Made by a program: the position numbers and the translations under genes. Of a stretch of 64,000 bases of DNA, positions 1-64,000 are shown in pieces. Origin of the DNA: Pontibacter fetidus (lineage in GTDB: Bacteria; Bacteroidota; Bacteroidia; Cytophagales; Hymenobacteraceae); the NCBI RefSeq assembly GCF_010119545.1, contig NZ_JAAEAA010000008.1, positions 62,001-126,000 on the forward strand. Reading direction: 5' to 3'. The notes below the pieces were generated by a model. It ran no database searches and was not told where the DNA came from. It worked only from the letters and a program-made list of their open reading frames with translations. The first letter of the stretch is position 1; each line of letters opens with the position of its first letter.

Positions 1-744
1 AGACCATACTATGGCCACCTGAACCCGTTCGTTTTTTACATTGACCCTAACACGCTTGCAACCGGCAACCCTTACCTGAAGTCGCAGTACACGAACTCGT
101 TTGAAGTAACCCAGCTGTTTAAAAAGACCTATAACCTGGTGCTGGGCTATGCTGTAACCAAAGACTTTATAGGCGAGGTACCGGTATATTACAAAGAAAA
201 AAACCAGACCGTGTTTGAGCGCCGCAACATGGATGATTTTACAAGTATAAACGCGACACTGGTTGCGCCTATCCGGGTGGTGCCTGGTAAATGGGAGATC
301 AATAATAACGCAACGCTGGCCTACCAGCACTTTACTGTAAAGATAGACGACTTTAGCCAGACCAACGAGCAACTTAACTTTACCACACAAAGCAGCCACA
401 ACATACTGTTACCAAAAGGCGTGCGCCTAGAAGTGAACGGCGCTTACCAGGGCCCTGGCGTGTATGGTTTGTTTGAGTTCGGTGACCAATGGTGGCTGGA
501 TGCCGGCCTGAAGAAATCGTTTATGGAAGACAAGCTGACCGTGACCATGAACGTGACCGATATTTTTAAAAGTCGCCAGTTAAAGATAGATACCATGGTA
601 GATGGCAACTCGAACAGGATAAACCAATACCACGGCTTACAGAGTGTGCGTTTACACCTGCGCTACAACTTTAACAAAGGCAAAGCTTTCGAAAGCAAGA
701 AGCGTAACGTTAACCTCGATGAGCTGAACAGAACCGGCAACTAA
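1..744 (+). CDS. TonB-dependent receptor, C-terminal part of outer-membrane beta-barrel (5' truncated by window edge)
   Basis: The reading frame is open from base 1 to the TAA at 742-744, so the first methionine at 139 is internal and the gene starts before the window. About 247 residues are visible. The stretch NPFVFYIDPNTLATGNPYLK near the left edge is typical of the OMP_b-brl_3 (PF14905) barrel family of Bacteroidota TonB-dependent receptors. Alternating aromatic/polar beta-strand patterns follow (LRYNF near the end). Such proteins import large substrates across the outer membrane with TonB energy. The substrate cannot be inferred because the plug and N-terminal domains are missing. The last residues (KRNVNLDELNRTGN) form a polar tail beyond the final strand, as is common for this family. 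A strong hairpin follows the stop. Confidence 0.85.
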   Translation, partial: RPYYGHLNPFVFYIDPNTLATGNPYLKSQYTNSFEVTQLFKKTYNLVLGYAVTKDFIGEVPVYYKEKNQTVFERRNMDDFTSINATLVAPIRVVPGKWEINNNATLAYQHFTVKIDDFSQTNEQLNFTTQSSHNILLPKGVRLEVNGAYQGPGVYGLFEFGDQWWLDAGLKKSFMEDKLTVTMNVTDIFKSRQLKIDTMVDGNSNRINQYHGLQSVRLHLRYNFNKGKAFESKKRNVNLDELNRTGN

Positions 745-755
745 CGATACACAGC

Positions 756-814
756 AAACTATAAACCCGGCGGCCTTACCAATTACTATAGATGAGCCGC
801 CGGGTTTATAGTTT
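756..814 (+). terminator. Rho-independent-like hairpin after the TonB receptor
   Basis: An 18-bp perfect inverted repeat (756-773 with 797-814) surrounds a 23-nt loop, 12 nt past the receptor stop. Each arm carries AAACTATA/TATAGTTT, so half of the window's iterated octamer has become part of a terminator stem. The T-rich tail on the + strand is short (TTTATTTTA). Confidence 0.7.
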
Positions 815-1053
815 ATTTTAAAATAGAAAACTAAGTCAGGCGTTATACTAAAGGCGGCTATTTAAGGCATAAAAGAAACACAATTGCAACAACTTCAGCA
901 CCTGTTATTACACCCAAAACTGAAAATGTGCATAAATTAAAATAGCCTGCCGTGCATTTAAAGGCACTTTATCAGCTGAAATTTAAATAATTCAAAAAAA
1001 ATCTGAACATTTTCAAATTGATTGGTGTAGTAGGTGTATAATTTAACAACAAT
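815..1053 (+). promoter_or_regulatory. Upstream region / probable long 5' leader of the cold-shock gene
   Basis: This AT-rich spacer has no ORF. A TATAATTTAAC box lies at about 1036-1046, only a few bases before the start codon at 1054. Cold-shock genes often have long regulatory leaders. Here the proximal box could instead give a very short leader, and the sequence alone does not decide between the two. Confidence 0.35.
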
Positions 1054-1245
1054 ATGAATAACGGAACAGTAAAATTCTTCAACAACGAAAAAGGTTTTGG
1101 TTTCATCAAGGATGAAAATTCAGAAAAAGAGTACTTCGTACACGTTACTGGATTGATTGATGAAGTAAGAGAAAACGACAGAGTAACATTTGAATTGCAG
1201 GAAGGTAGAAAAGGACTAAACGCTGTAAACGTAAAGCGTGCTTAG
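1054..1245 (+). CDS. Cold-shock domain protein (CspA family)
   Basis: This 63-residue protein is a single cold-shock (OB-fold) domain, the usual size for the family. It starts GTVKFFNNEKGFGFI, which contains RNP-1 (KGFGFI), and has an RNP-2-like YFVHV around residues 27-31. Such proteins bind single-stranded RNA and DNA in the cytoplasm and act as RNA chaperones, melting secondary structure during cold or growth transitions. RNP-2 departs slightly from the usual FVH(F/Y)S form (FVHVTGL). It is monocistronic: a strong hairpin follows within 30 nt and the next gene is convergent. Codon use is more A-rich (gaaaac, gaaaaa) than in neighbouring genes, as expected for a highly expressed small gene. 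Confidence 0.95.
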   Translation: MNNGTVKFFNNEKGFGFIKDENSEKEYFVHVTGLIDEVRENDRVTFELQEGRKGLNAVNVKRA

Positions 1246-1270
1246 TATAAAAATATAATTGCAAGCATCA

Positions 1271-1306
1271 ACAAAAAGGGCTCACCGCATGGTGAGCCCT
1301 TTTTGT
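1271..1306. terminator. Bidirectional terminator between csp and the convergent lipoprotein gene
   Basis: A 16-bp perfect stem (1271-1286 with 1291-1306) encloses the loop GCAT. It is A-rich on the left and T-rich on the right, so it can end transcription from both sides. Confidence 0.9.
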
Positions 1307-1330
1307 ATTTCTATAGTTGGCTATAGTTTT

Positions 1331-2137
1331 TTAACGGCAACTATAGGTATAAACAGTGCGCTCGGTACCGCCACCGGCATAAGTTTTAACTATAGTAGTT
1401 GGGTAACCTGCATCGTTATAGGTAATATTGGTGGTGTAGGCTTCAAAGTCAGGGTCGTCGGTTGCCTGAAGGTTGGTAAAACTGGTGATGTTGCCTGGCA
1501 ATATGCCCATTACCGGCAGGTGTTCGTCGCGGAACATAAAGAGCAGGTGCATGGATAGTGAAGGCAGCGGCTTTTTGCGGTCGTCGGTTGTAAAGGTGGC
1601 TTTGTAGTGGCGGCTGTCCTGGGCCGAAAGTTTCTCGATGCCGCTCATTTTGCCGTCGGTGTAACTATAATGGTAAGTATAAAGCAACACATCGCCGTTA
1701 GGCTCCTGGGCATAGTATCGCGACTCTGCCAGTTTGCCGGCAAGGTTGTAGTAGTGCTCCAGAAAGTAAATCTCAAACCTGCCCTCCGAAACCTCAAAGC
1801 TACGGGTTTGTTTTGCCAGTTGCCCCTGCTCGTTGTAAGTGCTGGTCCAGGTATAGGAGGCAAATTGTTCGGTTATAAGCCTTTGCTGTGCATCGTAGCC
1901 AAAGCGGATGTTTACAGCAGATGTATCGGGACTGGAGATGTGGGTAAGCAGGCCTGCGCTGTTAAATGTATAAATCAGGTTATAGCTATAGTTGCTTCCG
2001 TAACGGCTAAAACTGGTGTTGCTGCTTATTACCTGGCACTCGGTTTTAGGTGTTGCTTTCTCCGTATCAGAGCCGAGCTCTAGGCAGGCGGTTGTGCCAC
2101 ACAACAAAAGTAAAAGGCAGATAAGTCTTGATTTCAT
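1331..2137 (-). CDS. Putative lipoprotein with YD/RHS-like repeats
   Basis: Function is not known. The start is placed at the ATG at 2137 (MKSRLICLLLL...), not the upstream GTG-type extension, because it begins a clean lipoprotein signal ending in GTTAC at about residue 18. The mature part has several degenerate repeats of the type YDAQQRLITE, YNEQGQLAKQ, YTDGKMSGIEK and YNDAGYPTTI. These resemble the YD-repeat strands of RHS proteins and the beta-rich DUF4595-like lipoproteins of Bacteroidota. The protein is therefore probably a beta-sheet protein anchored in a membrane facing the periplasm or cell surface. It is convergent with the cold-shock gene. Nothing suggests an enzymatic role. Confidence 0.75.
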   Translation of the reverse strand: MKSRLICLLLLLCGTTACLELGSDTEKATPKTECQVISSNTSFSRYGSNYSYNLIYTFNSAGLLTHISSPDTSAVNIRFGYDAQQRLITEQFASYTWTSTYNEQGQLAKQTRSFEVSEGRFEIYFLEHYYNLAGKLAESRYYAQEPNGDVLLYTYHYSYTDGKMSGIEKLSAQDSRHYKATFTTDDRKKPLPSLSMHLLFMFRDEHLPVMGILPGNITSFTNLQATDDPDFEAYTTNITYNDAGYPTTIVKTYAGGGTERTVYTYSCR

Positions 2138-2201
2138 AACGTAGTCTGGGTGCAAACCTGTTAAGCAGGACAGAAACTAAAGGATAGGTTCTGGTATAGT
2201 A

Positions 2202-2615
2202 TTATGCCTGTTTCAGCCACTCAAGGGCCGATACTTCATCCGAAAAATTGCGGAAATCGAACTGGATGCCCAGGCGGTTTATGGCTTCTTCGGCGGCAAT
2301 ATCCACTACATTTTCGCGACCGGCGTCAGCGGTCTCTATGCGGGCAAGCTTTTGAAGGCGCGTGGTCATTACAAGTTTTACAAACCTTATCAGCAAGCTA
2401 AGGTGCTGCTCCTGCGTAATCTCAGACACTTTGCTGGCGGTGGTATCTATCAGCATGTTTTTGATGTCGTAATGGCGCAGGGTATCTATCAGTTTGGCAA
2501 ACGAAAACTCGAGCTCGGAGATGGTAATGCCGTTCAGGTCGGGCCAGCGAACCGACAAAACATCCCACTTCACGTCATAGTTCAGCTCAATTAATCCGTC
2601 TTTGTGCAGCAGCAT
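2202..2615 (-). CDS. Small STAS/SpoIIAA-like protein (paralogue 1 of 3)
   Basis: A 137-residue cytoplasmic protein without signal or membrane segment. Its outline is an N-terminal strand pair (ELNYDVKWDVLSVRWPDLNG), a helix, a central strand KNMLIDTT, and a C-terminal FSDEVSALEWLKQA. This matches the STAS/SEC14-type proteins common in Cytophagales, where the conserved EAL(E/N)WL end is diagnostic. Two paralogues with the same layout lie at 3915-4355 and 4514-4951, with mscL inserted between this copy and them. The role is unknown. STAS folds often act in anti-sigma or partner-switch signalling, but the phosphorylatable Ser/Thr of SpoIIAA cannot be assigned here. Confidence 0.6.
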   Translation of the reverse strand: MLLHKDGLIELNYDVKWDVLSVRWPDLNGITISELEFSFAKLIDTLRHYDIKNMLIDTTASKVSEITQEQHLSLLIRFVKLVMTTRLQKLARIETADAGRENVVDIAAEEAINRLGIQFDFRNFSDEVSALEWLKQA

Positions 2616-2738
2616 GTAGTTAAGTTTGTAATAACAGTTGTAAAGTTACAGAATAGGCGGCACCTTCTCCAAATAATACCCTACATATACCAGGTTAGGT
2701 TACATAAGCATAACATTGCCCAAGATCAGGCCATTAAA

Positions 2739-2775
2739 AAAGGCTGCCTTCACAACCCGTGCGAAAGCAGCCTTT
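2739..2775 (-). terminator. Terminator of mscL
   Basis: The inverted repeat 2739-2747/2767-2775 (AAAGGCTGC / GCAGCCTTT) is followed on the minus strand by a run of T, just downstream of the mscL stop. Confidence 0.85.
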
Positions 2776-2797
2776 AGCAAAAAGCCCTAAACTATAA

Positions 2798-3232
2798 CTA
2801 CCTGGATGCGATCTGGCGCAGGGCGTCGCGCATTTCGGTAAGCAGCACTTCTTCTTTGGTCGGTGCTGGCGGCACATCCGGAGCGGCTGCTTTTTTGCGC
2901 ATCAGGCGGTTCATGCCTTTTATGATCATGAAAATAATGAGTGCCAGGATAAGGAAGTTTAACAGTACGGTAATAAAGTTACCCCAGGCAAATACAGCTC
3001 CCAGTTTACGGGCTTCTTCCAGAGCAAGGCCGGAGGGCACTTCAGATGAAAGGGGCACATACAGGTTCGAGAAATCCATGTCGCCGATGAGGCTGCCTAC
3101 CAGCGGCATAAAAAGGTCGTTAACTACGGAGTTTACCAGCCCGCTGAACGCAGCACCAATGATGATACCAATGGCCAGGTCCATAACGTTGCCACGCAGG
3201 GCAAATTCCTTAAATTCCTTAATCATTCCCAT
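2798..3232 (-). CDS. mscL: Large-conductance mechanosensitive channel MscL
   Basis: A 144-residue inner-membrane channel that opens under membrane tension to release osmolytes on hypo-osmotic shock. The N-terminus [18 protein letters not shown] is the MscL signature, with the pore-lining helix at about residues 17-45 ([20 protein letters not shown]). The second transmembrane helix is at about 83-108 ([20 protein letters not shown]). A charged, Pro/Ala-rich C-terminal helix ends [16 protein letters not shown]. Length is typical. Two ATGs (3232 and 3226) are possible; the second gives the more canonical MIKEFKEF start. It has its own terminator and is not obviously co-transcribed with the flanking STAS-like genes. 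Confidence 0.97.
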
Positions 3233-3914
3233 AAATCGGATCGTTTAGTTTTATATGTGGTTTAGTAATAACACAGATACAGAAATATTTTCAGCAGCTT
3301 AAATGACCTGGTTTAACAAGCAAGGCCGCGCGTGCTCACTAACAATACACTGCTATAGCTATACTTTCTGATGGAAACACGAAGCAAAAGCTGCAACTAT
3401 AGCTATGATGCAAAACGCTGAAAAGCTTTTCGGTACAGCAATAAGGCAGGCACACTTCTCGCTTCTATATCAACATCACGATACGTAAATATAGCATAAA
3501 TGTTGTATTCGGCAAGCTTTAGTCTATAGTATTTTAACAAACAGAAAGGCACAGGCTAAAGGCTATAGTAACCGCACAGTCCGGCAATTACAAATCTGAA
3601 GATAGTATTAAGGTAGTACCTATAATTCTGACACAAACTGGCTATAGCATAAGCTGTATCAGAATATCTTTTTGCGCCGAAAGAACAAGGAGTAGATAAG
3701 TAGCCTATAGTTAGCGATAGGCCATTAAGTGTTTACAGCTTTAGCTATTGAGGGAAGTTACAGCCTGCAACATAGTAAGGTAACCTCGCCACCGACATAA
3801 CTATAGTTGGAGTCTGGTTTGCAGTTTATAGTTGCACCAGTTTGTCGGTGCTATAGTAATTGCCAGCAGTAAGCAGGATAGAAGTTACAGATAAGGCTTG
3901 AAACAGGTTGGAAA
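3233..3914. other. 682-bp spacer without genes
   Basis: No ORF with coding character is visible. The stretch is rich in CTATAG-type sequences (about 3350, 3395, 3525, 3563, 3640, 3704, 3800 and 3850), including the 10-bp palindrome AACTATAGTT near 3800. The mscL promoter must lie at its left end, but I see no clear TAnnTTTG box. Confidence 0.5.
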
Positions 3915-4355
3915 TTAATGACGCACAGCAGGTAACACTTTTTTTAAAGGCACACCTGGGTAAAGCCAGTTCAGGGCATCTTCGGTATTCAGAAAATGCT
4001 CAAGCAGGATCTGGTGACCATAGAGGCTGTAAATCTTTTCGCGCATGTTTTCAGCGGCCATTTCCAGGAACAGGTCTTCGCGGCGCACCATGGCTACACA
4101 CTTAAGTGGCGTACCGCGCAGCAAAAGGCCCAGGCTCTCAACGGCCCAGCGCTGGTCCTGCAGGGTAAAACTGATGGAAGAGGCATCTAACAGCCAGTAT
4201 TCGAGCTTATGCTTGTTTATAAGATCTACGATATGCAACATAGCCTCCTTAAACTGACTATGGTCTAAAGGATAATGAAAAGAGGTATAGAAAAGATGGT
4301 ATTCAGGTACTATTTTTTCTACATAATAATCTTGGAGGTGCAATGATGCTGCCAT
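3915..4355 (-). CDS. Small STAS/SpoIIAA-like protein (paralogue 2 of 3)
   Basis: A 146-residue soluble protein. It shares the plan of the products at 2202-2615 and 4514-4951: an N-terminal strand region (YVEKIVPEYHLFYTSFHYPL), a helix with EAMLHIVDLINKH, a central strand YWLLDASSISF, and the C-terminal LNTEDALNWL. The three are diverged duplicates. The central strand ends in DASS, placing a Ser pair where partner-switch STAS proteins have the regulated Ser, but the alignment is too weak to call this a phosphosite. It lies 158 bp downstream of paralogue 3 on the same strand, so the two may share a transcript. Confidence 0.6.
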   Translation of the reverse strand: MAASLHLQDYYVEKIVPEYHLFYTSFHYPLDHSQFKEAMLHIVDLINKHKLEYWLLDASSISFTLQDQRWAVESLGLLLRGTPLKCVAMVRREDLFLEMAAENMREKIYSLYGHQILLEHFLNTEDALNWLYPGVPLKKVLPAVRH

Positions 4356-4513
4356 ACTTTCGGAAATGAAGTTGTACTACTTGTTACAGTAAAATTGGAC
4401 CATAGTTAAATAGAACAGAAAAATGTTAAGTTATAGTTACGGATAAACGGAAAGCCAGGGCTAAAAGTGTTCGCAGGCAAATACAATTTTCTGGTATTGG
4501 TTGCCACTTTGCT

Positions 4514-4951
4514 TCAGCCTGAAAAAAGCCACTCCAGGGCATCGTCTTTTACCACAAAGTCGCGGGAGGTGCAGGGCAAAGTTACTTCAGAAGCCATGTC
4601 GTAAATAGACTCGATGGCAATTTGCTGGAAAAGGTCCTGGGCCATGAGGTTGGCGACGCGCCTTAATTTGCTATGTTGCAGCAACTCAGCCGAATGATTA
4701 GCTACCCACACCTGGTCTTCCACGGTAGGTGCTGCCATCAGGGTATAGTCAGCCAGAATCAGCTCGATATCGTTTTTTATGATGAACTGGCAGGAAAAAA
4801 TGATGGCGTCTCGTAGTTTATCACTTGGTATCATTCCGCGCCATTCGTTCCAGATCAGTTTCTCTTCGGGGCAATGCCGGATGGTAACATGGTCGCGCCG
4901 GAGAACAGTGCGAAAATTCAGTTTTTTATGCAACAATGCTCTTGGAGCCAT
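4514..4951 (-). CDS. Small STAS/SpoIIAA-like protein (paralogue 3 of 3)
   Basis: A 145-residue soluble protein with the same fold outline as its two neighbours: beta region (VTIRHCPEEKLIWNEWRGMI), helix LRDAIIFSCQFIIKN, strand ELILADYTLMAAPT, and the C-terminal VVKDDALEWLFSG. Pairwise identity to the others is low, except at the D-A-L-(E/N)-W-L end and the central (L/I)-(L/I)-(I/L)-D/AD strand. This suggests an old duplication with functional divergence. No enzymatic motif is visible. An AT-rich promoter region lies upstream at 4952-5050. Confidence 0.6.
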   Translation of the reverse strand: MAPRALLHKKLNFRTVLRRDHVTIRHCPEEKLIWNEWRGMIPSDKLRDAIIFSCQFIIKNDIELILADYTLMAAPTVEDQVWVANHSAELLQHSKLRRVANLMAQDLFQQIAIESIYDMASEVTLPCTSRDFVVKDDALEWLFSG

Positions 4952-5152
4952 ATATGATATTTTTTTAACATTTTATTGTACGATTATCATATATTTAAGT
5001 TAATAGCTCCGACTTACTGTTTCGGGTTGCTCACTATAAATTAGCTATACTTGCTAAAACAGTACAATATTTAAAATACTCAATTCTGTAAAATGCATGT
5101 GCACTGTTTACTCTGCAACTGCTGCCAGACCTTACCAAACTATAGTATACAA

Positions 5153-5187
5153 AAACGCCCCGGCTGCAGAAGGCAAACGGGGCGTTT
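5153..5187 (-). terminator. Terminator of the M57-type protease gene
   Basis: A 10-bp stem (5153-5162 with 5178-5187, AAACGCCCCG/CGGGGCGTTT) is followed on the minus strand by further T, 20 nt past the stop at 5208. Confidence 0.9.
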
Positions 5188-5207
5188 CAGGTTACACTAG
5201 CTGTGGC

Positions 5208-6014
5208 TTAGTACAGGTAGTTAAGGGCAGTTCTGTCGTTAGCGTTAAAGTAACGGTTAACACCAGAGCCGATACAAGCCAGCATCCAGGAATTAGGATC
5301 CTGTGTTGTTGGCGTGCCCGGGATGTGGATAGCACCTACTGTAGAAGCACCTTCGTTGGTATAAGCACCACCGCAAGAGTAAGAACGGTCCATATAGTCA
5401 GTGTGACGGAAACCGATGCAGTGACCAAGTTCGTGCGCCAGGATAGTAGCCAGGTAGTTAGTACCAGGGTTTGAGCCTAAGTAAGCTGAGTTAACTTTTA
5501 CGCTGTTGTAAGGGTTACCACCTGATGGGAAACCAGCTGAAGCCAGGTAAGAAGAACCAGCCGGAGCAGCTGTGAACAATACGTTATAACCCGACGAAAC
5601 ACGCTGGAATCTTAAACGCAGGTTTTCAGCATTGTAACGACGTACAGCCTCGTCTACAGCAGCTACATAAGTAGATGGAAGGCTTGTAGATACCGCTACG
5701 TAGATAGTACGTGTCGAACCAGGAACTGATACCAGGTTAGAAGTGCGGTACTGCTCAGACTCGCCAACGCGCAGGGCCTGTACCATGGTGTTCTGGGTCA
5801 GGTCGCTTTCAGTCAGCATAATGTCGCCTTCTACAATGTAACCGCCCTCTACTTTCTGCACGTTATTTTTGCTGAAACCAAGATGCGCGATCTGCGAAAG
5901 CGTCATTTCTGAAACTTCGTTCTTCGCTACAGCTGTTTCTTCTTTCTGCTCGCAAGACGAGAAGAACAGGGCAACTGCCAGTGCAGGCAGCAGGAGTAAA
6001 TTTTTAATTTTCAT
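5208..6014 (-). CDS. M57-family zinc metalloprotease lipoprotein
   Basis: A 268-residue protein with a lipoprotein signal (MKIKNLLLLPALAVALFFSSC, lipobox FSSC, Cys 21). The catalytic motif HELGHCIGFRHTD (about residues 190-202) is the extended HEXXHXXGXXH zinc site of metzincin-like peptidases. Together with the region upstream it matches Peptidase_M57 / dual-action HEIGH metallopeptidases of Bacteroidota. The two zinc-binding His and the catalytic Glu are all present, so it should be active at the cell envelope. A GXXNRYFNANDRTALNYLY tail is also typical. It is monocistronic, with an AT-rich spacer upstream and its own terminator. The substrate is unknown. Confidence 0.88.
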   Translation of the reverse strand: MKIKNLLLLPALAVALFFSSCEQKEETAVAKNEVSEMTLSQIAHLGFSKNNVQKVEGGYIVEGDIMLTESDLTQNTMVQALRVGESEQYRTSNLVSVPGSTRTIYVAVSTSLPSTYVAAVDEAVRRYNAENLRLRFQRVSSGYNVLFTAAPAGSSYLASAGFPSGGNPYNSVKVNSAYLGSNPGTNYLATILAHELGHCIGFRHTDYMDRSYSCGGAYTNEGASTVGAIHIPGTPTTQDPNSWMLACIGSGVNRYFNANDRTALNYLY

Positions 6015-6574
6015 GTGTTAAGGTGTTAAAGTGAAACATATAATTAAAAAGTAAAACGAATGCAGAAGTACAGGTTTAGAAAAGACTATAGAACCGCTAA
6101 AACCGGCAGCAATACATTTTCTATTTTGCAAACTTATAAGGTGAAATATACTTTTAACAGGAAGCTTTTAAGGAGAAAGTAACATCGGTAAAGCTGGTTG
6201 CCAACACCTTACATTATATGTTAAGGCAAGCTATAGCAGCCATTCATACACCGAACTGCTAACTATAGTGAACCGAACATAGCTATCATAACAGCGCTGC
6301 TTTAAAAAGAAAACCAAAAAGCCACTGACCATGCCTAAACAATGTTATACCACTGGTTGCCAGGCATTAAACTTAGCCTCAACGTTAAAAAAGGGAAGAA
6401 ATACCCCTGAAAGTAACATCAGCAAATAGCACTGTGTTAAAATATTTTTTTAGCTGATTAGCGCTATAGCTTACAGGCTGTAAACCACCTCATATTATTT
6501 TAACAGAATACTGCTTTGGAATTTCAGATATGCGCGGATTTGCGTAATATTAGGTAGCTTTTATACTTACGTTT
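6015..6574. other. 560-bp AT-rich spacer between divergent genes
   Basis: It separates the divergent protease (-) and deacetylase (+) genes and must hold both promoters. I see scattered CTATAG motifs (6079, 6233, 6261) but no ORF, no convincing TAnnTTTG box and no repeat module. Confidence 0.45.
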
Positions 6575-7474
6575 ATGCTTACCTATTTTCGCCGGCCTGT
6601 TGTGCTGTTTGCCCTTGTGTTAGTTGCTGCCGTTACTTCTTTTTTGCTGCTTAAACCAGACGCTGCCACTATAGCCGCACCGCCCAAGCCCGTAACAGTT
6701 AACACTCATCAGGGCACTTTACCAAAAACTCGTGCGGTTGCTCCTGCACCAGATACTGCTGCCTTGCCGCCTGCCACCCCTAAAACTATACTTGCCCGCC
6801 AGCAGGTGCCCATCCTTTGCTATCACCAACTCCGCAACTGGCGCCCCCGCGACTCTAAAATGGCAAAGACCTACATTGTAGAGGAAGAGAATTTCAGGAA
6901 CCAGATAAAAATGCTGGCTGATAGCGGTTACCACACCATTTCCCCGGACCAGCTGTATGATTACCTGCTGCACAACAAGCCGCTACCCGAAAAACCCATT
7001 ATGCTTACCTTCGACGATACCAACCTGGACCATTACACCGTTGCCGCCCCGGTGCTGGAGCAATATGGTTTCAGGGGTGTATTTTTTGTGATGACCGTAT
7101 CGCTGGGGCGGCCAAACTATATGAGCAAAGCGCAGGTAAAAGCATTATCTGATGCCGGCCATACCATAGGCTCTCATACCTGGGATCATCACAATGTTAA
7201 AAAGTATAACCCCGAAGACTGGGTAACCCAAATAGAAAAGCCATCAAAACAACTGCAGGAGATAACCGGTAAGCCTGTGCTTTACTTTGCCTACCCGTTC
7301 GGCCTCTGGAACCAGCAGGCCATACCGGAGCTCAAGAAACGTAATTTCCGGGCAGCCTTCCAGTTAGCCACCTCCCGCGATTCCCTGGATCCCATGTTTA
7401 CCATCCGTCGCATTATAGCCAGCGGATACTGGTCTCCGAAGCAATTGCACCGCAGTATGGTGAATAGCTTTTAG
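6575..7474 (+). CDS. Polysaccharide deacetylase (NodB-like, CE4)
   Basis: A 299-residue protein with an N-terminal membrane anchor or signal (VVLFALVLVAAVTSFLLL, residues 9-26) and a Pro/Ala/Thr-rich linker to about residue 75. The NodB domain follows. Motif 1 is MLTFDDTNLDH (catalytic Asp pair), motif 2 GSHTWDHHNV (metal-binding His), and motif 3 YFAYPFGLWN. It probably removes acetyl groups from a periplasmic or surface polysaccharide. It shares the CE4 fold with the gene at 43931-44920 but is not a close copy. It stands alone; a composite-repeat spacer follows. Confidence 0.9.
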   Translation: MLTYFRRPVVLFALVLVAAVTSFLLLKPDAATIAAPPKPVTVNTHQGTLPKTRAVAPAPDTAALPPATPKTILARQQVPILCYHQLRNWRPRDSKMAKTYIVEEENFRNQIKMLADSGYHTISPDQLYDYLLHNKPLPEKPIMLTFDDTNLDHYTVAAPVLEQYGFRGVFFVMTVSLGRPNYMSKAQVKALSDAGHTIGSHTWDHHNVKKYNPEDWVTQIEKPSKQLQEITGKPVLYFAYPFGLWNQQAIPELKKRNFRAAFQLATSRDSLDPMFTIRRIIASGYWSPKQLHRSMVNSF

Positions 7475-8615
7475 GGAGTTTTGGGTTTTAGAATGCTGCT
7501 ATTGGTTGGATTTAAAATTTTATAGTTGCTGTTCAACATCTCGTTGCCAGGTTTTCACCTCACCCCGGCCCTCTCCTGCCAGGAGAGGGAGTTTTCTAGC
7601 TATAGCTATAGTTAAAGCTATAATTCTATAGTTGCTGATTGTCATCCCCCTCCCCCCTTCAAAGGGGCAGGGCCGTTAAGTTCTAGCAAATTCTCCCCTT
7701 GAGGGGAGCGCAGAGGGGTGTTTGCATTAGCGGGTGAATTTAAAACTGGCTAACAATAGGCTTTTTGGCCCTGAATAACACCCCTATAATCCCCTCAAGG
7801 GGATAGTTCTCGGCAGAACTTAACGGCCCTGCCTTCAAAGTGACTTTCTGTTGTTGCTATAGTTGGGAGCTATAGTTTTATAGTTGCCGTGGTCCAACCA
7901 TCCCCAGCCCTCAGAGCTGCGCTCGCTACCTTCGAACTCTCGTTCCCAGTAATCTAAGGCGGGGAGTTTTTTCTGCTATTACTAAAGTTGTCATCCTGAA
8001 AGGATCTTGTGGAAAGCTAGGATACGCCTTTGTCATAACACACCCCTGCCCCCTCTCAAGAGGGGAATTTTCTGCCTCTGCTATAATTAGACCTCAGCTA
8101 TATTTAGAATTATTGTTCTATAGTCGCGGCCTATCCACGGACAGGTCGCGACCTGTCCCTACGAAAATACTAACACGATCAACGTCGAAGCTTAGCGGTG
8201 CAAACCATAGCTACCGGTTAATTGCAGAAAGATCACAGTCTTTGGGTTGAGCGCCTCGAGAGGTTCCGGTGCCGTCAGGCATTGCGACGAAGGAGCAAAG
8301 GAAGCGAAAGCAGCGCGATGCCCAAAGACGGGGCCTCCCGGCCGTGAGGGCACCAAAGCTTAATTGAAACGATAGGTAAGTAGAGCTCCCAGGATAAGAT
8401 GTAGTTATAAAACAACATCTTGTTTCCAGCTGCAATAGACATTAACGATAGCCCAGACGCTAGCAGGAACTGCGTACGCTGCTAGGTTTTCACCAACTTT
8501 AGTAAACTATAGCACTTCGATTTCTCAAGTTATTCGAAATGACAAAGGAACTATAGGCAATCTGATAATTGAATTAGCTATAAACACTGCCACGTCAAAC
8601 TTACGCCTGCTGAAC
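7475..8615. repeat. Composite intergenic repeat, copy A (plus orientation), with extra inverted repeats
   Basis: A 1.1-kb convergent spacer filled with repeat modules in this order: CTCACCCC/GGAGAGGGAG hairpin (about 7557-7591); a long inverted repeat (7668-7722 with 7776-7831); a CATCCTGAAAGGATCTTGTGG module (about 7992-8013); a CCCCTCTCAAGAGGGG hairpin (about 8050-8068); the 20-bp palindrome GGACAGGTCGCGACCTGTCC (8139-8158); the structured core (8236-8394); and an end module TTCGAAATGACA (about 8519-8543). Four other copies lie near 19.9, 23.5, 40.2 and 43.4 kb. The small minus-strand frame at 8211-8435 is a by-product of the structured core, not a gene. Confidence 0.85.
8236..8394 (+). ncRNA. 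Structured core of repeat copy A (candidate RNA fold)
   Basis: Stem 1 pairs GTCTTTGGG (8238-8246) with CCCAAAGAC (8321-8329) and continues past a 4x4 internal loop as GCGC/GCGC. Inside it sits hairpin 2, TGCC-gtca-GGCA (8270-8281). Hairpin 3, GGCC-tccc-GGCC (8332-8343), follows. The core ends in AAGTAGAGCTCCCAGGA (8378-8394). Comparison with the other four copies shows paired changes in all three stems. Confidence 0.5.
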
Positions 8616-9953
8616 TTACTTTACAAAATAAGGGATATTGGCGGTGGCGACATTGTTGTCGCCATCATAGATGTATACAAAAAGGCGGTAGGCTCCTTGC
8701 TGTTGGGGCGTTAAAGTAATTTTATGGCCTGTTGGCTTCCCTAAAACACCGGCAACTACAGCTGGTTTTTTCTCTTTGGCGGCATTGCCATCTTCTGGTT
8801 TGCTTTCGGGTAAAACCTCCCAGTGCAGGCGCAGGGGCTTCCCTTCAGGGTCGAAGGCGTATACGCTGGCTGTAGCGGTTTTTCCAGGCGACAAGTAGAC
8901 GTTATCTTTTGCGTGCTTGTCGTTCAGGGTGAGGTAAGCAATGTAAGGCGCCTCGTTTTTAAGGGAGTCTTTGCCTTGCCACAGTTCTGCTATTTCGTGT
9001 ACCTGTTGTGTCTCCTCGCCTTTTTCCGAAAACATACTGAACCAGGTTGGTGTGGTTTCCTGTTTGTTGCCCCACATAAACACGTAACTGCCCAGGCAGC
9101 GGGCGGTGTCGGCCAACACAGTACGTTCGTAGCGTTCGCGACTGAAAGTGGCTTTTTCAGAACTGGTTTGCTCTATTGGGGCCAGCCATTCGGTATAAAA
9201 GGCCTCCCAGTAGCCGCGCGCACCAAATTCCGAAATAATGTAAGGACCTTTCCAGCTGCTCTGAGCCAGCTCTTCGCGTAAGGTATGCATTGCCCCAAAC
9301 GAGTTGATGGACAATACATCCAGAGCCGGGCAGCGCTTGCTTATCAGGTTGATGTCTTTTAATGGTACATTCATGACCGTGGTGGTGGTTGGGTGATTGG
9401 GATCTAGCTGGTGTATCATTTCCGCGATCTCATTCACGGCATCCCATACCTTTACGTTGGCGCTTTCGGCGTATAGTTCGTTGCCAATTCCCCACATCAG
9501 CAGGGCCGGGTGGTCTTTGTATTGCAGTACCAGCTTACGTATTTCTGCTTTCTGCTGCGCCACCGATTCCCGGTCATAATAGTTGAATCCTTCGCGCTCG
9601 CGGCCCAGCCATAAACCTAGTGTTACCGTCAGTCCGTTTTTATGGGCTTCGTCCAGCACACGTCCGGCATCTTCGGTGTGCCACACTCTTATAGAGTTAC
9701 CCCCATAGGCTTTTACCTTGTCGAAGTGATCATAGCCGGCTGCGCCTTTTATAAAGTAAGGTTTGCCATGCCTGTAAAGTGTATAGTTGCCGTTGCTGCC
9801 CACCAACTCTACGGTTCGGCCTTTGGCGGCATAGGTACGGTCGGTAGCATTGCCAGACCCGCAACTTTGCAGACATAGCAATGCAATAAATAGGGTAAGT
9901 AGCTGTAAAGTGCGGTAAGGGTGCATCAGGGTTTTGTTAAGCGACAGGCTCAT
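8616..9953 (-). CDS. Glycoside hydrolase lipoprotein (GH2-type TIM barrel, clan GH-A)
   Basis: A 445-residue protein. A second ATG at 9926 (MHPYRTLQLLTL...) gives a cleaner lipoprotein signal with lipobox LQSC and may be the real start. The TIM barrel runs from about residue 55 to 335. The acid/base Glu is in MWGIGNELY and the nucleophile Glu in YIISEFGARGY, the two clan GH-A catalytic sites. The C-terminal 100 residues look like an Ig/fibronectin-like beta domain (YRLFVYIYDGDNNVATANI). It probably acts on a beta-glucan or related glycan at the envelope. It is divergent (134 bp) from a cellulose-synthase-like glycosyltransferase, so it may trim or release that polymer. The exact specificity cannot be read from the sequence. 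Confidence 0.85.
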   Translation of the reverse strand: MSLSLNKTLMHPYRTLQLLTLFIALLCLQSCGSGNATDRTYAAKGRTVELVGSNGNYTLYRHGKPYFIKGAAGYDHFDKVKAYGGNSIRVWHTEDAGRVLDEAHKNGLTVTLGLWLGREREGFNYYDRESVAQQKAEIRKLVLQYKDHPALLMWGIGNELYAESANVKVWDAVNEIAEMIHQLDPNHPTTTTVMNVPLKDINLISKRCPALDVLSINSFGAMHTLREELAQSSWKGPYIISEFGARGYWEAFYTEWLAPIEQTSSEKATFSRERYERTVLADTARCLGSYVFMWGNKQETTPTWFSMFSEKGEETQQVHEIAELWQGKDSLKNEAPYIAYLTLNDKHAKDNVYLSPGKTATASVYAFDPEGKPLRLHWEVLPESKPEDGNAAKEKKPAVVAGVLGKPTGHKITLTPQQQGAYRLFVYIYDGDNNVATANIPYFVK

Positions 9954-10087
9954 GAAAAAACCTGTTATAGTTTAGAACATCTGCCACAGATTACGAGTAT
10001 AGAAGGCTTAGGTTTATTACAATACCTATATGTTCTGCTACTCATACCTACTGCCGCCGGCATTTTACACCCTGATTACGTCTGCCT

Positions 10088-11884
10088 ATGTTACCGTTAC
10101 CTTTACAGCATCATAACCCAGCCAAGTTAAAACAGCCTAAAAAAGGTGACGTGCAGGCTATCCGGTTTATGATAGTGCTGGGGCTGTTCTGCATGGCATC
10201 TTTCCTTTACTGGTTCATAGACAAAGACCATATGGGCTATGCACCGCTTTACTGGTTGCTGACTACGGCCCTGGGCTTTAAAATGCTGCGTACCCTGCAC
10301 GAGTGGTATCATTATTTTTCGGTAAGTGTACCGAAGCGCCCGCAGTTAAAAACCCCCTTTACGGTTGATGTTTTTACCACCGCCTGCCCCGGCGAACCGC
10401 ACAGCATGATCATCGGCACCCTGGAGGCTATACAAAACATACGTTACCCGCACACTACTTACCTCTGCGACGAAGGCAACGACCCGGTTTTAAAAGCAGC
10501 CTGCGAGCGCCTGGGCGTAAAACACGTAACCCGAACTATAAAAGTAAATGCCAAAGCCGGCAACGTAAACAATGCCCTGCAATATGCAACCGGCGACATC
10601 TGCCTGATACTGGACCCGGACCACGTACCCTCGCCTGAGTTTCTGGATGAAGTGCTGCCATTTTTTGAAAACCCTGAGGTTGGATTTGTACAGGTGGTGC
10701 AGGCTTACGGAAACCGCAAAGAGAGTCTGGTAGCATACGGCGCAGCAGAGCAGACCTATAGTTTTTATGGCCCCATGATGATGGGCATGAACAGTTACGG
10801 AACCGTGCAGGCCATCGGGGCAAACTGTACTTTCCGGCGTAAGGCCCTGGATAGTATAGGCGGCCACGCCCCCGGGCTTGCCGAAGACATGCATACGGCC
10901 ATGCAACTGCACGCCAAAGGCTGGAAATCGGTGTATGTGCCCAAGATTTTAACCCGCGGACTGGTGCCTGCTACCATGGCCGCCTACTATAAACAACAGA
11001 TAAAATGGGCTCGTGGCACCTTTGAGCTGCTATTTGCGGTTTACCCCAAGCTGTTCAGGCATTTTACCTGGCGCCAGAAGATCCATTATTTCACACTGCC
11101 ACTTTATTACCTGTTCGGGGTGTTTAACCTCATTGATTTTGCCATACCTATATTAGCGCTGGTGCTGGCAGAGTTTCCGTGGTATGTGCCGCTTGGCGAT
11201 TTTGTGCTGATGTTTGCGCCTTTTTTCTGTATCTCAATCTGTATCAGGCATTTTGCGCAGCGCTGGCTCCACGAAACAAACGAAAGCGGCTTCCATATGT
11301 TTGGCGGTATATTGCGTACAGGCACATGGTGGGTTTTCTGCCTGGGGCTGGTGTATTCTATCCTCCGCATAAAAGTACCGTACATCCCAACACCTAAAGA
11401 CGACAAACCGAAGAACAACATCATCCTAAACCTGCCCAACCTGGCTATCTGTGGTATCAGTATCTGGGCTATTATTTACAGCCAGCACGAGTACGGCCAC
11501 CTCTACGACAACCCCTATGTGCAGATGATGGCACTATTTGCCCTTGTAAATGTGTCGATACTGGGCAGCATTGTGCTGATTGGCCAGGAAAAGATGATGT
11601 ACTGGATTAAGACAACTATAGTGCAGGCGCCTGTGTTGCAACCTATGCTGATGCCGGTAAGGTTATTTATCTGGAGAACCCGGCACAGCTTTTATGGCAG
11701 CATCCGGTACTTTGCGCTAACTTTTACCATGCTGGCCGCTATACTTGCTTCCAGCTTTATGCTGCTCAAATACCATTACCTTGAAATGCCCGGCCACACA
11801 GAAAAACCGAAAACCGAAACGCATGGCACGCCGGTAAAAGAGAGCACTGTGCTCCAATCCATCATCCGGAAATTTAAAGATTAG
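10088..11884 (+). CDS. Cellulose-synthase-like glycosyltransferase family 2
   Basis: A 598-residue integral membrane synthase. Two N-terminal transmembrane helices (about residues 25-65) precede the GT2 domain. Its motifs are CDEGND (first Asp), DPDHVP (DxD metal/UDP site), AEDMHT (general base, TED-like) and QQIKWARG (the Q(Q/R)xRW acceptor motif, with a shortened form). At least six more helices follow from about residue 325 (LPLYYLFGVFNLIDFAIPIL). This is the layout of processive beta-glycan synthases. There is no PilZ domain in the C-terminus, so c-di-GMP control is not evident. The start at 10088 follows a weak ribosome-binding context; the in-frame Met near residue 28 is an alternative. 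Its divergent neighbour is a GH-A hydrolase, suggesting a synthase/hydrolase pair. Confidence 0.88.
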   Translation: MLPLPLQHHNPAKLKQPKKGDVQAIRFMIVLGLFCMASFLYWFIDKDHMGYAPLYWLLTTALGFKMLRTLHEWYHYFSVSVPKRPQLKTPFTVDVFTTACPGEPHSMIIGTLEAIQNIRYPHTTYLCDEGNDPVLKAACERLGVKHVTRTIKVNAKAGNVNNALQYATGDICLILDPDHVPSPEFLDEVLPFFENPEVGFVQVVQAYGNRKESLVAYGAAEQTYSFYGPMMMGMNSYGTVQAIGANCTFRRKALDSIGGHAPGLAEDMHTAMQLHAKGWKSVYVPKILTRGLVPATMAAYYKQQIKWARGTFELLFAVYPKLFRHFTWRQKIHYFTLPLYYLFGVFNLIDFAIPILALVLAEFPWYVPLGDFVLMFAPFFCISICIRHFAQRWLHETNESGFHMFGGILRTGTWWVFCLGLVYSILRIKVPYIPTPKDDKPKNNIILNLPNLAICGISIWAIIYSQHEYGHLYDNPYVQMMALFALVNVSILGSIVLIGQEKMMYWIKTTIVQAPVLQPMLMPVRLFIWRTRHSFYGSIRYFALTFTMLAAILASSFMLLKYHYLEMPGHTEKPKTETHGTPVKESTVLQSIIRKFKD

Positions 11885-11982
11885 CAGCAACACGCGTTTA
11901 AGTCGCTGATTTGCTTGAGACGCTACCCTGGCAGGTTCCCTTCCCAGCTTAAAATGCCAGCGCATTAAGCATTTGGTTCGTA

Positions 11983-12657
11983 TTAATCAAAGACTTCTTC
12001 CTTTAAGTAATTCCTGTTTTTATCAGGGTCGGCGGGTTTGGTTGCAGTAAACTGTTCTATAGTTTGGGTATACATATTAATATGCCAGATAGCAGGATAT
12101 AAGTTTTTGTGGTCGAAGCCCCGTACCAAACCTACAACTACAATTTCATCGGGGTTGCGCCACCACGCTGCATGGTATTGACATACATTGCCACAGAACA
12201 TCAGCCGTACCCGCTCTCCTGTTTCTAAGTCAACTATAGCTGCTTCGCTGTCTGGGGTAGTAGTTATGGGGTGCTTGCCTGCAGCAGTTAAAGTATGGTT
12301 AAAAGTATAGATGTCAAGCACTTTTTGTTTGTCTGGGGAGGGTGTAAAACGCTTGCGGTGCTTGCGGTAAACTTGCTGCCAGTCAGGTGTTGCCGGCACA
12401 GTTAGCAGGTCTGTGTTCCAGATTTCACGCAGCTTAAAAACCGAATCAGCATCCAGATTATAGAAATCAAACCAATCGTCCAGCTCTTCGCGTGTTTCCG
12501 TTACCAACCTGTAGCGTGCAGCCTCCTCTTCAGACAGTTGCGCTAAAGCAGTTTCGCTTTCCGGTGTAGGTTCGTCGTGCGTGCAAGCCGTAAGGCCGGC
12601 TACAAGCAAACAAGTGGCTATAATTTGATAGATTGAACGTAAAAAAACTGCCCCCAT
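11983..12657 (-). CDS. Hypothetical lipoprotein
   Basis: A 224-residue protein of unrecognised family. It has an N-terminal hydrophobic signal (IYQIIATCLLVAGLTAC) with lipobox LTAC, then an acidic linker with THDEPTPESE. The mature region has a helix-rich part (EEEAARYRLVTETREELDDW) and a beta-rich part with two Cys in the motif FCGNVCQYH and the conserved-looking AAWWRNPDEIVVVGLV. The Cys pair could form a disulphide or bind a metal. It lies between the GT2 synthase (convergent) and the vWA gene (same strand, 66 bp), but nothing ties it functionally to either. Confidence 0.7.
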   Translation of the reverse strand: MGAVFLRSIYQIIATCLLVAGLTACTHDEPTPESETALAQLSEEEAARYRLVTETREELDDWFDFYNLDADSVFKLREIWNTDLLTVPATPDWQQVYRKHRKRFTPSPDKQKVLDIYTFNHTLTAAGKHPITTTPDSEAAIVDLETGERVRLMFCGNVCQYHAAWWRNPDEIVVVGLVRGFDHKNLYPAIWHINMYTQTIEQFTATKPADPDKNRNYLKEEVFD

Positions 12658-12723
12658 TCTGTAGATTTTAGCTTTAGCTAAGTACGTACTGAACAGGGGC
12701 AGGTATAAGTTTACAACTATAGT

Positions 12724-14580
12724 TTACTTCTTACTGACTTGCGCCTCCATCAGCTGCACAGCATTTACCAGTTTCACAAACTCGCCGCGGTTGCCATCTT
12801 CGTCTTTGCCGCGCGCCTGTTGTGCCAGTTCCAGCACCTGGCTGTAGTTGGCCGATCCTTTAAACTTAGAGTCGCGCAATAACATGCCATACGCCGCCAC
12901 TGCCGCTGAGAATTTATAGTTGTCGGATAGTTTTTCCGGAACTATAGTTTTGGTGGTAACTATAGTTTGCAGCAGTTTACTCTGGTTGCCGGCAGGTTCT
13001 TTGTAGCGCAGTTTTAGCGTCAGAAGTTCGTTGGTAGCAGCAGCTTTGGTATTCAGTTTTGTTTCCTGGTATTTCAGGTCATCCACGTTCTGCAGTTCGG
13101 TTTTGTTGCTTTTTGATGTGGCGGGAACAATTTCGTAAAGCGCCGTTACGGTGTGACCGCTGCCCATGTCGCCGGCATCTTTCTGGTCGTTGTTAAAGTC
13201 TTCGTTTTTCAGGGCACGATTCTCGTAGCCAATCAAACGGTAAGCTTTTACATGAGCCGGGTTAAACTCGAGTTGCAACTTTACATCTTTGGCAATGGTA
13301 AACAGCGTGCCACCAAACTCGTTTACAAACACTTTTTTGGCTTCCAGTATGTTATCGATGTAGGCATAGTTACCATTGCCTTTGTTGGCCAGTTGCTCCA
13401 TGCGCGAGTCTTTCAGGTTGCCTGTTCCAAAACCCAGCACAGTCAGGAAAACACCGGTTTCACGCTTTTTCTCGATCAGCCTTTCCAGTTCGCCAGAGCT
13501 TGATACGCCCACGTTAAAATCGCCGTCTGTAGCCAGTATTACCCGGTTGTTGCCGCCTTTAATAAAATTCTTTTCCGCTTCTGCATAGGCCTGGTTAATA
13601 CCAGCCGCACCGGCAGTTGCTCCGCCTGCTTCCAGGGCTTCTATGGCAGCCAGCATCTCGGCTTTTTTGTTGGTTGATGGCAATACTAAACCAGCTGCTC
13701 CGGCATAGACAACTATAGCCACCTTATCCTGCGGGCGCAACTGCTCCACCAGCATCTTAAACCCGGATTTTACCAGCGGCAACTTATCCTGCATCATCAT
13801 CGAACCCGACACATCAATCAGGAAAACTATGTTAGAAGCAGGCAGGTTATCGGTAGGGATTTCTTTGCCCTGCAAACCAATATGCAGCAGTAGGTTTTCT
13901 TTATTCCAGGGACTTACACCCAGCTCTGTCATTACTGAAAACGGATGCTCTTTGGTTGGTTGCGGGTAATCATAGTCGAAGTAGTTGATCATTTCTTCGA
14001 TACGCACGGCATCGGCAGGCGGTAACTGGCCATCGTTTATAAAGCGGCGCACGTTGCTGTAGGATGCATTATCTACATCGATAGAAAAAGTAGAAAGCGG
14101 GTTCTTTTTGGCTTCCAGAAAAATGCTTTCCTGTATGTTCTGATACTCTTCGGTATTGAATACAGGCGGAGCATAGTTGAATGCTGCTGCATCTCCCACG
14201 GCTATACCAGTTACTCTACCAGCCAAGGCTCTGCTTGTACCTTTTTTGGTGTTCCAAACTACTACTTCATTCAAGGCAACATTATCAAGTTCAAGGACTA
14301 CATTTATAACCGAATCCTGCTTTAAAGGCACTTCTTTAGTGATATAGGCAATGTATTTAAATGTAATAACTTTATCTTTTGCAGAAACCTGCAACTTAAA
14401 GTTTCCATCTTTATCGGTGGCTACGCCTTTGTTTGTTCCTTTAATAGCTACAGCTACACCAGGTAAAGGCTGGGCTGTAGCATAATCAGTTACTTTACCG
14501 GTTATAGTTCTGGTCTGCGCTATAGTTGCAGTGGAGATCAGCAGGAAACTGAATACGAGTAAGTAGATGTGCTTTTTCAT
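12724..14580 (-). CDS. vWA-domain protein with CarboxypepD_reg-like N-terminus (YfbK-type)
   Basis: A 618-residue secreted or envelope protein, counted from the ATG at 14580 (MKKHIYLLVFSFLL...), chosen because it opens directly with a signal peptide; the upstream extension lacks one. Domains in order: CarboxypepD_reg-like (about 25-105, ITGKVTDYATAQPLPGVAV); vWA N-terminal domain (about 150-240, YSNVRRFINDGQLPPADAV); vWA (about 250-410) with an intact MIDAS start IVFLIDVSGSM; and a DUF3520-type C-terminus. Family members (E. coli YfbK-like) are of unknown function, but the MIDAS implies metal-dependent binding to a partner. It is divergent from an ECF sigma factor whose partner protein carries the same CarboxypepD_reg domain, suggesting one regulated system. 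Confidence 0.88.
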   Translation of the reverse strand: MKKHIYLLVFSFLLISTATIAQTRTITGKVTDYATAQPLPGVAVAIKGTNKGVATDKDGNFKLQVSAKDKVITFKYIAYITKEVPLKQDSVINVVLELDNVALNEVVVWNTKKGTSRALAGRVTGIAVGDAAAFNYAPPVFNTEEYQNIQESIFLEAKKNPLSTFSIDVDNASYSNVRRFINDGQLPPADAVRIEEMINYFDYDYPQPTKEHPFSVMTELGVSPWNKENLLLHIGLQGKEIPTDNLPASNIVFLIDVSGSMMMQDKLPLVKSGFKMLVEQLRPQDKVAIVVYAGAAGLVLPSTNKKAEMLAAIEALEAGGATAGAAGINQAYAEAEKNFIKGGNNRVILATDGDFNVGVSSSGELERLIEKKRETGVFLTVLGFGTGNLKDSRMEQLANKGNGNYAYIDNILEAKKVFVNEFGGTLFTIAKDVKLQLEFNPAHVKAYRLIGYENRALKNEDFNNDQKDAGDMGSGHTVTALYEIVPATSKSNKTELQNVDDLKYQETKLNTKAAATNELLTLKLRYKEPAGNQSKLLQTIVTTKTIVPEKLSDNYKFSAAVAAYGMLLRDSKFKGSANYSQVLELAQQARGKDEDGNRGEFVKLVNAVQLMEAQVSKK

Positions 14581-14768
14581 GGCTGTTTGTGTTTGGTTTC
14601 TCTCATGATGCAGCACTCCACACAATTCCATAAATAAATATTAAAAATTTTTAATTGATCGTTTTTGTGTTTCTTTAAAGTGACAATCCACTATAGTATT
14701 CTAAGGATAGGAACTGTACTCTAACATGTCATTTGTCCTTTGTCAAAATCTCTTTTGTCCAGTAAAGC

Positions 14769-15356
14769 ATGTTTCTAAAGTTTTTCAAAAAGGCCGACCC
14801 ACCCGACGACCTGCAATTGGTGCAACAGTACCGGGCTACAGGCGACATGGATTGCCTTGGCGAGCTTTTTGAGCGACATACCGAAATGGTGTACCTGGTT
14901 TGCCTGAAGTACCTGCGTGACGAAGACGACAGCAAGGACGCCACCATGCAGGTTTTCGAGAGCCTGACAGAACTGCTGCTGAAACACGACATCGCTAATT
15001 TTAAAAGCTGGCTGCACGTAATTACCAAAAACCATTGCCTGATGCAGCTGCGGGCCAGAAAAGGAAAAGAACAGATAAGCTTGGAAGATGCTTCGCCACC
15101 ATTTATGGAAAATTCAGCTCTTTTTCATCATAGTGATGCCGAACTGCAGGAACAGAGCGAAGAGCAGCTACGGCAGGGGCTGGAAACATTACCTCCAGAA
15201 CAACGGACCTGTGTAGGGCTGTTTTATCTGCAGCAAAAGAGTTATAAAGAGATTGCAGAACAAACGAATTTCGACCTGAACAAGGTAAAAAGTTACATAC
15301 AAAACGGGAAACGGAACCTGAAACTATACCTGGAGAAACACCATGAACCACGCTAA
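14769..15356 (+). CDS. ECF-type RNA polymerase sigma factor
   Basis: A 195-residue cytoplasmic protein with sigma-70 region 2 (about residues 15-95, LFERHTEMVYLVCLKYLRDE with the -10-binding helix) and region 4 (about 130-185, LPPEQRTCVGLFYLQQKSYK then the helix-turn-helix IAEQTNFDLNKVKSYIQNGK). There is no region 1 or 3, so it is an ECF sigma. The stop overlaps the start of the next gene by 14 bases, so the putative anti-sigma is translationally coupled. The divergent vWA gene 188 bp away is a likely target. Upstream, TTTGTCC occurs repeatedly (about 14731-14760) and may form part of a promoter or autoregulatory site. Confidence 0.92.
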   Translation: MFLKFFKKADPPDDLQLVQQYRATGDMDCLGELFERHTEMVYLVCLKYLRDEDDSKDATMQVFESLTELLLKHDIANFKSWLHVITKNHCLMQLRARKGKEQISLEDASPPFMENSALFHHSDAELQEQSEEQLRQGLETLPPEQRTCVGLFYLQQKSYKEIAEQTNFDLNKVKSYIQNGKRNLKLYLEKHHEPR

Positions 15357-16692
15357 CCGCCACATACACTTCGGTGCAGACGGGCACCCAACCCTGGAAT
15401 TGCTGCGGCAGTACCAGGAAGGCTTGCTGTCTCCTGCCCTGAGCCACCAGCTGGAGCGCCACCTGCTGGACTGTGAGCTATGCGCGGATATGGTGGAAGG
15501 CATGGCTTTATCAAATGACACCCAAACCAAAGCTGCGGTTTCAGACATTAACCAGCGTTTAACTTTAGCTAAAGAAAAACGCCGTGTCGCAGCTGCCTGG
15601 TATGCTGACTGGCGCGCCGTGGCTGCGGTGTTTGTGCTGCTCTGCTCTGCCGTGATGGTGGTGTATTACCAGTATTCCAACTTGCAAACTACACCCGAAA
15701 CTATAGCTATAGAGCAAACCGAAACTAAAGTTCAGGAGCCGGAACCAACTATAAATTATGCCCCACCTGTTGCCCTACTGGATGAAGAAGTAGTTGAAGA
15801 AACGCAACCAGAGCAGCCTATAGTTAAGCAGAGACTAAAATTTTCTGAACCTATAGCTGTTGCTGATCCACAGGAAGATTTCTTTACTGAGGAGGAAATA
15901 TTTTCAGGAGAGACTTTAGCCGCTGTTCCTGAAACCGAAGTAACAGAAAGCATTGCGCTGGAAGAGCTTACTTTTGACTTAAAAGCTGACAGCGTCGCAA
16001 CTATAGCTACAGCTAAGCCTAAAGCCAGAGCAGCTGCAGCCACAGGACCCAAAATAACGATCAGGGGCACGAGCACCATATCAAATTTTCAGAGTAATGA
16101 GTCTCAAAGCAATCAGGTGCAGGGCAAGGTTACTGATCAAGTTGGAAATCCTTTGCCGGGCGTTGCAGTTTTAGTTAAAGGAACGATGCTGGGTGCTGTC
16201 ACCGATGTAAATGGTAACTTCTCGCTGCAGATGCCTGATGGTAAAAACACGCTAACCTTCCGTTACATCGGCTTCCAAACTAAAGAACAGCAGATAGACA
16301 GCGCAACCAACTTATTAGCGATAAACCTCCAGCAGGATAACCAGGCTTTGTCTGAGGTGGTGGTTACAGGTTATAGTAAAAGTGCCGCCGTGGAAAGCGC
16401 TGACGAGCCAGTGATAGAAAAACCCAAACCAACTATAGGCCACCGCGCCTACAAACTATACCTGAAAAATGAGCAGCGTCCGCTTGCTACTAAGGTTAAA
16501 GGCAGAGTTACAGTTGGCTTTACTGTTTCAGAGAAAGGTCAGTTAGAAAATTTGCAAGTACTTCGTGGTCTAAATGCTGAAGCTGATGCCGAAGCTATAC
16601 GGTTGATTCAACAAGGCCCAGCCTGGGAACCCGCAATGCAAAATGGAAATCCTGAGGCGCAGCAGGTGAAGGTTGTGGTTAGGTTTAGATAG
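15343..16692 (+). CDS. Anti-sigma-like zinc-finger / CarboxypepD_reg / TonB C-terminal fusion protein
   Basis: A 449-residue protein spanning the inner membrane. The N-terminal 80 residues hold an anti-sigma zinc-finger-like motif (ERHLLDCELCADM: H-x3-C-x2-C). A single transmembrane helix follows (about residues 87-106, VAAVFVLLCSAVMVVYYQY), then a long acidic, Pro/Glu-rich periplasmic linker. Next come a CarboxypepD_reg-like domain (about 262-340, VQGKVTDQVGNPLPGVAV) and a C-terminal TonB-like domain (about 375-449, GFTVSEKGQLENLQVL). It probably binds the sigma factor from its overlapping partner gene at 14769-15356 and senses a periplasmic signal. The TonB-type end suggests contact with an outer-membrane receptor. 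Fusion of all three parts in one chain is unusual. Confidence 0.82.
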   Translation: MNHANRHIHFGADGHPTLELLRQYQEGLLSPALSHQLERHLLDCELCADMVEGMALSNDTQTKAAVSDINQRLTLAKEKRRVAAAWYADWRAVAAVFVLLCSAVMVVYYQYSNLQTTPETIAIEQTETKVQEPEPTINYAPPVALLDEEVVEETQPEQPIVKQRLKFSEPIAVADPQEDFFTEEEIFSGETLAAVPETEVTESIALEELTFDLKADSVATIATAKPKARAAAATGPKITIRGTSTISNFQSNESQSNQVQGKVTDQVGNPLPGVAVLVKGTMLGAVTDVNGNFSLQMPDGKNTLTFRYIGFQTKEQQIDSATNLLAINLQQDNQALSEVVVTGYSKSAAVESADEPVIEKPKPTIGHRAYKLYLKNEQRPLATKVKGRVTVGFTVSEKGQLENLQVLRGLNAEADAEAIRLIQQGPAWEPAMQNGNPEAQQVKVVVRFR

Positions 16693-17140
16693 GAGTAAAA
16701 TTACACTTTACTGGCGCGAGTCTCCAGACTCGTGCCTTACTATTGTGTTAGAGTCTCCAGACTCGCTGGGCCGGAGGCCCAACTATAGTTTGACACGAGC
16801 GAAGACACTCGCGCCATGGAAATGCTTACATGCCGCAAGTTACCGCTGCGCTCAAACTTGTGGCTGAACATGGCAACAAGTTTGCAACTTGCTTTGCTTT
16901 GAAAAAGCAGGGAACTACCAAAGTTCGCAACTATTAAACTATAGCTTTACCGACTGAAACTTCATAACAAAGTATAGATTAGCAATCGTCATTTTTCTGC
17001 TGCCGCAGAAAGCCAGTTACAAACTGGCACCATACTTAACCACAAGTTATGCTACCGCTAAACTTGCGGTATATACAAACCATCCAACCATCAACAATTT
17101 CCCCTACCCGTATAGTTACAGACACAAACAAACTTAACCT
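16693..17140. repeat. 448-bp spacer with nested inverted repeats
   Basis: TGGCGCGAGT (16712-16721) pairs with ACTCGCGCCA (16807-16816). Between them lie two CGAGTCTCCAGACTCG-type hairpins (16717-16732 and 16751-16765) and GGGCC-gga-GGCCC (16768-16780). Further right is a different module with repeated AAGTTTGCAACTTGC-like sequences (about 16830-16900) and a CAGTTACAAACTGG hairpin (about 17013-17026). Weaker relatives of the first module lie near 35395-35455 and 57050-57115. No ORF of coding character is present. Confidence 0.65.
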
Positions 17141-17425
17141 ATGGAACACGAAGTAAAGCACGACCAGGACGACATGCGTTTTTATATTGTTATTGACGAA
17201 GAAGAAGCCGAACTGACCTATAGTTACACCGAAGACAATGATATGGACTTTGACCATACGTTTGTACCTGAAAGTGCCCGCGGACAAGGTATCGCCCATA
17301 AATTAGCCCGCCACGGCCTGGACTATGCCCGCGAGAACAACTGCAAAGCCATTGCCTCCTGTCCTGCCGTAGAAGCCTTTGTAAAACGCAACCCTGAGTA
17401 TAACGACATCATGCTTTGGCCTTAA
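17141..17425 (+). CDS. Small GNAT-family N-acetyltransferase (YidJ/PF14542 type)
   Basis: A 94-residue protein, the normal length for the minimal GNAT group (Acetyltransf_CG). The acetyl-CoA-binding signature is FVPESARGQGIAHKLARHGL (R-G-x-G-x-A). The preceding strands (ELTYSYTEDNDMDFDHTFV) and the C-terminal SCPAVEAFVKRNPEYNDIML are characteristic. It probably acetylates a small molecule or protein side chain in the cytoplasm; the substrate is unknown for the family. It is a single gene, 119 bp before pepD on the same strand. Confidence 0.93.
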   Translation: MEHEVKHDQDDMRFYIVIDEEEAELTYSYTEDNDMDFDHTFVPESARGQGIAHKLARHGLDYARENNCKAIASCPAVEAFVKRNPEYNDIMLWP

Positions 17426-17544
17426 TCGCGCCAACTAAACTATAGGTAATAAAAGCAGTTTCTGTATTCAAAATTTCGGATATTTGCCTGTAACTAATGC
17501 AAACACGCACTGTGCCCTAAAGGTGCAGCTGCCAAAACCATACT

Positions 17545-19008
17545 ATGAACGAAGAAATAAGAGAACTCGAGCCAAAAGCGCTCTGGAACTACTTCACCGA
17601 CCTGAATGCTGTGCCGCGCCCGTCTAAAAAAGAAGAGCGCGTGATCCAGTTTATGAAAGATTTCGGCAACAGCCTTGGCCTGGAAACGATGGTAGATGAG
17701 ATCGGAAACGTGATCATCAAAAAGCCTGCTACCCAAGGCATGGAAAACCGCCTGACCGTGCTGCTGCAAAGCCACCTAGACATGGTACACCAGAAAAACG
17801 CCGACACTACCTTCGATTTCGACAAACAAGGTATCGAGATGTTTGTGGAAGGTGACTGGGTAAAAGCAAAAGGCACTACGCTGGGCGCTGACAACGGCAT
17901 CGGTGTAGCTACCATTATGGCGCTGCTGGCAGCAAACGATATTCCGCACCCTCCACTGGAAGCTTTGTTTACCATTGACGAAGAAACAGGCATGACCGGC
18001 GCACTTGGTCTGAAAGGTGGTATGCTGGAAGCATCTATCATGCTGAACCTAGATACTGAAGACGATACCGAGTTAACGATTGGTTGTGCAGGCGGTGTGG
18101 ATGTAACGGCAACCGGAACCTATACTTCTGAAAACGCTGCTGCCAATGCAACTGGTTATAAGCTAACTATAAAAGGCTTAACTGGTGGTCATTCAGGAAT
18201 GGATATCCATTTGGGACGTGGCAATGCAAACAAGCTGATGAACCGCATTTTATACCTGGCGGCAGAGCAGTTTGGCGTACAGGTAAGTGAGATTGATGGT
18301 GGTAGCTTGCGCAATGCGATCCCGCGTGAGTCGTTTGCTATAGTTGCTGTTTCTCAGGACAAGGCAAAAGCTTTCGAAGATTTCGTAGCTTCTCAGAAAG
18401 ACATCCTGAAAAAGGAATACAACACCACAGACCCGAACATGGAAGTTGCTCTTGAAACTATAGCTGCTCCTACACAGGTGCTGGCCCAGGATTTCCAGTA
18501 TAAGTTGCTGCGCAGCATTTACTCCTGTCCGAATGGCATCTATCGCCTGAGCCCGGATATTGAGAATCTAGTGCAGACATCAAATAACGTGGCCCGCGTG
18601 CTGGTAAAAAATGGCGAATACAGCATTCAGTGCTTAACCCGCAGCTCTGTTGACACAGAGAAAATGGATCTGGCCAATGCTATCAAATCTACATTTGAGC
18701 TGACTGGTGCTGATGTTACCTTTAAAGGCCAATACCCGGGCTGGACACCGCTTCCGGGTGCAGCTATAGTTAAGGTTATGAGCGACCTTTATCGCGAACT
18801 ATTTGAAGGTGAGCCTCATGTAAACGCCTGTCATGCTGGCTTGGAGTGTGGTATAGTTGGTGGTAATTACCCGGGCATGGAAATGATCTCGTTTGGTCCG
18901 AACATTCGCGGCGCCCACTCCCCTGACGAAAAAGTACAGATCAGTTCGGTGCAGAAATACTGGGGATTTTTACTGGAAACGCTGGAGCGCATCCCGGTGA
19001 AAGTTTAA
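17545..19008 (+). CDS. pepD: Aminoacyl-histidine dipeptidase (peptidase D, M20 family)
   Basis: A 487-residue cytoplasmic metallopeptidase, the full family length, which hydrolyses Xaa-His and other dipeptides. Zinc-site motifs are clear: LQSHLDMVHQ (His and the following Asp), LGADNGIGVA (bridging Asp), FTIDEETGMTGA (catalytic Glu pair) and NLDTED. The dimerisation (lid) domain starts about residue 205 with the conserved GLTGGHSGMDIHLGRGN. The C-terminal HAGLECGIVGG and the late metal-ligand stretch GAHSPDEKVQI are intact. A terminator follows at 19034-19061. Confidence 0.97.
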   Translation: MNEEIRELEPKALWNYFTDLNAVPRPSKKEERVIQFMKDFGNSLGLETMVDEIGNVIIKKPATQGMENRLTVLLQSHLDMVHQKNADTTFDFDKQGIEMFVEGDWVKAKGTTLGADNGIGVATIMALLAANDIPHPPLEALFTIDEETGMTGALGLKGGMLEASIMLNLDTEDDTELTIGCAGGVDVTATGTYTSENAAANATGYKLTIKGLTGGHSGMDIHLGRGNANKLMNRILYLAAEQFGVQVSEIDGGSLRNAIPRESFAIVAVSQDKAKAFEDFVASQKDILKKEYNTTDPNMEVALETIAAPTQVLAQDFQYKLLRSIYSCPNGIYRLSPDIENLVQTSNNVARVLVKNGEYSIQCLTRSSVDTEKMDLANAIKSTFELTGADVTFKGQYPGWTPLPGAAIVKVMSDLYRELFEGEPHVNACHAGLECGIVGGNYPGMEMISFGPNIRGAHSPDEKVQISSVQKYWGFLLETLERIPVKV

Positions 19009-19033
19009 ACCAATACCCCAAACATTTAGTTAT

Positions 19034-19061
19034 GAAAGCGCCTGCAACCACAGGCGCTTTC
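19034..19061 (+). terminator. Terminator of pepD
   Basis: An 11-bp perfect stem GAAAGCGCCTG/CAGGCGCTTTC (19034-19044 with 19051-19061) with TTTTTAT directly after it. Confidence 0.9.
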
Positions 19062-19065
19062 TTTT

Positions 19066-19073
19066 TATCTTTG
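19066..19073 (+). promoter_or_regulatory. -7 promoter box giving a probable leaderless mRNA
   Basis: TATCTTTG fits the Bacteroidota -7 consensus TAnnTTTG and ends four bases before the ATG at 19078. Transcription should begin at or next to the start codon. Confidence 0.6.
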
Positions 19074-19077
19074 CCCC

Positions 19078-19725
19078 ATGAAAAACTGGATCATCCGTTA
19101 TAGTTTCTTTTTTGCCGGGTTGCTGCTGTTTGGGTTTGCTAACGCGATGGCCGTGAAAGTAAAATACCTGGGCCTGCACCCCTGGGAAGTGTTAAACGTA
19201 TCGCTTTTCCAGAAATTTGGCTTCACGATTGGTACCTGGAGTGTATTGGTAGGTTTGGTTGTGATCTGTATCGCCTGGTTCGTAAACCGCAAATACATCA
19301 ACATTGGTACTTTCCTGAACACGCTGCTCATCGGTCCGTTCATGGACTTTTTCCTGTGGCTCGATTTTTTACCCGATGCTACACATGGTTTCCAGGATTA
19401 CGCGTTGCTGTTCACGGCTATCCTGATCAGTAGCATTGCAGGCGGCCTGTATGTGGCTGGCGGTGTTGGCGCTGGTCCCAGAGATGGGTTTATGCTTTCG
19501 TTGTCGGAGCGCACAAAGCTGTCGGTGAGCCAGGCCCGGATTGTGGTAGAGTGCTTTGTATTAGCCATAGGTTTTATGCTGGGTGGCCCGATCGGGGTGG
19601 TTACATTCCTGTATACGTTCATTCAAAGCCCGCTTTTCCAGATCACGCTGCGTTGGTTCCAGAAGTTGCGCCTACACCTGACGGATGATGAACTGGCTAC
19701 TGAACAGGTACAGGTGAAGCGATAG
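19078..19725 (+). CDS. YczE/YyaS-type membrane protein
   Basis: A 215-residue inner-membrane protein with about five helices: 5-25, 48-68, 76-100, 104-130 and 160-185. The conserved GVGAGPRDGFMLSLSERT at about residue 138 is the signature of the YczE/YitT-like family. No biochemical role is established for the family. The length is typical. The start is fixed by the ATG at 19078 immediately behind a -7 box, so no ribosome-binding site exists upstream. A composite repeat copy follows the stop. Confidence 0.85.
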   Translation: MKNWIIRYSFFFAGLLLFGFANAMAVKVKYLGLHPWEVLNVSLFQKFGFTIGTWSVLVGLVVICIAWFVNRKYINIGTFLNTLLIGPFMDFFLWLDFLPDATHGFQDYALLFTAILISSIAGGLYVAGGVGAGPRDGFMLSLSERTKLSVSQARIVVECFVLAIGFMLGGPIGVVTFLYTFIQSPLFQITLRWFQKLRLHLTDDELATEQVQVKR

Positions 19726-19862
19726 CTATAGTTTACTTTTAAGTTCTATAGTTCATGATTGTGTCGTGAGGCTCCAGACTTTGACCTGAATGTCTGAATC
19801 AGGATTTACAGGATTAAGGCTTTGGTGCTATAGTTGAGTTTATAGTTTTATAGGTACTGTTT

Positions 19863-20335
19863 TACCTCACCCCAGCCCTCTCCTAACAGGAGATGGAGTA
19901 ACACACCCCTGCCCCTCTCAAGAGGGGAGTTTCTGCATTGCTATAATTAGATTTATTATTCTATAGTCACAGCCTATCCAAGGACAGGTCGCGACCTGTC
20001 CCTACGGAAATATGACCACGATCAATTTCGAAGCTTACCGCTACAACTATAGAAAAGCTGGTGCTATGAGAAATTTATCAGTCTTTGGGTTGAGCGCCTT
20101 GTAGATTTCTGGTGCCGTCAGGCATTGCGACGAAGGAGCAAAAGAAATGTACACCGCGCGACGCCCGAAGACGAGGCCTCGCGGCCGTGAGCGCACCAGA
20201 GTTAGATTGGAACGATAAGTAAGTAGAGCTCCCAGGATTAGAGGAAATTTGAAAGGATAGCTTGGTTCAAATAAGTATATGCCTCAGCTAAAGGACATAT
20301 GAGATCCTTCGACTAACGCTTGGAATGACAAAGTG
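19863..20335 (+). repeat. Composite intergenic repeat, copy B (plus orientation)
   Basis: Modules in order: CTCACCCC...GGAGATGGAG (19865-19898), CCCCTCTCAAGAGGGG (about 19913-19928), palindrome GGACAGGTCGCGACCTGTCC (19982-20001), structured core (20079-20237), and end module GAGATCCTTC...GGAATGACA (20301-20330). It fills the convergent spacer between the YczE-type and transglutaminase-like genes. The preceding 19726-19862 holds a TGAATCAGGATTTACAGGAT module (about 19793-19812) also seen near 40040. Confidence 0.85.
20079..20237 (+). ncRNA. Structured core of repeat copy B (candidate RNA fold)
   Basis: Stem 1: GTCTTTGGG (20081-20089) with CCCGAAGAC (20164-20172), using one U-G wobble. Then GCGC/GCGC. 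Hairpin 2: TGCC-gtca-GGCA (20113-20124). Hairpin 3: GGCC-tcgc-GGCC (20175-20186). The wobble pairs only if this strand is the RNA, which gives the element a sense direction. Confidence 0.5.
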
Positions 20336-20339
20336 TAAA

Positions 20340-21356
20340 CTACCCTCCAACCTTATACTCCATAAAATAACTATAATTCCCTTTAGTGCCTTTTTTGCGG
20401 GCCATTACCGCAAGGCTGCCGGTTGTGGGCCTTACTTGCAAGTTATGGGTGGTGCCTTTTGTCTCGAAGTAAAACCACTTTTTATTATTTAACACGATCA
20501 ATTCTACATCGGGGGAAGTGGTAAATGCCAGGGTATAGGTTTTGCCGTGTTGTAATTTTCCTTCCAGCGGGGCGTTGGCAATTTGTATAGGCAAGGCCGG
20601 GTGCCAGGTGGTAGCTACGGAATGCAGCTGGCCTGATAGCAGGTTTTGCAATAAGTCAGACGCATCAACCCCCAGCTTAAACAACGATTCATCCACAGAG
20701 ATCATGCGTTCGTATTGTACCAGCGTAATGGGCGTTGGTATGTGCTGCCACTCAGGGCTTTTAGGCAAATGGCTGAACAAAAACGCATACGGATCAGTAT
20801 CGAACCAGTAAGGTGTGTAATCGAATTTAGATTTTAGCTTACCATTTACCATTTCTGCGGCACCAGAGCCCCAGGTAGCATCCACTAAGCGCCAGCGCCC
20901 ATTCAGGTATACACTGTTCCAGGCGTGGTTGGTTTGTGTAAATTTTTTGCCGGGTGCATAACTATAGCCTTTGGCGTAACCGCTTACTTTCTCTACCTTC
21001 AAACCCATTTGCTCGCCTAAGGCTTTGTACAAACGGGCATACCCATCGCAAACCGAAAGCCGGGTTTCCAGCACCGCCTCTACCGATGTGTTTCCAAAAT
21101 TACCACTGTTATAGCCGTAATCGTTGTACCGGATGTTTTTGGCAACCCATGCAAAAATAATACGGGCACGTTCGTAATCTGAGGTTGCACCTTTATTGAG
21201 GTAAGCGGCCAGCGTTTTAACATCTTTTGTGTAACGGACATCGGTACTAAAGGCAAATTGGTCCAGTTCTTTTAGCCGTTCGGGGCTGGGTATGTTAGCA
21301 GCAAAGCCGTGCACAACAGGCACCAACAGCATAACCAGTAACAGTTGCAGGCGCAT
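20340..21356 (-). CDS. Transglutaminase-like (papain-fold) secreted protein
   Basis: The protein has 338 residues from the ATG at 21356 (MRLQLLLVMLLVPVVHGFAA, a clean signal peptide). ATGs at 21416 and 21449 would add an amphipathic stretch before it and cannot be excluded. The transglutaminase-core triad is visible: Cys in LSVCDGYARLYKAL, His in TNHAWNSVYL and Asp in RLVDATWGSG. The C-terminal 130 residues form a beta-rich domain ending NYSYFMEYKVGG. Such proteins (kyphoscoliosis-peptidase/DUF3857-like group) are periplasmic peptidases or amidases of unknown substrate. It is convergent with the YczE-type gene across repeat copy B. Confidence 0.85.
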   Translation of the reverse strand: MRLQLLLVMLLVPVVHGFAANIPSPERLKELDQFAFSTDVRYTKDVKTLAAYLNKGATSDYERARIIFAWVAKNIRYNDYGYNSGNFGNTSVEAVLETRLSVCDGYARLYKALGEQMGLKVEKVSGYAKGYSYAPGKKFTQTNHAWNSVYLNGRWRLVDATWGSGAAEMVNGKLKSKFDYTPYWFDTDPYAFLFSHLPKSPEWQHIPTPITLVQYERMISVDESLFKLGVDASDLLQNLLSGQLHSVATTWHPALPIQIANAPLEGKLQHGKTYTLAFTTSPDVELIVLNNKKWFYFETKGTTHNLQVRPTTGSLAVMARKKGTKGNYSYFMEYKVGG

Positions 21357-21738
21357 AACGGCAGGCAACGTATTTTTCAGGCGAATCAGGGTAAGGCTTA
21401 TAGTTTTCAGGAGCATGTAATAGGTAATGAAATAGGTAATCAGCAACACAATGCCCTAAGCACCTGTATTGGTTCAACTATAACGCGGCAAACAGGCAGG
21501 TAAGTATACAATTCTAAGGCCGGCATGTTAAAAAGCTAAGATAATGAAGCAGTTACAGGCATGTATTTTGTAAACAACTTGTTTGGGCAGGACAGACGAA
21601 GTAATGTTGCAACACTTTACAGGCAAGGGCAGGTATACGTTTTGAACTATACGAAGGCCAAAAAGTAACATTTAAGGTTTATGCTTTAAACGGAAACTCA
21701 TGGCCTGCTTTGTTAGTTTTTACTAAAATTTGAAGCTT

Positions 21739-23391
21739 ATGACACAGTACAGCAGGTGGTATCACCCTTACGATATAGATGAAAAATACAATAAGCGGGT
21801 TGCTTATTTCAGCATGGAGTTTGGCATCGATCAGGCTTTTAAAATATACTCTGGAGGTTTAGGTTTCCTGGCTGGCTCACATATGCGCAGTGCTCACGAC
21901 CTGCGCCAGAACATGATCGGGATAGGTATGCTTTGGAAATATGGCTATTACGACCAGGTACGGCACGACGATCAGACCATGCGGGCGCAGTTCCTTAAAA
22001 AATATTACACTTTTCTGGAAGAAACTGGCATTACGGTTACTGTTAGGGTAAACAACCACGAAGTTCGTGTTAAGGCACTGGTACTGAAGCCGGAGGTATT
22101 TGGCACTGTGCCTATGTATTTCCTGACAACCGATATCCCTGAAAACGACTACCTGGCACGTACCATTTCGCACCGGCTCTACGACCCCGAAGTAAGCACT
22201 CGTATTGCGCAAAGTATAGTATTGGGTATAGGTGGCCGTAAAGTGGTAGAGGCACTGGGCGGCGCCGACCTTTATCACCTGAACGAGGCCCATGCCCTGC
22301 CCCTTGCCTTTGACCTGCTCGACACTTACAGGAGTGTAGAAAAAGTACGTGAGCACCTGGTATTTACAACCCATACCCCCGAAAAAGCTGGCAACGAAGA
22401 ACACGACATCCATTTTCTGGACCGAATGAGCTTCTTTAATGGCACGCCGTTGGAAGAAGTTCGCAGGATAACCCACATGGAAGGCCATATGTTTAACCAT
22501 ACGCTGGCCGCACTGCGTCTTTCAAAAGTAGCGAACGGCGTATCGCAGCTGCATGGCGAGGTGGCCCGCGAAATGTGGGACGAGAACCACGGTATCTGTG
22601 AAATTAAAGCCATTACTAATGCCCAGCACGCCAAATACTGGACCGACGGATTTCTGTGGAACGCCCTGCAGAACAATGACGACAACTACCTGGTAGTGCG
22701 CAAAAAGGAAATGAAACACCAGCTATTTAAAATAGTGGCTAACCAGACCGGCAAGCTTTTTAACCCCGAAGTGCTGACCATTGTGTGGGCCCGCCGCTTT
22801 GCTGCTTATAAACGCGCCGACCTACTGGTGCGTGATCTGGAGCGTTTCCTGGCACTGGTAAATAACAAGGAACGCCCGGTGCAGGTAATCTGGGCTGGTA
22901 AACCTTACCCCTTTGATGAAGGCGCAGTCGACACCTTTAACCGCCTTGTAAAGCTGTCTATTAAGCAGCCGAACTTTGCCGTACTAACTGGCTACGAAAT
23001 GGAGCTGTCACGTTACCTGAAACAAGGTTCGGATGTATGGCTGAACACACCACGACGCCCACGGGAGGCATCGGGCACGAGTGGTATGACTGCCGCCATG
23101 AACGGTTCGATCAACTTTTCGATACAGGATGGCTGGTTGCCAGAGTTCTCCCGTCACGGCGAAAACAGTTTTATACTTCCGGTAGTGGATACCTCATTGC
23201 CAGATCACCTGCAGGATACAGAAGACCACAAAAACCTGATGCACATCCTGGAACACGAAATTATACCGACCTACTACTTCGATCATGGCAAGTGGCTCAG
23301 CATTATGAAGCAAAGCATGTATGATGTGCTCCCGTTTTTTGGCTCAGACCGTATGGCCCATGAGTATTATGAGAAACTGTACAATTACTAG
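21739..23391 (+). CDS. Alpha-glucan phosphorylase-family protein (GT35-like, short form), PLP-lysine position is Thr
   Basis: A 550-residue cytoplasmic protein, from the ATG at 21739; an in-frame TTG nine bases earlier is less likely. It matches the short alpha-glucan phosphorylase group (TIGR02094-like): VAYFSMEFGID at the N-terminus, GLGFLAGSHMRSAHDL, FTTHTPEKAGNEEHD, WARRFAAYKRADLL and the C-terminal EASGTSGMTAAMNGSINFS. Canonical phosphorylases have Lys after this Met (GNMK/GMK), which holds pyridoxal phosphate. Here the codon is ACT (Thr), with no frameshift around it. The enzyme may still act on glycogen or starch, but perhaps not by the PLP mechanism. It is monocistronic, with a terminator after it. 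Confidence 0.82.
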   Translation: MTQYSRWYHPYDIDEKYNKRVAYFSMEFGIDQAFKIYSGGLGFLAGSHMRSAHDLRQNMIGIGMLWKYGYYDQVRHDDQTMRAQFLKKYYTFLEETGITVTVRVNNHEVRVKALVLKPEVFGTVPMYFLTTDIPENDYLARTISHRLYDPEVSTRIAQSIVLGIGGRKVVEALGGADLYHLNEAHALPLAFDLLDTYRSVEKVREHLVFTTHTPEKAGNEEHDIHFLDRMSFFNGTPLEEVRRITHMEGHMFNHTLAALRLSKVANGVSQLHGEVAREMWDENHGICEIKAITNAQHAKYWTDGFLWNALQNNDDNYLVVRKKEMKHQLFKIVANQTGKLFNPEVLTIVWARRFAAYKRADLLVRDLERFLALVNNKERPVQVIWAGKPYPFDEGAVDTFNRLVKLSIKQPNFAVLTGYEMELSRYLKQGSDVWLNTPRRPREASGTSGMTAAMNGSINFSIQDGWLPEFSRHGENSFILPVVDTSLPDHLQDTEDHKNLMHILEHEIIPTYYFDHGKWLSIMKQSMYDVLPFFGSDRMAHEYYEKLYNY

Positions 23392-23410
23392 ACTATAGTT
23401 TATCGCTTAA

Positions 23411-23443
23411 AAAAGCCGCTTTGTTTATCGCAAAGTGGCTTTT
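23411..23443 (+). terminator. Terminator of the phosphorylase-family gene
   Basis: A 13-bp stem AAAAGCCGCTTTG/CAAAGTGGCTTTT (23411-23423 with 23431-23443, one G-T wobble), followed by TTTG. Confidence 0.88.
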
Positions 23444-23499
23444 TTGTTTTGGATGTACAGGTTCCTATACTTGAAGTTTGCAGCGGTTTTAGTTCTATT

Positions 23500-24010
23500 T
23501 TGTCATTTCGAGCATGGTCAAGAATCTTATATGTCCTATAGTTTGATTTCCTTCCAACAAGCTATCCTTTCTAACTTCTTCTAATCCTGAGAGCTTTACT
23601 TGCCTACAGTTTTATAGTTGGCTTTGGTGCCCTCATGGCCGGGAGGCCTCGTCTTCGGGCATCGCGCGGTGCAAATCTCTTTTGCTCGTTCCTCGCAATG
23701 CCTTAACGGCACCAGATATTTACAAGGCGCTCAACCCGAAGACTGATAAATTTCTCATAGCTTCTGTTTGACTATAGTTTGAAACTTACTCGCTTCGAGT
23801 TTTATCGTGGTTATAGATCCGTAGGGACAGGTCGCGACCTGTCCGTGCATGGACTCAAACCATAAACTATAACATGAACTATAGCAAAGTCAGAAAAGTC
23901 CCCCTTTGAAGGGGGCAGGGGGATGTTTAGCTCCAACTATAAAACTTATGACTCCAACTATAACATAGACAGAATCCCCTCTCCTGTGTTTAGGAGAGGG
24001 CTGGGGTGAG
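23500..24010 (-). repeat. Composite intergenic repeat, copy C (reverse orientation)
   Basis: Read on the minus strand the modules keep the order of the other copies: CTCACCCC/GGAGAGG hairpin (23978-24010), a CCCCTTTGAAGGGGG hairpin (about 23900-23915), palindrome GGACAGGTCGCGACCTGTCC (23825-23844), structured core (23585-23745), and end module AGATTCT...GAAATGACA (23501-23527). It lies in the convergent spacer between the phosphorylase-family gene and mug. Confidence 0.85.
23585..23745 (-). ncRNA. Structured core of repeat copy C (candidate RNA fold)
   Basis: On the minus strand stem 1 is GTCTTCGGG (23735-23743) with CCCGAAGAC (23651-23659): the pair that is U-A in copy A and U-G in B and D is C-G here. 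Hairpin 2 is TGCC-gttaa-GGCA (23699-23711) with a 5-nt loop. Hairpin 3 is GGCC-tccc-GGCC (23637-23648). Confidence 0.5.
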
Positions 24011-24074
24011 GAATAACCGACCTGAGAGCATTTGAAAACCTAGGAGCGTCTAAACCCCGCCATAACCCAAACCA

Positions 24075-24629
24075 CTAAAACCCCATAAACGCCAACCCCT
24101 CCCTAAACTCTCTGAAAACCTCGGCCAACTTTACCGGTGGGAAGTGCGCATTTAAACCACTTGGGTTAGGTAACACCCAAACTATAGTTTCTCCCATTGT
24201 TTCAGGCTGTCGGCCAAGTGTAGCCTTAGGTAACTCAAAAGCAGTTCGGTAAGCTGAAATCCCTAATACAGCCAGCACTTTTGGCCTGAACACTTCTAAC
24301 TTCCTTCTCAAATTCTGGCTACCTTGTTTTAATTCTTCAATAGTTAACTCTGCAGCTGAGGCGGTGGCGCGGTCCACAATGTTGGTAATGCCATACCCTA
24401 GCGATATTAGTTCCAATTCCTGGTACGGGGTAAATAGAACCGGCGTAAAACCCGCCCGGTGCAGCGTGGGCCAGAAACGGTTGCCGGGGCGGGCAAAATG
24501 GTGTCCGGTAGCAGCCGAGTATAAACCCGTGTTGATCCCGCAGAAAAGTACATCCAGTTCAGGAGCTATCACATCGCGGATAGTCTGGTTCTGGGCGGCA
24601 GCAATGGCTGCTTTGGTTGGTTTTATCAT
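24075..24629 (-). CDS. mug: G/U mismatch-specific DNA glycosylase (Mug/TDG family)
   Basis: A 184-residue cytoplasmic repair enzyme that removes uracil or ethenocytosine from G mispairs to start base-excision repair. The active-site motif is FCGINTGLYSAATGHHFARP (E. coli Mug: GINPG). The second motif, LPNPSGLNAH, inserts into the DNA helix and is fully conserved. The Pro of GINPG is Thr here, a variation tolerated in the family because the catalytic Asn is kept. Length is typical (168-185). It is a single gene; the ebo operon starts 260 bp away in the divergent direction. Confidence 0.93.
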   Translation of the reverse strand: MIKPTKAAIAAAQNQTIRDVIAPELDVLFCGINTGLYSAATGHHFARPGNRFWPTLHRAGFTPVLFTPYQELELISLGYGITNIVDRATASAAELTIEELKQGSQNLRRKLEVFRPKVLAVLGISAYRTAFELPKATLGRQPETMGETIVWVLPNPSGLNAHFPPVKLAEVFREFREGLAFMGF

Positions 24630-24889
24630 TTGGTTTGATTTACAGCTATAACAAAAGCTACAGCCATAAAACTCCCGTTTTCAGCTTTAAATAGTGTTTC
24701 CCGGAAGTATCCCTTTGGGTGAGGCGGTAACAGCAGTCGTAGCATTTCCGATTTGCCTTAACCTTATAGGGTAGCTATCGTACTATGTCAAATCTATATA
24801 GTCGGAAGCTTATTTTATTTCTAAGTGCATCAAACTTAAATTTAGCTATATACCGCAAATAAGAAATCTTTACCAAACCTACCTAACCA

Positions 24890-25780
24890 GTGAATAGCAA
24901 ATATTTACCAACTATAAACGCTTTTCTGGAAACTCTCTTTAGCCAACACGCCACAACAGAGGCAGTTAGCTGGCTTAAAGAAAAACAGGAACTGGTACGC
25001 ACCTCCGAAACAGGAAAAGCACTGTACCTGCCCTTCAGTGCGGCACCGCGTTATGTGGGCAAGGCACCTGTAACACTGACATCAACAGCTTTACAAACGG
25101 CAAACGAACATCGCAGAGGCTTTTATCCTGCCAACTGGACCTTGGACCAGCTTGCCCGAACTATACTTTTACTGAGCCTCCCTTCAGAAAACGCTGACAA
25201 CTATAGCAAAACTGTACTCAAGCTTTTTGGCACTGCCGATATGGGCGAACTGGTAGCGCTTTATGCTGCTTTACCTTTATTACCTCACCCTGAAAAATTT
25301 GTACACCAGGCAACAGAGGGTATCCGGACCAATATGGGCAATGTATACGAAGCCATCGCCCTGCATAACCCCTTCCCTTCCGAAAATTTCAGCGAGGCAG
25401 CCTGGAACCAGATGGTACTCAAAACGATCTTTACCGGAAAATCGATCAGTAAGATATATGGACTGGATGCGCGCAGCAACCCGGACTTAGCCCGTATGCT
25501 TTCGGATTACGCACATGAGCGCTGGGCCGCTGGTCGCACTGTAACACCGGAACTATGGCGGCCTGTTGGGCCTCACCTCAACGAAACTATACTTCCGGAT
25601 ATTAAAAAACTCTTTGCCAGTTTCAACGAAACCGAACAGGAAGCCGCTGCGCTGGCTTGTTCCCAAAGCACTTATCCAGAAGCACAAACTTTATTAGACG
25701 AGCACCCGCTGTTGAAGTATAAAATTGAAGAAGGCCAGCTGAACTGGAGCCACATAAGCAACAAAGCCATTATGGCCTAA
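24890..25780 (+). CDS. eboA: EboA domain protein, first gene of the ebo operon
   Basis: A 296-residue soluble, helix-rich protein starting at a GTG (24890). It has the EboA features RRGFYPANWTLDQLARTILLL near residue 75-95 and the late HISNKAIMA. EboA has no known enzymatic activity. The family is defined by its constant position in the ebo cluster (eboABCDEF), which in cyanobacteria is required to move the scytonemin monomer to the periplasm. Here all six genes follow in the standard order with short gaps (37, 1, 27 and 11 bp, then an 8-bp overlap). The assignment rests on context plus sequence. Confidence 0.85.
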   Translation: MNSKYLPTINAFLETLFSQHATTEAVSWLKEKQELVRTSETGKALYLPFSAAPRYVGKAPVTLTSTALQTANEHRRGFYPANWTLDQLARTILLLSLPSENADNYSKTVLKLFGTADMGELVALYAALPLLPHPEKFVHQATEGIRTNMGNVYEAIALHNPFPSENFSEAAWNQMVLKTIFTGKSISKIYGLDARSNPDLARMLSDYAHERWAAGRTVTPELWRPVGPHLNETILPDIKKLFASFNETEQEAAALACSQSTYPEAQTLLDEHPLLKYKIEEGQLNWSHISNKAIMA

Positions 25781-25817
25781 CTATAAAAACATTACCCGAA
25801 CCAAACCCCATACGCTA

Positions 25818-26759
25818 ATGAACACGCTGAACATGAGATTCATCGATCCGCACATCCACATGACTTCCCGCACCACCGACGATTATGCAGCCATGCAGAA
25901 AGCCGGTATAGTGGCCATTATCGAGCCTGCCTTCTGGCTGGGCCAGCCCCGCACCGAACTCGGCTCTTTTAAAGATTACTACAGCAGCCTGATCGGTTGG
26001 GAGCGTTTCAGGGCAAGTCAGTTTGGTATAAAGCACTATTGCACCATTGGCCTAAACTCTAAAGAAGCGAACAACGAAGCGCTGGCCGAAGAAGTAATGG
26101 AGCTGCTGCCGATGTTTATTTGCAAGGAAGGCGTGGTGGGTGTTGGCGAGATCGGGTATGATGACCAGACCGCAGCCGAAGACAAATACTACAGATTGCA
26201 ACTGGACCTGGCCAGGGAAGCGAACCTGCCTGTACAGATACACACCCCTCACCGCGACAAAAAAGCTGGAACCATCCGCAGCATGGAAGTGGCTTTGGAA
26301 CATAACCTGGACCCACACATGGTGATCGTGGACCATAACAACGAAGAAACTGTGCGCGACGTACTGGACCGTGGCTTCTGGGCGGCTTTTACCATTTACC
26401 CGAACACTAAAATGGGCAACGAGCGCATGGTGGAGATCGTGAAGCAGTATGGTTCTGAAAGAATAATTGTGAACAGTGCTGCCGATTGGGGCATCAGCGA
26501 CCCGCTGGCTGTCCCGAAAACGGCTTCGTTAATGTTAGAAAAAGGCATCAGCATCGACGACATCCACAAAGTTTGTTACCAGAACGCTCTTGATTCTTTC
26601 GGGCAAAGCGGACAGATGAAAGAAAGCGACTGGCTTGAGAATACAACGATAGACCAAAGCCAGAAACTTTTCAATAACTCGATCCTGCGCGGCGGGCAGC
26701 TGCCAACTATAGGCGAGATCAGGACAAATCCGGTTTTTGATTCCAACATTATCCGCTAA
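25818..26759 (+). CDS. eboB: EboB, TatD-family metal-dependent hydrolase
   Basis: A 313-residue TIM-barrel amidohydrolase-like protein. The first metal motif is FIDPHIHMTSRT (H-x-H). The metal-bridging Glu is in VVGVGEIGYD, and later ligands are in PVQIHTPHRDK, VIVDHNNEET and NSAADWG. TatD relatives are metal-dependent nucleases or esterases; the Ebo member's substrate is unknown. A second ATG (residue 6, MRFIDPH) is a possible start. The TAA is one base before the ATG of eboC, so translation of the two is probably coupled. Confidence 0.9.
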   Translation: MNTLNMRFIDPHIHMTSRTTDDYAAMQKAGIVAIIEPAFWLGQPRTELGSFKDYYSSLIGWERFRASQFGIKHYCTIGLNSKEANNEALAEEVMELLPMFICKEGVVGVGEIGYDDQTAAEDKYYRLQLDLAREANLPVQIHTPHRDKKAGTIRSMEVALEHNLDPHMVIVDHNNEETVRDVLDRGFWAAFTIYPNTKMGNERMVEIVKQYGSERIIVNSAADWGISDPLAVPKTASLMLEKGISIDDIHKVCYQNALDSFGQSGQMKESDWLENTTIDQSQKLFNNSILRGGQLPTIGEIRTNPVFDSNIIR

Positions 26760-26760
26760 C

Positions 26761-27672
26761 ATGACCAAACCAGGAGCATATATACGCCTGATGCGGCCAG
26801 CCAATATCGTTACTGCAGTAGCAGATATCCTGATGGGGTTTGCTGCCTCCGGCGCGGTGATCTTAACGTTTACGCAGGTACGAGGTAATTTCCCTGAAAA
26901 TGGGGTTGAGATACTGGCCTGGCTTATACTTTCAACAATCGGATTGTATGGCGGTGGGGTGGTTTTTAACGATGTGTTTGATGCGGACCTGGATAGAGTG
27001 GAGCGCCCGGAACGACCTATACCAAGCGGAAAAGCGACTTTAACCGGGGCATCTATACTTGGCGCTTTGCTGCTAACAATAGGTATAATCGCTGCGCTAC
27101 AGGTTTCTATAGTTAGCGCCATCATTGCCACTGTTGTCGCCTGCTTAGCTATACTTTACGACTGGAAAGGAAAGCACCACGCTATACTTGGCCCGATAAA
27201 CATGGGCAGCTGTCGTGGCGGCAACTTGTTGCTCGGCGTAAGCGCCATACCTGCTGCCCTGGAACAGCTTTGGTTCATTGCGTTTATACCCATCATTTAC
27301 ATCTCTGCCATCACCATGATCAGTCGCGGGGAAGTGCACGGTGGTAGCACAAAGGCACTAAAAGGAGCTATAGTTTTATACCTGGTTGTTTTTGCAGGCA
27401 TTGCCAGCCTGGCGCTGTTACCGCAGTTCTCGCTTTGGTATAGTTTGCCATTCCTGGGTTTGTTTGCGTACCTGGTGTTTCCGCCTTTGTTCAGAGCTAT
27501 GCCTTCGCCGGAGCCGCAGTTTATTATGCGCGCCGTTAAAGCTGGTATTCTGGCACTGATCGTGATGAACGCAAGCATTGCAGCCGGTTTTGCCGGTTGG
27601 CAATATGGCTTAGCGGTGTTGTTGCTATTACCCTTGTCAGTATTTATGGCCAGGCGCTTTGCCGTAACCTGA
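26761..27672 (+). CDS. eboC: EboC, UbiA-family prenyltransferase
   Basis: An integral membrane protein of about 303 residues with eight to nine helices. The ATG at 26761 is chosen over an in-frame TTG inside eboB. The first Asp-rich motif is NDVFDADLDR (N-D-x2-D-x3-D, prenyl diphosphate/Mg site). The second is reduced to LYDWKGKHH, which keeps the first Asp but not a clear DxxxD. An NMGSCRGGNLLLG motif lies in the middle. UbiA proteins join isoprenoid chains to aromatic or sugar acceptors, so EboC may lipidate or carry the transported precursor. The incomplete second motif leaves open whether it is fully catalytic. Confidence 0.9.
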   Translation: MTKPGAYIRLMRPANIVTAVADILMGFAASGAVILTFTQVRGNFPENGVEILAWLILSTIGLYGGGVVFNDVFDADLDRVERPERPIPSGKATLTGASILGALLLTIGIIAALQVSIVSAIIATVVACLAILYDWKGKHHAILGPINMGSCRGGNLLLGVSAIPAALEQLWFIAFIPIIYISAITMISRGEVHGGSTKALKGAIVLYLVVFAGIASLALLPQFSLWYSLPFLGLFAYLVFPPLFRAMPSPEPQFIMRAVKAGILALIVMNASIAAGFAGWQYGLAVLLLLPLSVFMARRFAVT

Positions 27673-27699
27673 TCTATACTTTACACGCCATTAAGGCTT

Positions 27700-28893
27700 A
27701 TGAGACCAATTATACAAACATTTGCTGTTCAGTTTAACTACGGGGTATACTTTACCGAGGGCTTGTTTGAGCAGGAGAATGCCATGCTGCGCGATGTTAT
27801 ACAGCGGAACAGCAACGCGCCTGCAAAAGTGCTTTTTGTGGTAGATAGCGGCGTAGCCAAAACGCATCCGTTTCTGCTGCAAGCCATCCAAAACTATAGT
27901 TTAGCAAATGCCGATTCACTTATATTGGCAGCCGACCCTGTAATAATACCCGGTGGTGAGACCTGCAAGAACGACCCGGACATACTGCAACAAATACTGG
28001 AAAATATAAACCAACATGGAGTTTGCCGGCATTCGTACTTGATTGCCATAGGTGGTGGCGCTGTGCTGGACCTGGCTGGTTTTGCAGCTGCCATTGCGCA
28101 CCGTGGCATCCGCCATATCCGCATCCCAACTACCGTGCTTTCACAGAACGATTCGGGGGTTGGGGTAAAGAACAGCATGAACGCATTTGGCAAAAAGAAC
28201 TTCCTGGGCACATTTGCTCCGCCGGTAGCCGTTATTAATGACAGTAATTTCCTGCTAACCTTAGAAGACCGCGATTGGCGAGCCGGCATTTCTGAAGCTA
28301 TAAAAGTGGCCCTGATAAAAGATGCCAGCTTCTACAAAAGCATAAAAGCGGATACCAGCTTGCTAAAACAGCGTGACATGCGCGCCATGAACCGACTGAT
28401 ACATCGTTGTGCAGAAATGCATGTGGAGCACATTGGCGGCGGCGACCCATTTGAATTTGGCTCGTCTCGTCCGCTGGATTTTGGGCACTGGGCAGCCCAT
28501 AAACTCGAGCAGCTCAGTAACTATAGTTTGCGCCACGGCGAAGCAGTAGCCATCGGTATTGCCCTGGATGTGATCTACTCAAAACTGTCAGGGATGCTCC
28601 CGGAAGATGCCTGTACCGATATCCTGAATCTGCTTCATAAGCTTGGTTTAGATCTATGTTCTGAGCATTTATCTGTAGAAGAAAACGGCCAGCTAAGCAT
28701 CCTGAGAGGGCTAACTGAGTTTAGAGAGCACCTCGGCGGACAACTGACCATTATGTTACTGGAAAATATAGGTTGCGGCGTAGAAGTGCACCACATCCAT
28801 GAATCCATCGTTAACGCTGCCGTTACAGAGCTGCAGCAGTTCCATCATCAACTTTCAGCCAAACAAGATACCGAACATGTAGTACCCTTATAA
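27700..28893 (+). CDS. eboD: EboD, 3-dehydroquinate synthase-like protein
   Basis: A 397-residue sugar-phosphate cyclase family member. The NAD-binding segment is AIGGGAVLDLAGFAAAIAHRG, preceded by PGGETCKND. Metal and substrate residues are in SEAIKVALI (Glu), LRHGEAVAIG (His) and FGHWAAHKLE (His). RIPTTVLSQNDSGVGVKNSM corresponds to the P-T-x-L-L-A-Q-x-D-(A/S)-x-(V/G)-G-x-K motif, with Asn for Ala. It is a specialised paralogue and not the shikimate-pathway AroB, because it sits inside the ebo operon. A cyclase role on a C7 sugar-like precursor is plausible but not shown. Confidence 0.9.
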   Translation: MRPIIQTFAVQFNYGVYFTEGLFEQENAMLRDVIQRNSNAPAKVLFVVDSGVAKTHPFLLQAIQNYSLANADSLILAADPVIIPGGETCKNDPDILQQILENINQHGVCRHSYLIAIGGGAVLDLAGFAAAIAHRGIRHIRIPTTVLSQNDSGVGVKNSMNAFGKKNFLGTFAPPVAVINDSNFLLTLEDRDWRAGISEAIKVALIKDASFYKSIKADTSLLKQRDMRAMNRLIHRCAEMHVEHIGGGDPFEFGSSRPLDFGHWAAHKLEQLSNYSLRHGEAVAIGIALDVIYSKLSGMLPEDACTDILNLLHKLGLDLCSEHLSVEENGQLSILRGLTEFREHLGGQLTIMLLENIGCGVEVHHIHESIVNAAVTELQQFHHQLSAKQDTEHVVPL

Positions 28894-28904
28894 TACCCTT
28901 AGCC

Positions 28905-30137
28905 ATGATCTTACCAAACGGCACCCACCTTACTTATTGCACCAACATCCATCCCGGCGAAAACTGGAAGGATGTGCTGGCCAGCCTCAAACTATACTTA
29001 CCCGATCTTAAAAAGAAACTATCGCCGGAGGCACCTTTTGGGGTTGGCCTGCGCCTCTCGAACCTGGCCAGCCAGGAACTTTTGATAGGCAATAACCTGG
29101 CTGATTTTAAAAGCTGGCTGGATGCAGAAGGTTTGTATGTGTTTACCATGAACGGCTTTCCGTATGGCGGTTTTCACCAGGAAGTAGTAAAAGATGCCGT
29201 ACACAAACCCGACTGGACCACCCAAAACCGACTGGCCTATACTATAAGATTGGCTTACATCCTTGCCGAATTGCTACCCGAAGGCATGGAAGGCGGCATT
29301 TCAACCTCGCCACTCTCCTACAAGCCCTGGTCAGGTTTTAACAAAGACCGTTTTAAGGAAGTATTCGAGCTTACGGCGATGCATTTGACTATGGTTACCG
29401 AAGAGCTTTTATACTTAAAAGAAACCAAAGGCAAAACCATCCATATTGATATTGAACCTGAGCCGGACGGACTTTTAGAGAACACACAGGAGGTTATCCA
29501 CTTTTACCAGAAATGGCTGTTATACATTGGCTGCAAACGGTTGGCCTGCACCAGAGGCATGTCTCCGGACGAAGCTGTAAATGCGCTGCTCCACCATATC
29601 CGGGTGTGCTATGATGTGTGTCACTTTGCGCTGGCTTACGAGGCCCCTTCCGATACGTTTGCCCGGTTAAAGGCTGCTGGTATACAAATCGGCAAGATAC
29701 AACTGAGCGCTGCTCTAAAAACCGAATTGCCGGAAAGCGAAACTGAACGCGCAACTATAGCTGAGCAACTGAAGCCTTTTGCGGAATCTACATACCTGCA
29801 CCAGGTGGTAGAGCGCGACAGTAACGGCAAACTGAATTATTACTGCGACCTGCCTTACGCCTTGCAGCATATCCAAAAGAAAACCGCCCGTGAATGGCGC
29901 ACGCACTTCCATGTGCCGCTCTTTACAGAGGCATACAACGGCCTGGAATCTACCCAAAGCGACGTAGCAACAGTACTGAACTACATTACTGAGCATCCGG
30001 AATTGACCAGCCACCTGGAAGTGGAGACCTATACTTGGGAGGTGCTTCCGGAGGGCTTGAAAACTGACCTTTCCACATCCATTGCCCGCGAACTGGAATG
30101 GGTAATGCAACATACACAAGTAAAAGAAAATGCGTAA
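28905..30137 (+). CDS. eboE: EboE, metabolite traffic protein (xylose-isomerase-like TIM barrel)
   Basis: A 410-residue soluble protein beginning THLTYCTNIHPGENW, the typical EboE start. Barrel residues that resemble the AP-endonuclease/xylose-isomerase metal site include IHIDIEPEPDG, CYDVCHFALAYE and THFHVPLF. EboE is conserved only with the other ebo genes, and its reaction is unknown. The stop overlaps the eboF start by 8 bp (ATG at 30130, TAA at 30135-30137), a strong sign of coupled translation. Codon use and GC match the rest of the operon. Confidence 0.88.
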   Translation: MILPNGTHLTYCTNIHPGENWKDVLASLKLYLPDLKKKLSPEAPFGVGLRLSNLASQELLIGNNLADFKSWLDAEGLYVFTMNGFPYGGFHQEVVKDAVHKPDWTTQNRLAYTIRLAYILAELLPEGMEGGISTSPLSYKPWSGFNKDRFKEVFELTAMHLTMVTEELLYLKETKGKTIHIDIEPEPDGLLENTQEVIHFYQKWLLYIGCKRLACTRGMSPDEAVNALLHHIRVCYDVCHFALAYEAPSDTFARLKAAGIQIGKIQLSAALKTELPESETERATIAEQLKPFAESTYLHQVVERDSNGKLNYYCDLPYALQHIQKKTAREWRTHFHVPLFTEAYNGLESTQSDVATVLNYITEHPELTSHLEVETYTWEVLPEGLKTDLSTSIARELEWVMQHTQVKENA

Positions 30138-31521
30138 AACCGTTGTGCTGAACGTCGTGGGCCTTTCCGGCTCGCTGATAGGCAACAATACTCCCTTCCT
30201 GAAGCAATGGGCCGCTGGTGCCCGAAATGCCACTATACAGCCTGCTATGCCTGCGGTTACCTGTTCGGTGCAAGCTACCTACTTAACCGGCAAATGGCCC
30301 GAAGAACATGGTATAGTTGGTAATGGCTGGTATTTTAAAGACGAATGCGAAATCAAGTTCTGGCGTCAGTCTAACAAGCTGATTTTGTCACCTAAGATCT
30401 GGGAAGTAGCAAAGGCGATGGATCCAAACTTTACAGTTTCCAACATGTGCTGGTGGTATAACATGTACTCCAGTGCTGATTACTCGCTTACGCCGCGCCC
30501 ACAATACCTGGCAGATGGTCGTAAACTGCCGGATTGCTATACCCAACCAGCTGACCTACGCGATACGTTACAGGCTAAACTAGGCACTTTCCCGCTCTTC
30601 AATTACTGGGGACCGATGACCTCTATCAAATCGAGTAAATGGATAGCAGATGCCTCTAAAATAACCGACGACCTGTACGATCCGAAACTAACACTTATCT
30701 ACCTGCCGCACCTGGACTATAACCTGCAACGTTTCGGGCCCAGAGACCCGCGCATTGCAACAGACCTGCAGGAAATTGATGCCGTATGCGCTGACTTGAT
30801 CAACTTCTATGAAGCCAAAGGTGCCCAGGTAATCGTGCTTTCAGAGTATGGGATATCGGAAGTAAGCCGGCCCGTGCACCTGAACCGCGTGCTGCGCCGG
30901 AAAGGCTACATTGCCCTGCGGGAGGAGCGCGGCACCGAGTTGCTGGATGCCGGCGTGAGTAAAGCGTTCGCCGTAGCCGACCACCAGGTAGCACACATTT
31001 ATGTGAACAACCCTGCCGATATAGCAGATGTGAAAGATCTGATAGCGCATGTTCCGGGTGTGCAGGAAGTGCTGGAAGGTGACGAACGCGACAAGTATAG
31101 AATGGCCCATGACCGTTGCGGCGACCTGGTTGCCATAGCTAATAAAGACTCCTGGTTTACCTATTATTTCTGGCTGGATGATACCAAAGCACCAGACTAT
31201 GCCCGCATGGTCGACATCCATAAAAAGCCCGGCTTCGACCCGGTAGAAATGTTCATCGACCCAACGATACGATTCCCGAAACCACTGCTAGGTCTCAAAC
31301 TTTTGAAAAAGAAACTAGGCTTCCGGACACTGATGGATGTGATACCGTTGGATGCTACATTGGTGAAAGGATCGCATGGAAGGGTGCCCGAAGACAAAGG
31401 AGAATGGCCCGTTTTACTGACGCGACAAAAAGAACTTTTACCGGAAACAGACCTACTGGCAACCGATGTTTTTAACGTAATCCTGCAACATCTCAAAGAA
31501 CCAGAACTTGTACTAAACTAA
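30130..31521 (+). CDS. eboF: EboF, alkaline phosphatase/nucleotide pyrophosphatase family protein
   Basis: A 463-residue member of the type I phosphodiesterase/nucleotide pyrophosphatase family. The nucleophile Thr is in MPAVTCSVQATYLTGKWP, followed by the HGIVGNGW stretch. Other metal-site residues are in LPHLDYNLQRFG, VLSEYGI and KGSHGRVPED. No signal peptide is evident, so it acts in the cytoplasm or at the membrane. It is the last gene of the operon, with a strong terminator 4 bp after the stop. It probably removes a phosphate or nucleotide from the metabolite or carrier. Confidence 0.9.
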   Translation: MRKTVVLNVVGLSGSLIGNNTPFLKQWAAGARNATIQPAMPAVTCSVQATYLTGKWPEEHGIVGNGWYFKDECEIKFWRQSNKLILSPKIWEVAKAMDPNFTVSNMCWWYNMYSSADYSLTPRPQYLADGRKLPDCYTQPADLRDTLQAKLGTFPLFNYWGPMTSIKSSKWIADASKITDDLYDPKLTLIYLPHLDYNLQRFGPRDPRIATDLQEIDAVCADLINFYEAKGAQVIVLSEYGISEVSRPVHLNRVLRRKGYIALREERGTELLDAGVSKAFAVADHQVAHIYVNNPADIADVKDLIAHVPGVQEVLEGDERDKYRMAHDRCGDLVAIANKDSWFTYYFWLDDTKAPDYARMVDIHKKPGFDPVEMFIDPTIRFPKPLLGLKLLKKKLGFRTLMDVIPLDATLVKGSHGRVPEDKGEWPVLLTRQKELLPETDLLATDVFNVILQHLKEPELVLN

Positions 31522-31524
31522 CAC

Positions 31525-31552
31525 AAAGAGCGACTCACAAAAGTCGCTCTTT
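31525..31552. terminator. Bidirectional terminator ending the ebo operon
   Basis: An 11-bp stem AAAGAGCGACT/AGTCGCTCTTT (31525-31535 with 31542-31552), A-rich left and T-rich right, between convergent genes. Confidence 0.9.
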
Positions 31553-31557
31553 TTATT

Positions 31558-31794
31558 TCAATCGGTAAGCTCAGCTACAGATGGCCGGAAAATCAACCAT
31601 ACAACCAACCCGATCGGCCAGGCTAGTAACGCCACCATTATAGCTACCAGCCAGCCCGGTTTGTTACGGCGCTGGGCATCTTTGTAAGCCCACACCACAC
31701 TCCAGCAATAGAGTATAAACATTGCCAACCCCAGTATCAGCCCGACCAACCCGATACCAGCGAAGAAGTTTTCCATGTGCATGGGTGTTTCCAT
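31558..31794 (-). CDS. Small membrane protein, PLDc_N-like
   Basis: A 78-residue protein with two helices (about residues 12-35 and 47-68). The motif WAYKDAQRRNKPGWLVAIMV between them (a D-A-x-x-R turn and an N-K-P-G-W start to helix two), plus the final WLIFRP, is typical of the phospholipase-D nuclease N-terminal (PLDc_N) group. These stand-alone proteins have no known function. Two other ATGs (MHMENFF and MENFF, residues 5 and 7) are possible starts. Confidence 0.75.
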   Translation of the reverse strand: METPMHMENFFAGIGLVGLILGLAMFILYCWSVVWAYKDAQRRNKPGWLVAIMVALLAWPIGLVVWLIFRPSVAELTD

Positions 31795-32207
31795 TGTTAC
31801 AATCCCTTTTTATAGTTTAAAACGATAACAAACAAATTCAGTTTATAACAAACATTATCAGTCTATTATATTCATTTAAAACAATATATACTTTAACCTA
31901 AACTCAGTTACAAAAGTCTATTTAAACCTCATTCAAACTGTACTTAAAACCCTGTAAACCTTATACCTGCCTTAAATGCAACCAGCAGACTATAGTTTGT
32001 TGCATACTATACCTGCCAAACTGCATCTCCTGTCAAAAACAAACTTTCAGTTAAACTTTAAAACAAAACCTGTATTTTACTGATTTCCTAATCGTTGCAC
32101 AAATTAATAAGACACAATGTCATGCTTTGTATTTTGACTTTATTCATGATTCAGGTGCTTTAACTGTGGCTTGTCTTTTAACTCTGTGTTGGCAGGTGCG
32201 TAATTCT
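31795..32207. other. AT-rich spacer, about 410 bp
   Basis: It holds the divergent promoters of the PLDc_N-like gene and the gene at 32208. A long run of A/T-rich sequence lies between 31800 and 32100. No ORF has coding character; the in-frame TTG extension of the next gene begins at 32127 and is judged untranslated. Confidence 0.45.
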
Positions 32208-32867
32208 ATGAACGTAAACGAACTAAACCACAACGCCATGGGACTGAAAGACCTATTGAAAAAAGTGAAGAAGGAAGCAGATGCGCTGAAAGGCGATGCG
32301 GCAAAAGATAAACTATACAGCAACGACAACACCTACCCGGATGCGGCGCTGGCCCGCGAAGCATTTGAGCAGGCAAAGGCAAAACTGTTTGACGTAAACC
32401 GCTGGTCAGCGCTACCAGGCATCAATTCCACTTTTGCACTTTACGATGCTACCGGAAATCAATTAAACAAAGCAGTTGATGCGCCGGGCTACTATATTAA
32501 AATTGAACTCCCAGGCCCTACCCCTGAAAACTGGGTGCAGGTAACGGACGTGCAAGTACAAGAAAACCTGGCTGAGTTTACGGTACGCCCCAGCGAGAAA
32601 CCACAACCCGAACCAGCTGCTGAAAACGTAACCGAACACTTTTTTACAAAGGATGCCAGCAGCACATTCAGGGTAGAGCTGAACGGGAATACCCTGGTGG
32701 CTAACGAGATCGGGAAGAACGAAGTGATAAACAACCAGGGTGAAGAAGCAGGCAACCGGGCCGTAGCCAACACCCTGATTGCGGAAGGTGGGTGGGCCGG
32801 ATTCCAGGGGCTGCAATGGAACAAGCTTACCGCATACCTGGTGCATAAAGAGGATGCGCAGAAATAG
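32208..32867 (+). CDS. Hypothetical soluble protein
   Basis: Family not recognised. From the ATG at 32208 it has 219 residues; a later ATG at 32238 (MGLKDLLKKVKKEADALKGD) is the other likely start. There is no signal peptide or membrane helix. The N-terminal 40 residues are a charged amphipathic helix. Two similar beta-rich halves may follow: NRWSALPGINSTFALYDATG in the first, and WAGFQGLQWNKLTAYL near the end. The gene is immediately followed by the IS1595-family insertion (target duplication 32881-32888), 13 bp past the stop. The insertion does not break the coding region. Confidence 0.7.
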   Translation: MNVNELNHNAMGLKDLLKKVKKEADALKGDAAKDKLYSNDNTYPDAALAREAFEQAKAKLFDVNRWSALPGINSTFALYDATGNQLNKAVDAPGYYIKIELPGPTPENWVQVTDVQVQENLAEFTVRPSEKPQPEPAAENVTEHFFTKDASSTFRVELNGNTLVANEIGKNEVINNQGEEAGNRAVANTLIAEGGWAGFQGLQWNKLTAYLVHKEDAQK

Positions 32868-32880
32868 ACAGGCAGCATTA

Positions 32881-32888
32881 ACATTTTT
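32881..32888. repeat. 8-bp target-site duplication, left copy
   Basis: ACATTTTT directly before the left end of the IS; the identical octamer follows the right end at 34424-34431. This proves transposition and gives the exact element borders. Confidence 0.9.
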
Positions 32889-32931
32889 GGCTCTGTTATA
32901 GATAAAAGTTGATAATGTCGTTATTTCTTTG

Positions 32932-32939
32932 TATCTTTG
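32932..32939 (+). promoter_or_regulatory. -7 box of the transposase promoter
   Basis: TATCTTTG (TAnnTTTG consensus) lies 18 nt before the transposase ATG, with a TTG at 32909-32911, inside the left terminal repeat, at -33 spacing. Transposase binding to the end could therefore repress its own promoter. Confidence 0.55.
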
Positions 32940-32957
32940 TATAAATCAAAGCGATAA

Positions 32958-33974
32958 ATGGCAAAGTCAAAGGTAGATATTCTAAAAGAAATACAGAAGT
33001 TAGATAGTAGAGAATTAAAACTTCTTTCTAATAATATCATCGAGATATTAACCAAATCATCGGAGCAACATAACCAAGTTGCGGAGCAGATAAACGATGG
33101 TATAGAGCGTGGCTGTCCTACTTGTGGCTCTGTGTCTATCGTGCGTTACGGTTATCTACAAAATCGCATCCGTTTCCAGTGTAAAGATTGTAAAAAGACC
33201 TTTACTGATTTAACTGGAACAGCCATATCCTATATCAAGAAGAAGCACCTGTGGGAGCAGTATATCATGCTCATGGTAGAAGGTAACTCGTTACGTGCTA
33301 TCGCTTCCAAAATGGATATTTCACTGAAAACCGCCTTTGACTGGCGACACAAAATACTGACTGCTTTTGAAGAACTACATAAAACCAAGTTCAACGGAAT
33401 TGTAGAAGTGGATGATGTGTGGTTTCTGAAAAGCGAGAAAGGTAAACGTGGATTACAAAACCCAAGAAAGCGTGGTGGAACTAACAAGCGTGGCGATAAC
33501 AATGACCAAGCGAAGGTTCTGTTTTCCGTAGACCGTTCTAAGAACATAGACCTGACTACGGCTTGTATGGGTAGGATAAAGCGTAAGGATTTAGACCGCA
33601 TCTTAGGTAATAAAGTAAGTGCTGATACCAACATCATTTGCTCTGACAAGCACCCATCTATCAAGTCTTTTGCTAAGACACATGGCTTTACGCACTACCG
33701 TATTCATGCTTCTCAAAAGCAGTATTCGGTTGGTAAAATCTACCATGTGAATAACCTAAACAACCTTGCAAAGCGTTTCAAAGACTTCATCAAGCAATAT
33801 AATGGTGTGGCTACGAAGTATCTCCAAAGCTATCTTAACCTGTTTCGTTTTATCGAACTGTTTAAAAAGCAAAGAAGCATGATAAGTGAATTTTACCATG
33901 CTTCTTTAAAAGACAAACTTGCCATCAGCCGTTACTCTAATCTTGAAGAACGTTATCAGATGTTGATAGCTTAG
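32958..33974 (+). CDS. IS1595-family transposase (ISXO2-like, DDN type)
   Basis: A 338-residue transposase. The zinc ribbon CPTCGSVSIVRYGYLQNRI...CKDCKKTF (about residues 53-81) is followed by a helix-turn-helix region (LRAIASKMDISLKTAFDWRH). The catalytic core has the first Asp in IVEVDDVWF and the second in IICSDKHPSIKSF. The third position falls in IYHVNNLNNLAKRF, where the ISXO2 family often has HVNxxE; here it is Asn, as in the DDN subgroups of IS1595. The C-terminal YLQSYLNLFRFIELF is the conserved family end. The frame is complete. It overlaps the convergent passenger gene by 4 bp. Confidence 0.93.
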   Translation: MAKSKVDILKEIQKLDSRELKLLSNNIIEILTKSSEQHNQVAEQINDGIERGCPTCGSVSIVRYGYLQNRIRFQCKDCKKTFTDLTGTAISYIKKKHLWEQYIMLMVEGNSLRAIASKMDISLKTAFDWRHKILTAFEELHKTKFNGIVEVDDVWFLKSEKGKRGLQNPRKRGGTNKRGDNNDQAKVLFSVDRSKNIDLTTACMGRIKRKDLDRILGNKVSADTNIICSDKHPSIKSFAKTHGFTHYRIHASQKQYSVGKIYHVNNLNNLAKRFKDFIKQYNGVATKYLQSYLNLFRFIELFKKQRSMISEFYHASLKDKLAISRYSNLEERYQMLIA

Positions 33975-34366
33975 TGTTGCTCAAAATGGCTTGCATCTAA
34001 CGGCTTCGTTAATGTCAATTTTATAGGGTGTCTTAATCCACCTTTTATCGCAGCTACCGCATTGGAAACAGTGCGATACACTTCTCTATCATAATCTCCA
34101 TCTTCGGGGTCAAAAATAAGATAGGATATAGGTATATTTTTGACAACCACAACACTACTTTCTCCTTTTTCCTCAGCAAACCACAAAGCATCTTCTCTCA
34201 TACTGGAAAGGTATAAATAACGGCTTTGTCCACCATTACCACCCATCCCATAATTTGATGGTTTCCATCCATATTCACATAATAATTCGGCAGAATAAGC
34301 TGATGTGCCATGATATAAATCAATGGTTTCCTCTGTGAACTTTTCAAATACTCTTATATATTTCAT
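33971..34366 (-). CDS. IS passenger gene, ADP-ribosyltransferase-fold-like protein
   Basis: A 131-residue protein encoded inside the IS, convergent with the transposase. LYHGTSAYSAELLCEYGWKP near residue 17 is like the H-G-T-(S/D) strand of ADP-ribosyltransferase and RNA 2'-phosphotransferase (ART-fold) enzymes. YLYLSSMREDALWFAEEKGE (about residues 50-70) resembles their (Y/L)-L-(S/T)-x(5-6)-A-x-x-(Y/F)-A segment. A third catalytic Glu/Gln cannot be placed with confidence. The start MKYIRVFEKF is of a type often seen at the N-terminus of phage-encoded proteins. It is cargo, not part of transposition; a toxin, defence or modification role is conceivable. The fold is a pattern-based inference. 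Confidence 0.55.
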   Translation of the reverse strand: MKYIRVFEKFTEETIDLYHGTSAYSAELLCEYGWKPSNYGMGGNGGQSRYLYLSSMREDALWFAEEKGESSVVVVKNIPISYLIFDPEDGDYDREVYRTVSNAVAAIKGGLRHPIKLTLTKPLDASHFEQH

Positions 34367-34423
34367 TTTGCTTCTATTTTTATGTATATATTAGAAGCAT
34401 CAACCTTTATTTATAACAGAGCC

Positions 34424-34431
34424 ACATTTTT
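34424..34431. repeat. 8-bp target-site duplication, right copy
   Basis: ACATTTTT directly after the right end of the IS, identical to 32881-32888. Confidence 0.9.
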
Positions 34432-34498
34432 TAACTTCGGAGGTTGCCTCACGTTTATTTAAGTAGCAATTATTATTAACCATCACACACTATAAGCT

Positions 34499-35302
34499 AT
34501 GAACTACAACCAGCACCGTTACGAAAACGACCGTGGCAGCTTCCACACACACCGCTCCGAGCGCTACCGAAATCCGGACCAATACAGCGAAGGCTCTTTC
34601 GACAGCAACAGACACGCAGACCGGGATAGGGCAAACTATGGAAATGATTTTTACAGGAGCAGCCAGCGCAGAAACCCGCAGGACTGGAACCCCGAACATA
34701 TTGCCAACCGTGGCCTGAGTACCTATGCTACCGCCCGCAACTATGGCAACATGGGTAGTTATGGGGGAGCCCAGGGCTTTGGCTCATCGCGTGGTGGCTA
34801 TTCGTCGCAGCGACAGTCTTCAGATATGGGCTCTGGATTTAGCAGCGGGCACGGACGCTACGAGCGCACAAACTATGGTAGAGGCACAAACCAGGGCCGC
34901 AGCCGCGGGTATGAAAATGACTACGACAGCCATGGCCAGAACTCCGACAATTACAGCTACGAACGCGGCAGTAACCGCGACTTATATGGCGATTATACTT
35001 CCAGACGTTTTCAGGGATCGCATCAGGACCGTTATGATTTTGACCGGGACGAATACAGAACCCGCAGCTATGGTGGCGACCGCGGCAATTACATGGGCAG
35101 TGGCTACGAGCGCACACCACGCCGAAACGAGTATGGTTCAACACGCGGCGACTATGGCTCATCGGGCCGATACCTGGGCAGAAGCACCGGCAGCTACGAC
35201 CAACCTTATGGCATGAGCGGCTACTACCAGGGTGGCTACTACGACGATACCGACTACAACAGCTACTCCCGCGACCGCGACGAACGCCAGAATGATTGGT
35301 AA
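34499..35302 (+). CDS. Low-complexity, R/G/Y/S/D/N-rich protein, intrinsically disordered
   Basis: No known family. All 267 residues are polar, aromatic (Tyr) or Gly/Arg/Asp; there is no hydrophobic segment, signal peptide or globular domain. Short motifs recur: RGxYxx, YGxxRGxY (DRGNY, TRGDYG), SYERG, RDxYG and NYGR. This is like the sticker-spacer sequence of phase-separating RGG/YG proteins. Codon third positions match the surrounding genome and the frame is intact, so it is a maintained gene. The start MNYNQHRYENDRG is set by the first ATG, 67 bp right of the IS. A terminator follows at 35355-35378. Role unknown: RNA binding, condensate formation and desiccation protection are all possible. 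Confidence 0.7.
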   Translation: MNYNQHRYENDRGSFHTHRSERYRNPDQYSEGSFDSNRHADRDRANYGNDFYRSSQRRNPQDWNPEHIANRGLSTYATARNYGNMGSYGGAQGFGSSRGGYSSQRQSSDMGSGFSSGHGRYERTNYGRGTNQGRSRGYENDYDSHGQNSDNYSYERGSNRDLYGDYTSRRFQGSHQDRYDFDRDEYRTRSYGGDRGNYMGSGYERTPRRNEYGSTRGDYGSSGRYLGRSTGSYDQPYGMSGYYQGGYYDDTDYNSYSRDRDERQNDW

Positions 35303-35354
35303 TCAGAACCGGAGCAAAAGTAGACTAAGGGATTCTTAGATCATATTGGTTTAT

Positions 35355-35378
35355 AGAGACGCAATAATTTGCGTCTCT
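35355..35378. terminator. Terminator between the disordered protein and the D-TA gene
   Basis: A 10-bp stem AGAGACGCAA/TTGCGTCTCT (35355-35364 with 35369-35378), followed by TTTTTTG on the + strand. Confidence 0.9.
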
Positions 35379-35561
35379 TTTTTGTGTAGTATACCTGGCG
35401 CCGGTGTCCAATTGGTGCCACACAGTGGGCATTAGTCGCCGGACTCGCATGTTTATAGGTGCAAAAAAGGTTAATCTTGCTCAAATCTATAGTTTCATTG
35501 CAGAGCCGTAAGGCATAGTGTCTCTGCATCCGGCTAATCCCACAAACTCATTAATCCCGGT

Positions 35562-36674
35562 TCAGACAAAACTTTCTGGCAAACCCGACAAATGCTCCAG
35601 CCGCTTACCATCCAGCGTCAGGTAGCTTTTCATACTATCGGCGGTGAGGCACGAATGGACGGGAAGGATATATATGATATCACCGATAGTATAGTTGGCA
35701 AACTGTTCCGGTGTAGCTTTTACAATGCCATGCTCCTGCGAGAGAGACACCAGGTTAATGCCTTCCACAGGATCCGACCAACCGTTTTCTGCTAATTCCA
35801 CTACCCTGCCAAACAAATTACTTCCATCAGGTTGTGGTAACACATCTTTGGAGAAATGTACACTGCCGCCGTGGATGATGATTTCGTTACGTTCGGGGTG
35901 TTTGGCAATTACCGGGCAGGCCATGCAAACTGCAATCTGGTTATAGTTGTTGCTGCCGATGTGCTGCTGGGTAAGGTCGTAAAACACGAAATTACCGGGC
36001 CTGATCTCGTCTACACCAACTATAGTTTCCAGGGTGCTACAGCTTGGCGTGTCGCCAATTGAGAGTTCTATAGTTGGGAACTGGCCTTTGTAACGCTCGC
36101 GTAGTTGGTTTAGTAACTCAACAGTAGTTTTATGAATAGCTCGGATAGCTTCAGCATCGGTTTGTTTGTAGGTATGGCCGTCGTGGGCCATAAAGCCCTG
36201 AAACTCCAGTTTACGGGAGGCAGCAATCTTTTGCAGGGTGTTGTCTGTAGTTTCATAGTCGGTAGCCGGGATTCCGGTGCGGTGATAGCCGGTATCAATC
36301 TTTAGCCAGACAGCTACTTTATGGTGTAAGCCCTGTTGTAGTATAGGCACTACTTCTTCGTTCACCACTATAAGGTGCAGGCGCACGCGGCTGGCCAGGT
36401 CGTTTATAGTTTCCAGTTCCAGCACATTTACGGGTATAGCCACCATAATATCGGTCCAGCCGTGGTTGGCAAAGTACCGCGCCATGCGCAACGACGAAAC
36501 CGTAATCGCTTCCACACCTTCCTGCCTGAACCACTCGCCTACCTGCGCCGACTGGTGCGTCTTAAAATGTGGTCGCAGTCTTAGGTTATTTCGCCTCGCT
36601 TTTTCCACCATCATACGGATGTTGCGCTGGCATTTTTCCTTATCGAGCAGCAGGGTTGGGACGGTTATCTTCAT
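35562..36674 (-). CDS. D-threonine-aldolase-family PLP enzyme (alanine-racemase-like fold)
   Basis: A 370-residue cytoplasmic enzyme. The PLP Lys is in LRPHFKTHQSAQ (R-P-H-x-K-T-H, about residue 37). The barrel includes AVWLKIDTGYHRTGI and SIGDTPSCST. The C-terminal D-ser_dehydrat (PF14031) domain keeps the metal ligands His and Cys in LPVHSCLTAD. Family members cleave D-threonine to glycine and acetaldehyde, or act on D-serine and similar beta-hydroxy D-amino acids. Length matches, and the final part (DGKRLEHLSGLPESFV) is normal. It is a single gene; specificity among D-Thr, D-Ser and related substrates is not decidable here. Confidence 0.92.
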   Translation of the reverse strand: MKITVPTLLLDKEKCQRNIRMMVEKARRNNLRLRPHFKTHQSAQVGEWFRQEGVEAITVSSLRMARYFANHGWTDIMVAIPVNVLELETINDLASRVRLHLIVVNEEVVPILQQGLHHKVAVWLKIDTGYHRTGIPATDYETTDNTLQKIAASRKLEFQGFMAHDGHTYKQTDAEAIRAIHKTTVELLNQLRERYKGQFPTIELSIGDTPSCSTLETIVGVDEIRPGNFVFYDLTQQHIGSNNYNQIAVCMACPVIAKHPERNEIIIHGGSVHFSKDVLPQPDGSNLFGRVVELAENGWSDPVEGINLVSLSQEHGIVKATPEQFANYTIGDIIYILPVHSCLTADSMKSYLTLDGKRLEHLSGLPESFV

Positions 36675-36805
36675 CAGTCAGGTTCGGGTAAAGTATAACC
36701 GTGAAAGTAGTAAGTTTTGGGGAGAGATGCTTCTATAGTTTGAAGGGTAAAGTATTAGATAAAGTTTATATATTGTGACTGAAGAATAACAACCTTGAAT
36801 TTATA

Positions 36806-37381
36806 ATGAAAACTTACGTATCTGATGTTTTTCCTAAGCTCCAAAGATTTAGCGAAAAACTTGACAATCTGACCTTATTAACTGAACAACATTGGGTATC
36901 AATTGATAATATTCATAATACTAAACAGGTATATAATTTCAGAGACAATAATGATTTGCTGATTTCTACTGATGGTAAAATTGAAAAAGGCAAATGGGAA
37001 TATCTTGGAAATAAATCTCTGATGATTGAAAAACCAAATGAGAGTTATCTTTTTAAACACGGATTTTTTGATGAAAATATACTAGCTCTCAAAATTGATA
37101 GCAAAAATGAATATGCTGTTTTTGTCAATGAAAACAAATATAATGGAGACATCAATTCATTAGAAAAAGTATCTGATTTTCTAGAGAATAAATATATCGA
37201 ATCTTCGCTTAAAGCAAACAACTTCCACTCAAATGAAACTTTATCTCACATAAGTCAATCAAAAGTTGAGAAAGTTAGGATTGAGAAAATCAAAAAGCTT
37301 GAACGAGAGAGTAATAAATATTTTATTATCTTGATAGTAATAATTGCTATTACTGGATTACTTATTTATCTAGATTCATAA
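36806..37381 (+). CDS. Hypothetical protein with C-terminal transmembrane anchor
   Basis: Not recognised. A 191-residue protein, highly Lys/Asn/Ile/Glu-rich, with much lower GC than its neighbours. This points to recent acquisition or to a different selection regime. The soluble N-terminal region (about 1-160) is beta-rich, with MKTYVSDVFPKLQRFSEKLD at the start. A basic segment KVEKVRIEKIKKLERESN precedes one helix (YFIILIVIIAITGLLIYL) at residues 170-188. The stop TAA is followed in the same frame, one codon later, by the TTG start of the next ORF. The two could be one gene broken by a stop, but they are treated as separate. Confidence 0.6.
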   Translation: MKTYVSDVFPKLQRFSEKLDNLTLLTEQHWVSIDNIHNTKQVYNFRDNNDLLISTDGKIEKGKWEYLGNKSLMIEKPNESYLFKHGFFDENILALKIDSKNEYAVFVNENKYNGDINSLEKVSDFLENKYIESSLKANNFHSNETLSHISQSKVEKVRIEKIKKLERESNKYFIILIVIIAITGLLIYLDS

Positions 37382-37384
37382 ATC

Positions 37385-37864
37385 TTGACCAAACTCCTTA
37401 ACATACTGCTTATTGGCCTTCAACTAGTATTTACATTCTTAGCATTAATCGGCATTTATATGCTCTTTGCGCTGCTGGATTATTCTGGCGGGTTCGAAAA
37501 ATTTCTAGGTCTTTTAGTTTTCCAGCCAGTAATAGCAGTTTTACTTTCCGGGTTAACTATAGTATTGTGCTTTATAGTTGGTCTGCCCATTAGGTTTAAC
37601 AAAACTATAAACCAGTGGTGGACGAAAAACTATATACTTACAATTGCGCTGGTTATAGTTGGTTTAATCTTTCTATTTTTGTCTTTACTTCCGCCATTTA
37701 CAGAAGCCGTTACGCTAACTATAGATGAAGAAATAGTAAACAAAACTATCCCTAATACCATACTTGCGATAACTGGTTGGTTCATCTTCGCATTTGCTTT
37801 TCTACACACTTATCCGCCTTACATTGTAAGGCAAAAGTTGGCTTCTGTAGCAAGTAGGTTCTAA
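37385..37864 (+). CDS. Hypothetical membrane protein with about four helices (TTG start)
   Basis: Not recognised. 159 residues with helices at about 5-28, 40-65, 82-105 and 120-145; a Y-P-P-Y motif lies near the end. There is no ATG before residue 26, so the TTG at 37385 is the likely start. It is in the same reading frame as the upstream gene, separated only by TAA and one ATC codon. It carries several CTATAG octamers, unlike the upstream gene. It forms an AT-rich pair with the previous gene, ahead of a toxin-antitoxin module. Confidence 0.55.
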   Translation: MTKLLNILLIGLQLVFTFLALIGIYMLFALLDYSGGFEKFLGLLVFQPVIAVLLSGLTIVLCFIVGLPIRFNKTINQWWTKNYILTIALVIVGLIFLFLSLLPPFTEAVTLTIDEEIVNKTIPNTILAITGWFIFAFAFLHTYPPYIVRQKLASVASRF

Positions 37865-37926
37865 CCTTACGCTCGTTGCAAACGTTTTAAAAATCACTAA
37901 TTTCACGGTAAATAAGCCGCAATACA

Positions 37927-38151
37927 ATGGGAAACGAAGCTTTGAAACTGGAATTAATTGAATGGTTGGCTCAGTTAGACGACGAAGACACCATTCAGTA
38001 TCTTAAAGTTGTAAAAGACTCTGCTTCTGAGAAAGACTGGTGGCCAAACTTAACGCCAGAGCAGCGCGCAGGAATAGAACGCGGATTACAAGACATTGAC
38101 CAAGACAAGGTTACTTCACACGAAGAAGTTAAGAAACTCTTTGGATTATGA
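37927..38151 (+). CDS. Putative antitoxin of a ParE/RelE-type module
   Basis: A 74-residue acidic protein (ELIEWLAQLDDEDTIQYLKV). The C-terminal SHEEVKKLFGL end is typical of short type II antitoxins in Bacteroidota (RelB/addiction-module-like). LEWLxxL-type helices could form the dimer. The start of the toxin overlaps its stop by 4 bp (ATGA), the usual arrangement with translational coupling. It should bind the toxin and autoregulate the operon, but no DNA-binding domain is clear from the sequence. Confidence 0.75.
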   Translation: MGNEALKLELIEWLAQLDDEDTIQYLKVVKDSASEKDWWPNLTPEQRAGIERGLQDIDQDKVTSHEEVKKLFGL

Positions 38152-38441
38152 GTTATCCGATCTTCTGGTCAGATGAAGCGATTAGAAATTTAGAAACTAT
38201 ACTTTCCTATCTCTCCACTAAATGGACTGAAAAAGAAGCAAGTAGCTTCAAAGCTCGATTAGCTGAGCAGTTAAGTATTATATCAAAATTCCCTACCGTA
38301 TTTCCTGTTTCTCCTTCTGTACCACGCTTACGAAAAGCAGTTCTAACAAAGCAGACCATTATTTTCTATGAGTTCAGAGATCAGCATATTTATATCGCTT
38401 ACTTATTCGAGTCCAGGCAAAACCCGGATAAGGTAAGCTAA
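38148..38441 (+). CDS. ParE/RelE-family toxin
   Basis: A 97-residue protein. The family strands are visible: PIFWSDEAIRNLETILSYLS, an Arg-containing SVPRLRKAVLTKQTIIFYEF, and the last strand IYIAYLFESRQNPDKV. This is the ParE/RelE fold that inhibits either gyrase (ParE) or translation (RelE). The F-E-S-R-Q-x-P end is common to Bacteroidota ParE-like toxins. It is the second gene of the pair with 37927-38151. Which target it hits cannot be told. Confidence 0.85.
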   Translation: MSYPIFWSDEAIRNLETILSYLSTKWTEKEASSFKARLAEQLSIISKFPTVFPVSPSVPRLRKAVLTKQTIIFYEFRDQHIYIAYLFESRQNPDKVS

Positions 38442-38570
38442 ACCTGACAAATATCTCCCTTTCCACTCCCCTACTACTGACATATATCATTTCCTGCGGC
38501 GCAGCTTCTTCGGACATTTGCAGTATAAACTCAGCCCGAAATTGGGGCAACTATACTAAACACGTACGTT

Positions 38571-39944
38571 ATGACCGCACCAGTAACTACACCAACTGAA
38601 CTACTTGCCAAATACGATGTGCCTTCGCCGAGGTACACCAGCTATCCGACTGTGCCGTTCTGGGACGAAACTCCCCTGAGCGAAGCCGCCTGGATGCTGC
38701 ACGTAAAACAGGCTTTTGATAAGACCAACGATACGGACGGCATTAGTGTGTACATGCACCTGCCTTTCTGCGAAAAACTTTGCACCTACTGCGGCTGCAA
38801 CAAGCGCATTACCACCAACCACGCCGTTGAAGAACCTTATATTGTTGCCATTTTAAAAGAGTGGGAACGCTACCTGCAGGTTTTCGGAAGGAAGCCGCGC
38901 ATTACAGAACTGCACCTGGGTGGTGGTACGCCTACTTTCTTCGGAGCCGAGAACTTGAAACTGATGTTGGGCAAACTGCTGGAGAAAGCCGAACTGGCCC
39001 CGGATGCTGCTTTGAGTATAGAAGTGCACCCTAACGCCACCAATGCCGAACAATTACAGGTGCTTTACGACCTGGGCTTCAGAAGACTGAGCGTAGGCAT
39101 CCAGGATTTCGACATTAAAGTTCAGTTCGTCATCAACCGTATTCAGAGCTTTGAGCGGACAAAAGAGACTTTCGATGCTGCCCGCAGAATTGGCTATACA
39201 TCAATAAACGGAGACATTATTTACGGCCTGCCGATGCAAACTGCCGACAGCGTGCGCCATACGATAGAAAAAGTAAAAGAGCTTCGTCCGGAGCGTATAG
39301 CGTTTTATAGTTACGCCCACGTGCCCTGGAAGAGCAAAGCCCAGCGCCGCTATTCCGAAGCCGACCTACCGGAGCCATCTGTAAAACGTGGTTTATACGA
39401 AATGGGCCGCGCCATGCTGGAAGAAGCCGGTTACATAGAAATAGGTCTGGACCACTTCGCGCTGCCAACCGACGAACTATACCTGGCAGCCCAAAACGGC
39501 ACCCTGCACCGCAACTTTATGGGCTACACCCCACGCCACACCGAGCTGTTAATTGGCTTAGGTTGCTCCAGTATTTCAGATACCGGCACCGCTTTTATGC
39601 AGAACATTAAGGAAGTAGAAGCCTACGAAACAGCTGTAAACTCCGGCATTTTGCCAATCCTGAAAGGCCATGAACTAACTGCTGAAGACCGCCTGATCCG
39701 CAAACATATCCTGGACCTGATGTGCCAGTTTAAAACTGAATGGGATGAAGCCGTTGCACCTTATTTTGTAGATGCCCTGGTTCGCCTGCAACCGCTTGCA
39801 GAAGATGGATTGGTTGAATATACCAATACAGGAATACAGATACTTCCTGCTGGCCACCCATTTGTGCGCAACATTGCCATGTGCCTCGATGCCAGATTAT
39901 GGGCACAACAGCCAACTACGCCGGTGTTTAGCAAGTCGGTCTGA
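38571..39944 (+). CDS. hemN: Oxygen-independent coproporphyrinogen III dehydrogenase
   Basis: A 457-residue radical-SAM enzyme that converts coproporphyrinogen III to protoporphyrinogen IX without oxygen. The Fe-S motif is PFCEKLCTYCGCNK (C-x3-C-x2-C, with the extra Cys typical of HemN), at about residues 65-78. Family features ELHLGGGTPTFF, VGIQDFDIKVQ, GLPMQTADSV and the C-terminal HemN domain GLVEYTN are present, and length is normal. HemJ, the next step in the pathway, lies 860 bp downstream beyond repeat copy D. Confidence 0.97.
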   Translation: MTAPVTTPTELLAKYDVPSPRYTSYPTVPFWDETPLSEAAWMLHVKQAFDKTNDTDGISVYMHLPFCEKLCTYCGCNKRITTNHAVEEPYIVAILKEWERYLQVFGRKPRITELHLGGGTPTFFGAENLKLMLGKLLEKAELAPDAALSIEVHPNATNAEQLQVLYDLGFRRLSVGIQDFDIKVQFVINRIQSFERTKETFDAARRIGYTSINGDIIYGLPMQTADSVRHTIEKVKELRPERIAFYSYAHVPWKSKAQRRYSEADLPEPSVKRGLYEMGRAMLEEAGYIEIGLDHFALPTDELYLAAQNGTLHRNFMGYTPRHTELLIGLGCSSISDTGTAFMQNIKEVEAYETAVNSGILPILKGHELTAEDRLIRKHILDLMCQFKTEWDEAVAPYFVDALVRLQPLAEDGLVEYTNTGIQILPAGHPFVRNIAMCLDARLWAQQPTTPVFSKSV

Positions 39945-40010
39945 ACCACGGATTAATGGGGATTTCTGGGATTGGTATGATTTAAGATTTGGATTTCGAT
40001 TTTTAGGAAG

Positions 40011-40032
40011 GAGCTGTTTTTAGGGACGGCTC
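40011..40032 (+). terminator. Probable terminator of hemN
   Basis: GAGCTGT/ACGGCTC (40011-40017 with 40026-40032, one U-G wobble), with TTTTTG after it. Confidence 0.6.
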
Positions 40033-40198
40033 TTTTTGTTTGAATCAGGATTTACTGGAATGATGGATTAGCAGGATTTTATCAGACCTCGTAGTGTGCG
40101 CAGCTCCTACGAGTGTCTGGCTACGAAACAACGGCTGATCCTGTAGACGCTCCGAGGTCGTTTTGAGGGGCAGATATAATTTTATAGTTACAGTTTTT

Positions 40199-40730
40199 AC
40201 CTCACCCCAACCCTCTCCTAAAAACAGGAGAGGAAGTTTTTGTTACTTTTTCTTTTGTCATCCTGAAAGGATCTTGTGGGATGGGAGGTTAAGCCTTCGC
40301 TATAACCCACCCCTGCCCCTCCCGAGAGAGGAATTTATGCTATAGATAGAGCTGCTAGTATAGTTCTATAGTTATAGCCTGTGAGCGGACAGGTCGCGAG
40401 CTGTCCCTACGGAAATACAACCAAGATAAATCTCGAAGCTTACCGGGTCAGGCTATAGACAAACTATAGCTATGAGAAATTTAGCAGTCTTTGGGTTGAG
40501 CGCCTTTGATTTGTTGCGGTGCCGACAGGCAACCCGAGGGACGAGGGTAGCAAGAAAGCAGCAGCGCGATGCCCGAAGACGGGGCCTCCCGGCCGTGAGG
40601 GCACCAAAGTAAAAGATGAAACGAAAGGCAAGTAGAGCTCCCAGGATTGGTAGTGGCTATGGAAGAGAAGGCTTGTTAGCGGTTCAACTATAAGCCAAGA
40701 TAGATTTCTCACTGCGTTCGAAATGACATT
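40199..40730 (+). repeat. Composite intergenic repeat, copy D (plus orientation)
   Basis: Modules: CTCACCCC/GGAGAGG (40201-40233), CATCCTGAAAGGATCTTGTGG (about 40259-40280), CCCCTCCCGAGAG (about 40315), palindrome with one mismatch (40387-40406), structured core (40485-40646), and end module AGATTTCTC...GAAATGACA (40702-40728). This is the only copy between two genes of the same direction (hemN and hemJ). The start of the spacer (39945-40080) carries a GGATTTACTGGAATGATGG module related to one at 19793. Confidence 0.85.
40485..40646 (+). ncRNA. Structured core of repeat copy D (candidate RNA fold)
   Basis: Stem 1: GTCTTTGGG (40487-40495) with CCCGAAGAC (40572-40580), one U-G wobble. GCGC/GCGC extension. 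Hairpin 2: TGCC-gaca-GGCA (40520-40531). Hairpin 3: GGCC-tccc-GGCC (40583-40594). Confidence 0.5.
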
Positions 40731-40775
40731 TATCAAACTCATACCTCTCAACTTTTAACTCTTAACTTATCAAAC

Positions 40776-40783
40776 TACCTTTG
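40776..40783 (+). promoter_or_regulatory. -7 box upstream of hemJ
   Basis: TACCTTTG (TAnnTTTG consensus) 23 nt before the hemJ ATG, directly after repeat copy D. Confidence 0.5.
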
Positions 40784-40806
40784 CTAAACAACTATACCTA
40801 TAGTTC

Positions 40807-41340
40807 ATGGACTATTTCTACGTTAAAGCGCTGCACATCATATTTGTGGTAACCTGGTTTGCCGGGCTGTTTTACATTGTGCGCCTGTTCATTTACTTTG
40901 CCGAAGCCGCTGAAAAGCCCGAGCCTGAGCGATCTATACTCTTGGAGCAGTTTAAGATAATGCAGAAAAGACTGTGGTATGGTATTACCTGGCCCTCGGC
41001 GGTGCTTACGCTGATATTTGGCTTAAGCATGTGGCACTTATTTGGCGGTACCCCCAACTGGCTTATCTGGAAACTTAGCTTTGTAGTAGGGCTTTATGTG
41101 TACCATTTTCTATGCCATGCCATTTTTAAGCAGCAACAGCAGGGTATTTTAAAGTATAGTTCTACCCAACTGCGCATCTGGAACGAGGTAGCCACACTTT
41201 TCCTGATCAGTATTGTGTTTCTGGTAGTGCTTAAAAATACTTTGAGCATGGTGTGGGGCATTATCGGTCTTATCCTTTTTTCAGCTATCTTAATGCTGGC
41301 CATACGCATTTATAAACGTGTGCGCGAAAAAACCAAGTAA
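40807..41340 (+). CDS. hemJ: Protoporphyrinogen IX oxidase, HemJ type
   Basis: A 177-residue inner-membrane protein with about four helices. The N-terminus ALHIIFVVTWFAGLFYIVRL holds the invariant His of HemJ, the ligand for its own haem. WYGITWPSAVLTLIFG and WLIWKLSFVVGLYVYHFLCH (second conserved His and Lys) also match. HemJ oxidises protoporphyrinogen IX in haem synthesis in bacteria without HemG or HemY. Length is a little above the usual 140-150 because of a C-terminal basic helix. HemN is the nearest gene upstream, so the two make consecutive haem-pathway steps. Confidence 0.88.
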   Translation: MDYFYVKALHIIFVVTWFAGLFYIVRLFIYFAEAAEKPEPERSILLEQFKIMQKRLWYGITWPSAVLTLIFGLSMWHLFGGTPNWLIWKLSFVVGLYVYHFLCHAIFKQQQQGILKYSSTQLRIWNEVATLFLISIVFLVVLKNTLSMVWGIIGLILFSAILMLAIRIYKRVREKTK

Positions 41341-41378
41341 TTTTACACGCAACAATCAGCAATTCAATAACTACCTAT

Positions 41379-42017
41379 ATGAAGCAGCCCGACCTGAAGG
41401 CCAATGAACGCGAACTGATCAAACTTATCCGCTTTTTTAGCAAGCGTGCCAAAAGCTTGATTGAGGCTGGCAAGCTAGACCCGGAACACGAAAAACTAAC
41501 CTCGGCCTGTCAGAACCTAGAGCAGCAACTATACACCCATGCCCACAACCGAACGGCTATACTGGAAAAACGAGCCCGTCTGGAGAAAGTAGTAGAAGAC
41601 AATGCCCAGTGCCCGCAATGTAAGCACGCCGATATGCTGAAACGCACAGGCACTACCAGCAACGAACACGGCTGGCGCTGCAATACGTATAAATGCCGCC
41701 GCTGCAACATAACCTTCACCTGGAACCGCCCCAACAATCCGTGGCACCTGGTAGAATTTCTGGAGCTTTACATAAATGAGTTGGAGAACAGCTTACATAC
41801 AGAGCAAAGTGAGCAGATGCGCCAGCACATTGTAACCTCTATAGCCCAGATGCAGGAAAGCCTGAACCGTCTGCGCCCCGTTTTACAGGATTCTGATGAA
41901 GAAGTAACTGCACTTGACCAGAAAGAACAGGAAATGACACGACTTATACACCAGTTTAAAAACTACCTGCTCATCGAGAAAATAAAACTGGATACCCTGG
42001 AAGAACCTGAACTATAA
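41379..42017 (+). CDS. Hypothetical coiled-coil protein with zinc-ribbon-like module
   Basis: Family not recognised. 212 residues in three parts: an N-terminal helical region (about 1-70, LIRFFSKRAKSLIEAGKLD); a four-Cys ribbon (C-x2-C in CPQCKH and C-x4-CRRC in CNTYKCRRC, about residues 79-110); and a long helical, probably coiled-coil, C-terminus rich in Glu/Gln. The order suggests nucleic-acid or protein binding at a scaffold, but no enzyme motif is present. It starts 38 bp after hemJ and may be co-transcribed with it. Confidence 0.65.
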   Translation: MKQPDLKANERELIKLIRFFSKRAKSLIEAGKLDPEHEKLTSACQNLEQQLYTHAHNRTAILEKRARLEKVVEDNAQCPQCKHADMLKRTGTTSNEHGWRCNTYKCRRCNITFTWNRPNNPWHLVEFLELYINELENSLHTEQSEQMRQHIVTSIAQMQESLNRLRPVLQDSDEEVTALDQKEQEMTRLIHQFKNYLLIEKIKLDTLEEPEL

Positions 42018-42070
42018 CCAACAGTAACTTATCTTTTTATTACTGAATAAGTTACATTTCATAAAACAAG

Positions 42071-42132
42071 CAAATTGCTGTTATACTAACATCCGTTTTC
42101 AAAAACGTATCGCTCAGTGTAACAGCAATTTG
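42071..42132 (+). terminator. Long hairpin after the zinc-ribbon gene
   Basis: A 17-bp stem (42071-42087 with 42116-42132, one U-G pair) with an internal GTTTTC/AAAAAC; the right arm is followed by TGTTTTTA. Probable terminator. Confidence 0.7.
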
Positions 42133-42344
42133 TGTTTTTATACCTCAAATGGCTGCAAGCGCTATAGTTTAACATTGGACTTAAACCACATAATTACTGC
42201 AAACTGTGGCTTAATTTATAACTATAACAGTAATTCGATAAAAATTTAGAAAGAATGTAACTCCATTTACTAAATTTTCGTAGCGCAGCCATACAACCTA
42301 TGTTATTAATTTCTATATTGTACTTGAAGTTAGTTGATATCATT

Positions 42345-42554
42345 ATGGAGTACAATATTATAATCGCACCTGATCTTGATTCTTTGGCTACAGAAGTGGC
42401 TGATTTTATCCCAATGGGCTGGAAACTGAAAGGCAGTATTCTGGAACATAACGGTGGCTATGCCCAGCAACTGGAACGCAGGCCATCTGATGCTATACGA
42501 ATGCAACGTAAACAGCGCCCTGCCAAGCAAAAACGCACAAAATGGATTGAATAG
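42345..42554 (+). CDS. DUF1737-like small protein
   Basis: 69 residues from the ATG at 42345; an upstream start at 42300 would add an unlikely hydrophobic stretch. The pattern YNIIIAPDLDSLATEVADFI then GWKLKGSILEHNGGYAQQLE is that of DUF1737 (small beta-alpha proteins with a G-W-x-x-x-G-G core). The C-terminal tail is very basic (RMQRKQRPAKQKRTKW), unlike the domain itself, and may bind nucleic acid. It is monocistronic with its own terminator. Confidence 0.65.
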   Translation: MEYNIIIAPDLDSLATEVADFIPMGWKLKGSILEHNGGYAQQLERRPSDAIRMQRKQRPAKQKRTKWIE

Positions 42555-42578
42555 GTATCAATAAAATAAGCCAAAGTT

Positions 42579-42621
42579 GAACCACTCCTGAAATTGCGTT
42601 TTGCAAAACCGGGAGTGGTTC
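42579..42621 (+). terminator. Terminator of the DUF1737-like gene
   Basis: GAACCACTCC (42579-42588) pairs with GGAGTGGTTC (42612-42621), with TTTTTTTG directly after it. Confidence 0.88.
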
Positions 42622-42702
42622 TTTTTTTGCCATTTCGCCTAACCTAAGCTTGCCTATAACAGTATAGACACAGGAATATATTACCCTTAACCCTATATTT
42701 AC

Positions 42703-43332
42703 ATGGCACAACTTGCTACCACCCCTGGCAATGCTATGGGCGCACCAACAGGTCTATCCCTTAAAAACCAGGTTTACCTGCCTTTAAAACGCTGGCTGTT
42801 GCTAAATTTCAAGCTCGATACTACTTATTTTAAGCAGCAACCCGACCGCATCTGGCTCGACCGTCACTTATACTCTCGTCTGTCTCAGCTTAAGCAGGGT
42901 CGCATTTTATTTGTTGGCTGTGCTTTTTATACCTGGGAGTCGTTAAAGCTGTTCCATAAAGGAGTAGACCTTGTGACTGTAGATATTGATGAATGCAACG
43001 AGATTTGGGGAGGAGATAAACACCTGGTAGCAAGCATTTTAGATATCGATAAGTTTGTAGAACCTCACAGTTTCGATATAGTGTTGCTGAACGGGATTTT
43101 CGGGCATGGTGTAAATACTCCCGAAATGCAGGAACAGACATTCAAAGCCCTTCATAACATTCTGAAACCAGATGGCTTGCTGCAAATTGGCTGGAACCAC
43201 GACCTTATCACCGACCCAACTGAATTACAGCTAAGCAAAGACCTTTTTTATAAAACTGCTTACGAAGGCCTTCCGCAACGCACGACTTTCCCGGACTCTA
43301 CCCACGTGTTTGATTTTATGCGTGCAAAATAG
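42703..43332 (+). CDS. SAM-dependent methyltransferase-like protein
   Basis: A 209-residue soluble protein. The Rossmann motif I is GRILFVGCAFYTW (here G-C-A for G-x-G), motif II VTVDIDECNEIWG, motif IV FDIVLLNGIFGHG, and post-IV LKPDGLLQIGWNH. This is the class I (Methyltransf_11-like) layout. The motif I glycine pattern is atypical, so SAM binding is probable but not certain. The TATATTTA sequence just before the ATG resembles a -7 box. Substrate unknown; it is separated from the polysaccharide locus by repeat copy E. Confidence 0.75.
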   Translation: MAQLATTPGNAMGAPTGLSLKNQVYLPLKRWLLLNFKLDTTYFKQQPDRIWLDRHLYSRLSQLKQGRILFVGCAFYTWESLKLFHKGVDLVTVDIDECNEIWGGDKHLVASILDIDKFVEPHSFDIVLLNGIFGHGVNTPEMQEQTFKALHNILKPDGLLQIGWNHDLITDPTELQLSKDLFYKTAYEGLPQRTTFPDSTHVFDFMRAK

Positions 43333-43352
43333 TTTAAGCACTCTAGCTGTTG

Positions 43353-43803
43353 TTTTACCTCACCCCAACCCTCTCCTAAACACAGGAGAGGGAGTTTTTC
43401 TGGTTATAGCTATAGTTGAAGTTACAGCTCTATAGTTTCAGACCAAGATCGGACAGGTCGCGACCTGTCCCTACGAAAATATTACCATGATCAATCTCGA
43501 AGCGAGTAGGTTCAAACTATAGATAAAGGTCAATAGTAGAAAGATTACAGTCATTGGGTTGAGCGCCTTTGACTTGTTGCGGTGGCGTGAGCCAATCCGA
43601 GGCACGAGGATAGCAAGAAGGCAGCAGCGCGATGCCCAAAGACGAGCCCTCGCGGGCTTGGAGCGAGCCAAGTGAACTATTAAACTATAGGTAAGTAAAG
43701 CTCCCAGGAATAAAAGTTATTTGAAAAAAGGCTTGGTTCAGATAGCAAGTAATGTCAACTATAGGACATATAAGATTCCTCGGCTAGCGCTCGGAATGAC
43801 AAC
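43353..43803 (+). repeat. Composite intergenic repeat, copy E (plus orientation)
   Basis: Modules: CTCACCCC/GGAGAGGGAG hairpin (43359-43393), perfect 20-bp palindrome (43451-43470), structured core (43548-43709), and end module AGATTCCTC...GGAATGACA (43772-43801). It is the shortest copy and lacks the CCCCTCTCAAGAGGGG module. It lies in a convergent spacer. Confidence 0.85.
43548..43709 (+). ncRNA. Structured core of repeat copy E (most diverged, candidate RNA fold)
   Basis: Stem 1: GTCATTGGG (43550-43558) with CCCAAAGAC (43635-43643), one A-A mismatch. Hairpin 2 is TGGC-gtga-GCCA (43583-43594), with a C-G to G-C switch on both arms against other copies. Hairpin 3 is AGCCC-tcgc-GGGCT (43645-43658), also with a paired G-C to C-G switch. 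Confidence 0.5.
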
Positions 43804-43865
43804 ATAGAAAACATAAAGCTATAAGCACTACCAGGTCTTCAGACTTACTATACTCAAAAAATACT

Positions 43866-43916
43866 ATTAAAAGGAAGAGCCTGATGATTTCAAAACATCA
43901 GGCTCTTCCTTTTAAT
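43866..43916. terminator. Bidirectional terminator, 21-bp perfect stem
   Basis: 43866-43886 pairs with 43896-43916 around a 9-nt loop, directly downstream of the minus-strand deacetylase gene at 43931. Confidence 0.92.
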
Positions 43917-43930
43917 ACAATACTTATACT

Positions 43931-44920
43931 CTATACTTTCGCTTTTAGCCTCTTAATCATCCCCTTCATCTTATCCAGCACATGGAAATCAGACCTATAA
44001 AAATCACATTGGCTGATGAGGTCTTCTTTGCCCCAAATGGTGAACCGGTTTAGGGTAAGCAGGTTGGTTGGTTCGTATAGTTGCGGGCTGAAGTTTTTGG
44101 CATGTTGCGTTGTGATACCCAGTTTAATATTCTCTTCCCGGCAAACTTTTAAAACAGTATCGTTAAACTCGCCACAAGGGTAGGCTATCGTTATCGGGCG
44201 GTAACCGACGATATCTTCCAGTATGTCCTGCGCTTTTGCAATCTGCTCTTTTATACCTGCTGCGTTATAGTTTGGTAACACGGCATGGTCGCAGGTGTGG
44301 TTACCAATGTGCACCAATGGGTGTTGGGCAAATTTATTCAGTTCGTCAGGGGTAAGCGGGCGGTCAGTTTCACCAATAGGCGTAAAGCAGGCAGGTCCGT
44401 ATTTCCTGGTCAAATAAGAATCAATAGCATCGTCGGTCAGGGTAAGCAGGTGCTCTTTTTCAAGGTCGATGGCAGCGTCTGACATGCCCGCTTTTTTGCC
44501 TTCGCGGTAAGCCACATCCCACCAGAAAGCTTTGCCTTTACGCACATGGTTAGCCGAAATGAAGAATAAGGCAGGCACATTAAACTCTTCCAGTATAGGC
44601 AGGGCACGCAGATTGTTATAATACCCGTCATCAAACGTGATCATCACATACCGCTCGTCGGGGTCCAGGCCTTTCAGCACATCAACCGGAGACACAAACG
44701 TATAGCCTTTGCTTTTATGGTAAGCTACAAACCTCCTGAAGGTATCAACAGTAACCTGTTGTTGTGGGTCGCAGCAATTTAGAGCAAGTTCTTCCTCGTC
44801 TCTAAATAAGGCATGGAATAAGTATGTATTAAGTGCATTCTGTTCTTTTACAGCAGAAAGTATAAGGGGCGCCATCATCACATCCACCTGGTGTATGGCC
44901 TTTCGTAGAGTTGTCTTCAT
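43931..44920 (-). CDS. Polysaccharide deacetylase at the edge of the exopolysaccharide locus
   Basis: A 329-residue cytoplasmic or periplasmic CE4-like protein without a clear signal. NodB motifs: MITFDDGYYNNL (catalytic Asp pair, about residue 92), HIGNHTCDHAVL (metal His pair) and TIAYPCGEFND. The SPVDVLKGLDPDERYVM segment in front is typical of the type acting in surface polysaccharide synthesis. It is divergent from wza, so it may remove acetyl groups from the polymer or its precursor. Both catalytic Asp and both His are present. Confidence 0.9.
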   Translation of the reverse strand: MKTTLRKAIHQVDVMMAPLILSAVKEQNALNTYLFHALFRDEEELALNCCDPQQQVTVDTFRRFVAYHKSKGYTFVSPVDVLKGLDPDERYVMITFDDGYYNNLRALPILEEFNVPALFFISANHVRKGKAFWWDVAYREGKKAGMSDAAIDLEKEHLLTLTDDAIDSYLTRKYGPACFTPIGETDRPLTPDELNKFAQHPLVHIGNHTCDHAVLPNYNAAGIKEQIAKAQDILEDIVGYRPITIAYPCGEFNDTVLKVCREENIKLGITTQHAKNFSPQLYEPTNLLTLNRFTIWGKEDLISQCDFYRSDFHVLDKMKGMIKRLKAKV

Positions 44921-45269
44921 GCAAAGTAAATACTAATAAGGGCAGCAGCCTGCCGGTATTTACCCGTCTTATACTGCACAGCCAAGCCCTTAGTTATAAT
45001 TTCTGCTTAAAATTCCGAAACTATAGTATAAGCAAAGCAGCTGCAGCAGCGCGCTAAGTATACTGTGTGTTATGCAGGTAAGACCAATCTATAAACTTCT
45101 CCCTTATTTATCCATCACAATATTTAAATGTTTCAGCATCTTTTTTAAGCTATCGCAGTATATATGCCTGAATTAATGCAACCGGTACCGCAAACAATTT
45201 CGCTTACCTGCTGCCGGCTGTAACTCCAAACACATTACGTTCAGGACGTAACACCCTTAACCATTGAAC
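44921..45269 (+). promoter_or_regulatory. Divergent promoter region of the exopolysaccharide locus
   Basis: A 349-bp spacer between the deacetylase (-) and wza (+). TTACGT-tcagg-ACGTAA (45235-45251) is an inverted repeat 18 nt before the wza ATG and could be an operator or leader hairpin. No TAnnTTTG box stands out. Confidence 0.4.
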
Positions 45270-46034
45270 ATGAAGAACATTTTTTATTTTCTTGTCGGCC
45301 TTGTGCTGATCAGCTCCTGTGTAACAAAAAAAGAGCTGGTATACATGCAAAACGAAAATTTAAAGAACACCGCTCCTACTACTTTCAATAACAATGTTCC
45401 GGATTATAAACTACAGGTAAACGATGTGCTTTCTGTGAAGGTACTGAGTGCCGAAAGTGAGTTATCTGAGATCTATAACATAATCAGCCCTACAAACGGT
45501 TTTGGTGTAGCTGAGCCGGGTAGCTTATACCTGAGCGGGTATACGATCGATGCTGAAGGTAACATTAACCTGCCCAACGTAGGCAAACTGAAAGTAGCCG
45601 GAATGAACACCCTGCAGGCCCAGAAACTGATACAACAAAACCTGGACCGTTACCTGAATGGGGCAACCGTAGTGGTAAAGCTCATCAGCTTTAAGATAAG
45701 CATACTGGGCGAAGTAAAAATGCCGGGATATTATTATGTATATAACGACCAGGCAAACCTGCTGGAAGGGCTGGCCCTTGCCGGCGACCTTACACCGGCA
45801 GCCAACCGTCAGAACCTGAAATTAATACGCCAGAAACCGGGCGGCTCTGAGGTAATTTTACTTGACCTCACCGACCCCGCTCTCGTACAATCACCATACT
45901 ACTACCTGTTGCCGAACGACGTACTATACGTTGAGCCACGCAAAACACATTTAAAGCGCGAAAACCTGGTGGTAGTAACAACGGTACTCAGTGTTATCTC
46001 GACCGCAGCACTGTTATTTAATTTTGTGAAGTAA
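45270..46034 (+). CDS. wza: Polysaccharide export outer-membrane lipoprotein (Wza-like)
   Basis: 254 residues from the ATG at 45270; the in-frame TTG six bases earlier is less likely. The lipoprotein signal KNIFYFLVGLVLISSC has lipobox ISSC. A Poly_export domain follows (YKLQVNDVLSVKVLSAESEL), then one SLBB domain (ILGEVKMPGYYYVYNDQ) and a C-terminal hydrophobic helix (VVVTTVLSVISTAALLFNFV). It should form the export channel through which the polymer leaves the periplasm. It is the first gene of the wza-wzc pair, with an 8-bp gap to the kinase. Confidence 0.93.
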   Translation: MKNIFYFLVGLVLISSCVTKKELVYMQNENLKNTAPTTFNNNVPDYKLQVNDVLSVKVLSAESELSEIYNIISPTNGFGVAEPGSLYLSGYTIDAEGNINLPNVGKLKVAGMNTLQAQKLIQQNLDRYLNGATVVVKLISFKISILGEVKMPGYYYVYNDQANLLEGLALAGDLTPAANRQNLKLIRQKPGGSEVILLDLTDPALVQSPYYYLLPNDVLYVEPRKTHLKRENLVVVTTVLSVISTAALLFNFVK

Positions 46035-46042
46035 TCCCCATC

Positions 46043-48415
46043 ATGAAGAAGAATACAAAAGAACATGAAATAGACCTGAAGAGCTGGCTTTTCAAGTTCA
46101 GAGCAAAGTGGTACCTGTTTGTAATCTGCAGCTTAATTGCCCTGGCAGGTGCCTACGTGTATGTAAAAAGCTCGGAGCGCATTTATAAGTTTAGCGCTAC
46201 CCTATTGCTTGGCGATCAGCACACCGGCTCTAAAAAAGCACAGGAACTGCTTAACCTCCTTGAGGTACAGAACAAAGGCATTAAAGTAGAAGATGAAATT
46301 GGTTTACTGACCTCTACCGAGATGATTCGCAAAGCCATGCTGCACCTGGACTTTAATGTATCCTACTATAAAGTATCGGACCACTGGTTAAACAGCATCG
46401 GTAACATTGTAGTGGAGGAACAGTATAAAACGGCGCCTTATACTATAAAACTCGATACCAATGCTAACCAGTTGGTAGATGTACCCATGGAAGTTAAAAT
46501 GCTGCCAGGCAACAAGTATGAGCTGACAGTAAAAGGCAAAGATGTAGCCCGTTATAACTTTAAGAACCACACGGTGCTGGAGTACCTGCCTGAGGTAGAA
46601 TTTACCAAAGTGCTGCCCGTAGGCCAACCTTACAAAGATAAGTACATGAGCTTTACGCTCTTACCTACCAAAGATGCTGATGTATCGCCAGCTAAGAAGC
46701 ATTACTTTACCATTAACAGTTTGGATAGCCAGGTAGGACACCAGCAGGCCAACCTCACCGTTTCGCCGATAGAGCGCGAAGCCCGCGTGCTTTGGCTGGT
46801 AAGCCAGGGAAGTATACCGGACAAAGAGATCTTGTTCCTTAATACCCTGATGAATACCTATGTTGCCAACGACCTGCAGGAGAAAAATAACAATGGTCGC
46901 AAAACGTTGGAATTCATCGAAAATGAACTGGCCTCTTTAACAGATTCGCTTCGCCAGAGCAAACTGGCCCTGTCTTCTTTCCGTTCAGCTAACCGAATAG
47001 CCAACATTGATGTGCAGTCTAACATCAGCTACGAGAAACTATCGCAGCTGGAAATGGAAAAAGCCCGCATCACTACAGATAAAATATACTACCAGAACAT
47101 CCTGGAGCAGATCCAGAACGGCAATGGCATTGCGCAGTCGGTGTCGCCAACGGTAGCCGGTATCCAGAACCCTAACCTGAACAACCTGTTCTTAGAGTTA
47201 TCGGAGCTGAACAAGCAAAAAGCTGGTTATGAGGTAAATGCTACCCAAAAGAACCAGTTGCTACAGGTACTGGAAGGCAAGATTGCAAGCACTAAAAGCT
47301 CTATCGTTGCCAACCTTAAAAACCTGATCCGTTCTGCCGACATTTCTATACAGGATGTGGACCGCCGTATGGGGCAGATTGAGGGCAACCTGGCCAAGAT
47401 ACCTGAGAACGAGCGCCGCCTGATGGACCTGCAGGGCCAGATGGAATTCATCAACAAGCGTTACGATTTCTTACTGGAGAAACGTGCAGAAGCTGCCATC
47501 TCGCTTGCTACCAACACCACCGATAAAAAGATTGTAGACCACGCAGCGCTGGCCAGTGTAGGCCCAATAAACGTGAAGCCTAAAATGATCTATATGCTTG
47601 CCTTGCTTATTGGCTTAGCTATACCTGCCGGCTTTATCGTTTTGATGAGCAACGTAGACAACACCATACAAGGCAAAAACGACCTAAGCGCGATCACAAG
47701 CATCCCGTTCCTGGGGGTAATTGCGCATGGCAGTAAGTCTGATAAACTAGCTGTTATGAACAATCCGCGTTCAGCTATAGCTGAGTCGTTCCGATCGGTG
47801 CGTATCAACTTGCAGTACCTGTTATCAGAGGGCAGCTTTAAAGTGATTGGTGTTACTTCGTCTATCTCCGGCGAGGGTAAAACATTCTGTTCTGTTAACC
47901 TGAGCTCCGAACTGGCGATGTCTGGTAAGCGGGTGGTGCTGATAGAATCGGATATGCGCAAACCTACGTTCGGAAAATATTTTGATACCCATAATGCAGC
48001 CGGTCTTTCGTCTTACCTGATGCAGGGCTTGCCACTGGAAGAAGTCATTCAGCAAACTGCTGTTGAGAACCTGGACATCATTCCGTGCGGACCTATTCCT
48101 GAAAATGCGATCAGGTTGCTGGAGTTACCTAAAATGCGCGAACTGCTCGATCAGCTGAAAGAAAAGTATGATTACGTTGTGGTTGATACCCCACCGATCG
48201 GGTTTGTATCAGAATACTTTATCCTGATGAAGCACATGGACACCAACCTGTATGTAGTGAAGCATAAGTATACAGATAAGACCATGCTGGGCCAGATAAA
48301 CGAATTGTATGCTGCCAAAAAGATAAAGAATATCTACATGGTCATCAACGACCTGGATTACAGCAACACCTACGAGTACGGCTACAAGAAAAAGGCATCC
48401 TACTATTATGTGTAG
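46043..48415 (+). CDS. wzc: Polysaccharide co-polymerase / tyrosine autokinase (Wzc-like)
   Basis: A 790-residue inner-membrane protein. Wzz domain with helix 1 at about residues 23-42 and helix 2 at about 515-535 flanking a long periplasmic coiled-coil. The cytoplasmic BY-kinase has Walker A SSISGEGKTFCSVNLS (about residue 605), Walker A' VVLIESDMRKP (Glu-Ser-Asp, variant of the usual D-x-D) and Walker B VVVDTPPIGF. The Tyr-rich C-terminus (DYSNTYEYGY...SYYYV) is the autophosphorylation cluster. It controls chain length and export together with Wza. Full length, no truncation. Confidence 0.95.
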   Translation: MKKNTKEHEIDLKSWLFKFRAKWYLFVICSLIALAGAYVYVKSSERIYKFSATLLLGDQHTGSKKAQELLNLLEVQNKGIKVEDEIGLLTSTEMIRKAMLHLDFNVSYYKVSDHWLNSIGNIVVEEQYKTAPYTIKLDTNANQLVDVPMEVKMLPGNKYELTVKGKDVARYNFKNHTVLEYLPEVEFTKVLPVGQPYKDKYMSFTLLPTKDADVSPAKKHYFTINSLDSQVGHQQANLTVSPIEREARVLWLVSQGSIPDKEILFLNTLMNTYVANDLQEKNNNGRKTLEFIENELASLTDSLRQSKLALSSFRSANRIANIDVQSNISYEKLSQLEMEKARITTDKIYYQNILEQIQNGNGIAQSVSPTVAGIQNPNLNNLFLELSELNKQKAGYEVNATQKNQLLQVLEGKIASTKSSIVANLKNLIRSADISIQDVDRRMGQIEGNLAKIPENERRLMDLQGQMEFINKRYDFLLEKRAEAAISLATNTTDKKIVDHAALASVGPINVKPKMIYMLALLIGLAIPAGFIVLMSNVDNTIQGKNDLSAITSIPFLGVIAHGSKSDKLAVMNNPRSAIAESFRSVRINLQYLLSEGSFKVIGVTSSISGEGKTFCSVNLSSELAMSGKRVVLIESDMRKPTFGKYFDTHNAAGLSSYLMQGLPLEEVIQQTAVENLDIIPCGPIPENAIRLLELPKMRELLDQLKEKYDYVVVDTPPIGFVSEYFILMKHMDTNLYVVKHKYTDKTMLGQINELYAAKKIKNIYMVINDLDYSNTYEYGYKKKASYYYV

Positions 48416-48449
48416 CACGGCCTCTAAACACAACCCTTTATAAAGTCTG

Positions 48450-48483
48450 CCTGGTGGCAACTATAGATATAGTTGCCACCAGG
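48450..48483. terminator. 15-bp hairpin between wzc and wzx
   Basis: CCTGGTGGCAACTAT (48450-48464) pairs with ATAGTTGCCACCAGG (48469-48483), loop AGAT. No T-run follows on the + strand, so it may be an attenuator or an mRNA-processing or stability hairpin rather than a full terminator. Both arms include part of the AACTATAG octamer. Confidence 0.6.
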
Positions 48484-48503
48484 TAAAAGACAAACTATAG
48501 TTT

Positions 48504-50021
48504 ATGAGTAAAAATTTAGCATCCAAGGCGGTAAGCGGGATAAAGTGGGGCTCAGCTTCTACTTTTGCAAACGCTGTGATGCAGATCGGTTATACTTCGG
48601 TAATGGCCCGTCTGTTGGCTCCGGAGGCCTTTGGTCTGGTTAGTATAGCCGGTACCATTCTGGGGTTTAGCGGCTACTTCGCCAACATGGGGCTGAGTAA
48701 AGCCATCATCCAGAAGGAAGATATAACCGCAGATAACATCCGGGCTGCTTTTACCACCTCAGTAGCGCTGGGCATTTTCTTCTTTTTACTAACCTGGATC
48801 ATCGCGCCGTTCTCCGCTATTTATTTTAAAGAGCCAAATGTAGCGCCCATCGTGCGGGTCATGGGCCTTGTGTTCCTGATAAACGGCCTTTCCATGACGG
48901 CAATCAGCCTGTTGGAGCGTGAAATGCGTTTTAAGACGATTGGCATCATCGAGACGAGCTCTTACATTTTCTCTTATTTAGTGGTAGGTATTATACTTGC
49001 TTACCTTGATTTTGGGGTATGGGCCCTGGTGTATGCTTCCCTGATGCAATCGCTTACGTACGCACTTGGGGCTTATTTTTCGGTGCGCCATTCGGTACTC
49101 CCTTCATTTAAATGGGAATCGTTTAAGCCGCTATTCGACTATGGCAGCCGCATGTCGCTTATCAGTTTTATGGAGTATATCAGCGCGAACCTGCCTACCG
49201 TACTTATCGGGCGCTTTTTAGGAACTCACAAACTGGGTTTGTATAGCCGGGCGTTTATGCTGGTTAACCTGCCTATGTACCAGTTAACGCGCACGCTTAT
49301 AAAAGTGGCTATGCCGTCGTACAGTCGCCTGCAATCTGATAACGAAAAACTGGGGAAAGTATACCTGTCAAGTATAACACTGCTGGCAGCGCTAATTATG
49401 CCTATTTGCCTGGGTATTATGGTGGCTGCACCAGAGATTATTCGCATCGTATTAGGCGATCAATGGGGCGAATCGGTGCCAGTGTTACAGGTGCTGGCTT
49501 TAGCGATACCAATGGGCTTTATTACCATGTTTGCCGGTATTGTTTGTGATGCCAAAGCTATACTTAACCCTAAGATCATTCTGAACATACTGTTTATAGT
49601 TGTGATCTGTGTTTTCTTTTTGTTGTTCCGCGACTACGGGTTGGTTGGCTTTGCTGGCGCTGTGCTTTTAGGTGAGTTTGTAAGGATGCTGATGTACCAG
49701 CAGATTATGCATAAAGAACTGGATCTGCCCCACAGTAAGCAACTGGCTATTTATATGCCGGGCCTGATTAACGGCGTGCTGGTAGCAGTCGGTATCTATA
49801 TCGTGAGCACTGTTATGCGGTCGGCAGAGTTGCCGGCACTGGCTATACTTATTGCACAAATGGCAACCGGTGCTGTACTGCTTCTTGTACTTACATTGCT
49901 TTTCCCGCATAAACTGCTGCGCCAGGAACTACAGATAGTGTTTGAAAAAATTGGTCTTCAAGGTAAAACAGACTCATACCTGCACAAAATTATTCAGCGA
50001 ACAGGCCTTATATCAGAGTAA
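48504..50021 (+). CDS. wzx: Polysaccharide flippase (Wzx/WzxC family)
   Basis: A 505-residue membrane protein with about 12-14 helices. The N-terminal KAVSGIKWGSASTFANAVMQ and the LLAPEAFGLVSIAGTILGF stretch are typical of the Polysacc_synt_3/WzxC group of MOP flippases, which move lipid-linked oligosaccharide units across the inner membrane. A charged helix (VFEKIGLQGKTDSYLHKIIQ) closes the C-terminus. It lies between wzc and the glycosyltransferase genes, the expected place in a Wzx/Wzy-dependent locus. Confidence 0.93.
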   Translation: MSKNLASKAVSGIKWGSASTFANAVMQIGYTSVMARLLAPEAFGLVSIAGTILGFSGYFANMGLSKAIIQKEDITADNIRAAFTTSVALGIFFFLLTWIIAPFSAIYFKEPNVAPIVRVMGLVFLINGLSMTAISLLEREMRFKTIGIIETSSYIFSYLVVGIILAYLDFGVWALVYASLMQSLTYALGAYFSVRHSVLPSFKWESFKPLFDYGSRMSLISFMEYISANLPTVLIGRFLGTHKLGLYSRAFMLVNLPMYQLTRTLIKVAMPSYSRLQSDNEKLGKVYLSSITLLAALIMPICLGIMVAAPEIIRIVLGDQWGESVPVLQVLALAIPMGFITMFAGIVCDAKAILNPKIILNILFIVVICVFFLLFRDYGLVGFAGAVLLGEFVRMLMYQQIMHKELDLPHSKQLAIYMPGLINGVLVAVGIYIVSTVMRSAELPALAILIAQMATGAVLLLVLTLLFPHKLLRQELQIVFEKIGLQGKTDSYLHKIIQRTGLISE

Positions 50022-50060
50022 AAGTTAAGCCTGCTACAGAAATCCAAAGTACATAATTAG

Positions 50061-51302
50061 ATGAAGATAGGAATTTGTGGACCCGTTAATTTAAGTTTGT
50101 TGGAATGGGAAAATAGGCCTGCCTCACTTCCTGAAACCAATGCTTTCCCGCTTACCTCCCACTTAGTAAACGCCTTGTTGCGCCGTGGCTACGACGTGGT
50201 AGTATATACAAACTCTAATTCAATCCCAGAACCTATAGTTCTGCATGACACACACCTCACGGTATGCGTCAGTTTAGAAATGAAACAGCCCGGCAGGCGC
50301 TTTTACAAGCAAGAGATCGAAGGCCTTAAACAGCATATCTTAGCCTACCCAGCCGATATCATCAGCGCTTTCTGGACCTACGAGTATGCCTGGGCGGCTT
50401 TACGTTCCGGGTTACCAACGGTAGTGTCGGTACATGATGTGGCGTATAAGATCCTGCTGAAACAATTCGATGTGTTTCGTTTTGTGCGTTTCCTGATGAA
50501 CGAAATTGTGGTGCGTAAAACAAAGCACCTTGTTGCCAACTCAGCTTATACCTATAGTATACTGCCTGCCTGGATCCGGAAAAAAACGACTATAATCAAC
50601 AACTTTTACCCCGAGCACCTGCCCGATCTGTTACCCGAAACTATAGTTAAGGGCAATTACATCGTATCGGTGGTACAGGGTTTTACTAAACGAAAAGGTA
50701 TTCCGTTAGCCCTGAAGGCATTTGCTAAACTACGGCAGCAGCACCCTAAACTGGAATACCACCTGATAGGCATAAACTATGAAGAGAACGGGCTGGCCCA
50801 TGCGTATGCTAAAAAACATAACCTGGCCGAAGGCGTACGCTTTTTAGGTTGCATGACCTCAGACGAATTGTTTAAGCATGTGGCAGGCGCTAAAGTAATG
50901 TTGCATCCTTCAGAGGAAGAGTCTTTCGGGATGGCGGTGCTGGAGGCTATGGTTGCCGGAACAGTGGTTGTAGGTGGCAAAAAAAGCGGCTTTATACCTA
51001 AACTACTCGACTATGGAAAGGCTGGTATACTTTGCGACATACGTTCTGCCGCTGCTATTTCGGAAGCCGCGCACAGGCTTTTAGCAGATGCCTCCCTTCG
51101 TGACAGTTATGAGCGCCATGCCCGCCGGTTTGCTGCACAGCATTTTTCTGAAGACGTGATCGTAGAACAACACCTGAACTATTATAACAACGTATTGGGG
51201 AAAACACATCAACCAACTATAGCACCCGAAGCCAAAGCACAAAATAACGTAATCGCCAAAGCATCTATGGTTGCGAACGTGTTAGGCTATACTTTCTTAT
51301 GA
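50061..51302 (+). CDS. Glycosyltransferase family 4 (GT-B)
   Basis: A 413-residue cytoplasmic enzyme with the GT-B pattern: an N-terminal acceptor domain (HLVNALLRRGYDVVVYT) and a C-terminal donor domain. Donor motifs are VVQGFTKRKGIPLALKAFAKL, then the E-x7-E motif HPSEEESFGMAVLEAMVAGT. It transfers a sugar from a nucleotide donor, with retention, during repeat-unit assembly. The ATG of the next gene (51299) overlaps the stop by 4 bp, so the two are translationally coupled. Donor and acceptor sugars are unknown. Confidence 0.92.
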   Translation: MKIGICGPVNLSLLEWENRPASLPETNAFPLTSHLVNALLRRGYDVVVYTNSNSIPEPIVLHDTHLTVCVSLEMKQPGRRFYKQEIEGLKQHILAYPADIISAFWTYEYAWAALRSGLPTVVSVHDVAYKILLKQFDVFRFVRFLMNEIVVRKTKHLVANSAYTYSILPAWIRKKTTIINNFYPEHLPDLLPETIVKGNYIVSVVQGFTKRKGIPLALKAFAKLRQQHPKLEYHLIGINYEENGLAHAYAKKHNLAEGVRFLGCMTSDELFKHVAGAKVMLHPSEEESFGMAVLEAMVAGTVVVGGKKSGFIPKLLDYGKAGILCDIRSAAAISEAAHRLLADASLRDSYERHARRFAAQHFSEDVIVEQHLNYYNNVLGKTHQPTIAPEAKAQNNVIAKASMVANVLGYTFL

Positions 51303-52597
51303 AACTGAATTACTCGCTATTATTTGCCATCCCCCTTATGGTCATCTTCACTATGGACAACATGTTCATGGAGCTGGCCGCACCACACGATCCACCATCG
51401 CAGGGGGCGTTGCTTAACCTGATTATCCGTGGGTCCGCAGCAATCTCGTTTGTATACAGCATCTTTTATTTCAGGCGCATGTCAAACTACATGAAGTTTG
51501 CCTTTGCGTTGCTTACTGCTTACGTCTTTGCCCTGGTGTTTGAGTCGAAGTATGTGTACGACAGCTTTATGGTATACCCGCACGTTTTCCTGAAGGTGCT
51601 GCTGTTTTACTATATCTTTTCGATGTACACGTTTTACAAAGGGCATTATCACCTCAAGTTTGTACACCTGGTATACTTTATACTTATCTTTTTCTGGATG
51701 AATGCCATACTTATCAATCCGGATGCGCTAAGTATATCTTCGTTTACGCACCACGAACGCGGTATTCACTCTACCTCGGTTTATATGATGGTGCTGCCGC
51801 TGTTCTATTTCATGAGCAATTACTTTTATAAAGGTGGCCTCTATAACCTGGGTATGACCTTTTTTGTATTGCTCACGATCTTCTTTTTCCAGCACCGCAC
51901 GGTTTGGGTGGTAACAGCTGTTATGCTGGCCATTTATTACCTGCTCATCAAGTTTAAGACGCCTAAACCTATAAACTTTGCCACTAAGCTTTTGCCTGTA
52001 GTTACGGTTATGTTGGTGATGGGCATAGCAAGCAGCGCGTTCCTGTTTTCCATCCACCCCGAGATCATCGACAAGGTAATGGAGAACTTCTCTGATATCG
52101 AGAACATGGAGTCGCAGGGTACAGGGGGTTGGCGCTACCAGCAATGGATGTCGTACCTGCCTTTTATCCAGGACAACTTTGTGACCGGTATGCGCTTTAA
52201 AGGCTTTGAACTACCTATACAGTTTTACCGCGATGATATTGACAAGCCAGTTTTTGAAGATGGCAAAGGACACTTCTTCCATAGTTTTTATGTGGATGTG
52301 CTATTCTATACCGGTATGATCGGGCTGTCGCTGTTTCTGACGGCTGCCTTCCGCCCTATTTACCAGGGTATAAAAAAGTTTCAGCTAACTACCAACCAGA
52401 TCATCCTGTTTACGTTTGTATGCAGTGGTTTCATATTTGGCATTTCGTACGTGCTGCCTCCATTTTACTATGGCGTTTTAGGCCTTTGTATAGTTGCTAT
52501 GGAGAAAGAAAGCGTACCACGCCAAACCTACCTGCAAGACTTTGCCAGCCGCATGATGGCACGACGCCAGCAAGGCAGGCCGGCAGTGTACTTTTAA
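51299..52597 (+). CDS. O-antigen/exopolysaccharide polymerase-like membrane protein (Wzy-like)
   Basis: A 432-residue protein with about ten to eleven transmembrane helices and one large periplasmic loop (about residues 240-345, with GWRYQQWMSYLPF and FHSFYVDVLFYTGMIGLSL). This is the O-antigen ligase/polymerase (Wzy_C) arrangement; H-S-F-Y-x-D after the loop is typical. It should join repeat units flipped by Wzx. Wzy proteins share little sequence, so the call rests on topology, this motif and position. Confidence 0.8.
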   Translation: MKLNYSLLFAIPLMVIFTMDNMFMELAAPHDPPSQGALLNLIIRGSAAISFVYSIFYFRRMSNYMKFAFALLTAYVFALVFESKYVYDSFMVYPHVFLKVLLFYYIFSMYTFYKGHYHLKFVHLVYFILIFFWMNAILINPDALSISSFTHHERGIHSTSVYMMVLPLFYFMSNYFYKGGLYNLGMTFFVLLTIFFFQHRTVWVVTAVMLAIYYLLIKFKTPKPINFATKLLPVVTVMLVMGIASSAFLFSIHPEIIDKVMENFSDIENMESQGTGGWRYQQWMSYLPFIQDNFVTGMRFKGFELPIQFYRDDIDKPVFEDGKGHFFHSFYVDVLFYTGMIGLSLFLTAAFRPIYQGIKKFQLTTNQIILFTFVCSGFIFGISYVLPPFYYGVLGLCIVAMEKESVPRQTYLQDFASRMMARRQQGRPAVYF

Positions 52598-52646
52598 ACA
52601 CAACCTCTGCAAAAAATAGCAGTATGCTATATTAAACCCTTACAAC

Positions 52647-53582
52647 ATGAGTATTTCTACTGAACATAATCCGTTGCACACGCCTGTGCTGCTGATCATA
52701 TTTAACAGAGCACACACGACCCAGAAAGTATTCGACCGCATCCGCCAGGTGAAGCCGACCAAACTATATGTTGCTGCCGATGGCCCGCGCCCTCATGTAC
52801 CCTCAGATATAGAAAAATGCGCTGAGACCCGCCGTATAGTGGAGCAGGTAGACTGGGATTGCGAAGTAAAAACACTTTTCAGGGAAGAGAACCTGCGTTG
52901 TGGTGTTGCTCCGGCTCAGGCTATAACCTGGTTTTTTGAGAACGAGGAAGCAGGAATTATTCTGGAAGACGACTGTGTGCCTTCAAAAAGCTTTTTCTGG
53001 TTTTGCCAGGAACTGCTGCAGAAGTATAAAAACGATACCCGCGTAATGCACATCAGCGGCAACAACTACCTGAACGGCTGGCGCCGTGATTCAGATTACT
53101 CGTATTATTTCTCTAACAAAGTCAGTAGCTGGGGTTGGGCTACCTGGCGCCGTGCCTGGCAACTATACGACTTCAACATTACCACTTACCCTGAGCTGAA
53201 ACGAAAAGGGTACCTGGACGATATTTTCCTCAACAAGTTTGAAAAAGCGTACCGCCTGAGCAAAGTTGATGATACTTACCTGAATATAGAAAAAGGCGAC
53301 GTGTGGGATTACCAGTGGGATTTTACAGTCTATAGCAACTCAGGACTATGCATAGTGCCGGAAGTGAACCTGGTACGTAACATTGGCTTCGGCGAAGATG
53401 CTACCCATACCTTTAACCAGCATGAGGATAAAGCCAAAGTGGAAGAACAGGAAATTTCTTTTCCGTTGCGCCATCCGCGTTTTGTGATCCAGGACAAGGA
53501 ATCTGATAAGCGGTACTTCAACTACATCATCCGCGATAAAGTAAGTGCCAAAATCAAAAGCCTGTTCAATTTCAGTTTATAA
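52647..53582 (+). CDS. Glycosyltransferase, GNT-I/HlpA-like group
   Basis: A 311-residue cytoplasmic GT-A protein. The start PVLLIIFNRAHTTQKVFDRI and LYVAADGPRP fit the nucleotide-sugar transferase group related to GNT-I (PF03071), often annotated hemolytic protein HlpA. The metal-binding D-x-D equivalent is IILEDDCVPSKSFFWFC (EDD). SSWGWATWRRAWQLYD is also highly characteristic of the group. Length is normal. The donor sugar cannot be inferred. It is followed by the GT4 gene after 12 bp. Confidence 0.87.
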   Translation: MSISTEHNPLHTPVLLIIFNRAHTTQKVFDRIRQVKPTKLYVAADGPRPHVPSDIEKCAETRRIVEQVDWDCEVKTLFREENLRCGVAPAQAITWFFENEEAGIILEDDCVPSKSFFWFCQELLQKYKNDTRVMHISGNNYLNGWRRDSDYSYYFSNKVSSWGWATWRRAWQLYDFNITTYPELKRKGYLDDIFLNKFEKAYRLSKVDDTYLNIEKGDVWDYQWDFTVYSNSGLCIVPEVNLVRNIGFGEDATHTFNQHEDKAKVEEQEISFPLRHPRFVIQDKESDKRYFNYIIRDKVSAKIKSLFNFSL

Positions 53583-53594
53583 CACCGCCTGACC

Positions 53595-54833
53595 ATGAAG
53601 ATTCTGCTTTCCGCCTACGCCTGCCAACCCAACAGTGGCTCCGAGCTCGGAAACGGCTGGAACTGGGCACTGGAAACGGCACGGCTGGGCTACGAAGTAT
53701 ACTGCCTGACAACCCCTGAGGGCAAAGATGAAATAGAAGCGGAGCTGGAACGCGTACAGGAACCTAACCTGCATATCATTTATGTTACCGTGCCCGACTG
53801 GGTGAACTATGCATTCCGTTACCAGCCCGGCGTATACTTACATTATATAGTATGGCAAGAACAAGCTTATAAAAAAGCGAAGGAGTTATCGGCAACTATA
53901 GCTTTTGATGTAGTGCACCATATTACCTTGGGTAGCCTGCAAATGAGCTCGGCCCTCTGGAAGTTGAAAAAGCCGCTGCTGTTCGGACCAGTGGGTGGCG
54001 GACAAAAAGCCCCGGTAGCGTTTAAGAAATACTTTTACCATTGGTGGCGCATGGAGCTTGTCCGTGATTTTGTAAGCAACCTGCTGGTAAAATTTAACCC
54101 CAACGTGCGCCAGACCATGCAGCACGCCGATAAGGTTTTTGTTACCAACGAAGACACATATAACCTGGCAGTAGCAAATGGCGCTAAAAACCCGGAAATG
54201 TTCTTGGACACCAGCCTTGCTGAAAGTTTTTACCCGGAACAAATGCCTGAAAGGGAGTTTAACGGTACACTAAAGATACTATGGGTTGGACGGGTTTACC
54301 CGCGTAAAGGGCTGCCATTAGTTCTGGAAGCCTTATCAAAAGTACGGAGTGATGTTCGGTATGAGCTAACTATAATCGGCGATGGCCCGGCAGCTTACAT
54401 GATCCCGGAGTGGCTGGATACCTATAAACTTCATGGAAAAGTAAACGTAAGAGGGCAGGTAACGTGGCAGGAAGTACAGCAAGCCTATACTACGCATAAC
54501 CTGTTCTTCTTCTGCAGTCTCCGCGATTCGTTTGCCTCGCAGTATTTAGAAGCCATGGCCTACGGATTACCGCTCATAACACTAAACCTATATGGCGTAA
54601 AAGCGTTTGTACCGGATGATGCGGCTATTAAAATAACACCAACTACAGCAGAACAAACCTGTCAGGATTTGGCTGATGCCGTAACAAACCTGTACGATAA
54701 CCCCGAGCAGCTGCTACACTATGGCAAAAGAGCCTTTGAAGTAGCGCGGGAACACACATTTAACAAGAAAATAGAACACATGGCTGCGTACTATAATGCG
54801 TATGCACCTGCGCAGCAAGAAGTTTTACTATAA
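53595..54833 (+). CDS. Glycosyltransferase family 4 (second GT4)
   Basis: A 412-residue GT-B enzyme. The N-terminus ILLSAYACQPNSGSELGNGW is highly typical of GT4 proteins of exopolysaccharide loci, and LLFGPVGGGQKAP follows at about residue 130. The donor-domain motif is ILWVGRVYPRKGLPLVLEAL; the later E-x7-E-like region is CSLRDSFASQYLEAMAYGLP, with Asp for the first Glu. It is not a close paralogue of the GT4 at 50061. The next gene (GT2) starts 13 bp after the stop. Confidence 0.92.
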   Translation: MKILLSAYACQPNSGSELGNGWNWALETARLGYEVYCLTTPEGKDEIEAELERVQEPNLHIIYVTVPDWVNYAFRYQPGVYLHYIVWQEQAYKKAKELSATIAFDVVHHITLGSLQMSSALWKLKKPLLFGPVGGGQKAPVAFKKYFYHWWRMELVRDFVSNLLVKFNPNVRQTMQHADKVFVTNEDTYNLAVANGAKNPEMFLDTSLAESFYPEQMPEREFNGTLKILWVGRVYPRKGLPLVLEALSKVRSDVRYELTIIGDGPAAYMIPEWLDTYKLHGKVNVRGQVTWQEVQQAYTTHNLFFFCSLRDSFASQYLEAMAYGLPLITLNLYGVKAFVPDDAAIKITPTTAEQTCQDLADAVTNLYDNPEQLLHYGKRAFEVAREHTFNKKIEHMAAYYNAYAPAQQEVLL

Positions 54834-54846
54834 ACAACCCGACCCA

Positions 54847-55686
54847 ATGATACATATAGTTATACCTGTATTTAACAGAAAAGAATTTACCCGCGCCTGC
54901 CTTGACTCCCTTAACAGGCAAACCAACCAGGATTTTAAAGTAATTATAGTTGACGACGGCTCTACGGACGGTACGGATGAAATGCTGCGCATAGAATACC
55001 CTGAGGTGGATGTGTTGCGCGGCGATGGCAATCTGTTCTGGACAGCTGGCGTGAACCTGGGCATCCGCCATGCTTTGAAACAAGGCGCAGATAAGATCAT
55101 GACCATGAATAACGATGTGGTAGTGGATGAGCGCATGATAGAGCAGATGTATAAATGGCATGCTAAAAAGCCGGAAGCCCTGATCGGGGCTCTAGAGCTA
55201 GATGCAGAGAACGGCAAACCGATATTCGGTGGCGAAAGATTAAACTGGATATCTGGCAGCACGCAGCAGATACTGGAAATTATACCGGAACCGGAACGCC
55301 GAGGCCTGCACGCAGTAACGCACTTACCGGGTCGTGGCCTGTTTATACCTAGAGCAGTTTTTGAGAAAATCGGTTTATTTGATGAAGACCGTTTTCCGCA
55401 TTATATCGCTGACTTTGACTATACGCACACTGCCCGCCGTGCAGGTTTTGAGCTATATGTAAATTACGATGCTAAAATCTTAACATACCCTGAGGCCAGC
55501 GGCGACCGTGAGAACCGCCGAAACAAGAGCCTGAAAAACTACTACAAACACTTATTCGATATTAAAGGTGGTGGTAACCTGCGCGACTTTACCCGGTTTA
55601 CTTTTAAAAACTGCCCAAAACCTTATATACCCTTTTACCTTGCCAATGGCTATACCCGCCGGCTGTTAGGCTATCTTGTTAAGTAA
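54847..55686 (+). CDS. Glycosyltransferase family 2 (rhamnosyltransferase-like)
   Basis: 279 residues from the ATG at 54847 (MIHIVIPVFNRKEFTRACLD). An earlier ATG at 54796 overlaps the previous gene and adds a basic tail, so it is rejected. GT-A motifs: IIVDDGSTDGTDEM and MTMNNDVVVDERM (the metal site); HLPGRGLFIPRAVFEKIGLF and FPHYIADFDYTHTARRAG follow. This is the GT2 subgroup with rhamnosyl- and glycosyltransferases. Its TAA shares an A with the ATG of the next gene (TAATG), so translation is coupled to the beta-helix protein. Confidence 0.92.
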   Translation: MIHIVIPVFNRKEFTRACLDSLNRQTNQDFKVIIVDDGSTDGTDEMLRIEYPEVDVLRGDGNLFWTAGVNLGIRHALKQGADKIMTMNNDVVVDERMIEQMYKWHAKKPEALIGALELDAENGKPIFGGERLNWISGSTQQILEIIPEPERRGLHAVTHLPGRGLFIPRAVFEKIGLFDEDRFPHYIADFDYTHTARRAGFELYVNYDAKILTYPEASGDRENRRNKSLKNYYKHLFDIKGGGNLRDFTRFTFKNCPKPYIPFYLANGYTRRLLGYLVK

Positions 55687-56921
55687 TGCAGGCAGCAACA
55701 CTATACTATAATAAGCAACGGAGCCATAAAGTATTTTTATGGCTTTCTGCTTTTATAGTTTTGTTAGCGGCTATAGTTGTAACTATTAACAACCAGAAAA
55801 ACAGTACCCCATCGGTAGGGGTATTACAAGCAAAGGAATTTGATAAGCCTATAGTTATAACAAAGGGCGGCACCTATACCGGCAACTGGGAATCCCGGGA
55901 CTCTGAGATACCGGCTGTAGAGGTGCGTACGTCTGAGCCTGTTACCATTATAAATTCTACAATACGCGGGGCGGGCTACCTTATAAAAAGCTGGGGGCAT
56001 GATGCCAACATAACTATAAAGCACACCAGTGGCTATGGGCTAACACCTACCCCCTGGAGCGGCTACATCAAATCCAGAAGATTTCTGACGATAGATCATT
56101 TCCGGAATGTGGTGGTTGAAAACTGCAATCTGAATAATACGGCCGGCATTTATATTGGCGAGAACTATACCGGCAACGGTACGCCTGCTAACTCTATTAA
56201 AATACGCTATAACAAAGCCTATAACATTGACGGGCGCACTTATAATGGAATAGACATTGTACAGTTTGTGCAGTTTAATTATAAAGGTGAGGTACCTGCT
56301 GTAGAAATTGCCTGGAACCAGGTGATCAACGAACCCGATAAGTCAGCTGTAGAGGATAACATCAATATCTTTAATTCGCGCGGCACTCCCGACTCCCCGA
56401 TGCGCATCCATAACAACTATATACAAGGCGCTTACCCCTACCCTGCCAACAGCAATTCTTACTCAGGGGGCGGCATTCTTACCGATTCCCCGGGAACAGA
56501 TTCTGCCAGGGTTACAGCATTTGTTATGATACATGATAACCAGTTGGTTGGCCTCGGAAACCATTGTATAGGTATAGCAGGAGGCAATAACATAGAAGTC
56601 TGCAACAACCGGGCGGTAGTGGCTGCCTCGTTCCAGGACAGCACTCCCTTCCCTTTCTGGACCAGCGGCATCTGGGCACGGGATTACTACAAAGGCAAAC
56701 TAACCTATGGCAATAGCATACACCACAACCAGCTGGCCGTACTTGGCCGCGACCGAACTTGGCGAAACGATGTGGGCGATAGCACCCAGTTTGTAGCCTC
56801 GGTTTACGACAACGAACATTTACCTGACAAAGTAACTATAAACCTGGAAGCCCGGGAGTTTACGCTTTGGCAACAGAAGTTAAAATTAGCCGGCATTAAG
56901 CTGGGTCCACAAAATCAGTAA
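55686..56921 (+). CDS. Membrane-anchored right-handed beta-helix protein
   Basis: A 411-residue protein with one N-terminal anchor (VFLWLSAFIVLLAAIVVTI, residues 16-35) and then a parallel beta-helix. It shows short repeated strands such as VTIINSTIRGAGYLIKSWG, VVVENCNLNNTAGIYIG, IKIRYNKAYNI and MRIHNNYIQGA. This is the pectate-lyase-like fold used by polysaccharide lyases and epimerases. It is strongly similar through its whole length to the N-terminal third of the product at 57874-61323, so the two arose by duplication. The start overlaps the GT2 stop (TAATG). It may modify or bind the polymer at the inner membrane. No catalytic triad can be fixed from the sequence. Confidence 0.8.
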   Translation: MQAATLYYNKQRSHKVFLWLSAFIVLLAAIVVTINNQKNSTPSVGVLQAKEFDKPIVITKGGTYTGNWESRDSEIPAVEVRTSEPVTIINSTIRGAGYLIKSWGHDANITIKHTSGYGLTPTPWSGYIKSRRFLTIDHFRNVVVENCNLNNTAGIYIGENYTGNGTPANSIKIRYNKAYNIDGRTYNGIDIVQFVQFNYKGEVPAVEIAWNQVINEPDKSAVEDNINIFNSRGTPDSPMRIHNNYIQGAYPYPANSNSYSGGGILTDSPGTDSARVTAFVMIHDNQLVGLGNHCIGIAGGNNIEVCNNRAVVAASFQDSTPFPFWTSGIWARDYYKGKLTYGNSIHHNQLAVLGRDRTWRNDVGDSTQFVASVYDNEHLPDKVTINLEAREFTLWQQKLKLAGIKLGPQNQ

Positions 56922-57873
56922 ACATCCAATTCCCTTATTCATAGTTTGTAGCATTAACGTAACTATAGATAGCGCATCATATTAAGGGTTCAGCTTTTGA
57001 AGCTGTCTGGCAAGCGTGGGTTACTCTATACTTAGTTTACTGGCGCGTTTTGAATTTCATGATGAACTTTAAGAGCGAGTCTGAGATGTGAGTGGGCCAT
57101 AGGCCAAGCTATAGTTCGTTACCAGTCAGGACGCTCCAGCTATAGTTTAGTGGTATACTGTTCACCTCTCTTACGGAATTTAAGGCTGGTTTGAGGCCTC
57201 AAGCTTACAAGCTAGCCTAAACACATACATTGTATAGATCAATTAGTGGCAGTTAATTTCGGTGCTATTTCATATCCTCACTTCACTTCTAACCATTTGA
57301 TTACCAACTGCCGTCACTAAAAAGACTATTAAAATTGAATTTGCTTCTCATCAAACAGTACAATTCCACACAAAAGTCGCTTTAGGTTTATAAGTATAGT
57401 TATATCTATATGTTTAAATTAAAATATACTTATCTAAATTTTCTTCAATTTTTGTTTAAAATTTCTGGGCTAGCACACAATAAATTTGAACTTATAGTTT
57501 TAATCCTATTTATAAACATAATATCAATACAATTAAATTATAATTTTTTATAGAATTAAATATTTAGCCGCCCTGAAACTTTTACAAAAACATGCTTTAT
57601 TTGCTTTATTTAGGCTTTTTGCAATTACATAAAGATGTAATTTTATAAAGCTTTTATAATTTTATTCAGAAAATCGAAAATAGGTGTAGTTTTTATAAAA
57701 TTTTCCCCCTTATATTTGCAACAACTTATATATGAGCAATTTAAGTTTGCATCTATAGTTTCAGATTCTTGCTTACTTGCTCTGCTCTTTTCAGGTAAAG
57801 TGCTATACACTAACAGATACCAGAAAAGGGTGATTAAGGAAAAATAAATATTTTCAACTTTTAGCCAAAAAAG
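56922..57873. other. 952-bp AT-rich spacer
   Basis: The left part (57040-57130) carries a degenerate relative of the TGGCGCG/GAGTCT repeat at 16712. The right 550 bp is extremely AT-rich, with long A/T runs and no coding frame. A minus-strand frame at 57643-57885 overlaps the promoter and is judged non-coding. The end holds the promoter of the large secreted protein. Confidence 0.5.
57711..57718 (+). promoter_or_regulatory. -7 box upstream of the PA14 beta-helix gene
   Basis: TATATTTG (TAnnTTTG consensus). Transcription would begin near 57724, giving a 5' leader of about 150 nt. The -33 region is T-rich without a clear TTTG. Confidence 0.5.
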
Positions 57874-60800
57874 ATGAATACACAAACCTCTTATGTAAAT
57901 AAGAAGGCTCAGCTATTGCTTGCCGTATTACTCACCGTATTAGTGAGTGTGTTTATCCCCAACCTTGTACAAGCCCAGACATACAGCGGACCGCTGGTGA
58001 TCACAAAGGGTGGTACTTACACTGGTAACTGGGAGTCCCGCGATTCAGAAATTCCTGCCGTAGACGTAAGAACATCTGAACCTGTAGTTATCGTAAATTC
58101 CAATATTCGTGGTGCCGGTTACCTTATCAAAAGCTGGGGCCATGGCGTTAACATTACAGTTCGCCACACGAATGGTTATGGTTTAACTCCAACTGCCTGG
58201 AGAGACTATCCGAAGTCACGCCGTTTTTTATCAATAGACGTTTTCCGTAATGTAGTTGTAGAGAACTGCTACATGGAAGGCACTGCCGGTATTTTTGTTG
58301 GCGAGCAGTATGTTGGTAACGGAACTACTTCCGAGTCTATCAAGATACGCTACAACAAAGCCAAAAACATAGATGGCCGTGTGCAGGGCGATACTGACCT
58401 GGTGCAGTTTGTACAGTTCAACTTCCGTGGCGATGTGCGCGGCGCTGAAATTGGCTGGAACCAGGTAATCAATGAGCCAGGCAAGTCTGCTGTAGAGGAT
58501 AACATTAACCTGTTTAACTCACGCGGTACTTCCGATTCTCCTATCCGTATCCACAACAACTACATCGAGGGTGCATACCCTAACCCTGCAACTGGTAACG
58601 AATACTCAGGTGGTGGTATCATATCTGACACAAACGCCGGTTTAGACCAGGCTACCCGTTACGTAGAAGCACACGACAACCACCTGGTAAACCTGGGTAA
58701 CTATAGCATGGGTATTGCCGGCGGTAACAACATCCGTTATCACCACAACCGCGCTATCAACTCTGCTACGTTTAAGGATGGTACCCGCTTTAACATGTAT
58801 ACTTCAGGACTTTGGAGTGCTGACTATTACAAAATGGGAACAACCTTCTCTAACTCTATCGACAACAACGTAGTAGGTATTACAGCATGGGGCTGGGATA
58901 ACAACCGTAACGACTTTACAGTTAACCAGTATGCTTCTTACAGCAACAACACTAACCTATCAGGTACTATAACACTGCAGACTGAAGCCGCTGAATTTGA
59001 GCTTTGGCAGCAGAAGCTTGCTAAAAACGGTATAGTACTAGGCCCTAACGGCTCTGGTGCATCAACCAGCCCGATAGCAACTGCTCCGGCTCCAGCACCA
59101 GCTCCAGCTCCACCTACAGAAACATCAACAGGTACAACAACTTCTGGTGGTAAAATTACCCGCGAGTTCTGGTCAAACATTACAACTGGTTCAGTAGCCT
59201 CTATCCCGACTACAAACCCGACGTCTAAGTCTGAGCTGACCTTATTTGAAGCGCCTCAGAACGTAGGCCACGATTATGGCCAGCGTGTGAAAGGTTATGT
59301 AACAGCACCAACAACAGGTAACTATACGTTCTGGATCTCATCTGATGACAACTCGGAACTATACCTGAGCACGTCTGAAGATCCGTCTAAGAAAGTAAAA
59401 ATTGCTTCAATCAATGGCTGGACCAACTCTCGTGAGTACACCAAGTTTGCTTCACAGAAATCGGCAACGATCGCCCTGGAAGCAGGCAAGCGTTACTACA
59501 TTGAAGCAGCTATGGTGGATATTGATGGTGGTGACCACCTTTCAGTAGGCTGGCAGTTGCCAAACGGTACGCAGGAAAGACCAATTGCCGGTAACAGACT
59601 GTCGCCAATGGGTAGCACTGCTCCTACCACTACTTCGCCTACGCCAACAGTTAACCAGGCACCGGCTATTACGCTAACATCGCCTAAAACAGGTACCTCG
59701 TATACAGCAGGTACAGCTATTACCCTGTCAGCAACAGCAACCGATGCCGACGGTAAAATTGCTAAAGTAGAGTTCTTCCAGGGTTCAACCAAGATCGGTG
59801 AATCTACTGTGAGCCCATACAACTATAACTGGGCAAATGCAGCGGCAGGCAGCTACTCTATTACAGCGAAGGCTACTGACAATTCAGGTGCTACTAAAAC
59901 ATCGACAGCAGCTACTATAACTGTAACAGCTTTAACCAGCACAGCACCATCTACAGGTACTACAACAGGTTCTACAACCGGTACAGGTAAGATCACGCGT
60001 GAGTTCTGGTCAAATATTACAACTGGTTCGGTAGCCTCTATCCCGACTACAAACCCGACGTCTAAGTCTGAGCTGACCTTATTTGAAGCTCCTCAGAACG
60101 TAGGCCACGATTATGGCCAGCGTGTGAAAGGCTATGTAACAGCACCGGCTACTGGTAACTATACGTTCTGGATCTCATCTGATGACAACTCGGAACTATA
60201 CCTGAGCACGTCTGAGGATCCTGCCAAGAAAGTGAAGATCGCTTCGATCACGGGCTGGACTAACTCTCGTGAGTACACCAAGTTTGCATCACAGAAATCG
60301 GCAACGATCGCCCTGGAAGCAGGTAAGCGTTACTACATTGAGGCTGCCATGGTGGATATTGACGGTGGTGACCACTTATCTGTAGGCTGGCAGCTGCCAA
60401 ACGGTACGCAGGAAAGACCAATTGCCGGTAACAGACTGTCGCCGATGGGAAGCGTTGCTACTACTACTACAACACCAACCACAGAGCCTGTAGCTACTGT
60501 GCCTGGTACAACAACTACGGTAACTGGTAAAATTACGCGTCAGTTCTGGTCTAATGTTACAGGAACAAGCGTAGCAGCAGTGCCAACTTCAAACCCTACA
60601 AGCACTTCTGAACTGACATTGTTCGAAGCGCCACAAAACGTAGGTGATGACTATGGTCAGCGTATCAAAGGTTATGTAACAGCTCCGTCTTCTGGTAACT
60701 ATACGTTCTGGATCGCTTCGGATGATTATTCTGAACTATACCTGAGCACGTCGGAAGACCCGGCTAAGAAAGTGAAGATTGCTTCGGTAACCGGCTGGAC

Positions 60801-61323
60801 CAACTCACGGGAGTACACGAAATTTGCATCGCAGAAATCGGCAACGATAGCCCTGGAAGCTGGCAAGCGCTACTACATTGAGGCCGTGATGATGGATGTG
60901 TATGGTGGCGACCACCTTTCAGTAGGCTGGCAGTTACCGAACGGAACACAGGAAAGACCGATTGCCGGTAACAGACTGTCTCCGATCGGAAGCACAACAG
61001 ATGCAGGTTCTATTACCTTGGCTTCTGCAAGCACAACAACCGAGACAGCAGACACAGATATCTCGTTCACGGATGTAACAGCTTATCCTAATCCGTTTAA
61101 GACTGTACTTACCCTGGATATGGGTTCTCAGAATGTGAAACTACAGTCAGTTGTGATCATGACGCAGGATGGCAAGGTTAAATACAAAGAAGACAACCTG
61201 CAGCTGGTTAACAACAAACTGGAGATGGACCTGACTGGCGCTCGTCTGAAACGCGGAATTTATCTTCTGAAATACACAGACAGCAACGGTAACAGCAAAT
61301 CGCTTAAAGTTATCAAAGAGTAA
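57874..61323 (+). CDS. T9SS-secreted beta-helix protein with three PA14-like modules and an Ig-like domain
   Basis: A 1149-residue protein. Domains in order: signal peptide (to about residue 36, ending LVQAQT); beta-helix (about 38-395); Ala/Pro-rich linker; PA14-like module 1 (about 426-581); Ig-like domain (about 600-695, ATDADGKIAKVEFFQGSTKI); PA14 module 2 (about 705-860); PA14 module 3 (about 885-1040); Ser/Thr linker; and a C-terminal T9SS type A sorting domain (about 1068-1149, AYPNPFKTVLTL ... LKRGIYLLKY). PA14 modules bind carbohydrate, often with calcium. Each includes SDD(N/Y)SELYLSTSEDP and DHLSVGWQLPNG. It should be exported to the surface and may bind or shape the polysaccharide from this locus. 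Confidence 0.9.
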   Translation: MNTQTSYVNKKAQLLLAVLLTVLVSVFIPNLVQAQTYSGPLVITKGGTYTGNWESRDSEIPAVDVRTSEPVVIVNSNIRGAGYLIKSWGHGVNITVRHTNGYGLTPTAWRDYPKSRRFLSIDVFRNVVVENCYMEGTAGIFVGEQYVGNGTTSESIKIRYNKAKNIDGRVQGDTDLVQFVQFNFRGDVRGAEIGWNQVINEPGKSAVEDNINLFNSRGTSDSPIRIHNNYIEGAYPNPATGNEYSGGGIISDTNAGLDQATRYVEAHDNHLVNLGNYSMGIAGGNNIRYHHNRAINSATFKDGTRFNMYTSGLWSADYYKMGTTFSNSIDNNVVGITAWGWDNNRNDFTVNQYASYSNNTNLSGTITLQTEAAEFELWQQKLAKNGIVLGPNGSGASTSPIATAPAPAPAPAPPTETSTGTTTSGGKITREFWSNITTGSVASIPTTNPTSKSELTLFEAPQNVGHDYGQRVKGYVTAPTTGNYTFWISSDDNSELYLSTSEDPSKKVKIASINGWTNSREYTKFASQKSATIALEAGKRYYIEAAMVDIDGGDHLSVGWQLPNGTQERPIAGNRLSPMGSTAPTTTSPTPTVNQAPAITLTSPKTGTSYTAGTAITLSATATDADGKIAKVEFFQGSTKIGESTVSPYNYNWANAAAGSYSITAKATDNSGATKTSTAATITVTALTSTAPSTGTTTGSTTGTGKITREFWSNITTGSVASIPTTNPTSKSELTLFEAPQNVGHDYGQRVKGYVTAPATGNYTFWISSDDNSELYLSTSEDPAKKVKIASITGWTNSREYTKFASQKSATIALEAGKRYYIEAAMVDIDGGDHLSVGWQLPNGTQERPIAGNRLSPMGSVATTTTTPTTEPVATVPGTTTTVTGKITRQFWSNVTGTSVAAVPTSNPTSTSELTLFEAPQNVGDDYGQRIKGYVTAPSSGNYTFWIASDDYSELYLSTSEDPAKKVKIASVTGWTNSREYTKFASQKSATIALEAGKRYYIEAVMMDVYGGDHLSVGWQLPNGTQERPIAGNRLSPIGSTTDAGSITLASASTTTETADTDISFTDVTAYPNPFKTVLTLDMGSQNVKLQSVVIMTQDGKVKYKEDNLQLVNNKLEMDLTGARLKRGIYLLKYTDSNGNSKSLKVIKE
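59149..59616 (+). repeat. PA14-like module, repeat unit 1 (468 bp)
   Basis: Almost identical in DNA to the unit at 59986-60453 (long runs shared, such as the stretch coding ASIPTTNPTSKSELTLFEAP). The third unit at 60526-60993 is more diverged. Confidence 0.9.
59986..60453 (+). repeat. PA14-like module, repeat unit 2 (468 bp)
   Basis: Same length and phase as units 1 and 3. Differences from unit 1 are few and mostly silent, so it is a recent duplicate or has been homogenised by gene conversion. Confidence 0.9.
60526..60993 (+). repeat. PA14-like module, repeat unit 3 (468 bp)
   Basis: Same length as units 1 and 2 but with several amino-acid changes (TGTSVAAVPTSNPTSTSE, DDYSELYLS, VMMDVYGGDHLS). 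It is the oldest copy of the three. Confidence 0.85.
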
Positions 61324-61343
61324 TTAACAACAAACAACTATAG

Positions 61344-61372
61344 AAAGGTGCATCTGTAACGGATGCACCTTT
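61344..61372 (+). terminator. Terminator of the T9SS beta-helix/PA14 gene
   Basis: AAAGGTGCATC (61344-61354) pairs with GATGCACCTTT (61362-61372), with TTTGC after it. Confidence 0.9.
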
Positions 61373-61582
61373 TTTGCTTTAGGCTAGTACCGCCTTTTTA
61401 TGTTTCCGGAATTTTAAAACACAGGAAAAACATAGCAACTAAACTATACAGATCAAGTATAAATGTGGGGTCGGCAAAACTATAGTTCAGTTCACGTTTT
61501 CGGCCATATAAACCCAAAGCCAGGTAACACAAACGCACTGCTTTTTATCAGGAACTATAGTTCAGATAGCAGTTTACACCCT

Positions 61583-62719
61583 ATGAAATTCAATTTAAAA
61601 GAAATAGCGGGCAATGCCCGTAACCAGTTCAAAACCACCATGCTTTCGGTATCGGGCAAAGTATGGCGAAACCCGCTTACCCGCGAAGAAACGATAGCCC
61701 TTTTAAAACACGCTATAGTTTACCAGCACCAATCGCCGCCGGTACACATACCCGAACTAAACGACGCTGTTACAGGCGAAATGCTGCAGGAAGAGGCCGA
61801 CTTTGAATTTGAACCCGACACGGTTTGGGCTATAGATCGCAACACAGCTGTACAAACTATAAAAGTTAGCCGTTCGGGGGTAGTGCTACTCAACAACAGG
61901 CAGCTCCTGAACCTGGATTACGGTTGCTCTGCCGGCCTTCTGGATTCTCCGATCAAAACCGAAAGTGTAACGTACCCGTTAGTAGTGGCTCCTTGGTCGC
62001 ATTTCTGGGGAGCTTATTACGATTACATTATGTACGTAGTAGCCAAGCTTTGCCGCATCGAGCAAGTGTACGGACCCGAGATCTGGCAAAAAGCAAAAGT
62101 GTGTTACCCGCTCTTTCAGACTGCTTACGAAAAAGAATTCCTCCGAAAACTGAACATCCCGGAAGAAACTGTGCTGGACACCCGAACCAACTGGAAACAG
62201 GAAATACAGGCTGATCGTGTAATTGCAGGCAACAACCAGGTAGAATACATCCCAACTGCTGCCGACATTGCCCTGCTACGGAAACGCTTTTTACCGGACC
62301 TTGAAAAACCTATTAAAAAACGCAGGTTATACATTGCCCGAGCAGGCCGCCGCAAAGTAACCAACGAGGCAGAATTATTGCCTGTACTTAAAGCATTTGG
62401 TTTTGAGTTTATTGAGGACAGAGCCCGAAGCGTAGATGAGCAGATAAAATTGTTTAGGGGAGCAGAAGCTATCGTTAGTCCGCACGGCGCGGCCTTAACC
62501 AACCTGTTGTGGTGCGACCCGGGCACAAAAGTGCTTGAACTATTTAACCAGGGATACCGGCCAAACTACTACTTTTACCTGTGCCACGTCCTGCATATGC
62601 CTTATAACTGCCTGGTAGACAGAACCGCCAACAAGGAAAACCACTGGAGCAACACCGCTGAAGACATCTACATTTCCCCTGAAGAACTGCGGATAAAACT
62701 CACGCAACTACTGCCCTAA
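61583..62719 (+). CDS. Glycosyltransferase family 61 (DUF563)
   Basis: 378 residues from the ATG at 61583 (MKFNLKEIAGNARNQF); an upstream ATG at 61463 is possible but adds an unlikely tail. The C-terminal domain has VSPHGAALTNLLWCDPGTKV, the GT61/DUF563 signature, after the RLYIARAGRRKVTNEAEL strand region. FIEDRARSVDEQIKLFRGAE before it is also typical. GT61 includes EOGT-like and xylosyltransferases that often add branch sugars in the polymer pathway. It belongs to the locus by position but has its own terminators on both sides. Confidence 0.9.
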   Translation: MKFNLKEIAGNARNQFKTTMLSVSGKVWRNPLTREETIALLKHAIVYQHQSPPVHIPELNDAVTGEMLQEEADFEFEPDTVWAIDRNTAVQTIKVSRSGVVLLNNRQLLNLDYGCSAGLLDSPIKTESVTYPLVVAPWSHFWGAYYDYIMYVVAKLCRIEQVYGPEIWQKAKVCYPLFQTAYEKEFLRKLNIPEETVLDTRTNWKQEIQADRVIAGNNQVEYIPTAADIALLRKRFLPDLEKPIKKRRLYIARAGRRKVTNEAELLPVLKAFGFEFIEDRARSVDEQIKLFRGAEAIVSPHGAALTNLLWCDPGTKVLELFNQGYRPNYYFYLCHVLHMPYNCLVDRTANKENHWSNTAEDIYISPEELRIKLTQLLP

Positions 62720-62737
62720 ACTCAAACTATGGTTTAT

Positions 62738-62777
62738 AAAAAAGCCGCTGTTACATTTCTGCAACAGCGGCTTTTTT
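62738..62777 (+). terminator. Terminator of the GT61 gene
   Basis: AAAAAAGCCGCTGTT (62738-62752) pairs with AACAGCGGCTTTTTT (62763-62777). Confidence 0.9.
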
Positions 62778-62794
62778 ATGCCTAATATTAAAAC

Positions 62795-62820
62795 AAAGGC
62801 CGGTATAGTTACCGGCCTTT
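62795..62820 (-). terminator. Terminator of the Ig/LamG T9SS gene
   Basis: AAAGGCCGGTA (62795-62805) pairs with TACCGGCCTTT (62810-62820), downstream of the minus-strand gene ending at 62844. It is followed by TGTTTTAATATT on the minus strand. Confidence 0.8.
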
Positions 62821-62843
62821 GCTATAGTTATAGTTACTTCTAG

Positions 62844-64000
62844 TTATTCCAGCACCACAATCTTACGGTTTATGGTTCCGTCCTGCAGGGTTAGTGTCAG
62901 GTTGTATAAGCCGGTGCTTAGCTTTTTGGGCTGCAGGGTTCCGCGTAACTGGCCCTCGGCGTTGGCTTTCAGTGTTTTCCGGATGATCTTTTTGCCGGTC
63001 AGGTCACTTAGTTGCACGGTTACTTCCTGGTTAGGTGTCAGTTCGGTCATCCACAGGTTCACGTTGCCGTTTTTAGCCGGGTTAGGGTACACTTCAAAGA
63101 ACTTATCCAATGCATGCTCTTTGCCCGAGCCCAGCGGATTTGTACCGCAATAAGCTCCCTGCCCTCCGTTGTATTCGCTTGCAACTTCGGTTGCGGTCAG
63201 GGCGCGGTCGTATAGTTTAAACTCGTCCAGCTCGCCGTTAAAATGGTAGCCATCCCCTACTTCCAGGTAACCGATATTTATTGGCTCGGTGCCTTCAAAC
63301 CCATTATCGTAGGCAATTTCGGCTTCATCTACTTTTATACCATCTATGTATAAAATGTTTTTGTTGGTAGCAGCATCGCGCACAGCCGTTACATGGTGCC
63401 AGACTCCGTCGTTCAGCTTCGGTCCTTTTTCGCCGATGTACAAGCCGTGGTGCTGGGCATCTTTCAGCATAAATATTCCATAGCCATTCGGGTCCATGCC
63501 AATCCACCAGTGCATTTGCGAGGAAGTAGCATTACGTCCGATAATCACGGAGTTACGATCTACTTTAGAGGTAGTGCGCATCCAGAAATCAATAGCGAAC
63601 GGGGTGTTTTTGCCCCAGTTAAATTTAGAGCCATCCGTCAGGTTTACAGCCGAGGTATTTCCAAAAGTAGCACCACCATAAAACTTACCAGAACTTGGTG
63701 TAGGGCAATCGGTGCAGTTGGCCAGCGAGGCAGATGCAAAATCCTTGTAAGTTTTTTCGCTGGTCAGTTCATCCATACCGAAGTAGTGCGTAACGCCCGG
63801 CAAGCAGTTTGGTAAACTGATCTGGGTACTGCCGCCAACGGCTATGTTTGCCGCCCCAGTAGCATGGTAATGCACGCCATCGTCGGTGGCCTGTGCGGTA
63901 ATGTTGTGCGTGCCGGCTGTAGCGCCGTTCCATACTGCCGTAAACGGCGCCGTAGACGATTCTGCAATCTGATTAGTACCTGCGTAGTAGATTACTTTGC
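62844..64000 (-). CDS. T9SS-secreted protein with Ig-like and LamG/concanavalin-A domains (5' part cut by window edge)
   Basis: The frame stays open to base 64000, so the GTG at 63875 is not the true start. At least 385 residues are visible. N-terminal visible part: an Ig-like strand set (FTAVWNGATAGTHNITAQAT) as in Big/PKD-type domains. Then a LamG-like jellyroll (about 62844+700 to 63700 on the plus strand; FAIDFWMRTTSKVDRNSVII, DGVWHHVTAVRDAATNKNIL, FNGELDEFKLYDRALTATEV). The C-terminal T9SS sorting domain has VYPNPAKNGNVNLWM and LSTGLYNLTLTL. It is a surface or secreted protein that probably binds glycans; convergent with GT61 at the end of the exopolysaccharide locus. Confidence 0.88.
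   Translation of the reverse strand, partial: KVIYYAGTNQIAESSTAPFTAVWNGATAGTHNITAQATDDGVHYHATGAANIAVGGSTQISLPNCLPGVTHYFGMDELTSEKTYKDFASASLANCTDCPTPSSGKFYGGATFGNTSAVNLTDGSKFNWGKNTPFAIDFWMRTTSKVDRNSVIIGRNATSSQMHWWIGMDPNGYGIFMLKDAQHHGLYIGEKGPKLNDGVWHHVTAVRDAATNKNILYIDGIKVDEAEIAYDNGFEGTEPINIGYLEVGDGYHFNGELDEFKLYDRALTATEVASEYNGGQGAYCGTNPLGSGKEHALDKFFEVYPNPAKNGNVNLWMTELTPNQEVTVQLSDLTGKKIIRKTLKANAEGQLRGTLQPKKLSTGLYNLTLTLQDGTINRKIVVLE

Follow-up and report, generated by a model that had tools for sequence, protein, structure and literature searches.

The 64,000-nt window analyzed here (positions 62,001 to 126,000 of contig NZ_JAAEAA010000008.1 from Pontibacter fetidus) contains five copies of a composite intergenic repeat, A to E, each with a REP-like palindrome, a structured core, and a conserved tail. 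The cores are located at 8236 to 8358 (copy A), 20079 to 20201 (B), 40485 to 40609 (D), and 43548 to 43672 (E) on the plus strand and at 23622 to 23745 on the minus strand, starting at 23745 (C); their covariance-model scores are 127.7, 132.0, 144.8, 125.6, and 132.4 bits and their P2 types 2, 3, 1, 1, and 4, respectively. With a chance expectation of 0.00 from 100 shuffles, the five-copy composite reported in a first-pass annotation of this DNA is real, and the family is larger than was claimed there. The palindrome, GGACAGGTCGCGACCTGTCC in copy A, lies upstream of each core, at 8139 to 8158 (A), 19982 to 20001 (B), 23825 to 23844 (C, upstream on the minus strand), 40387 to 40406 (D, with one mismatch), and 43451 to 43470 (E). 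The tail, which begins with AGCTCCCAGGA in copy A, follows the core on the same strand at 8359 to 8430 (A), 20202 to 20275 (B), 23547 to 23621 (C), 40610 to 40690 (D), and 43673 to 43745 (E), with approximate ends. Four composites also carry a terminator-like hairpin module, at 7569 to 7589 (+) in A, with a second one at 8050 to 8065; at 23977 to 24000 (−) in C, with a second one at 23900 to 23915; at 40212 to 40233 (+) in D; and at 43369 to 43392 (+) in E.

Four of the five copies had been placed at convergent gene ends, and this holds, copy D being located in a tandem spacer. Based on a hand-picked list of 37 ORFs, a core occupies 4 of 7 convergent spacers in the window versus 1 of 29 others (Fisher p 0.003). 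Most copies in the genome sit just beyond gene ends, and among the 38 of 65 with both flanking genes called, 17 lie between convergent and 21 between tandem genes, with none between divergent genes.

A conserved, pseudoknotted fold

A 9-bp stem closes the 125-nt core, which further contains a three-way junction bearing two hairpins, together with a pseudoknot of the H type. In copy D, the closing stem pairs positions 40487 to 40495 with 40572 to 40580, and the two pseudoknot stems pair 40583 to 40586 with 40591 to 40594 and 40588 to 40590 with 40599 to 40601; in copy E, the pseudoknot consists of GCCC/GGGC plus CGC/GCG. The two-sided changes described previously are present in the sequence: pair 8-95 of the closing stem (alignment A2 numbering) is U-A in copy A, U-G in copies B and D, and C-G in copy C, while in copy E hairpin 2 changes from TGCC/GGCA to TGGC/GCCA and "hairpin 3" from GGCC/GGCC to GCCC/GGGC. 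The fold drawn from them was incomplete, as hairpin 3 is half of a pseudoknot and two more helical elements had been missed, namely the arms of P2 and a hairpin containing tandem G-A pairs. One closing-stem pair of copy E is broken (A-A).

Among the copies of this genome, 94.7% of the cells pair (60 of the 65 copies), versus 37 to 47% for slid partners, and RNAalifold recovers the same helices without structure input, except for the outer part of P2. Pairing was 95.3% in a genus set (34 copies from 30 genomes) and 96.5% in 23 cores collected by an unseeded scan, with two-sided changes at 21 and 15 of the 35 pairs, respectively; in four copies from another genus, 35/35, 35/35, 35/35, and 34/34 cells were paired. 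The first-pass annotation had suggested examining covariation on a larger alignment. On 103 copies and under a stricter, tree-based null, covariation exceeds background: 4 of 35 pairs are significant at an E value of <0.05, all of them inside the fold, and no significant covarying pair was found outside it. Further pair types were no more numerous than in shuffles, the observed count being reached by 484, 200, and 155 of 500 shuffles for the own, genus, and unseeded sets, respectively. Divergence between copies is 0.33 and 0.30 for the P2 arms versus 0.32 for the upstream linker; the arms thus keep their pairing at roughly the divergence of the linker.

Both pseudoknot stems are present in 99 of the 103 copies. 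CCC meets GGG in 73 of 76 copies, whereas 2 of 27 other copies would offer this partner, and CGC meets GCG in 21 of 21, versus 1 of 82 others. The case for the pseudoknot rests on these two variants, since the partners of CTC are uninformative (pairing would also be possible in 97 of 99 other copies); the swapped control overall gave 190 of 412. A competing hairpin in this region, CGGG/CCCG, ranked first in an automatic count, which was replaced by a count over aligned columns because GAGG variants break that hairpin. Minimum-energy folds of copies A and D taken singly pick a different hairpin in the pseudoknot stretch. Taken together, these data strongly support a single fold that is conserved among the cores, includes a pseudoknot, and shows two-sided changes in most of its helices. 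Coding by the core was also considered: a frame runs open through core and tail in some species and is closed by a stop (TAG) in others, as judged by eye, and coding was set aside because the fold accounts for the pattern better.

Within the stems, G-T combinations outnumber A-C combinations by 112 to 2, which indicates that the sense strand folds, and each of the five window cores folds better on that strand, by 6 to 12 kcal/mol. This bears out the sense direction proposed initially. Single-stranded top-strand DNA would give the same pattern, and it is hence by inference that we consider RNA more likely than DNA as the folded single strand through which the element acts.

Copy number, age, and orthologous sites

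Collecting the copies genome-wide, as had been proposed, gave 118 seed matches in the P. fetidus genome and none in the reversed control. A second genome, G028, has 110 exact seed matches and 135 with up to 2 mismatches (reversed control, 3). The covariance model finds the core in 69 of 204 Hymenobacteraceae genomes, representing four of six genera; it finds none in the other two genera, g4 and g6, or in 7 of 50 genomes of the genus Pontibacter. Searches of plasmid and phage records returned no match to the core, and viral contigs were rejected as carriers, as none of 57 exact 15-mer matches there was scored by the model. The window gives no Rfam match at the gathering cutoffs, and composite E gave just two matches far under them (E values of 1.3 and 2.3). 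No pair of composites in the genome exceeds about 88% identity along at least 370 nt, and the best local alignments between them have a median identity of 76.7% (2,033 of 2,080 pairs). Judged by this divergence, the copies are old and do not indicate current movement.

An unseeded scan of 444 kb from six syntenic stretches found 23 full-length cores, all at 96.8 bits or more, with the next match at 11.9 bits, and palindrome, core, and tail occur together at 23 of 23 sites. Core remnants were absent from these 444 kb; such an absence is odd for a selfish element and equally suits host use. At site D the core is present in all six syntenic genomes in the same orientation. Site E is occupied in three of six genomes sharing the gene pair and empty in three, and site B is empty in one, so that empty sites, which the first-pass annotation had suggested looking for, do exist. 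Some spacers that hold a core here are about 100 nt long and core-free in relatives. The claim of a mobile element gains from these occupied and empty orthologous spacers and from copy numbers that range from none to more than 100; against it, no target duplication was seen at the junctions, the species being too diverged for exact junctions to be placed. The edges of the unit fade gradually where terminal inverted repeats were looked for. The original reading, a structured RNA or a mobile element, is thus partly supported: structure strongly, mobility in part, and RNA by inference.

Candidate mechanisms of spread and retention

We consider it about an even bet (roughly 0.5) that the repeat is a mosaic scattered through the genome, probably non-autonomous, and that a putative trans-acting enzyme spreads it by way of its folded sense strand, most probably as RNA. 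The unit would comprise the REP-like palindrome, the 125-nt pseudoknotted core, and the conserved tail. The putative enzyme, presumably a single one acting in trans, would recognize the folded strand and copy the unit into gene-end spacers, roughly as has been proposed for BOX elements and REPINs, and the fold would be needed either for this copying or for keeping each copy. The search for a driver counts against this reading: none of RAYT/Y1, reverse transcriptase, and TnpB tracks the core.

The BOX element of Streptococcus is a high-copy modular composite enriched between convergent genes, with a fold predicted if transcribed; it is thought to be parasitic, to have spread long ago with little present movement, and to have an IS partner, ISSpn2, proposed from its terminal repeats (PMC3049150). 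The Pontibacter repeat shares the high-copy modular composition, the excess in convergent spacers, the fold if transcribed, and the old spread, a likeness in kind alone; it differs in the covariation and pseudoknot of its core, in its matches in four genera, and in that no partner was found. With BIMEs, REPs, and REPINs and their RAYT proteins (PMC3733652, PMC8049555), it has in common a palindrome-linker mosaic in spacers, a GTAG-footed module, a persistent sequence population, and RAYT-like genes in the genome. The module GTAGGGACAGGTCGCGACCTGTCC fits a REP-type palindromic hairpin with a GTAG/GGAG foot, whereas the core does not, being of much greater size and complexity than a REP hairpin. 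The repeat resembles MITEs in being intergenic and dispersed with no gene of its own seen, but neither terminal inverted repeats nor a target duplication could be established for it; it resembles Rfam families in its conserved fold with compensatory changes, but matches none at gathering scores. A BOX- or BIME-like non-autonomous mosaic element is, in our view, the best reading.

The most serious alternative, though on balance an unlikely one, is a host cis-acting RNA element at 3' ends, each copy stabilizing or ending the neighboring transcripts in place while selection keeps foldability. The lack of remnants, the paired P2 arms, the uniform occupancy of site D, the placement at gene ends, and the terminator-like hairpins ahead of the core in the same direction in copies A, C, D, and E would all suit such a role. 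It is harder to reconcile with the core-free genomes and genera, with the empty versions of site E, and with site D, where a terminator belonging to the upstream gene seems to precede the composite. In low-copy genomes, moreover, cores are interrupted by small insertions at 7 of 13 loci; these genomes were rejected as the native context of the core, as they hold remnants and no partner gene.

A rather improbable reading is that of a SINE-like mobile RNA in bacteria, pseudoknotted, gene-free, and lacking classical transposon ends, that would have reached more than 100 copies in some genomes across four Hymenobacteraceae genera by way of its folded transcript and a putative enzyme. Reverse transcriptase was rejected as such a driver: its presence does not track the core (PF00078 in 17 of 38 genomes with at least three core matches and 7 of 12 with fewer), and it was not found in P. 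fetidus, G028, G017, or G038. A TnpB omega-RNA remnant was dismissed likewise, as tnpB does not track the core; at an E value of ≤0.001, PF07282 is present in 6 of 50 genomes of the genus and was not found in P. fetidus. An all-against-all comparison of ORFs at 38 loci revealed mainly ORFs overlapping the core itself, the exceptions being two weak matches and a single pair of orthologous loci, and gave no partner gene.

We regard it as quite unlikely that the element is single-stranded DNA, with a top strand that folds during replication or repair and that a RAYT- or IS200/IS605-type Y1 (HUH) transposase would cut and paste. GNA and GNNA loops would suit stable DNA hairpins, which counts for this idea, as do the GTAG-footed REP-like palindrome that belongs to the unit in close relatives and the occurrence of the same palindrome near two Y1 genes (L115 and L119). 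Within the genus, moreover, all seven Y1-negative genomes have 0 to 2 core matches and 38 of 43 Y1-positive genomes at least 3 (p 8e-6, kinship ignored). At the family level this association fails. Y1 is not necessary, since G059 and G192 each show 17 or more core matches and no Y1 match (E value of ≤0.001, at which a very diverged RAYT could escape), nor is it sufficient, since 83 genomes of genus g4 are Y1 positive and core-free. Five genomes with a core have just one Y1 gene each; these genes fall into three parts of a Y1 tree, and two of them contain an internal stop. This tree used proteins obtained by a motif filter from 32 of 54 Y1 loci (22 were dropped, including one of the four from P. 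fetidus) and includes a few rows with very long branches that may not be Y1. The first-pass annotation had reported no RAYT-type transposase, and indeed none of the Y1 kind was seen within the window; the suggested genome search revealed four Y1 genes. These four adjoin other hairpins, with neither the core nor the REP-like palindrome within about 1.5 kb on each side, unlike a REPIN-RAYT pair, and the presence of the core does not follow that of Y1 over the family as a whole. We also saw no replichore (lagging-strand) bias in G028 (first 100 of the 135 matches). A RAYT or other Y1 protein was rejected as the obligatory driver.

Passive homologous spread of an old hairpin-repeat mosaic among spacers by gene conversion or rearrangement, with no enzyme of its own, is very improbable. 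In its favor, the arms at site C are chimeric in G017 and in G009, which points to recombination between copies, and in G028 the gene pair separating sites B and C is inverted and flanked by an inverted pair of cores; but passive spread leaves unexplained both how spacers of about 100 nt that are core-free in relatives became occupied and why the fold is kept.

In summary, the repeat offers a natural data set in which one fold occurs in more than 100 diverged versions within single genomes and across dozens of species, allowing a direct test of RNA action by bacterial interspersed repeats. Should the core be transcribed, it would constitute a large RNA family that is not in Rfam, and if the repeat moves, its driver would be an enzyme yet to be identified. 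The repeat may also cause local inversions in the genomes of its hosts.

Copies of the repeat and their fold

The repeat has a folded core of about 125 nt, present in the window as copies A (8236), B (20079), D (40485) and E (43548) on the plus strand and C (23745) on the minus strand. The five copies reported in the first-pass annotation were recovered, as the 20-nt start of the core matched the window at five places, with no match in 100 shuffles, and the genome-wide search that it had proposed gave 118 matches with up to three mismatches in the window's genome and 0 for a reversed control. We collected 65 copies from this genome, namely, the window's five and 60 taken among 100 of the 118 matches; because they were picked by this seed, the closing stem is almost invariant on its 5' side partly through that selection. 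Excluding four copies with insertions left 61 (alignment A1), and excluding a further copy with a deletion left 60 (alignment A2). As an unseeded control, 444 kb was scanned with a covariance model, which returned 23 full-length cores (96.8 to 144.8 bits; pairing in 96.5% of cells) and nothing else above 11.9 bits. Three of these cores, those with the lowest scores, are damaged: the one in genome G028 has an insertion, and those at site C of G017 and G009 are chimeric. A REP-like palindrome, the core and a conserved tail occur together at all 23 sites; elsewhere in the scanned stretches, loose patterns for the palindrome and the tail matched without a core at nine places and one place, respectively, which are probably chance matches.

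In the alignment of own copies, the core consists of a 9-bp closing stem, an inner GCGC helix and a long helix, P2, that occurs in four sequence types. P2 encloses two hairpins, one mostly with GNA or GNNA loops and the second with tandem G-A pairs, a mostly GNA loop and a G-C or C-G closing pair. On the 3' side of the closing stem lies GGCC-U-CCC-GGCC-GUGA-GGG, in which GGCC can pair with GGCC and CCC with GGG, a predicted H-type pseudoknot. RNAalifold recovered the same helices except for the outer part of P2, and outer P2 is largely unpaired in type 2 arms.

The paired substitutions on which the structural proposal had rested hold up in larger samples. In A2, 94.7% of cells pair and 13 pairs show two-sided changes (175 two-sided cells), compared with 37 to 47% pairing and 5 to 35 two-sided cells for slid-partner controls and shuffle means of 85.4% pairing, 10.6 two-sided pairs and 67.4 two-sided cells; further pair types in A2 were not above shuffles (484 of 500 reached the observed number). 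When 34 copies were aligned from across the genus (30 genomes), pairing was 95.3% and 21 of the 35 pairs of the model fold had two-sided changes; this alignment was fitted to the model, and its values are biased towards it. Four copies from another genus, g5 (L168 to L171), pair fully and have extra compensated changes in the closing stem (e.g., TTTCGG with CCGGAAG); the remaining two core-bearing genera were judged by covariance-model scores. Under a strict null, in which parsimony substitutions were redistributed over a tree of 103 copies in 60 replicates, an E value of <0.05, calculated over all column pairs, was reached by 4 of the 35 fold pairs and by none elsewhere in the alignment; a single tree is only approximate here, because the copies recombine. 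If the count were restricted to the 35 fold pairs, the same values would by calculation let 12 of them through (their E values reach 7.2 among 7,260 column pairs). For the pseudoknot, counted separately, both stems are present in 99 of the 103 copies, with CCC facing GGG in 73 of 76 and CGC facing GCG in 21 of 21.

Sense strand and placement at gene ends

Among 3,581 stem cells, 3,332 are Watson-Crick, 112 G-T, 2 A-C and 135 other, with 70 of the G-T cells coming from one closing-stem pair. For the five window cores, predicted folding energies range from -49.1 to -53.1 kcal/mol in the sense direction and from -41.6 to -43.1 kcal/mol in the other; sense-strand z-scores against shuffles are only -1.55 to -5.02. 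Both measures agree with the sense direction originally deduced from U-G pairs, and both fit RNA and top-strand DNA alike.

The convergent placement noted earlier was also borne out: with spacers defined by 37 hand-picked open reading frames, cores lie in 4 of 7 convergent window spacers versus 1 of 29 others. Of the 65 own copies, 27 have a flank uncalled; the other 38 comprise 17 convergent, 15 tandem in the direction of the genes, 6 tandem against it and 0 divergent (15 versus 6, P = 0.08). Copies A, C, D and E have terminator-like hairpins upstream of the core and in its direction; since the totals of such sites in two scans were 27 and 6, versus 18.7 and 4.0 in shuffles, this link is suggestive only.

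Occupancy, rearrangement and associated repeats

The window was compared with syntenic stretches of five relatives. At site D, a core is present in all six genomes in constant orientation. Empty sites, proposed earlier as a check for mobility, were found: at site E, G009, G038 and the window's genome have a core, and G028, G017 and G045 have a gap of 97 to 132 nt; site B in G038 is a 98-nt gap without a core. Five genomes have a core at site C; the entire composite is inverted in G009 and G038, and arms are chimeric in G017 and G009. In G028 (L322 and L323, compared with window positions 20079 to 23745), the gene pair lying between sites B and C is inverted and the flanking cores are in inverted orientation, as recombination between inverted cores would produce. 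The gene order of this inversion is also present in G045, where the cores are absent. The composites of the window's genome are old, the median identity of their best local alignments being 76.7%.

At window positions 39944 to 40807 and in the syntenic spacers, differing C-rich/G-rich hairpin modules lie upstream of the core in similar order and orientation across species, joined by CTATAGTT linkers; the linker downstream of the core has the opposite orientation. The octamer AACTATAG/CTATAGTT occurs 101 times in window positions 1 to 64000 (50 coding, 51 non-coding), versus 2.8 expected from base composition, and is similar to the highly iterated palindromes known from other genomes. Separately, a short insertion, about 21 nt long (GGGGGTAGGGGCCCTCGATAA or a variant), interrupts 4 of the 65 own cores and the core at 7 of 13 loci in low-copy genomes (L030, L034, L050, L059, L310, L311, L313, L314, L317, L318 and L321 in all). 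It sits in G or C runs and also in the loop of the terminator-like hairpin module, and it has the appearance of another, very small mobile repeat.

Distribution, candidate drivers and related elements

Judged by one protein, the closest named relatives are species of Pontibacter (family Hymenobacteraceae). A first covariance model matched 42 of 50 genomes of the genus (up to 70 candidates scored per genome), and a second one, with stricter filters and up to 17 candidates per genome, matched 69 of 204 genomes of the family, namely, 43 of 50 in the genus and 8, 2 and 16 in genera g2, g3 and g5, which by handle number are all genomes of these three. The second model gave no core match in genera g4 (about 120 genomes by handle number) or g6, and seven genomes of the genus had no core match among 150 candidates scored.

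Y1 genes, a candidate driver, occur in 43 of the 50 genomes of the genus, including all 38 with at least three core matches; 7 of the 12 with fewer lack Y1. Two core-bearing genomes of the family (G059, and G192 by its absence from the match list) have no Y1 match, and none of the 83 g4 genomes with Y1 has a core match, as counted from the match lists. The four Y1/RAYT-like genes of the window's genome (L069 to L072) each lie beside their own, different hairpin repeat. Neither reverse transcriptase nor TnpB tracked with the core across the genomes examined. One genome, G037, has 14 reverse-transcriptase matches, many identically scored, and two core matches, both interrupted.

Among the titles listed from open-access journal papers on the genus, the family, RAYT in Bacteroidetes, structured repeats and BIMEs with pseudoknots, none describes this repeat. 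The nearest known kinds are BOX elements (PMC3049150) and REPs/REPINs (PMC3733652 and PMC8049555). How the repeat acts and moves is what we infer; the element itself is real, dispersed and under structural constraint, and it apparently represents a new family whose nature is related to that of BOX and BIME repeats.
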